Shown: piece by piece, positions 1-23,412 of the stretch
How the letters are laid out: every line of letters starts with the position of its first letter
How positions within the stretch are numbered: the first letter of the stretch is position 1
Source: a virus
Direction: 5' to 3' (one strand)
Length of the DNA stretch: 23,412 nt
IMG/VR virus record: IMGVR_UViG_3300030103_001047
Span: 8,014-31,425 of that record
Notes under the pieces: generated by a model
The model's database searches: none
The model's input: the letters and a program-made list of their open reading frames with translations, nothing else
Told to the model about the DNA's origin: nothing
Translations under genes and position numbers: made by a program

Positions 1-2
1 TA

Positions 3-293
3 AAAAAAATAAAAGCAAAAAATGTTAAAGATGGAGATATTTTATACATACCACATCATATAATGGATAATTATAATCAAGATTTATTAGGATTAGATGA
101 TGATATTACTGGATTAGATATTATAATAATTGTAGATGATATTGGTGGTAATATTGATGATGATTGTGAATGGCTTATTAATGGTGGACAAATGTTTCAT
201 TGTGAAAAAAACGATATATTATATAAGTTAGGTCATTATTCAGAACTTAACGAAATAGTAGAAAGCTATCGTGAATATATATATATTGATTAA
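3..293 (+). CDS. Hypothetical acidic protein, probably cut by the left window edge
   Basis: I do not recognise this protein. The frame is open from position 3 to the TAA at 291-293. The codons before the first ATG (position 63) read NVKDGDILYIPHHI, which looks like real protein (a GDILYIP strand as in small beta-barrel folds). I therefore think the true start lies left of the window; if it does not, the ATG at 63 gives 76 aa. The visible part is very acidic in the middle (LGLDDDITGLD, VDDIGG, NIDDDCEW) and has two cysteines. No signal peptide or membrane segment is evident. It is followed by an AT-rich gap of about 45 nt and then the exonuclease gene. It could be a small nucleic-acid-metabolism accessory protein, but nothing in the sequence proves that. 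Confidence 0.5.
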   Translation, partial: KKIKAKNVKDGDILYIPHHIMDNYNQDLLGLDDDITGLDIIIIVDDIGGNIDDDCEWLINGGQMFHCEKNDILYKLGHYSELNEIVESYREYIYID

Positions 294-338
294 TAAAAAA
301 ATATAAAAAAAATAATAAAAGCAAATGAAGTTTAAAAT

Positions 339-1052
339 ATGATATTATTAGTAGATGCAGATAGTTTAATATTCGCTGCTTGTTATAAGAAGCGTGAACA
401 CCCCGAAGATGAAAAATACTATACAGATATAGAAGATGCAAGGGCAAAGTTTGATGAGCAATATATGTCAATAGTAAATCATCTTGAAGAAATGTACCAA
501 ATAGATAAGGTAATAACCTTTAGTGGATCAAAGGGCAACTTTAGAAAACTTATAACAAACGATTATAAAGCCAATAGAAAGAAACAAGAATTGCCACCTC
601 TATTAGATGATATGCACCAATTTGTAAAAGAACATTACGATTCAGTATATGGTTTTGGTGTTGAAACAGATGATATGGTTGCAAGGTACTGGAAGCAACT
701 AACAGATGAATTAGGCAGGAATGAAGTAATGATAGTATCAATAGATAAAGACTACAAACAATTCCCAGCTTTAATATACAACTATCACTATAAGCACAAA
801 GAAGTATTAGACATTTCAGAAGATGAAGCATTGTATAACTTTTACGAACAAATGATTGTAGGAGATACTGCTGATAATGTCAATTATTTTAAAGGTAAAG
901 GTGTAAGATTCGCACAAAAGTATTTTGAAGATTGCCAAACAAAATACCAATACACAAAGAAGATGTACAAATTATTTAAAGAACAATACAAAGGTAAAGC
1001 ACGACAAAAATACATAGAATGCTACAACCTTTTAAAATTAAGAACGAGTTGA
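339..1052 (+). CDS. 5'-3' exonuclease, FEN/PolA N-terminal domain type
   Basis: This 237-aa protein has the layout of a stand-alone phage flap endonuclease/5'-3' exonuclease (T5/T7 type), a metal-dependent enzyme that removes RNA primers or resects DNA during replication and recombination. Visible metal-ligand motifs in order are VDAD (residues 5-8), ETDD (109-112), SIDKD (134-138) and GDTADN (175-180). The last is followed by YFKGKG, the helix-hairpin-helix type loop that grips duplex DNA. YKANRKK (76-82) matches the basic arch-region motif of the family. The length suits a nuclease-only protein with no polymerase domain. The ATG follows an AT-rich leader. The stop overlaps the next gene's likely TTG start as TTGA, implying translational coupling. 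Confidence 0.85.
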   Translation: MILLVDADSLIFAACYKKREHPEDEKYYTDIEDARAKFDEQYMSIVNHLEEMYQIDKVITFSGSKGNFRKLITNDYKANRKKQELPPLLDDMHQFVKEHYDSVYGFGVETDDMVARYWKQLTDELGRNEVMIVSIDKDYKQFPALIYNYHYKHKEVLDISEDEALYNFYEQMIVGDTADNVNYFKGKGVRFAQKYFEDCQTKYQYTKKMYKLFKEQYKGKARQKYIECYNLLKLRTS

Positions 1053-1690
1053 AGATACTAAACCTATATGCTTGTTTAGGTGGCAATAGATACAAGTGGA
1101 ACGAAGTAAAAGAAGATATTGAAGTTGTAGCAGTTGAATGGGATGAAGAACTTGCTAAACTATATCAAGATCGTTTTCCAAATGATACAGTAATAGTTGC
1201 AGATGCACATCAGTATTTATTAGACCATTACAAAGAGTTTGATTTTATATGGTCAAGTCCTCCTTGTCCAACACATAGTAGAGCAAGGTTTTCAAGAAGA
1301 AATACAACAACACCAATTTATCCAGATATGAAATTGTATCAAGAAATTATTTTTTTAGATAAATGGGTTAAAGGAAAATATGTTGTAGAGAATGTTATAC
1401 CTTATTATGAGCCATTAATACCAGCACAAAAAAGGGGTAGGCATTTATATTGGACAAACTTTAATTTACCAAACTATTTAAATGAAAGAAAATCAAGTAT
1501 AATGGAGGGTAAAAACGAAGTGCAAAAATGGTGTGAATTTCATAAATACGATTTTACTAAATACAAAGGAAAACAAAGAACAGATAAAATAGCAAGAAAC
1601 CTTGTAGATTACGAAGCTGGTAAAACTATCTTTGAAACTGCATTAGGAATTATAAGAAAATCAAATATTAAACAAACAGAATTATTTTAA
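1049..1690 (+). CDS. Short DNA cytosine-5 methyltransferase (Dcm-like)
   Basis: The product transfers methyl from SAM to C5 of cytosine. Numbered from the TTG at 1049 (213 aa) it shows motif I NLYACLGGN (5-13), motif IV SSPPCPTHSR with catalytic Cys73, motif VI VVENV (112-116) and a motif VIII-like RGRHLYW (129-135). I prefer TTG 1049 because it gives MKILNLYACLGG, a normal start for this family, and overlaps the upstream stop as TTGA. The ATG at 1019 is in frame but would add 10 residues lying wholly inside the exonuclease gene. At about 213 aa it is much shorter than the usual 300 or more residues. I see no clear target recognition domain and no motif X, so sequence specificity may be relaxed or supplied by a partner. 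It joins the DnaA-like gene without a gap. Confidence 0.8.
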   Translation: MKILNLYACLGGNRYKWNEVKEDIEVVAVEWDEELAKLYQDRFPNDTVIVADAHQYLLDHYKEFDFIWSSPPCPTHSRARFSRRNTTTPIYPDMKLYQEIIFLDKWVKGKYVVENVIPYYEPLIPAQKRGRHLYWTNFNLPNYLNERKSSIMEGKNEVQKWCEFHKYDFTKYKGKQRTDKIARNLVDYEAGKTIFETALGIIRKSNIKQTELF

Positions 1691-2269
1691 ATGGAAATAT
1701 TAAAACACGAAATAGAACTTAATAGAATAAAAAGCTATGTAGATAAACATACTGGATATGATATAAGCACAAGATCAAGAAAAGCAGAAGTAGTATTGTT
1801 TAGAACATTGTACTTTAAATTAGCAACTGATACTACAAGTTGGTCATTGCAAAAAATAGGCAAAATAGTTAATAGGGATCACGCAACAGTATTACACGCA
1901 AGAAAAAACCTATTCGATGAACTAATGAAAAATAAGCACTTATCAAATCTATATGATATATATAGAATAGAAGTATTAGGGCAACAAGTAACAACATACT
2001 ATAAAGATGCAGAACAATACAATAGGTTAAAAGAAAAGTACAACGATTTACTGGCTTTAAAAATACCTAAAAATTTAGGTTACGAACTAACCAAAAACGA
2101 AACTGCATACAGAAAACTATCTGATGATGATAAAAAGGTATATGATGAACGTGCTGAACTTGTACTAAAGTCTTTTGAATGGAAACGTAAAGATGCAGAA
2201 CGTGAAGAAGTTTACGATATAATTATTGGTGAACCAACAGTAGCTGATGCAAGAGCAAGTTTAAGATGA
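1691..2269 (+). CDS. DnaA domain IV-like DNA-binding protein
   Basis: Residues about 28-75 look like the C-terminal DNA-binding domain of the replication initiator DnaA. The sequence reads SRKAEVVLFRTLYFKLA, then SLQKIGKIVNRDHATVLHA (52-70), which carries the RDHATVLHA signature of the DnaA helix-turn-helix. The protein is 192 aa and has no Walker A or B motif, so it lacks the AAA+ ATPase of true DnaA. The C-terminal half is charged and probably helical, with no family I recognise. By inference it binds DnaA-box-like sites in the phage or host origin, either as a replication initiator accessory or to redirect host replication; a transcription-regulator role is also possible. Its stop overlaps the next start (ATGATGA). 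Confidence 0.75.
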   Translation: MEILKHEIELNRIKSYVDKHTGYDISTRSRKAEVVLFRTLYFKLATDTTSWSLQKIGKIVNRDHATVLHARKNLFDELMKNKHLSNLYDIYRIEVLGQQVTTYYKDAEQYNRLKEKYNDLLALKIPKNLGYELTKNETAYRKLSDDDKKVYDERAELVLKSFEWKRKDAEREEVYDIIIGEPTVADARASLR

Positions 2270-3129
2270 TGAATGTATTATCATTATTTGATGGAATGTC
2301 TTGTGGACAAATAGCACTTGATAAATTAGGAATTAAAGTAAACAAATATTTTGCATCAGAAATAAAAAAATCAGCAATAGAAGTAACACAACACAATTAT
2401 CCTAATACAATACAATTAGGAGATGTAACTAAAATAAAATCAACAGACTTGCCAAAAATAGATTTATTGATAGGGGGAAGCCCTTGCCAAGATTTTAGTA
2501 GGGCAAATAAAGAACGAAAAGGTGTTGATGGAGAAAAAAGTAGTTTATTTTTTGAGTACATAAGACTTTTAGAAGAATGTAAACCTACATATTTTTTACT
2601 TGAAAATGTAATAATGAGTGATTATAATTATTGGTTTATATGTAATGAATTAAATTGTGAACCAGTAAGGTTATGTGGTAGTTTAGTTAGTGGAGCATTA
2701 AGAGATAGATTGTATTGGACTAACATACCACCTTTTAGTTATGATTTAACTGGTAGACTAATAAGTCAAATAAAACAACCTAAAGATACATTAACAACAT
2801 TACAAAGTATTTTAGATAGTGGATATACAAATAAACGAAAACATACATCACTAAATACTAATACTGGTAGTATAAGCGAGAAATACAGTACTAATAAGTA
2901 TTTAAAAAATAGAAATGAAACAACTGGAATGTTAACTATTATTTATGATAATAAAAAGTTTTTATGGAATGATAATATCAGAACTGTTAATCAAAATGAA
3001 ATGGAAAAACTACATAACATCCCAAAAGGATATACATCTATTGTTAATCAAAAGAAAGCTGGAGATTTAATTGGAGATGGTTGGACTGTTGACATAGTTA
3101 AACATATATTCAAAGGAATAAAAAAATAG
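2266..3129 (+). CDS. DNA cytosine-5 methyltransferase
   Basis: A 287-aa C5-cytosine methyltransferase with the standard motif order. It has motif I VLSLFDGMSCGQIAL (4-18), motif IV GGSPCQDFS with catalytic Cys74, motif VI LLENV (111-115), motif VIII RDRLYWTN (146-153), a variable middle that would be the target recognition domain (about 160-260), and C-terminal motif X-like IGDGWTVDIVKHIF. The motif I wording resembles Dnmt3-like and phage C5 enzymes more than HhaI. Unlike the shorter enzyme at 1049-1690, this one looks complete. Phage-borne orphan MTases usually protect the genome from host restriction; that role is inferred, since no cognate nuclease lies nearby. Two consecutive ATGs (2266 and 2269) are possible starts. 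Confidence 0.9.
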   Translation: MMNVLSLFDGMSCGQIALDKLGIKVNKYFASEIKKSAIEVTQHNYPNTIQLGDVTKIKSTDLPKIDLLIGGSPCQDFSRANKERKGVDGEKSSLFFEYIRLLEECKPTYFLLENVIMSDYNYWFICNELNCEPVRLCGSLVSGALRDRLYWTNIPPFSYDLTGRLISQIKQPKDTLTTLQSILDSGYTNKRKHTSLNTNTGSISEKYSTNKYLKNRNETTGMLTIIYDNKKFLWNDNIRTVNQNEMEKLHNIPKGYTSIVNQKKAGDLIGDGWTVDIVKHIFKGIKK

Positions 3130-3131
3130 AT

Positions 3132-3263
3132 ATGGCAAAAAAAGTAGATGAGAAGATTTTAAGAGTTATGACAATTACAGAAAGATTTAAATACATAAAC
3201 GATCAAAAAAAAATAAAATATGGATTGGGAATTAGAAATACAACTGCACTACCCACACGATAG
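3132..3263 (+). CDS. Small hypothetical protein (43 aa)
   Basis: An ATG 2 nt after the previous stop opens a 43-codon frame, MAKKVDEKILRVMTITERF..., basic and probably helical. The last 44 nt overlap the next small ORF in another frame. I do not recognise it. The tight spacing fits the packing style of the operon, but the long overlap makes it less certain than its neighbour. Confidence 0.35.
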   Translation: MAKKVDEKILRVMTITERFKYINDQKKIKYGLGIRNTTALPTR

Positions 3264-3363
3264 ATTTATGTTAGGGTGGGAGTTTTTACAAGCAACAGAA
3301 GAATATAATTATAGAACTATAAAACTATATTTATTTATAGTAACATTTACTTTAGACTTTTGA
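3220..3363 (+). CDS. Small conserved-looking phage protein (47 aa)
   Basis: The frame starts MDWELEIQLHYPHDRFMLGW and continues with EYNYRTIKLYLFIVTFTLDF. The alternation of aromatic and aliphatic residues looks like a compact beta-rich fold and matches my memory of short ORFs in Bacteroidota phages with an LGW...YLFIVT pattern. Function is unknown. It ends at TGA 3361-3363, which overlaps a possible TTG start of the next ORF as TTGA. It overlaps the 43-aa ORF by 44 nt; of the two, this one looks more like real protein. Confidence 0.5.
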   Translation: MDWELEIQLHYPHDRFMLGWEFLQATEEYNYRTIKLYLFIVTFTLDF

Positions 3364-3464
3364 AAAAACAAATACAAAGAATACAACAACTTATTGATAA
3401 ACTACCTAATGGTAAAAGAAGAAAAGAACTGTTTAAAAAATTACTTAAACTAAAATGCAATTAA
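3360..3464 (+). CDS. Very small basic peptide (34 aa), TTG start
   Basis: A TTG that overlaps the upstream stop (TTGA) opens a 34-codon frame, MKKQIQRIQQLIDKLPNGKR..., strongly basic and amphipathic. It ends inside the first codons of the next methyltransferase gene. The start arrangement is the same as that inferred for the gene at 1049, which is the main argument that it is translated. No function can be assigned; it may serve only to couple translation into the methyltransferase. Confidence 0.3.
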   Translation: MKKQIQRIQQLIDKLPNGKRRKELFKKLLKLKCN

Positions 3465-4387
3465 TAAAAGGAGATTGCTTGATTGAAAGTGATAAAATAA
3501 AAAGTGGAAGCGTTGACCTTATTTTAACTGATTTGCCTTATGGAACAATGAAAGGTATAAACGAGGATTTTGTAGGTTATGGAAGAAAAAACCACGATGG
3601 ACATTTATGGGATAATGTTATTGATACTACTAAGGTTTACGAGGTAGCAAACCGAATATTAAGAAAGAACGGAAAAATGGTTTTGTTTGCTCAAGAACCA
3701 TTCACAAATGAATTGGTAAGTAAAGCAATACCGAATATTCCATTCAGTTATAGAATGATTTGGGAAAAAGATAATTTTGCAAATGCTTTATTAAGTAAAA
3801 AAGCACCTGTAAATTATTACGAAGATGTTTTAGTTTTTAGTAAGAATAACGAATTTGAAGGGTTGCACCCATTAAGACCGTATTTTAAAAAAGTTTTTGA
3901 ATTTATTGGTGGCACTAAAAAAAGAATAATTGAAACAATAGGACAAAGAGTTGACCACGTTTTTAGATTTAATAGTTCTCAATTTGATTTATGCACTTTA
4001 GAAACTTATAACGATATTATAAAGCATTTTAAAATTGATGAAATGCAAGGGTTTAAAAAGTTTGCAGAACTTAAAGAAATAGACAAGAAATTTAAAATGA
4101 AGTTTGCAAGTACATTTAACTTATGGGAAGGAAATAAATACAAATCCAATATTTTAAAATACAAAAAAGATTATGATGGACACCACCCAACGCAAAAGCC
4201 TGTTTTATTGTTAGAAGATTTAATAAAAACCTTTAGTAATGAAAATGATTTAGTAGTGGATTTAACTATGGGTTCTGGAAGTACTGGCGTAGCTTGTAAA
4301 AACACTAATAGAAACTTTATAGGTATTGAAATGGATGATAAATATTTTAATATAGCAAAAGAAAGAATTAAACTAAAATTAAACTAA
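3455..4387 (+). CDS. Beta-class DNA amino-methyltransferase (N6-adenine or N4-cytosine), first tandem copy
   Basis: A 310-aa SAM-dependent MTase. The catalytic motif IV, DLPYG (26-30), comes before the SAM-binding motif I, DLTMGSGSTG (269-278); this is the order of beta-class exocyclic-amino MTases. Motif IV is DLPY rather than the common DPPY, a tolerated substitution. HHPTQKP just before the SAM motif is typical of the class. The region around residues 115-235 is expanded compared with the downstream paralogue and is probably the target recognition domain. The N-terminus (MQLIKGDC) and C-terminus (NRNFIGIEMDD.YFNIAKERI) nearly match the next gene, so the two arose by tandem duplication. Adenine versus N4-cytosine cannot be decided from these motifs. 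Confidence 0.88.
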   Translation: MQLIKGDCLIESDKIKSGSVDLILTDLPYGTMKGINEDFVGYGRKNHDGHLWDNVIDTTKVYEVANRILRKNGKMVLFAQEPFTNELVSKAIPNIPFSYRMIWEKDNFANALLSKKAPVNYYEDVLVFSKNNEFEGLHPLRPYFKKVFEFIGGTKKRIIETIGQRVDHVFRFNSSQFDLCTLETYNDIIKHFKIDEMQGFKKFAELKEIDKKFKMKFASTFNLWEGNKYKSNILKYKKDYDGHHPTQKPVLLLEDLIKTFSNENDLVVDLTMGSGSTGVACKNTNRNFIGIEMDDKYFNIAKERIKLKLN

Positions 4388-4411
4388 AATTAAAATGCAA
4401 TTAATAAAAGG
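4366..4411 (+). repeat. Repeat at the junction of the two amino-MTase genes
   Basis: TTAAACTAAAA occurs twice in tandem around the stop of the first copy, and the segment 4391-4411 (4 nt before the ATG plus the first codons) is identical to 3451-3471 before the first copy. This marks the boundary of the tandem gene duplication. Confidence 0.65.
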
Positions 4412-5120
4412 GGAATGTATAGAAGTAATGAAAACAATACAAGATAATAGTATTGATGCTATAATAACCGATCCACCATACGGAACTACTGCTTGTAAAT
4501 GGGATAGCATAATACCTTTTGAACCTATGTGGGAACAACTAAATAGAATTATAAAACCTAATGGTGCTATTGTATTGTTTGGAAGTGAACCGTTTAGTAG
4601 TGCTTTAAGAATGAGTAATATTAAGAATTTTAAATATGATTGGGTGTGGAATAAAAAATCTAAAGTAGGAATGTTGAACTGTAAAAGAATGCCATTAAGA
4701 CAGCACGAAGATATTATCGTTTTTAATGCAAAGAATGTATACAACCCACAAATGACAAAGGGTAAGTTTAGAAATAAAAAAATACAACCAACTAAAGAAT
4801 TTCAAACATACGGACAGTTAAAAAACCCTATTGATAACTTCAATGATGATTACTACCCTTCTTCAATTATAGAGTTTAGTAACGCAAAGCAGAAAGGCAA
4901 GGTTCACCCAACACAGAAGCCAGTTGCATTAATGGAGTACCTAATAAAAACATATACCAACGAAAACGAAACAGTATTAGATTTTACTATGGGTAGCGGT
5001 TCAACTGGAGTAGCAGCAAAAAACACAAACAGAAATTTTATAGGAATTGAAATGGATGATAACTATTTCAACATAGCAAAAGAAAGAATTAATAATATTA
5101 ATTTAAAACTTAACTTTTAA
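4395..5120 (+). CDS. Beta-class DNA amino-methyltransferase, second tandem copy
   Basis: A 241-aa paralogue of the gene just upstream. Motif IV is canonical DPPYG (26-30), followed by TTACKWDSIIPFEPMW as in many phage and Bacteroidota adenine MTases. HPTQKPVALMEYLI and the SAM motif DFTMGSGSTGVAAKN (from residue 196) follow. The central variable region is about 70 residues shorter than in the first copy. The distance between the genes is 7 nt, made of a repeated AAACTAAAATT unit. The differing middle sections suggest the two copies methylate different targets. This is the last gene of the DNA-modification block; a CGTTATATA motif begins 2 nt after its stop. Confidence 0.9.
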   Translation: MQLIKGECIEVMKTIQDNSIDAIITDPPYGTTACKWDSIIPFEPMWEQLNRIIKPNGAIVLFGSEPFSSALRMSNIKNFKYDWVWNKKSKVGMLNCKRMPLRQHEDIIVFNAKNVYNPQMTKGKFRNKKIQPTKEFQTYGQLKNPIDNFNDDYYPSSIIEFSNAKQKGKVHPTQKPVALMEYLIKTYTNENETVLDFTMGSGSTGVAAKNTNRNFIGIEMDDNYFNIAKERINNINLKLNF

Positions 5121-5121
5121 A

Positions 5122-5131
5122 ACGTTATATA
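5122..5131 (+). promoter_or_regulatory. ACGTTATATA motif, copy 1, before terminase genes
   Basis: Exact ACGTTATATA (followed by A) in the gap between the second amino-MTase and the small terminase gene. It lies 25 nt before the preferred ATG (5157). This is the only copy that would leave a 5' leader, unless TTG 5133 is the true start. Interpreted as a phage promoter element by comparison with the other four copies. Confidence 0.55.
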
Positions 5132-5156
5132 ATTGAATAAACAAAATACTATCAAT

Positions 5157-5423
5157 ATGGATAAAAGAAAAAATAACGGAGGAAAAAGAGAGGGTGCTGG
5201 TAGACCAAAGAAAGCTGATGAACTAAAACTAATTGAAAAGTTAGATAATCTAATTGACAATGATGAGGTGATCAAAACATTAGGCAAACAAATCTTCAAG
5301 GGTGATTCACGAGCAATGTCTTTATACTTTGGTTATAGATATGGTAAACCAAAAGAAACAGTAGACATAAATTCAAGCGAGGGTTTCAATATAAACTTTA
5401 AAGATATTATAAGGTTTAAGTGA
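5157..5423 (+). CDS. terS: Terminase small subunit
   Basis: From ATG 5157 the product is 88 aa and begins MDKRKNNGGKREGAGRPKKA. The GGxREGAGRPxK stretch is a recurring N-terminal motif of small terminase and related phage DNA-binding proteins. It is followed by a helical middle and YFGYRYGKPKETVD, which I associate with small terminases of Bacteroidota phages. The protein should recognise the packaging site and load the large subunit. A TTG at 5133 is in frame and would add 8 residues; I prefer the ATG. It is short for a small terminase, but the position directly before the large subunit with a 4-nt overlap (GTGA) supports the call. Confidence 0.78.
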   Translation: MDKRKNNGGKREGAGRPKKADELKLIEKLDNLIDNDEVIKTLGKQIFKGDSRAMSLYFGYRYGKPKETVDINSSEGFNINFKDIIRFK

Positions 5424-6628
5424 TAGATATAAACTTAAAGTACGAACCAATAAAAACATCTGATGCCAGGTATTTTATTGTAACTGGTGGGCGTGGTTCG
5501 GGTAAGTCTTATTCAATAAACTTATTGCTTTTGCTTTTAACATTTGAAGCAGGACATTCAATTCTATTTACAAGGTTTACTTTATCATCTGCATACATAT
5601 CTATCATACCCGAATTTATAGACAAAATAGAAACACTTGAACTACAAGACTATTTCTATATAACTAAAAACGAAATAATAAATAAGCTATCGGGTAGCAA
5701 GATAATATTCAAGGGTATCAAAACATCAAGTGGGGATCAAACTGCAAACTTAAAATCACTTACTAATATATCTACTTGGGTAATGGATGAAGCAGAAGAA
5801 CTTGCAGATGAAAACATATTTGATAAAATAGATCTATCAGTTAGAAACCTAAAAAACAAAAATAGGGTTATACTTATATTGAACCCAGTTACAAAAGAAC
5901 ATTGGATATACAACAGATTTTTTCAAGACAAAGGCGTACAAGCTGGTAGTAATATCACAAAAGGCAATACAACGTACATACACACTACTTATTTAGATAA
6001 TGTAGAAAACCTATCAAAAAGTTATTTAGAGCAGATAGAAAGCATTAAAACACGCAGACCAAATAAATACAAACATCAAATGCTTGGTGGTTGGTTAGAA
6101 AAAGCTGAGGGTGTAATATTTACTAATTGGTCAATAGGTGAATTTAAAAAAGTAGGTGTTTCGGTCTTTGGTCAAGATTACGGTTTTGCAAATGATGAAA
6201 ATACTTTAGTAGAAACTAATATAGATACTACAAACAAAATAATCTATTTAAAGGAATGTTTTTATTTAAAAGCACTTACTACATCACAAATTGCTGAACT
6301 GAATTTAAAACACGCTGGAAACAATTTAATAGTAGCAGATAGTGCTGAATTAAGATTGATTCACGAAATAAAAGCAAAGGGTTGTAATGTTGTTGCATCA
6401 ATTAAAGGTGCTGGATCAATAACCTATGGAATATCTTTATTGCAAGATTATGATTTAGTAATAGAAGAAAACAGTATCAACTTAATTAAAGAACTTAATA
6501 ATTATAGTTGGTTAGAGAAAAAGTCTAAAACACCACAAGATAAATTCAATCATATTATAGATGCCATAAGGTATTCTGTTTCATACCAACTACAAAACCC
6601 TAATAGGGGAACTTATTATGTTTCTTAA
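5420..6628 (+). CDS. terL: Terminase large subunit
   Basis: A 402-aa packaging motor with ATPase and nuclease domains. Walker A is GGRGSGKS (23-30). Walker B is TWVMDEAEE with Asp123 and Glu124. The nuclease half has acidic residues in the expected places: GQDYGF (Asp253), IVADSAE (Asp307) and NHIIDAIRY (Asp381). The start is GTG at 5420, overlapping the small subunit stop as GTGA; it places Walker A near residue 23, as expected. The protein cuts concatemeric DNA and pumps it into the prohead through the portal at 18642-20756. The portal is not next to it, unlike the usual order. Confidence 0.93.
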   Translation: MIDINLKYEPIKTSDARYFIVTGGRGSGKSYSINLLLLLLTFEAGHSILFTRFTLSSAYISIIPEFIDKIETLELQDYFYITKNEIINKLSGSKIIFKGIKTSSGDQTANLKSLTNISTWVMDEAEELADENIFDKIDLSVRNLKNKNRVILILNPVTKEHWIYNRFFQDKGVQAGSNITKGNTTYIHTTYLDNVENLSKSYLEQIESIKTRRPNKYKHQMLGGWLEKAEGVIFTNWSIGEFKKVGVSVFGQDYGFANDENTLVETNIDTTNKIIYLKECFYLKALTTSQIAELNLKHAGNNLIVADSAELRLIHEIKAKGCNVVASIKGAGSITYGISLLQDYDLVIEENSINLIKELNNYSWLEKKSKTPQDKFNHIIDAIRYSVSYQLQNPNRGTYYVS

Positions 6629-6662
6629 CAATTTTGTTAATTAAATAATATTTTATATATTG
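6625..6662 (+). promoter_or_regulatory. Putative promoter with overlapping 16-bp palindrome
   Basis: A perfect palindrome, TTAACAATTTTGTTAA (6625-6640), overlaps the terL stop. Its right half contains TTTTG (6632-6636). After a 19-bp spacer comes TATATTG (6656-6662), close to ATG 6668. TTTG, about 19 bp, then TAnnTTTG is the Bacteroidota sigma-ABfr promoter layout; the -7 match is imperfect. The palindrome could be an operator or part of an mRNA hairpin; there is no T-run right after it. It precedes the cluster of four small ORFs. Confidence 0.4.
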
Positions 6663-6667
6663 CACCT

Positions 6668-6823
6668 ATGAAAACAGAACTAACAGAAATAAACGAGCAA
6701 CTGAAAACTTATTTATATTCTAATAATCAAGAACAAATTGATTGTGCTGAAGTATATTTAAGAAACGTACATAGAAAATATGGAACGGTAGACATAGTAC
6801 AAATTAAAAACATAATAAAATGA
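6668..6823 (+). CDS. Small hypothetical protein (51 aa)
   Basis: The ATG 5 nt after the putative -7 element opens MKTELTEINEQLKTYLYSNN..., ending ...VDIVQIKNIIK. It is helical in character, with one cysteine and no recognised family. The stop overlaps the next start as ATGA, so the two are probably translationally coupled. First gene of a four-gene set lying between terL and the tail genes and closed by a terminator at 7232-7259. Confidence 0.5.
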   Translation: MKTELTEINEQLKTYLYSNNQEQIDCAEVYLRNVHRKYGTVDIVQIKNIIK

Positions 6824-6942
6824 AACAAAGCATAGGATCTAAATTAGGCAAAATATCAAAAACCTTAACAAGGTGTTTTTTAATATTTGCAATATGTTAC
6901 TTTGCAGGTAGAACACTATCATCAATTTTATTTAATATATAG
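6820..6942 (+). CDS. Small single-pass membrane protein (40 aa)
   Basis: A basic N-terminus (MKQSIGSKLGKISKTLTR) is followed by one hydrophobic segment, CFLIFAICYFAG, at about residues 19-30, and a short polar tail. The layout predicts one transmembrane helix with the positive N-terminus inside the cytoplasm. I do not recognise it. A membrane role such as holin-like or superinfection-related is conceivable but unsupported: no endolysin is nearby. Starts by a 4-nt ATGA overlap with the upstream ORF. Confidence 0.45.
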   Translation: MKQSIGSKLGKISKTLTRCFLIFAICYFAGRTLSSILFNI

Positions 6943-6944
6943 AT

Positions 6945-7088
6945 ATGAAAAGATTAAAGATGTTTTACGAAGCAAGATTAATTACCCACAGTATAAAACC
7001 ATATAAGGTAATTAAATTAAAGAATAATAAAGTTGCTGAACACTATGTTAATGGTGATATAAAAATAGTAGAAAATGAGTTGGGATGA
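6945..7088 (+). CDS. Small hypothetical protein (47 aa)
   Basis: Begins MKRLKMFYEARLITHSIKPY and continues VIKLKNNKVAEHYVNGDIKIVENELG. It reads as a compact, probably beta-rich small protein with a basic N-terminus. No family is recognised. It starts 2 nt after the previous stop, and its last 14 nt overlap the next ORF in another frame, fitting the tight packing of this cluster. Confidence 0.45.
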   Translation: MKRLKMFYEARLITHSIKPYKVIKLKNNKVAEHYVNGDIKIVENELG

Positions 7089-7236
7089 TTTTTTAAACCC
7101 ACACGAACAAGCAGCGTATGAATGTTACGAATGTGGCACAGAAATGCAAGAAGATAAACAATATTGTTCAACAAGTTGTTCACGAAGCAAGTATGATTTA
7201 GTAGTAGTTAGTTTTTTTTATGAGAGAAAAGGGTAA
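7075..7236 (+). CDS. Small zinc-ribbon-like protein (53 aa)
   Basis: Starts MSWDDFLNPHEQAAYECYEC. Two cysteine pairs, CYEC (17-20) and CSTSC (31-35), are about ten residues apart. This CxxC...CxxxC arrangement is that of a small treble-clef or zinc-ribbon knuckle that binds one Zn2+. The C-terminus (VVVSFFYERKG) runs into the left arm of the terminator hairpin. Function is unknown; such proteins often bind nucleic acid or host proteins, which here is inference only. Last gene of the small-ORF cluster. Confidence 0.5.
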   Translation: MSWDDFLNPHEQAAYECYECGTEMQEDKQYCSTSCSRSKYDLVVVSFFYERKG

Positions 7237-7259
7237 GCAGAAATGTTTACCTTTTTTTT
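7232..7259 (+). terminator. Rho-independent terminator after the small-ORF cluster
   Basis: GGTAAG (7232-7237) pairs with TTTACC (7246-7251), a 6-bp stem including one G-T wobble, with an 8-nt loop, followed directly by eight T (7252-7259). It overlaps the last codons of the zinc-ribbon ORF and lies 35 bp before copy 2 of the CGTTATATA motif. Confidence 0.7.
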
Positions 7260-7293
7260 ATTACCTTGCATATAGTAAAAAACATAAATAAAT

Positions 7294-7303
7294 ACGTTAT
7301 ATA
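7294..7303 (+). promoter_or_regulatory. ACGTTATATA motif, copy 2, before the tail operon
   Basis: Exact ACGTTATATA followed by A. It sits 3 nt before ATG 7307 and 35 bp after a terminator. The terminator-then-motif order is the strongest single argument that the motif marks a promoter. Being so near the ATG, it would give a leaderless or nearly leaderless mRNA. Confidence 0.6.
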
Positions 7304-7306
7304 AAT

Positions 7307-7957
7307 ATGGAAATTGAATTAATAGTACCTAATAACTTATCTGAAATAACATTAAAACAATATCAAAGGTTTGTTAAAATACAAGAAACAACTACTGATA
7401 ATCATTTTATAAAATGTAAGATGATAGAAATATTCTGCAATATAGATGCAGAAACTGTTAGAAAGTTAAGGTTAGCTGATACAGATAAAATAATAGGAAT
7501 ATTAAATAAAATATTTGAAGATAAACCACAGTTAATAGAAACGTTTAAATTAGGTGATATTGAATATGGGTTTATACCAAACCTGGAAGATATTACATTA
7601 GGTGAATATGTAGATTTAGATACCTACATTGGTAATTGGGAAAAAATGCATATTGCAATGAATGTTCTATACCGACCAATAAAAGATAAAATAAAAGATA
7701 AATACACGATCAAAGAATATGATGCAGAAACAACATCCCCATTAAATGAAATACCATTAGATATTGTATTTGGATCTATATTTTTTTTTTACAATTTAGG
7801 GATAGACTTGTCAAAAACTATGATGAATTATTTGGAAACGGAGGAGGAACAGAACTTAATGCACAAGCAAATTTTGGAAGAAAATGGGGTTGGTATCAAT
7901 CAATCTTTGCCCTTGCTCAAGGAGATATTAGAAGATTTAAAGATATCACTAAATTAA
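7307..7957 (+). CDS. Tail assembly chaperone, short form (G-like)
   Basis: The in-frame product is 216 aa. It starts MEIELIVPNNLSEITLKQYQ and carries an EYVDLDTYIGNWEKMH stretch and VLYRPI, features I associate with tail assembly chaperones of Bacteroidota phages. It lies in the expected place, several genes upstream of the tape measure. Near residue 158 the gene enters a run of ten T. The zero frame continues as YNLGIDLSKTMMNYLE to a normal end, while the -1 frame also encodes conserved-looking protein (see the 7307-8043 entry). The protein should coat the tape measure and recruit tail tube subunits during assembly. First gene after a terminator and motif copy 2. Confidence 0.75.
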   Translation: MEIELIVPNNLSEITLKQYQRFVKIQETTTDNHFIKCKMIEIFCNIDAETVRKLRLADTDKIIGILNKIFEDKPQLIETFKLGDIEYGFIPNLEDITLGEYVDLDTYIGNWEKMHIAMNVLYRPIKDKIKDKYTIKEYDAETTSPLNEIPLDIVFGSIFFFYNLGIDLSKTMMNYLETEEEQNLMHKQILEENGVGINQSLPLLKEILEDLKISLN

Positions 7958-8043
7958 CAGCACACGAATGTTTTATGATGTTATCATTTATGAAAGATAA
8001 AAGCGAAGTAGAGGCTAAACAAATTAAAAATAAATTTAAATGA
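7307..8043 (+). CDS. Tail assembly chaperone, frameshifted long form (GT-like), -1 shift at the T-run
   Basis: If the ribosome slips by -1 on T TTT TTT (7783-7789), 161 zero-frame codons join 84 codons of the -1 frame to give about 245 aa. The -1 frame reads LQFRDRLVKNYDELFGNGGG, then FGRKWGWYQSIFALAQGDI (190 onward) and HECFMMLSF, ending at TGA 8041-8043. The FGxKWGWYQSIxALAxGD pattern is one I recognise from tail-chaperone extensions of Bacteroidota phages. Between the T-run and this motif the -1 frame has no ATG, GTG or TTG, so separate initiation is not available. Fused G/GT chaperones made by programmed frameshift are a general feature of long-tailed phages. RNA polymerase slippage on the T-run would give the same product. 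Confidence 0.7.
7781..7790 (+). promoter_or_regulatory. Slippery T-run for -1 frameshift in the tail chaperone gene
   Basis: Ten consecutive T. In the zero frame they read TTT TTT TTT T, so a T TTT TTT heptamer is correctly phased for simultaneous P- and A-site slippage to -1. I see no strong stem-loop or pseudoknot just downstream. A homopolymer of this length also permits transcriptional slippage. Confidence 0.65.
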
Positions 8044-8159
8044 TTGAAAGTATTGAACATATATTAGGCACTTGTGGTGAAAGCCATATAAACATCTATA
8101 CACTTATTGTAATTAGTATTTTGGTTGGTTTAATAAAATATAAAACATATAAGAAATGA
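8040..8159 (+). CDS. Small membrane-anchored protein (39 aa)
   Basis: Starts MIESIEHILGTCGESHINIY and continues with the hydrophobic segment TLIVISILVGLI (about 21-32) and a basic tail KYKTYKK. One transmembrane helix is predicted. A CGExH motif before the helix resembles, from memory, small ORFs next to the tail chaperone in related phages; function is unknown. It overlaps the -1 frame chaperone stop and the next gene's start by ATGA junctions at both ends, so its translation is probably coupled to both. Confidence 0.55.
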   Translation: MIESIEHILGTCGESHINIYTLIVISILVGLIKYKTYKK

Positions 8160-8626
8160 GCAATCAAGGAATAAGAGGTTATTACCAATTAACTGAAACC
8201 ATAAAAGAACAACTACTTGCAGATGTAAATATCAATACAGTTTCTACTGGTGATATATCAGATGTAAACCTTAACAAACAAGATATATTTCCTTTAGGTC
8301 ATATCATCGTAAATAGCGTAGTAGCAGAAGAACAAGTATTAAGATTTAGTATTACAGTAATTGCAGCAGACATTGTAGACCAATCAAAAGAATTAACACT
8401 TGATAGGTTTGTAGGTAACAATAACGAACAAGATATACTTAACACACAATTAGGTGTATTAAATAAACTAATACAAGTTTTAAGAAAAGGTAATTTACAT
8501 AAAGATATGTACCAGCTTGAGGGCAATCCAAGTTGTGAACCTTTTTATGATAGGTTTGAAAATATGTTAGCAGGTTGGTCAGCAAGTATAGATATATTAA
8601 TTTGGAATGATATAACTATCTGCTAA
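8156..8626 (+). CDS. Putative tail terminator / tail completion protein
   Basis: A 156-aa protein. The N-terminal part is helical (GYYQLTETIKEQLLAD), then a beta-rich core with FPLGHIIVNSVVAEEQVLRFSI, and a C-terminus with LEGNPSCEPFYDRFENMLAGW and SIDILIWND. That order (N-terminal helix, probing of small numbers of copies at a hexameric ring, closing beta strands) fits phage tail terminator folds. The ENMLAGW...D ending matches what I recall of Bacteroidota phage proteins in this slot. It should cap the growing tail tube. The next gene starts at its stop (TAATG). Confidence 0.55.
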   Translation: MSNQGIRGYYQLTETIKEQLLADVNINTVSTGDISDVNLNKQDIFPLGHIIVNSVVAEEQVLRFSITVIAADIVDQSKELTLDRFVGNNNEQDILNTQLGVLNKLIQVLRKGNLHKDMYQLEGNPSCEPFYDRFENMLAGWSASIDILIWNDITIC

Positions 8627-9129
8627 TGGACTTTACTAATTTAGAAATAGCAGCTAATAGATATGCAAAATATGTGATTCAACAATCACGCACTAATTTA
8701 ACTAAAAATAAAAATGGTGGTGGTGCATTATATAATTCACTTGATTATAAAATAATTGAAGATGAATACGATATATTAGTACAATTTCTAATGGAGGACT
8801 ATGGTACTTTTCACGATCAAGGTGTAAAGGGTGCAAAGTCAGTATATCCACAAAGTAGTAAATCTCCTTTTAAATACACTAATAAAATGCCCCCCACAAG
8901 AGTATTTGACCAATGGGTAATTAAAAGAAAAATAGCACCAAGAGATAAAAAGGGTAGGTTTCTATCAAGAAAAAGTTTAAAGTATTTAATTGCAAGAAGC
9001 ATATTTGAAAAAGGATTAAAAGCAACTAATTTTTTTAGTAAACCATTTGAAAGGGGAATAAATAAATATCTAACAGACTTTGAGAATGGGTTTGTATCAG
9101 ACATAAAAAATGAAATAAAAGATTTATAA
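8626..9129 (+). CDS. Putative head-tail joining / tail completion protein (HK97 gp10-like)
   Basis: 167 aa, basic. The stretch EDYGTFHDQGVKGAKS (from about residue 57), then FKYTNKMPPTRVFDQWVIKRKIAPRD and KGRFLSRKSLKYLIARSI, resembles HK97 gp10-type head-tail connection proteins, where a G.F.DqGvkG turn and a basic helical middle are typical. FFSKPFERG near the C-terminus also fits. It would act at the neck, where filled heads dock to finished tails. It lies between the tail terminator candidate and two large tail proteins; the start overlaps the upstream stop as TAATG. Confidence 0.55.
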   Translation: MDFTNLEIAANRYAKYVIQQSRTNLTKNKNGGGALYNSLDYKIIEDEYDILVQFLMEDYGTFHDQGVKGAKSVYPQSSKSPFKYTNKMPPTRVFDQWVIKRKIAPRDKKGRFLSRKSLKYLIARSIFEKGLKATNFFSKPFERGINKYLTDFENGFVSDIKNEIKDL

Positions 9130-9132
9130 GAT

Positions 9133-10131
9133 ATGGCAAGATTAGCTTTACGCAGTCCACAATTTAAATACAAAGAAATACCAGTAAGCGGTGTAGCATC
9201 AACTATATGTCAAATTACTATTGATAGTGTTTTAAGATATACATTAATAAAAAACGTAAGAAAAAATACAACTGTAAATTTTGATATATCAGAACTTGCA
9301 AGAGATTATTTAGATATATATTACGATGCAACTTATGTACCACAACAAATAGCTATAACTACAACATTAACTAATTATAGTGGTTTAGATGGTACAGGAT
9401 TGGTTGTTGGTTCAGCAACTACTTTTACTGATACTGGATTTGAGGGTTACGGATATTTTGAAGAAGGCACTAACCCCGATTTACCAACTGCAGCCTATTT
9501 AATTTCTAAAAACCCCGATACAAACGAAGTGCAACTATACTATCCAAAAAGTGTGCTTGGTGTTTCTGCTTTTACTGGTAGAGTACCACAAACAATAGGA
9601 AGTCAAATACAAGTTATTCTTTTTGGACAAGCTGCTACTGCAATAGGTGGTAGTTACCCATCAACTATAAAAAGAATAGAATGTACTAAATATGGTGCAG
9701 GTAGAAAAATAATATTTATAAATAGATATGGTGTTCAACAAGATATATGGTTTTTCTTAAAAGAAACAAAAACACTTGCAAGGCAAAATGAAAACTACAA
9801 GGCTAATATATTAACATACCCAAGTACAAATAACCCTGCTACATATTCTATTTCTGATGCACCTAATAAAACATTTAACACAACTGCTAAACAAACATTT
9901 ACTTTAAGTAGTGGTTATTACCCACAAGGTGCTAATAATTTCTTTGAAGAACTTTTATTAAGTGAATATGTATGGTACGAAAGACCAAACAAAACAACGG
10001 GAACTGATGAGGTTATACCCGTAAAAGTAAAAAAATCATCTATACAATTTAAAACATCTGTTAATGATCGATTAATAGAATACACTATTGAGTTTGAAGA
10101 AGCATTTGATTACATAAACAATATTAGATAA
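9133..10131 (+). CDS. Tail structural protein, unknown role
   Basis: 332 aa. It starts MARLALRSPQFKYKEIPVSG and is rich in beta-prone, Thr/Ser/Tyr-containing stretches, with a central GYGYFEEGTNPDL region and a repeated pattern of short strands. The C-terminus (IPVKVKKSSIQFKTSVNDRL, then EYTIEFEEAFDYINNIR) looks like a beta-sandwich edge. I do not recognise a named family. Its place before the 722-aa protein and the tape measure suggests a tail tip or baseplate component, or a second tail-associated tube protein. No membrane segment or signal peptide is evident. The next ORF overlaps by TAATG. Confidence 0.55.
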   Translation: MARLALRSPQFKYKEIPVSGVASTICQITIDSVLRYTLIKNVRKNTTVNFDISELARDYLDIYYDATYVPQQIAITTTLTNYSGLDGTGLVVGSATTFTDTGFEGYGYFEEGTNPDLPTAAYLISKNPDTNEVQLYYPKSVLGVSAFTGRVPQTIGSQIQVILFGQAATAIGGSYPSTIKRIECTKYGAGRKIIFINRYGVQQDIWFFLKETKTLARQNENYKANILTYPSTNNPATYSISDAPNKTFNTTAKQTFTLSSGYYPQGANNFFEELLLSEYVWYERPNKTTGTDEVIPVKVKKSSIQFKTSVNDRLIEYTIEFEEAFDYINNIR

Positions 10132-12299
10132 TGCAACAAAAGTTAGTTTTATATATAGGTAATGATTTACCCGATAGTAGGGTAGACCAATTTAAAGATG
10201 AAAATGTTTCTTTTACTCAAACAATACAAAACGTAAAAGACTTAAAAAAAATCTTTACTGAATTTACTAAAACTTTTGCATTACCAGCTTCCAAAAAAAA
10301 TAATGCAATTTTTAAGCATTATTACAACTATGATATAGCCAATGGTTTTGATGCTCGTTCCAAAGTAGATGCGTTCCTGGAGTTAAATGATTTACCATTT
10401 AAAACAGGTAAAATAGCTTTAACTGGTGTTAATTTAAAAAACAATGTACCACACACATATAAGGTTACTTTTTATGGTGATACAGTTAATTTAAAAGATA
10501 TTTTAGGTGATGACCAATTAAGTAACTTAACTGAACTATCAGATTACGACCAACTATATAATTACACTAATGTTTTAGATACAATGGAAAATGAAAGGTT
10601 AAGCAATATAATTGTTCCTTTAATTACACATACAGATAGGTTATTTTATAATAGTAGTACCAGTGCAGTAGGACCTAATAATTTATATTGGAGTACTAAT
10701 GGTTTGTTTGCTGACAACGGAGTTGAATTTACACAATTTAAATATGCTATAAGATTACGGGCTATAATATCTGCAATAGAAACTGAATATCCAAGCATTA
10801 CATTTTCTAATGATTTTTTTAATGATACGTCTAATGATGATTTTGACCATTTATATATGTGGTTGCATCGTAAAAAAGGTGCAGTTGAGCCTACAGAACA
10901 AGTGCAAAGGGTTTATAATGCAGTACCTAATTTTCAACTAACATCAGCAACTGGTACGGGTGATCAAAATTCTATTATATTAAGTGGTTATTTTTTACAT
11001 CTACAATTAAATTATCCTGCTGAAACTCCAGAACAATACAGTAGATTTACTGATATTAGTATTTCATTTACACCTACCCAACAAAATACTCCGTATAGTG
11101 TTAGGGTATATAATATAACAAATGGTAATGTTGAAGTTGGTGGTTTTGTTGACCAAGTAGGTAACCAAACCATAGATTTTGATAATGATTTAGATAACAG
11201 AAGTACGTTGCTTGTTCAAATAGCTTGTGCATCAACTATTGATTTTCCTGCAGGAAATATAGAATGGTATGTTAGGTCAACACAAACTATTTTTGATTGT
11301 TGTCCTCCAAATATTATTTTCGAAAATTCTATTTATAGATATAGCAATACAAATGCTTTTAGCACTACCTTAACCATAGAATTTAACATATTAGAGCAAA
11401 TACCTAAAATGAAAATTATAGATTTTCTAACTGCTTTATTTCAAATGTTTAATTTAACTGCATATGTAGAAAATAATATTATTGTAGTACAACCTTTAGA
11501 TGAATTTTACGACAAAGCACCAAAATTACAAGGGCAAGTTGTACCAGTAAATATTGATGAATATATAGACACTACAAAGTCATCAGTAGATATTGCATTA
11601 CCTTTTTCTAAAGTTAATTTTACTTACAAAGGTGTTAAAACATTTTTAGCACAACAATTTAACCAAATAAACAATAGAGTTTGGGGATCAAGTAGTTATT
11701 CATTAGATGGGGATATTTATGACACACCAACTACGGAATATAAAATAGAAATACCATTTGAACATATGATGTTTGAAAGGTTAGTAAATCAAGCACCTAA
11801 TGGAACTATAACAGATATACAATATGGTCTTTTTGTAGATGATAACCAAGAGGCATACATAGGAGAGCCATTAATATTTTATAGTGTACCAATGGTACTA
11901 CCAAGCACAAAAATCGCAGTTAGAGATTTAGCAGGTAACAAAAATTTTATCAATCAATATTTTATACCAAGCAATAGCGTACAACTTAACCCAACTGTAA
12001 GCAAGGTTAATATACATTTTGATAATTATATAAACGAATATAGGGCAAATGACAGTGATAATGCTACTGCTTTTACTGATACTTTATTTCAAACGCAATA
12101 TAGCAATTATATAAACGAGGTGTTTAGTCCAACAAGAAGATTAACAAAAGTTACTGCATACCTACCATATAAAATATTTAGTAGTTTACAATTATATGAT
12201 AGAATAGAAATAGGGCAAAAATATTATAAAATTAATTCAATGACTACTGATCTTACAACGGGTAAAACAGATTTTGAATTATTAAATTGTGATTTATGA
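10131..12299 (+). CDS. Large tail tip / baseplate structural protein
   Basis: 722 aa. The N-terminus KLVLYIGNDLPDSRVDQFKD, followed by TFALPASKKNNAIFKHYYNY and FDARSKVDAFLELNDLPFKT, matches a pattern I have seen in large virion proteins of Bacteroidota phages. The middle (residues about 270-430) is beta-rich, like a carbohydrate-binding or jelly-roll insertion. The C-terminal third (KMKIIDFLTALFQMFNLTAYVENNIIVV) resembles baseplate hub-like folds. Function is inferred from size, beta content and location directly before the tape measure: probably a tail tip protein that contacts the host surface. It overlaps a small ORF by 4 nt. Confidence 0.6.
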   Translation: MQQKLVLYIGNDLPDSRVDQFKDENVSFTQTIQNVKDLKKIFTEFTKTFALPASKKNNAIFKHYYNYDIANGFDARSKVDAFLELNDLPFKTGKIALTGVNLKNNVPHTYKVTFYGDTVNLKDILGDDQLSNLTELSDYDQLYNYTNVLDTMENERLSNIIVPLITHTDRLFYNSSTSAVGPNNLYWSTNGLFADNGVEFTQFKYAIRLRAIISAIETEYPSITFSNDFFNDTSNDDFDHLYMWLHRKKGAVEPTEQVQRVYNAVPNFQLTSATGTGDQNSIILSGYFLHLQLNYPAETPEQYSRFTDISISFTPTQQNTPYSVRVYNITNGNVEVGGFVDQVGNQTIDFDNDLDNRSTLLVQIACASTIDFPAGNIEWYVRSTQTIFDCCPPNIIFENSIYRYSNTNAFSTTLTIEFNILEQIPKMKIIDFLTALFQMFNLTAYVENNIIVVQPLDEFYDKAPKLQGQVVPVNIDEYIDTTKSSVDIALPFSKVNFTYKGVKTFLAQQFNQINNRVWGSSSYSLDGDIYDTPTTEYKIEIPFEHMMFERLVNQAPNGTITDIQYGLFVDDNQEAYIGEPLIFYSVPMVLPSTKIAVRDLAGNKNFINQYFIPSNSVQLNPTVSKVNIHFDNYINEYRANDSDNATAFTDTLFQTQYSNYINEVFSPTRRLTKVTAYLPYKIFSSLQLYDRIEIGQKYYKINSMTTDLTTGKTDFELLNCDL

Positions 12300-12442
12300 T
12301 AAAAAATATAATTGACTTGTTACAAGTAGTAAACGGAGAAACAGAAAACATAAGAATTGCACAAGGCAAAAACAAACTTGCAGAAAAATTATCTGAGGGT
12401 ATAAAACAAATTAAAAGAGATAGAAAATGGCACAAAAAGTAG
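12296..12442 (+). CDS. Small hypothetical protein (48 aa) before the tape measure
   Basis: Starts MIKNIIDLLQVVNGETENIR by an ATGA overlap with the upstream stop. It is helical and basic toward the end (IKQIKRDRKWHKK). It ends 16 nt inside the tape measure gene in another frame. No family is recognised. Both overlaps fit translational coupling through this ORF into the tape measure gene. Confidence 0.5.
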   Translation: MIKNIIDLLQVVNGETENIRIAQGKNKLAEKLSEGIKQIKRDRKWHKK

Positions 12443-14373
12443 TTGTAGATTTTGAGTTAAAATATAAGGAAGCTGTTAAAAATCTTGATGAGTTTCAAAA
12501 AGAATACGCTAAATTAGAAAAGGAAGTTGTAAAGGCAAATGAGGAAACAGCTAAAAGTATTAAGGCAGTAGAAAAAGCATCTGCTGATAGTGCTAAAGGA
12601 ATTAAAAAAGTTGGTTTAACTATTGGTAATTTAGCAAAGGCAAGTGGTATTGTATTTTTGTTACAACAAGCATTTGAATTTGTTAGTGGTGCTATAAGAG
12701 AAAACCAAGAAGTAATGGATGCTTTAAATTTGGTATTTGAAACTGCACAAATAGTTTTTAATCAAGTGCTTGGTGCAATTACTGATATATATAAGTCCGT
12801 AACACAGACAACTGATAATTTTGATGCATTAGGGAAAGTATTAAGTGGAATATTAACACTTGCTATAAACCCACTTAAATTTTCTTTTTATGCTATAAAA
12901 TTAGGTATTCAAGAAGCTATGTTAGCTTGGGAAAATAGTTTTTTTGGTGGGAAAGATGCAGCTACTATTGAAAAATTAAATGCAGATATATTAGAAACTA
13001 AAACAAATATTGTTGAGGTAGCACAAGAATTTAAAGATGCAGGTACTGATATTATAGATAATTTTGGTGAAGCAGTAAGTGAGGTTGGTGCAATAGGAGA
13101 TACCATAGTTAAGGAATTTTCTGAAGTAAGTGTTACTGCTGCAACTGAAGTTGCAAAGTCAAATCTTGCTTTAAAAAAGTCAGCAGAAATAGCAATAGCA
13201 CAATCACGAATTGTATTAGAACAAAAAGACCGAGAAGCAGAAAAGTTAAGGCAAATAAGAGATGAGGAACGTAATAGTATTACAGATAGAATAAAAGCCA
13301 ACAATGATTTAAACAAGGTACTTGATGAGCAAGAAAAAGAAATGCTTAAAAATGCAGATACAGTATTAGCTGCTGCTCAAGCACAATTTGAATTAACTGG
13401 TAAGAATGAAGATTATGTTAGAGTATTAGAAGCACAAGCAGAAAAAGAGGGAGTACTTGCACAGATAGAGGGTTTTAGATCAGAACAAAAAGCAAATGAT
13501 TTAGCATTAAACAAAGAGTTATTAGAGTTAAGTAATTCACAATTAGAAAGTGATGCTAATTTATTAATAGAAAAGAAACGATTTAATGCTGAAACAATAG
13601 AAGATAACCTTGCAAGATTAGAAGCACAAAAGTTAATAGATGAAGAAGAAAAGGTTTTACAAGAAGCAAGGCTACAAGCAATAGTAGATGAAGCAACAGC
13701 AGGTACACAAGCAAAGGTAGATGCACAGATAGCACTTGATGAATTTATGGAACAATCAAGGCAACAAAATTTAACAAGGGATAAAGAGATTGCAGAAGAA
13801 GAAAAATTAATAGCAGAACAAAAAATTGCTATGCAACATAAAGTTTTAAATGATTTAATGACAATAGGTGGAGAAGAAACTAAATTTGGTCAAGCTATGT
13901 TAATAGCTAAACAACTATTAATGGCAAAGGAAATGATAATGGAAATTAAAGGAACATTATTTACTGCAAAACAATCTGCAACTAAAGCTACTGTTAAGGC
14001 TGCTGAAAGTGGTGTTGATGTAGCAGGTGGTGCAGCAAAAACTGCGAGTGCAGCACCATTTCCTGCAAATATACCTTTAATTATAGGTTACGCTGCACAA
14101 GCTGTAGGTATAGTATCTGCTATTAAAGGAGCATTAAAAGCTATGAAAGGCGCAAGTAAACAAAATATAACAAGTCCAAGAATAGAAACATCAAATGGTG
14201 GTGGTGGTGGCGCACCTGCATTTAATGTGGTAGGTGCAAGTGAAACAAATCAATTAGCAGATGCAATAGGTGGACAAACACAACAACCAGTAAAAGCATT
14301 TGTAGTTTCAAGTGATGTATCTACAGCACAAGAATTAGATAGAAATATTATTGAGGGTGCAAGTATAGGATAA
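12427..14373 (+). CDS. Tape measure protein
   Basis: 648 aa, the longest helical protein in the window. Residues about 8-60 are a charged coiled coil (DFELKYKEAVKNLDEFQKEY). Hydrophobic segments follow at about 68-150 (GLTIGNLAKASGIVFLLQQA, VFNQVLGAITDIY, AINPLKFSFYAIKL). A long Glu/Lys/Gln-rich coiled coil spans about 215-480. A hydrophobic, Gly/Ala-rich region comes next (AAPFPANIPLIIGYAAQAVG). The end is a Gly-rich stretch and SSDVSTAQELDRNIIEGAS. This is the standard layout of phage tape measures, which set tail length and form a channel for DNA ejection. At about 0.15 nm per residue the tail would be near 97 nm, by general rule rather than measurement. No lytic or peptidase domain is seen. 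Confidence 0.88.
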   Translation: MAQKVVVDFELKYKEAVKNLDEFQKEYAKLEKEVVKANEETAKSIKAVEKASADSAKGIKKVGLTIGNLAKASGIVFLLQQAFEFVSGAIRENQEVMDALNLVFETAQIVFNQVLGAITDIYKSVTQTTDNFDALGKVLSGILTLAINPLKFSFYAIKLGIQEAMLAWENSFFGGKDAATIEKLNADILETKTNIVEVAQEFKDAGTDIIDNFGEAVSEVGAIGDTIVKEFSEVSVTAATEVAKSNLALKKSAEIAIAQSRIVLEQKDREAEKLRQIRDEERNSITDRIKANNDLNKVLDEQEKEMLKNADTVLAAAQAQFELTGKNEDYVRVLEAQAEKEGVLAQIEGFRSEQKANDLALNKELLELSNSQLESDANLLIEKKRFNAETIEDNLARLEAQKLIDEEEKVLQEARLQAIVDEATAGTQAKVDAQIALDEFMEQSRQQNLTRDKEIAEEEKLIAEQKIAMQHKVLNDLMTIGGEETKFGQAMLIAKQLLMAKEMIMEIKGTLFTAKQSATKATVKAAESGVDVAGGAAKTASAAPFPANIPLIIGYAAQAVGIVSAIKGALKAMKGASKQNITSPRIETSNGGGGGAPAFNVVGASETNQLADAIGGQTQQPVKAFVVSSDVSTAQELDRNIIEGASIG

Positions 14374-14394
14374 ACGCAAAATTTTTAATTAAAT

Positions 14395-14404
14395 ACGTTA
14401 TATA
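14395..14404 (+). promoter_or_regulatory. ACGTTATATA motif, copy 3, before the head genes
   Basis: Exact ACGTTATATA followed by A, 3 nt before ATG 14408. Upstream is CGCAAAATTTTTAATTAAAT, which shares CGCAAA and TTAATTAAA with the stretch before copy 4. Separates the tail operon from the head operon. Confidence 0.6.
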
Positions 14405-14407
14405 ATT

Positions 14408-15289
14408 ATGAAAATAATAGAACTAATATTAGATGAGGAACAAGAGGAAACTGGAGTAGAAGCAATATCTATTGTAGAAAGTCCAGCTATTGAATCAGAT
14501 TTTATTGCTTTAAAAGACCAAGAAATAAAATTAGCTAAAGTAGATGAGGATAAGAAAATATTAATGGGTGCTTTATTAATACCTAATAAACCTATTTACA
14601 GAAATGGATCAGAGGGTGATTATTATATTTACTTTTCTAAAGATACAGTACAAAAAGCATCACAAATGTATTTAAAGAATGGCTATCAAAACAATAGTAC
14701 ATTAGAACATAGCGAAACTTTAAATGGTTTAACACTTGTTGAAAGCTGGTTGGTAGAGGATGAGGTACAAGACAAATCAAGAAAATACGGATTGAATGTA
14801 CCAGTAGGAACTTGGATGGGTGCAGTAAAAGTTAATAATGATGAAATATGGCAAGAGTATGTTAAAACAAATAAAGTTAAAGGTTTTTCTATTGAGGGTT
14901 ACTTTGCAGACAAAATGGAATCACCTAAAGATAAAATTAAAGAAGATATGTCAGAAGAAAAAATAGCACAAGAATTACTATTTAAAATAGAAAAAATAGT
15001 TAAAGGAGAAAAAACAGAATTAGGCAAAGTTGAGTTGACTATTGCAGATGAATTAAAAGATTTAATAAAAAGAGGTTTATCTATTGAAAAAAAACTATCA
15101 AGTGAAATTAATGGTTACAATGGTTTGTTAAGGGCTGGTAATGGTTTTAAAAATAAATATGCAGAACTTGTTAAAGTAGCAAAAGAAATAGGTGTGCCAG
15201 TACCACCACAGATGAAAAAACTTGAAGATTTAGCTGATGGTTTTATTAAAAAAGGTGAAGCATTAAAAAAAGTATCTAATTTATTCTAA
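14408..15289 (+). CDS. Prohead protease, XkdF-like serine protease with helical tail
   Basis: 293 aa. ISIVESPAIESDF (20-32), a GALLIPNKPIYR strand (54-65), a candidate catalytic His101 in LEHSETLNGL, VESWLVED (111-118), VPVGTWMGAVKV (131-142) and candidate Ser161 in VKGFSIEGYF are the hallmarks of XkdF-like phage maturation proteases. The N-terminal 170 residues form the protease. It should cleave the scaffold and itself inside the prohead. Residues about 180-293 are a charged helical tail beginning with KVELTIADELKDLI (207-220), which resembles the N-terminal part of the next gene's product, so part of the scaffold-like function may be fused to the protease. Motif copy 3 lies 3 nt before the ATG. 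Confidence 0.78.
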   Translation: MKIIELILDEEQEETGVEAISIVESPAIESDFIALKDQEIKLAKVDEDKKILMGALLIPNKPIYRNGSEGDYYIYFSKDTVQKASQMYLKNGYQNNSTLEHSETLNGLTLVESWLVEDEVQDKSRKYGLNVPVGTWMGAVKVNNDEIWQEYVKTNKVKGFSIEGYFADKMESPKDKIKEDMSEEKIAQELLFKIEKIVKGEKTELGKVELTIADELKDLIKRGLSIEKKLSSEINGYNGLLRAGNGFKNKYAELVKVAKEIGVPVPPQMKKLEDLADGFIKKGEALKKVSNLF

Positions 15290-15329
15290 CGCAAAGAAAC
15301 ATTAAATAAAATCATAAATATATTAAAAG

Positions 15330-15707
15330 ATGAAAAGTAGATTATCAAAGGTGTTGGGTAAAATGACAAAAGAGAATATAGAGTTAGCAAAAGTTGAGTT
15401 GGGTATTGCTCAAGATTTTGAAAAACAATACAATGATGCAAATAAATTAGTTACAAATGCATATAATGGTTCTTTTAAAATAGAAAATGCATTAAAAGAT
15501 ATGTTGGATAAATATGATGCTGCTGGTAAATCATATTTAAAAGCAAATGCAAGGTATCAAGAACTTGAAAATGCAGCAAAAGATTTAGGTGTTGATTTAG
15601 ATGGTAAATATAAAATTTATAAATCAGATATTTCTAATACTTTAAAAGAAATTGACAAATCAAGCAGAGAAATATTAAAAGCATTAAAAATGCAATTTGT
15701 AAACTAA
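15330..15707 (+). CDS. Helical protein sharing the protease tail motif; possible internal head/scaffold component
   Basis: 125 aa, almost entirely charged helix, Lys-rich and coiled-coil prone, with no cysteine. Near the N-terminus it reads AKVELGIAQDFEKQY, matching KVELTIADEL in the C-terminal tail of the preceding protease. AAKDLGVDLDGKYK (about 89-102) parallels VAKEIGVPVPPQMKK there. I infer a stand-alone copy of the protease's C-terminal module. It could act as a core or scaffold component in the prohead. No enzymatic motif is seen. It is followed immediately by the Cys-rich ORF. Confidence 0.55.
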   Translation: MKSRLSKVLGKMTKENIELAKVELGIAQDFEKQYNDANKLVTNAYNGSFKIENALKDMLDKYDAAGKSYLKANARYQELENAAKDLGVDLDGKYKIYKSDISNTLKEIDKSSREILKALKMQFVN

Positions 15708-15863
15708 ATGCAAAGAAACAACAAAACATATATACCAAGTAGAACATCACCTAAAGGTTCATCACGTGCTTGTTTATGTTGGGATACCAATACATATTCT
15801 ATTGACTGTTGTGATGGCTCTATGAGGGCGCAAGGCATTGGTGTAATAACAAGAACAGACTGA
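15708..15863 (+). CDS. Small Cys-rich phage protein (51 aa)
   Basis: Begins directly after the preceding stop. The sequence has RACLCWDTNTYSIDCCDGSM followed by RAQGIGVITRT. The CLC...Y...CCDGS..AQGIG pattern is one I recall from short ORFs near the capsid genes of Bacteroidota phages. Four cysteines in two pairs suggest metal binding. Function is unknown; a virion or head-assembly role is suggested only by position between the protease and scaffold genes. The frame is too short for many gene finders. Confidence 0.65.
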   Translation: MQRNNKTYIPSRTSPKGSSRACLCWDTNTYSIDCCDGSMRAQGIGVITRTD

Positions 15864-15886
15864 AAACGCAAAAAATTAATTAAAAA

Positions 15887-15896
15887 TCGTTATATA
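15887..15896 (+). promoter_or_regulatory. TCGTTATATA motif, copy 4, before scaffold and capsid
   Basis: TCGTTATATA followed by A; the first base differs from the other copies. 6 nt before ATG 15903. Upstream CGCAAAAAATTAATTAAAAA parallels the stretch before copy 3. It would drive scaffold plus major capsid, up to the terminator at 17544-17580. Confidence 0.58.
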
Positions 15897-15902
15897 AGTA
15901 TT

Positions 15903-16532
15903 ATGAAAGCAACCAAAATGTTAAACGACATAAAAACGCTTCTAAACATCGAGGTAAACCTTGAGGAAATGAAGTTAGAAAATGGAACTGTTATTACAAC
16001 AGACGCATTAGAAAAAGGTAACGAAGTATTTATCGTTACTGATGATGAAAAAGTAGCTATGCCAGTTGGAGAGTATATCCTTGAAAATGGTAAACTATTG
16101 ATCGTAGAAGAAGAGGGTATTATTGCAGATGTAAGAGATGTATCTGATGATGTACCAGCTAAAGAAGAAGCAGAAGAAGAACCTAAAGATGAAACAGAAG
16201 ATTTAGCAGAAGAAGCTGATGTTGCAGATTGGAAAGGTATGGAAAAAAGAATAAAAAACCTTGAAGATGCTATTGCTGATTTAAAAGCAGACAAAGAAAA
16301 CAAGATGGAAAAAGAAGATGATGCTAAAGAAGAAGAAATGTCATCTGAGGGTAAAATGAAGTCAAGAACAATTACCGAAAAATTTGAGGAAGCACCAAAA
16401 GAGGAATTAGCAGCAGCAAAACCAATCAAGCACAATCCAGAGGGAGTTTCTGAAACAAAAAATCGTGTAGAGTTTGCAAAAGGTAAATTTAGCACAACAT
16501 TAGATAGAGTATTAAATAAATTAAATAAATAA
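15903..16532 (+). CDS. Capsid assembly scaffold protein
   Basis: 209 aa, very acidic. A small beta domain comes first (residues about 15-80): LEEMKLENGTVI, EVFIVTDDEKVAMPVGEYIL, ENGKLLIVEEEGIIADV. Then a Glu/Asp/Lys-rich, coiled-coil-prone stretch (about 83-150) and a basic C-terminal end, FSTTLDRVLNKLNK. The acidic middle plus basic C-terminal helix is the usual scaffold plan, where the C-terminus contacts the capsid protein. The beta-domain wording matches what I recall of the protein before the capsid gene in Bacteroidota phages. It lies directly before the capsid gene with a 7-nt gap, and behind motif copy 4. Confidence 0.75.
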   Translation: MKATKMLNDIKTLLNIEVNLEEMKLENGTVITTDALEKGNEVFIVTDDEKVAMPVGEYILENGKLLIVEEEGIIADVRDVSDDVPAKEEAEEEPKDETEDLAEEADVADWKGMEKRIKNLEDAIADLKADKENKMEKEDDAKEEEMSSEGKMKSRTITEKFEEAPKEELAAAKPIKHNPEGVSETKNRVEFAKGKFSTTLDRVLNKLNK

Positions 16533-16539
16533 AATAGAA

Positions 16540-17520
16540 ATGGCAAATTTAAGAAAAACCGAACTTGCAACTACTGTAAATATCACGACCACCTATGCGG
16601 GACAATTTGCGGGGGAGTATATAGCAGCAGCTTTATTATCTGCATCAACTATTGATGATGGTGGATTAACTGTAAAAGCAAATATTGCTTATAAAGAAGT
16701 GATCAAAAAATTAGCAACAAGTGCAGTAGTAAGTGCAGCAAGTTGTGATTTTACACCTACATCAACTGTAACATTAACTGAAAGAATTATACAACCTAAT
16801 GAATTACAAGTTAACCTACAATTATGTAAGTATGACTTTGTGAACGATTGGGAAGCACAACAAATGGGATATGGTTTAGGTCAAACTTTACCACCTAAAT
16901 TCGCAGACTTTATGATTGCTCACGTAGCAGCAGAAGTAGCACAAAATACAGAATTATGTATTTGGCAAGGTGATACTGGTGCAGGTACTAACAATTCATT
17001 TGATGGGTTTGAAAAACTAATTGCAGCAGCAGCAGCAGCAGGTGATATACCAGCAGGTCAGCAAGTAGCAGCAGTTGGTGGTGGATTAGATGCAACAAAT
17101 ATAATTGCAGAATTATCTAAAGTAGTAGATGCTATTCCAGCAGCACTTTACGGAAAAGAAGATTTATTCCTATATATAGGTTCAGCAGCAGCTAAATTCT
17201 ATGTACAAGCATTAGGAGGTTTTGCAGCAGCAGGACTTGGTGCAAATGGTGTGAACAATATGGGAACACAATGGTGGAATAATGGAAGTTTAACTGTAAA
17301 TGGAGTTAAGATTTTTGTATGTCCTGGAATGTCTGCAAACAAAATGTATGCAGCACAAAGAAGCAACTTATACTTTGGAACGGGATTGTTAAATGATACT
17401 AATGTTGTAAAAGTATTGGATATGGCAGATTTAGATGCTTCTAACAACGTAAGAATGGTAATGCGTTTTACATCAGGAGTACAATTTGGAATTGGATCTG
17501 ATATCGTAGAATACGCATAG
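16540..17520 (+). CDS. Major capsid protein
   Basis: 326 aa. It is Ala-rich with low charge, including an AAAAAAAG run near residues 160-168. There is a TERIIQPNELQVNLQLCKYD strand region, an ELCIWQGDTGAG turn, IPAALYGKEDLFLYIGSAAA and a C-terminus RMVMRFTSGVQFGIGSDIVE. These elements (central beta strand pair, ILxG-like helix, closing strand) fit an HK97-fold capsid protein of the type found in Bacteroidota phages; no long N-terminal delta domain is visible, in line with a separate scaffold gene. It has its own strong terminator downstream, which isolates scaffold plus capsid as one transcript. Confidence 0.82.
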   Translation: MANLRKTELATTVNITTTYAGQFAGEYIAAALLSASTIDDGGLTVKANIAYKEVIKKLATSAVVSAASCDFTPTSTVTLTERIIQPNELQVNLQLCKYDFVNDWEAQQMGYGLGQTLPPKFADFMIAHVAAEVAQNTELCIWQGDTGAGTNNSFDGFEKLIAAAAAAGDIPAGQQVAAVGGGLDATNIIAELSKVVDAIPAALYGKEDLFLYIGSAAAKFYVQALGGFAAAGLGANGVNNMGTQWWNNGSLTVNGVKIFVCPGMSANKMYAAQRSNLYFGTGLLNDTNVVKVLDMADLDASNNVRMVMRFTSGVQFGIGSDIVEYA

Positions 17521-17543
17521 TAAATTAATTAATCAATAAAATA

Positions 17544-17580
17544 GGGTAGGTAGGTTATTATCTACTTACCCTTTTTTTTT
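17544..17580 (+). terminator. Strong Rho-independent terminator after the major capsid gene
   Basis: GGGTAGGTAG (17544-17553) pairs with CTACTTACCC (17562-17571), a 10-bp stem with one G-T wobble and an 8-nt loop, followed by nine T (17572-17580). Confidence 0.85.
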
Positions 17581-17596
17581 AAAACAATATAAAGAA

Positions 17597-18118
17597 ATGG
17601 CGTGTTTATTAACAACGGGTAGAAAAATACCTTGTAAAAGTGCCTTTGGTGGCATAAAAAGAGTATATTTTGCTGATTATGGTGGTATAACTGCAGTAAC
17701 AGTAGATAGTTCAACAAAAGTAGCTACAATAACTGGTAGCCCAACTTGGTTTGAATTTGATGTAAAAGGTAATTCATCTTTAGAAACTACTGTAACAAGT
17801 AGTAGAGAAAATGGGACTACATTTTATACACAAACTTTAAATTTAACATTAACATATTTAGATGCAAAAACACAAGCAGAACTACAAATACTTGCAGTAG
17901 CAAGACCATATATTGTAGTTGAAGATTATTATGGTAATAGTTTCTTATGTGGGTTTGAAAATGGAATGGAATGTACAGGTGGTACAGTAGTAACGGGAGC
18001 AGCAGCAGGAGATTTAAGTGGTTTCACACTTACCTTTGAGGGATTAGAAGAAACTGCACCTTACTTTTTAGATGCAGCAGTAACACCAGATGCAACACAA
18101 ATTGATCCAACTGCATAA
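17597..18118 (+). CDS. Major tail (tail tube) protein
   Basis: 173 aa. Begins MACLLTTGRKIPCKSAFGGI, then RVYFADYGG, WFEFDVKGNSSLETTVTSSR and ENGTTFYTQTLNLTLTYLDA. The repeated beta strands, the SSRENGT loop and a helix at AKTQAELQILAVA match tail tube proteins of the gpV/Hcp-like fold, and the wording matches those of Bacteroidota phages. The C-terminal part contains GDLSGFTLTFEGLEETAPYF. It would polymerise around the tape measure. It stands alone between two terminators, as expected for a highly expressed gene. A weak motif-like ACAATATAAA lies just before the ATG, but no clear CGTTATATA. Confidence 0.78.
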   Translation: MACLLTTGRKIPCKSAFGGIKRVYFADYGGITAVTVDSSTKVATITGSPTWFEFDVKGNSSLETTVTSSRENGTTFYTQTLNLTLTYLDAKTQAELQILAVARPYIVVEDYYGNSFLCGFENGMECTGGTVVTGAAAGDLSGFTLTFEGLEETAPYFLDAAVTPDATQIDPTA

Positions 18119-18140
18119 TTTTAATTTTAGTTAATAAATT

Positions 18141-18169
18141 AAGCATCCTTTATAGGGTGCTTTTTTTTT
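18141..18169 (+). terminator. Strong Rho-independent terminator after the tail tube gene
   Basis: AAGCATCCT (18141-18149) pairs with AGGGTGCTT (18154-18162), a 9-bp stem with one T-G wobble and a 4-nt loop, running into a T tract up to 18169. It lies 33 bp before copy 5 of the CGTTATATA motif. Confidence 0.85.
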
Positions 18170-18202
18170 ACAATAAAATTTCTACAAATTAAGTAATTAT
18201 TT

Positions 18203-18212
18203 ACGTTATATA
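18203..18212 (+). promoter_or_regulatory. ACGTTATATA motif, copy 5, before the portal block
   Basis: Exact ACGTTATATA, followed by T instead of A. 4 nt before ATG 18217 and shortly after a strong terminator, the same arrangement as copy 2. Confidence 0.6.
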
Positions 18213-18216
18213 TACG

Positions 18217-18645
18217 ATGATTATATTAACCACAAGTGCAACTGCACAAACGTTATCTGTAATACCACGAGATTACTTAACCGATTTTATTATGTCTATA
18301 CGTAATGATAGTACAAACGTAGTAAAAACATATCAAATTACGGGTGCAACACAAGTAGGTAATTATTTAACATTTACAAATATATTTAACCCTATATTAG
18401 TAGAAAATCATTTTTACGATGTAACATTAGAAACTGCAAATAGTTTTTGGAATACAAATTTTAATTTATGGCAAAACGATACTACACTTTGGAATGTAGA
18501 TGATACAAATGATGGAGTTATTTATAAAGATAGAATATTCTGCACAGACCAAGATATAGATCAAAATAATAATGACTATTATAACTTAAATAAAGGGCAA
18601 TATACAACCTACAATGGTTATGATAATACTTATATAGTAATATGA
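18217..18645 (+). CDS. Putative virion structural protein
   Basis: 142 aa, beta-rich, with many Asn, Thr and Tyr residues. The middle half reads as paired strands (MSIRNDSTNVVKTYQITGAT, VENHFYDVTL). The C-terminal half has NLWQNDTTLWNVDDTND, then YKDRIFCTDQDIDQNNNDYY, LNKGQYTTY and YDNTYIVI, a pattern I recall from structural genes in Bacteroidota phages next to the portal or neck. No named family is claimed. It overlaps the portal start by 4 nt (ATGA). Confidence 0.6.
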   Translation: MIILTTSATAQTLSVIPRDYLTDFIMSIRNDSTNVVKTYQITGATQVGNYLTFTNIFNPILVENHFYDVTLETANSFWNTNFNLWQNDTTLWNVDDTNDGVIYKDRIFCTDQDIDQNNNDYYNLNKGQYTTYNGYDNTYIVI

Positions 18646-20756
18646 AAAGACAAAGAAATAGTAAAGGGCAATTTACAAAAGCATCAAAGGTTTCAGAATT
18701 TGGTTTTGTTAATTTAAGTACATATACAAGTCCCGAAATTAAAGAAGTTAATGGTAAGGATTGGATTGAATATGGTGCAGATAACAATTATTTCCAATAC
18801 CTAATAGATAGATATAATGGAAGTCCTACTAACAACGCTGCTATTAATGGTATTAGTCAAGCTATATATGGAAAAGGATTGAATGCTACTGATAGCAACC
18901 GAAAACCTAATGAGTACGCACAAATGATTGCATTGTTTAAAAAAGATGTGGTTAGAAAAGTGTGTTACGATCTTAAATTAATGGGTAATGCTGCAATACA
19001 AGTAATTTACTCAAAGGATCGTAGTAAGATTGTTCAATTAGAACATATGCCTATTGAAACATTACGTGCTGAAAAATGCAATGCAGATGGGGAAATACCT
19101 GCTTATTATTATTTTAAAGATTGGGTAAATATAAAACGTAATGATGTACCTTTAAGAATACCAGCTTATGGAATGTCTAAAGAGGATATAGAAATTTACT
19201 ACATAAAACCATATAAAAGTGGTTTCTATTATTACAGTCCAGTAGATTATCAAGGTGGATTGCAATATGCAGAATTAGAGGAGGAAGTATCTAATTACCA
19301 CCTCAACAATATTATGAATGGTCTTGCACCATCAATGTTGATTAACTTTAACAACGGAACACCTAACCAACAAGAAAGACAATTAATAGAAAAGAAGATA
19401 GCACAAAAGTTTAGTGGTACATCTAATGCTGGGAAGTTTATATTGGCTTTTAATGACAACAAAGAAAGTCAAGCAGAAATAACACCTGTACAGTTAAGCG
19501 ATGCACACAATCAATACCAATTTTTAAGTGAGGAAAGCACACAGAAAATAATGGTTGCACATCGTATTGTATCTCCTATGTTATTAGGTATAAAAGATAG
19601 TAGTGGATTAGGTAATAATGCAGATGAAATTAAGACTGCATCTCTTTTAATGGATAATACAGTTATAAGACCATTTCAAGAACTTCTAATTGATTGTTTT
19701 GATCAAATACTTGCTTACAATGAAATTAGTTTAAATCTATATTTTACAACGTTACAACCTTTAGAATTTACAGATGTAGATAAATCAGTACAAGATGATG
19801 AAACTATAGAAGAAGAAACTGGTGTTGAAATGGAAAAATTATCATTGAAAAAAATTGATGGAAAAGAAGCATACGAAACCAAAGAAGAAGCAATAAAGGT
19901 AGCTGAAGAAATGGGTTGTGGTGGTTATCACGAACACGAAGTTGAGGGTGTTACATATTATATGCCTTGTGAAACACACCAAGAATTAAAAGCACCTTGT
20001 TGGGATGGTTACGAACAATATGGTACAAAAATAAAAGATGGTAAGGAAGTACCTAATTGTGTTAAGATGTCTAAAGAAAAAACAGAATTAGATAATTTTA
20101 TTGATGAATTTGGTGAAGATGAAGATTTAGAAAATTGGACTTTGATTGATGAACGAAAAGTTGATTATGATGATGAAGAAGCATTAGATTATCAAATAGA
20201 TCAATTAAATAAAAAAAAAGATAAAAGCACATTAGCAAAAATGTGGGAATTTGTATCAACTGGAACATCAAGACCAAATAGTAAGTCAAGCCAAGATGAA
20301 GCAGTAGGTGAGGTTGCATTTAAAGTACGTTATCAATATGCACCATTAAAAGATACCTTTGATGGTGGTAAAGATGTATCAAGAGATTTTTGTAAAAAAA
20401 TGGTAGCATCTAAAAAACTATACAGAAAAGAGGATATATTGCAAATGGGATATAAGGCAGTTAATCCAGGCTGGGGACCAAGAGGTGCTGATACTTATTC
20501 CATATGGTTGCATAAAGGGGGAAAAACTAATTTATATAAAGGTGGTGGTGCTTGTCACCATTATTGGACAAGAAAAACTTATATGTTTACATTAGATAGC
20601 AAAAGAATAGATGTTAAAAGTCCAACTGCACCAGCTATAAGTGTAGCAGAAGCAAAAAGAAAAGGATTTAAACCAGAAAAAAATAACCCATTAGTTGCAA
20701 AAAGACCGATTGATATGCCTAATGAGGGGTTTTTACCAAGTAATACAAGAAGATAA
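18642..20756 (+). CDS. Portal protein with long C-terminal Cys/His-containing extension
   Basis: 704 aa, larger than most portals (about 400-500). Residues 1 to about 400 look like the portal core: WIEYGADNNYFQYLIDRYNG, LMGNAAIQVIYSKDRSKIVQ, HMPIETLRAE, a helical stem region, SEESTQKIMVAHRIVSPMLL and a TASLLMDNTVIRPFQELL helix. It forms the dodecameric vertex ring through which DNA is packaged. From about 420 there is CGGYHEH (426-432), C443 in YMPCETH, C453 in PCWDGYEQYG, and VPNCV. An acidic linker (about 470-545) leads to a second module: FKVRYQYAP (around 560), RDFCKKM, LYRKEDILQMGY, NPGWGPRGADTYSIWLHKGG and CHHYWTRK (638-645). I recall this last module from head proteins of Bacteroidota phages, where it may be separate or fused. 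It overlaps its neighbours on both sides. Confidence 0.8.
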   Translation: MKRQRNSKGQFTKASKVSEFGFVNLSTYTSPEIKEVNGKDWIEYGADNNYFQYLIDRYNGSPTNNAAINGISQAIYGKGLNATDSNRKPNEYAQMIALFKKDVVRKVCYDLKLMGNAAIQVIYSKDRSKIVQLEHMPIETLRAEKCNADGEIPAYYYFKDWVNIKRNDVPLRIPAYGMSKEDIEIYYIKPYKSGFYYYSPVDYQGGLQYAELEEEVSNYHLNNIMNGLAPSMLINFNNGTPNQQERQLIEKKIAQKFSGTSNAGKFILAFNDNKESQAEITPVQLSDAHNQYQFLSEESTQKIMVAHRIVSPMLLGIKDSSGLGNNADEIKTASLLMDNTVIRPFQELLIDCFDQILAYNEISLNLYFTTLQPLEFTDVDKSVQDDETIEEETGVEMEKLSLKKIDGKEAYETKEEAIKVAEEMGCGGYHEHEVEGVTYYMPCETHQELKAPCWDGYEQYGTKIKDGKEVPNCVKMSKEKTELDNFIDEFGEDEDLENWTLIDERKVDYDDEEALDYQIDQLNKKKDKSTLAKMWEFVSTGTSRPNSKSSQDEAVGEVAFKVRYQYAPLKDTFDGGKDVSRDFCKKMVASKKLYRKEDILQMGYKAVNPGWGPRGADTYSIWLHKGGKTNLYKGGGACHHYWTRKTYMFTLDSKRIDVKSPTAPAISVAEAKRKGFKPEKNNPLVAKRPIDMPNEGFLPSNTRR

Positions 20757-21262
20757 TGGCTACAACTTTATTTATAAATAGAACTGATTTGATCCGTAAT
20801 TCAATTATGGATGGTAATGTAGATACTGATAAGTTTATTCAGTTTATTAAGATTGCACAAGAAATAGATGTGCAACAAATAATAGGAACTAAAATGTACG
20901 ATGGTTTAACTGCTGCAATACCTAATATTGATTTACCAGCTAATGCACGATGGAAAACAGTTTTAGATGATTACATAGCACCAATGTTAATATGGTATGC
21001 ACAATCTAACTATATGCCTTTTGCAGCGTATCAAATAAAGAATGGTGGAGTATTTAAGCATACATCAGAAAATTCACAATCTGTAGATAAAAACGAAATA
21101 GATTTTTTAGTAGAAAAAGCAAGAACAAACGCTGAATGGTATAGCAGAAGATTTATTGACTTTATGAGTTTTAACCAAACTACATATCCCGAATACACAA
21201 GTAATATAAATGATGATATATACCCAAGTAATGATGCAACTTTTAATGGATGGGTGTTATGA
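20756..21262 (+). CDS. Head-tail connector protein, DUF6712-like
   Basis: 168 aa, mostly helical. FINRTDLIRNSIMDGNVDTD, a helix with IGTKMYDGLTA, LDDYIAPMLIWYAQSNYMPF, the turn YQIKNGGVFKHTSENSQSV, and a last helix NAEWYSRRFIDFMSFNQTTY. This matches what I recall of DUF6712-type proteins found beside portals and resembles small helical head-tail adaptors of the gp6 type. It would sit under the portal in the neck. It starts at the portal stop (TAATG) and overlaps the next tiny ORF by 4 nt. Confidence 0.68.
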   Translation: MATTLFINRTDLIRNSIMDGNVDTDKFIQFIKIAQEIDVQQIIGTKMYDGLTAAIPNIDLPANARWKTVLDDYIAPMLIWYAQSNYMPFAAYQIKNGGVFKHTSENSQSVDKNEIDFLVEKARTNAEWYSRRFIDFMSFNQTTYPEYTSNINDDIYPSNDATFNGWVL

Positions 21263-21339
21263 TTTATAAACCAAAAAAAGCAAACATAGAAAAACTAAAA
21301 ACCTTTTTAAAAAGGATAAAAATAAAAAACAAGAAATAG
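21259..21339 (+). CDS. Tiny basic ORF (26 aa)
   Basis: An ATGA overlap with the connector stop opens MIYKPKKANIEKLKTFLKRI and six more basic residues. About half of the residues are lysine or arginine. It ends 1 nt before the tail fibre ATG. It may be a true micro-protein or just a bridge for translational coupling. No homologue is known to me. Confidence 0.3.
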   Translation: MIYKPKKANIEKLKTFLKRIKIKNKK

Positions 21340-21340
21340 T

Positions 21341-23412
21341 ATGGCAACTTTATTTAATACTAAAATATCTGAAACTTACGAGGGTTTAATAAAAACATCT
21401 GATAATGGTGTAATAGGTGCAGTAGAAAAAAACTTAACAGATGGTTTAGGCAACGCATCTACTTTCAGTATAGGTACATCAACTGCAAGTTTTACTGGAA
21501 CTTTAGATTTAACAAACGCAACAGTACTTGGTTTACCAAGTGGTGCAGTAGATAGTGTAAACGGAAAAACAGGTGTTGTTGTACTTACAACTACTGATAT
21601 AAATGAGGGTACAAATTTATATTTTACAGATGCAAGAGTTGAAACAAATAGTGCAGTTGCTTTAAATACTGCAAAAGTAGGTATTACTACATCACAAGCA
21701 AACGAAATAGCTGCTAATACATTAAAGGTAGGTATAACTACAAGCCAAGCTAATGACATTACTACGAACAACGCTAAAATATCTTTTGATAGTGCTTCAA
21801 GTACAAAGTTAAATGGTATTGAAGCTGGTGCGCAAGTTAATACAGTAGATAGCGTAAATTCTTTAACGGGTGCAGTTTCTTTAGGATTGCTTGAATTAGA
21901 TGATGTAGGTTCTGATGGATCAAATGGTCAAGTATTAACAACTGATGGTAGTGGTGGTTTTACTTTTACTACTGTTTCTGCTGGTGGTGCAGTTGATTCA
22001 GTTAATGGTTTAACGGGTGCAGTAACTTTAGATACTGATAATATAAATGAGGGTACAAATAATTTATACTATACCGAAGCAAGAGTAAGTGCAAATAGTA
22101 ATGTTACAGCGAATACAGCCAAAGTAGGAATAACATCTCAACAAGCAACGGACATTACTAATAACAACGCTAAAGTTGGAATTACTACAAGTCAAGCAAA
22201 CGAAATAGCAGCGAATACTTTAAAAGTAGGCATCACACCTGCACAAGCATCAGATATTACTACCAATAATGCAAAGGTAGGCATCACAACGCAACAAGCA
22301 AGTGATATAACAACGAATAACGCTAAAGTAGGTATAACTACTACACAAGCTGATGAAATAGCAGCAAATACGCTTAAAACGGGAATTACAACGCAACAAG
22401 CAACCGATATAACAAATAACAATGCCAAAGTTGGAATAAGCACACAACAAGCTACAGATATTACTAACAACAACGCTAAAATTTCTTTTACATCAACTGG
22501 TGCAGATAATTTTTTACCAAAATGGGATTCAAACACATTAGTAGATAGTCTTGCATATTCAGATGCTAATGGAATAGGAATAGGAACTACATCACCAAGT
22601 GCTAAATTAGAGGTAAAAGGAGATGGAGATGCTATAATTGTTATTAATGATACTGATAACCCACAATTAATATTTCAAGAATCTAATACAACAAAAGGAA
22701 AAATATATACTAATGGTCAAACATTAGGTGAGTTACTATTTGATATAGGCACAACTAACCGAATGAGGCTTAATTCTAATGGGTTAAGCATATTAGGTGA
22801 TAACACAGATCAAGGTTTACTTAAATTATATTGCGAAGCATCATCACATTATGTAGGTATACAAGGACCTAATCATTCGGGGGGCAGTAGTTATACATTA
22901 CAATTACCAAATACCTTACCTAATGTAGCTAATCAAATACTTGAATCAAACGCAACTGGAACTTTATCTTGGATTGCTACACCTGGTGGTGGTGGTGGTG
23001 GTGCTACTGAATTGAACGATTTAACTGATGTTTCTATAGGTACTAATACATCTGCATTAATAAACGTACCTGTTGGTGGTGTAGGTAATAATAGTTTTGT
23101 TATGGGTTTAGGTGCTGGTAATTCAATGACTACTGGCTCACAAGGTATGACTATAATAGGGCAAGATGCAGGTGCTACTTTAACATCAACAGATTATGGA
23201 GTATATATAGGTGCGTTTGCTGGTAGATACCAAAATACTACAACAACACAAGGTAATGGCGTACAAGACCCGTTGTTAATTAGATTCTCATCTCAAGAAA
23301 ATCCTATTGATTGGTTTCCAACTGCATCTAATACAGCAGGTGATTTAAGACTTGGTGGTGGATCAACTTTTGTTCAAGCAGTAGAAACAAAACAACAAAT
23401 ACTTTGTTTTAC
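21341..23412 (+). CDS. Tail fibre protein with 17-residue tandem repeats, cut by the right window edge
   Basis: From ATG 21341 the frame stays open to the end of the window: 690 codons with no stop, so the gene continues beyond. The N-terminus is MATLFNTKISETYEGLIKTS. The modules in order are a DSVNGKTGVVVLTTTDINEG / NLYFTDARV unit, two 17-residue repeats (KVGITTSQANEIAANTL), a second DSVN.LTGAVSL unit, a third DSVNGLTGAVTL unit with NNLYYTEARV, and seven more repeats (residues 261-379). After them come FLPKWDSNTLVDSL, GIGTTSPSAKLEVKG (a phrase common in phage fibres and spikes), a beta-rich region, a glycine run (GGGGGG), and SFVMGLGAGNS / MTIIGQDAGA / VYIGAFAG beta-roll-like repeats. This is a trimeric receptor-binding fibre in style; host range is presumably set by parts beyond the edge. 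A C-terminal chaperone domain such as S74 may lie outside the window. Confidence 0.85.
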   Translation, partial: MATLFNTKISETYEGLIKTSDNGVIGAVEKNLTDGLGNASTFSIGTSTASFTGTLDLTNATVLGLPSGAVDSVNGKTGVVVLTTTDINEGTNLYFTDARVETNSAVALNTAKVGITTSQANEIAANTLKVGITTSQANDITTNNAKISFDSASSTKLNGIEAGAQVNTVDSVNSLTGAVSLGLLELDDVGSDGSNGQVLTTDGSGGFTFTTVSAGGAVDSVNGLTGAVTLDTDNINEGTNNLYYTEARVSANSNVTANTAKVGITSQQATDITNNNAKVGITTSQANEIAANTLKVGITPAQASDITTNNAKVGITTQQASDITTNNAKVGITTTQADEIAANTLKTGITTQQATDITNNNAKVGISTQQATDITNNNAKISFTSTGADNFLPKWDSNTLVDSLAYSDANGIGIGTTSPSAKLEVKGDGDAIIVINDTDNPQLIFQESNTTKGKIYTNGQTLGELLFDIGTTNRMRLNSNGLSILGDNTDQGLLKLYCEASSHYVGIQGPNHSGGSSYTLQLPNTLPNVANQILESNATGTLSWIATPGGGGGGATELNDLTDVSIGTNTSALINVPVGGVGNNSFVMGLGAGNSMTTGSQGMTIIGQDAGATLTSTDYGVYIGAFAGRYQNTTTTQGNGVQDPLLIRFSSQENPIDWFPTASNTAGDLRLGGGSTFVQAVETKQQILCF
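21674..21775 (+). repeat. Two 51-bp coding repeats, first array in tail fibre
   Basis: Two tandem 51-bp units, each encoding a 17-residue version of KVGITTxQAxxIxxNxx. Unit 1 ends AANTL, unit 2 ends TTNNA. The same unit recurs seven times at 22121-22477. Codons vary between units, so the protein rather than the DNA is conserved. Confidence 0.85.
22121..22477 (+). repeat. Seven 51-bp coding repeats, second array in tail fibre
   Basis: Seven tandem units of 51 bp (17 residues): K(V/T)GI(T/S)xxQAx(D/E)I(T/A)xNxx. Units end either TNNA/NNNA or AANTL, in the order NNNA, AANTL, TNNA, TNNA, AANTL, NNNA, NNNA. After the last one the sequence reads KISFTSTG; after the first array it reads KISFDSAS. 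The period suggests a trimeric coiled-coil or beta-helical shaft. Confidence 0.85.

Follow-up and report, generated by a model that had tools for sequence, protein, structure and literature searches.

A two-part promoter before each late gene block of a marine flavobacterial phage, and its probable reader, a phage-encoded ECF-type sigma factor

In the late system of phage T4, the phage sigma factor gp55 serves late virion genes through TATAAATA without a -35 element, and both gp33 and the sliding clamp are required. Late promoters of phage sigma factors are also known from phiEco32 and 7-11, in which conserved -10-type motifs of few copies (tgtgatgttata in 7-11 and tAATGTAtA in phiEco32) lie before structural genes (PMC4331800). 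On the bacterial side, the -10 element of the ECF factor SigL spans -12 to -7, with G at -11 as the key base and a best spacer of 6 nt (PMC6372665). The promoter consensus of Bacteroidota is TTTG / TAnnTTTG, at -33 and -7 (PMC6847099).

We analysed a window of 23,412 nucleotides from the 31,425-base (31.4 kb) record of a marine flavobacterial phage, in which the same two-part promoter marks each late block of packaging and virion genes. A sequence-only reading of the window had pointed out five intergenic + strand copies of WCGTTATATA, lying before the small terminase, tail chaperone, protease, scaffold and post-tube genes. All five are exact (5122-5131, 7294-7303, 14395-14404, 15887-15896 and 18203-18212). 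The candidate promoters and the genes that follow them are listed here.

5105-5131, + strand: late promoter 1, TerS-TerL block; AAA 5105-5107, CGTTATATA 5123-5131, predicted +1 about 5133-5135, ATG 5157
5157-5423, + strand: small terminase-like, first gene of block 1 (phrog_38011)
5420-6628: large terminase (TerL), after the small terminase (phrog_3717)
7277-7303, + strand: late promoter 2, tail chaperone to tape-measure; AAA 7277-7279, CGTTATATA 7295-7303, predicted +1 about 7305-7307, ATG 7307
7307-7957, + strand: tail assembly chaperone-like, first gene of block 2 (phrog_32199)
14378-14404, + strand: late promoter 3, protease; AAA 14378-14380, CGTTATATA 14396-14404, predicted +1 about 14406-14408, ATG 14408
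14408-15289, + strand: head maturation protease-like, first gene of block 3 (phrog_34096 and phrog_15223)
15870-15896, + strand: late promoter 4, scaffold and major capsid; AAA 15870-15872, CGTTATATA 15888-15896, predicted +1 about 15898-15900, ATG 15903
15903-16532, + strand: scaffold-like protein, first gene of block 4 (phrog_24921, position)
16540-17520: capsid gene, after the scaffold
18141-18162, + strand: intrinsic terminator ending the tube gene unit, before promoter 5; 9-pair stem, then T8
18186-18212, + strand: late promoter 5, g18217, portal and tail; AAA 18186-18188, CGTTATATA 18204-18212, predicted +1 about 18214-18216, ATG 18217
18217-18645, + strand: g18217, first gene of block 5
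18642-20756: portal gene, after g18217 (phrog_33693)

The chaperone gene has a probable frameshift extension to 8043, suggested by a conserved T10 run and an overlapping second frame. Two copies had been said to follow a terminator: the one before copy 5 passes the terminator scan, whereas the terminator-like GGTAA...TTACC-T8 before copy 2, at about 7233-7262, is visible by eye and falls below the scan threshold.

The number and placement of the copies far exceed chance. In 100 dinucleotide shuffles of the window, from which 0.10 copies (sd 0.30) are expected, five were never reached. All five copies are intergenic (P ~2.5e-7), although intergenic DNA makes up 4.8% of window positions 5000-23412. 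Many coding or opposite-strand copies had been named as evidence against a promoter role; the exact motif has no copy in a coding region and none on the - strand of the window, and further copies were not found in the rest of the phage record. Tolerating one mismatch added only three sites, all on the opposite strand, and brought the total to chance level, so the signal is carried by the exact sequence. Copies 2-5 end 3, 3, 6 and 4 nt before the ATG, as the sequence-only reading had described, while copy 1 lies 25 nt from the small terminase ATG at 5157. In some relatives that gene's upstream frame contains stop codons, so the TTG at 5133 in the open reading frame list is probably not the true TerS start.

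Upstream of each copy lies a second element. The sequence-only reading had seen no shared -33 element, but an AAA stands at -18 to -16 from the motif C in all five copies (starts at 5105, 7277, 14378, 15870 and 18186). The upstream CGCAAA that it had noticed at copies 3 and 4 is real, and is a local form of this element. Instead of the TATATAA that it had proposed as a -10/-7 element, the core to be compared is the CGTT(A) of an ECF-type -10. Across 48 diverged sites with mutual identity under 70%, A is kept at -18, -17 and -16 in 96-98% (P ~1e-14 per position). The correctly spaced two-part-plus-ATG pattern was found in at least 120 viral-contig stretches, versus 3 for a mis-spaced control. 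Each late promoter would thus consist of a -35 (about TnTAAAA or CAAAA), a 15-nt AT-rich spacer and the -10 CGTTATATA.

These promoters are conserved among relatives. For unbiased counts, we used relatives retrieved solely through the similarity of their TerL or sigma and left out loci fetched by the motif; many of these relatives share ancestry, and the following counts are not independent. CGTTATA precedes 51 of 57 small-terminase orthologues (C-to-ATG distance 33-41 nt), 50/50 chaperone orthologues (12 nt in 47), 12/12 protease orthologues (12 nt in 11) and 6/6 scaffold orthologues (mostly 15 nt), versus none of the 189 operon-internal genes of the same relatives. In all 27 sequences compared it also stands before the g18217 orthologue, at 13 nt in 21 of them; this set took in loci fetched with the motif itself, and whole records also cover g18217. 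In relatives with near-complete genomes there are mostly 4-6 copies, almost always on the same strand, and one sigma-like gene. As with phiEco32-type late promoters, the conserved copies are few, share one orientation and stand before structural genes.

The sequence-only reading had supposed a promoter read by a modified or phage-encoded RNA polymerase factor, and a candidate for the latter was found outside the window. A gene 1.5 kb to its left (G000:6074-6553), within the replication gene cluster, encodes a 159-aa sigma-like protein, and nearly all longer relatives encode such a protein of ~160 aa. The structure model (pLDDT 85) has helices at 2-78 and 99-158, joined by a low-confidence linker at 80-97. 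The modelled protein thus has the size and layout of an ECF (group IV) factor, with region 2, a short linker and region 4 in about 160-200 aa. In a fold search of the PDB, about the first 30 matches, with probabilities near 1.0, were ECF sigma factors or their complexes, with SigL (6dv9; E 8e-4, probability 1.00) among the top. Whole-chain TM-scores against ECF factors were modest, at 0.35-0.51, which probably reflects uncertainty in how the two domains are placed relative to each other.

The NCBIfam ECF model matches all 34 family members weakly, and viral matches include some annotated Sigma70-ECF. Against Pfam region 2 (PF04542), the protein scores 13.8 of 24 bits, below the cut-off; with E values to 0.1 admitted, 23 of the 34 members match. 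For Pfam region 4 (PF08281), nothing was found with E values to 1 admitted, and region 4 is assigned from the structure model. A phmmer search of the PDB with the single protein returned nothing useful, and tblastn with it found no matches among named phages. For a single-subunit phage RNA polymerase (PF00940) we found no match, a weak negative in that the control also gave none.

Sigma gene and promoter travel together. They co-occur in 18/20 and 15/19 records, and the records lacking one are mostly short fragments. Of 9 contigs over 25 kb that were retrieved solely through the promoter pattern, 8 encoded a sigma-like gene; the ninth has a layout close to that of a sibling and ends before the sibling's sigma-gene position. 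The pairing persists where the terminase has been replaced (29-31% identity in G008, G011 and G012).

More distant support comes from the Nonlabens phages P12024L/S (Inhavirus). P12024L gp35 matches PF04542 above the cut-off (E 1.4e-5, 25.2 bits) and is an orthologue of the window-phage sigma (24% identity, profile E 5e-8); tblastn with gp35 against named phages matched Nonlabens phages only. The late genes of P12024L/S, which are orthologous to those of the window phage, are preceded by TATAAAACAAA-N13-CGTTAATA, with the ATG 12 nt from C in most of 21 sites. The A-rich -35, the CGTTA in the -10 and the ATG distance are thus shared with the window phage, but the sequences differ: the phages with gp35 have CGTTAATA/AAAACAAA, the window phage has CGTTATATA/TAAAA. 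Motif and sigma have diverged together in Inhavirus. We found no promoter role described for the P12024L/S elements in the literature searched.

How, then, does this system compare with those already described? It shares with phiEco32 and 7-11 a predicted phage sigma and a short, highly conserved late motif of few copies; early genes have host-type promoters in those phages, and candidates for such promoters occur in the early region of the window phage. CGTTATA is similar to atGTTATA, with which the 7-11 motif ends. Those phages differ in their enterobacterial hosts, 77-90 kb size, middle promoters and anti-sigma protein (PMC4331800), and no fixed start-codon distance is reported for their motifs. 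The window phage, in contrast, has a fixed distance and a clear -35, and its sigma belongs to a separate, strongly diverged clade. Like T4 gp55, it would serve late virion genes as a phage sigma, but at promoters that have a -35 and lack TATAAATA. Bacterial ECF factors (Mtb SigL and SigH, E. coli SigE, B. subtilis SigW) resemble it in two-domain size, predicted fold, a -10 around G at -11 and -35/-10 spacing; their identity to it is 12-15%. Unlike them, it is phage-borne, has no recognised linked anti-sigma and would have virion genes, not a stress regulon, as its targets.

We conclude, with a probability of roughly 0.88, that the five copies are late promoters of this phage-encoded ECF-type sigma factor acting on the host RNA polymerase core. 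The phage-specific promoter of the sequence-only reading is strongly supported by the relatives and by the sigma gene. The region of that gene's replication cluster contains host-type promoter candidates, and the sigma should therefore be made early. It would then bind the five promoters and activate the late genes as five units: the terminase unit; the unit from the chaperone to the tape measure; the protease; the scaffold, capsid and tube genes; and the portal, tail and lysis genes.

Direct reading by host RNA polymerase, through primary or other host sigma promoters that resemble a phage-specific class by chance, would also account for an AT-rich, promoter-sized element, and Bacteroidota themselves encode numerous ECF sigma factors. 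As the sequence-only reading had observed, however, the motif is unlike the host -7 box: TAnnTTTG is absent from all late promoters, and TTG-N17-22-TAnnTTTG has no match on the + strand of the late region versus four on that of the early region, which are not well conserved across relatives. Many relatives have a TAnnTTTG ~92 nt ahead of the chaperone gene; it lies near where the preceding gene ends, upstream of that gene's terminator, and was set aside as a candidate. Co-inheritance of the motif with the phage sigma, and their co-divergence in Inhavirus, also argue against host sigma promoters, which we consider improbable. The copies might otherwise be operators for a phage DNA-binding regulator, such as the DnaA domain IV protein encoded at 1691-2269 (Bac_DnaA_C, E 4.5e-11), since TTAT, which is found in DnaA boxes, is also part of the motif. 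We rejected this DnaA-box reading because no homologue was found in four motif-bearing relatives (G006, G011, G012 and G017); a plain operator, moreover, needs neither an AAA at a fixed 15-nt spacing nor a single orientation and a fixed 12-nt ATG distance, and operators of any kind are very unlikely.

Bacteroidota have no Shine-Dalgarno sites, and A/U just before the AUG tunes initiation (PMC6847099), so that a motif adjoining the ATG in four cases could be an AU-rich, Kozak-like mRNA element rather than a promoter. However, 189 of 189 operon-internal genes, among them highly expressed genes like that of the capsid, lack the motif; the invariant CG and the distant AAA are kept, and at TerS the motif lies 33-41 nt from the ATG. 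This leaves a translation element with slighter odds still, and the initiation-region or repressor-binding element that the sequence-only reading had offered as its alternative is disfavoured. Linker homology for inter-phage recombination would fit copies at block borders and the exchange of blocks such as terminase, with no direct role in expression. Neither flanks nor gene order explain the two-part spacing and fixed ATG distance, however, and the core is kept while flanks diverge freely; this is the least probable account, and recombination is at most a side effect.

If the preferred sigma-dependent promoters follow SigL spacing, +1 should lie about 10-12 nt after the motif C. With the ATG 12-15 nt after C in three or four of the five cases, transcripts should therefore start ~0-5 nt from the AUG, and leaderless or near-leaderless mRNAs are predicted at most late blocks. 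The same suggestion in the sequence-only reading fits copies 2, 3 and 5 by ATG distance, but not copy 1 nor, to a lesser degree, copy 4: predicted leaders of the scaffold and terminase units range from a few to about 20 nt (about 20 nt for the small terminase), and leaderlessness is not a rule. In Flavobacterium johnsoniae, leaders exceed 10 nt in 87% of transcripts (PMC6847099). It is conceivable, at somewhat less than even odds, that the sigma places transcription initiation at the start codon itself. The mRNAs of the main virion operons would then be truly leaderless late in infection, in hosts whose own mRNAs mostly have leaders, and the mode of translation initiation would change along with the promoter class.

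These results supply a candidate for the transcription switch that was missing from the picture of an abundant but little-studied group of ocean phages. A 'hypothetical protein' family with members in hundreds of marine contigs becomes a predicted late sigma with a known promoter. Late operons can then be annotated in metagenomic phage contigs from sequence alone. The system offers a natural test case for leaderless translation in Bacteroidota, and the sigma-promoter pair may be usable in flavobacterial genetics, where orthogonal promoters are few.

The window covers bases 8014-31425 of a virus record and belongs to an AT-rich phage of the siphovirus type. Its large terminase shares 56% identity with the one from the Nonlabens phage P12024L, and marine metagenomes are full of close relatives of the phage. 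The sequence-only reading had claimed five intergenic plus-strand copies of WCGTTATATA at the starts of gene blocks, and had proposed counting the motif across the whole genome and related phages. The five copies were found as claimed: the window holds five on the plus strand and none on the minus strand, versus 0.10 expected, and the remaining 8 kb of the 31,425-base record contains none. All five are intergenic, in a region of which only 4.8% is intergenic, and they precede the genes for the small terminase (TerS), a tail chaperone-like protein, a protease, a scaffold-like protein and the gene before the portal gene (g18217). Most near-complete relatives have four to six copies, which with few exceptions lie on a single strand.

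For the conservation count we used only relatives retrieved via their terminase or sigma protein, so that the motif played no part in selection; all counts of relatives were taken over related sequences. CGTTATA was present within 60 nt upstream of the chaperone start in 50 of 50 cases, the protease in 12 of 12, the scaffold in 6 of 6 and TerS in 51 of 57; it preceded none of 189 block-internal gene starts in the same relatives. Since the final two letters vary in more diverged genomes (CGTTATAca, -at, -tt), we take CGTTATA as the core.

The putative late-promoter element is bipartite. Reducing 202 sites from fetched relatives to 48 with less than 70% identity outside the core, we found A at positions -18, -17 and -16 from the C of CGTT in 96%, 98% and 96% of sites, versus about 40-55% at neighbouring positions, with T favoured at -21 and -19 and ATTAAATA preceding the C. 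The AAA of the upstream element is present in all five window copies. The pattern AAA-N8-TTAA-N-W-A-CGTTATATA-N3-ATG matches at least 120 viral-contig stretches; a wrongly spaced version of the same letters gave 3 matches. The stretch CGCAAA...TTAATTAAA, noticed earlier as common to the protease and scaffold copies, proved to be the -35 element plus spacer. At 15289-15329, upstream of ORF 15330, lies a CGCAAA resembling that -35 element but without CGTT, possibly an eroded promoter.

A candidate reader of these promoters is encoded outside the window:

G000:6074-6553 (whole-record coordinates): sigma-like 159-aa ORF, 1.5 kb outside the left edge of the window

An ATPase gene of the replication cluster ends in the stop codon at which this ORF begins, and relatives of the ORF occur in at least 598 contig stretches. 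Its match to PF04542 is weak; every family member has at least one match to NCBIfam ECF models at E <0.1. A 34-row family alignment (A1) shows EDIVQEMYIKI ... NYYYIFKTLRTLFYDLKRK, the pattern expected of region 2, and a helix-turn-helix-like C-terminal part. In fold searches with the structure model (pLDDT 85), approximately the first 30 PDB hits were ECF sigma factors or complexes containing them, and the model also matched phage proteins that carry a Sigma70-ECF annotation; whole-chain scores were modest. Pfam gave no match for region 4, whose presence is suggested by the model. Directly downstream of the sigma gene, a 70-aa protein (L087:6690-6902 in one relative) occurs in 7 of 7 window-type relatives checked, and is a possible cofactor of the transcription switch.

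Promoter motif and sigma gene travel together. The gene is present in 18 of 20 records picked via terminase or sigma loci, the two others being contigs of 20 and 16 kb, and in 15 of 19 records picked by the promoter pattern alone (8 of 9 above 25 kb). The ninth, G026, has the layout of another relative, G023, offset by 1,641 bases, and stops short of the position where G023 carries the sigma gene. Three relatives (G008, G011 and G012) have a replacement terminase (29-31% identity) but keep promoters and sigma. P12024L offers an independent test. Its orthologue gp35, annotated 'hypothetical, Sigma-70 region 2', is 24% identical to the window-phage sigma (profile match 5e-8); if gp35 is the late sigma, a related but different promoter is expected in its phage. 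Such a promoter was found as predicted: TATAAAACAAA, about 13 nt, CGTTAATA, then ATG. P12024L and six related contigs carry 21 such sites, one directly downstream of the sigma gene, with the ATG mostly exactly 12 nt after the C. From this co-occurrence, and from co-variation between the two groups, we infer that the sigma contacts the promoter.

The ECF factor SigL has its -10 element at -12 to -7, where G at -11 matters most, and performs best with a 6-nt spacer (PMC6372665). By this analogy the C would be -12, thus placing +1 at 10-12 nt after it. Among relatives, the C-to-ATG distance is 12 nt at 47 of 50 chaperone and 11 of 12 protease sites, 13 nt at 21 of 27 g18217 sites, about 15 nt at the scaffold gene and 33-41 nt at TerS; the intervening nucleotides between motif and ATG vary in identity while their number is fixed. 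Given this spacing and these distances, two or three late units should yield leaderless or nearly leaderless mRNAs; leaders should measure about 3-5 nt in another unit and about 20-30 nt in that of TerS. In F. johnsoniae, leaders above 10 nt are found on 87% of transcripts (PMC6847099), so late mRNAs of this kind would be out of the ordinary for the host. In many bacteria, TA-like signals about 12 nt upstream of starts have been interpreted as leaderless promoters (PMC3160421). The TerS leaders of some relatives (L065:3202, L071, L072 and L084) carry TTGATTAATCAA, a perfect inverted repeat directly downstream of the predicted start site.

On the plus strand, TTG-N17-22-TAnnTTTG occurs four times in the early part, with two of these matches in or near intergenic gaps, and is absent from the late part. 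Because these matches are poorly conserved across relatives, host-type promoters for early genes are only suggested. In addition, 1691-2269 encodes a protein that has DnaA domain IV (PF08299, E 4.5e-11) but lacks the DnaA ATPase, and for which several relatives gave no counterpart; 1019-5120 holds four methyltransferase-like ORFs between early genes and TerS, with orthologues there in few relatives. The tail chaperone-like ORF (7307-7957) contains a T10 run near 7780 and an overlapping second frame extending 28 codons beyond the stop (to 8043); as this layout is kept in nearly all relatives checked, a programmed frameshift at 7307-8043 is likely. A strong terminator at 17543-17572, between capsid and tube genes, is followed by no late promoter, and the tube gene would therefore rely on read-through.

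The window phage follows a plan already known from phages phiEco32 and 7-11, whose late promoters are few, well conserved and read by a sigma factor of the phage itself (PMC4331800); the late motif of 7-11 ends gatgttata (PMC4331800). For Bacteroidota phages, searches of open-licence papers turned up no account of such promoters, nor of this sigma acting as a late factor. We therefore see the known plan here with a new sigma clade and a new promoter class, in a different host phylum and with a fixed start-codon distance.
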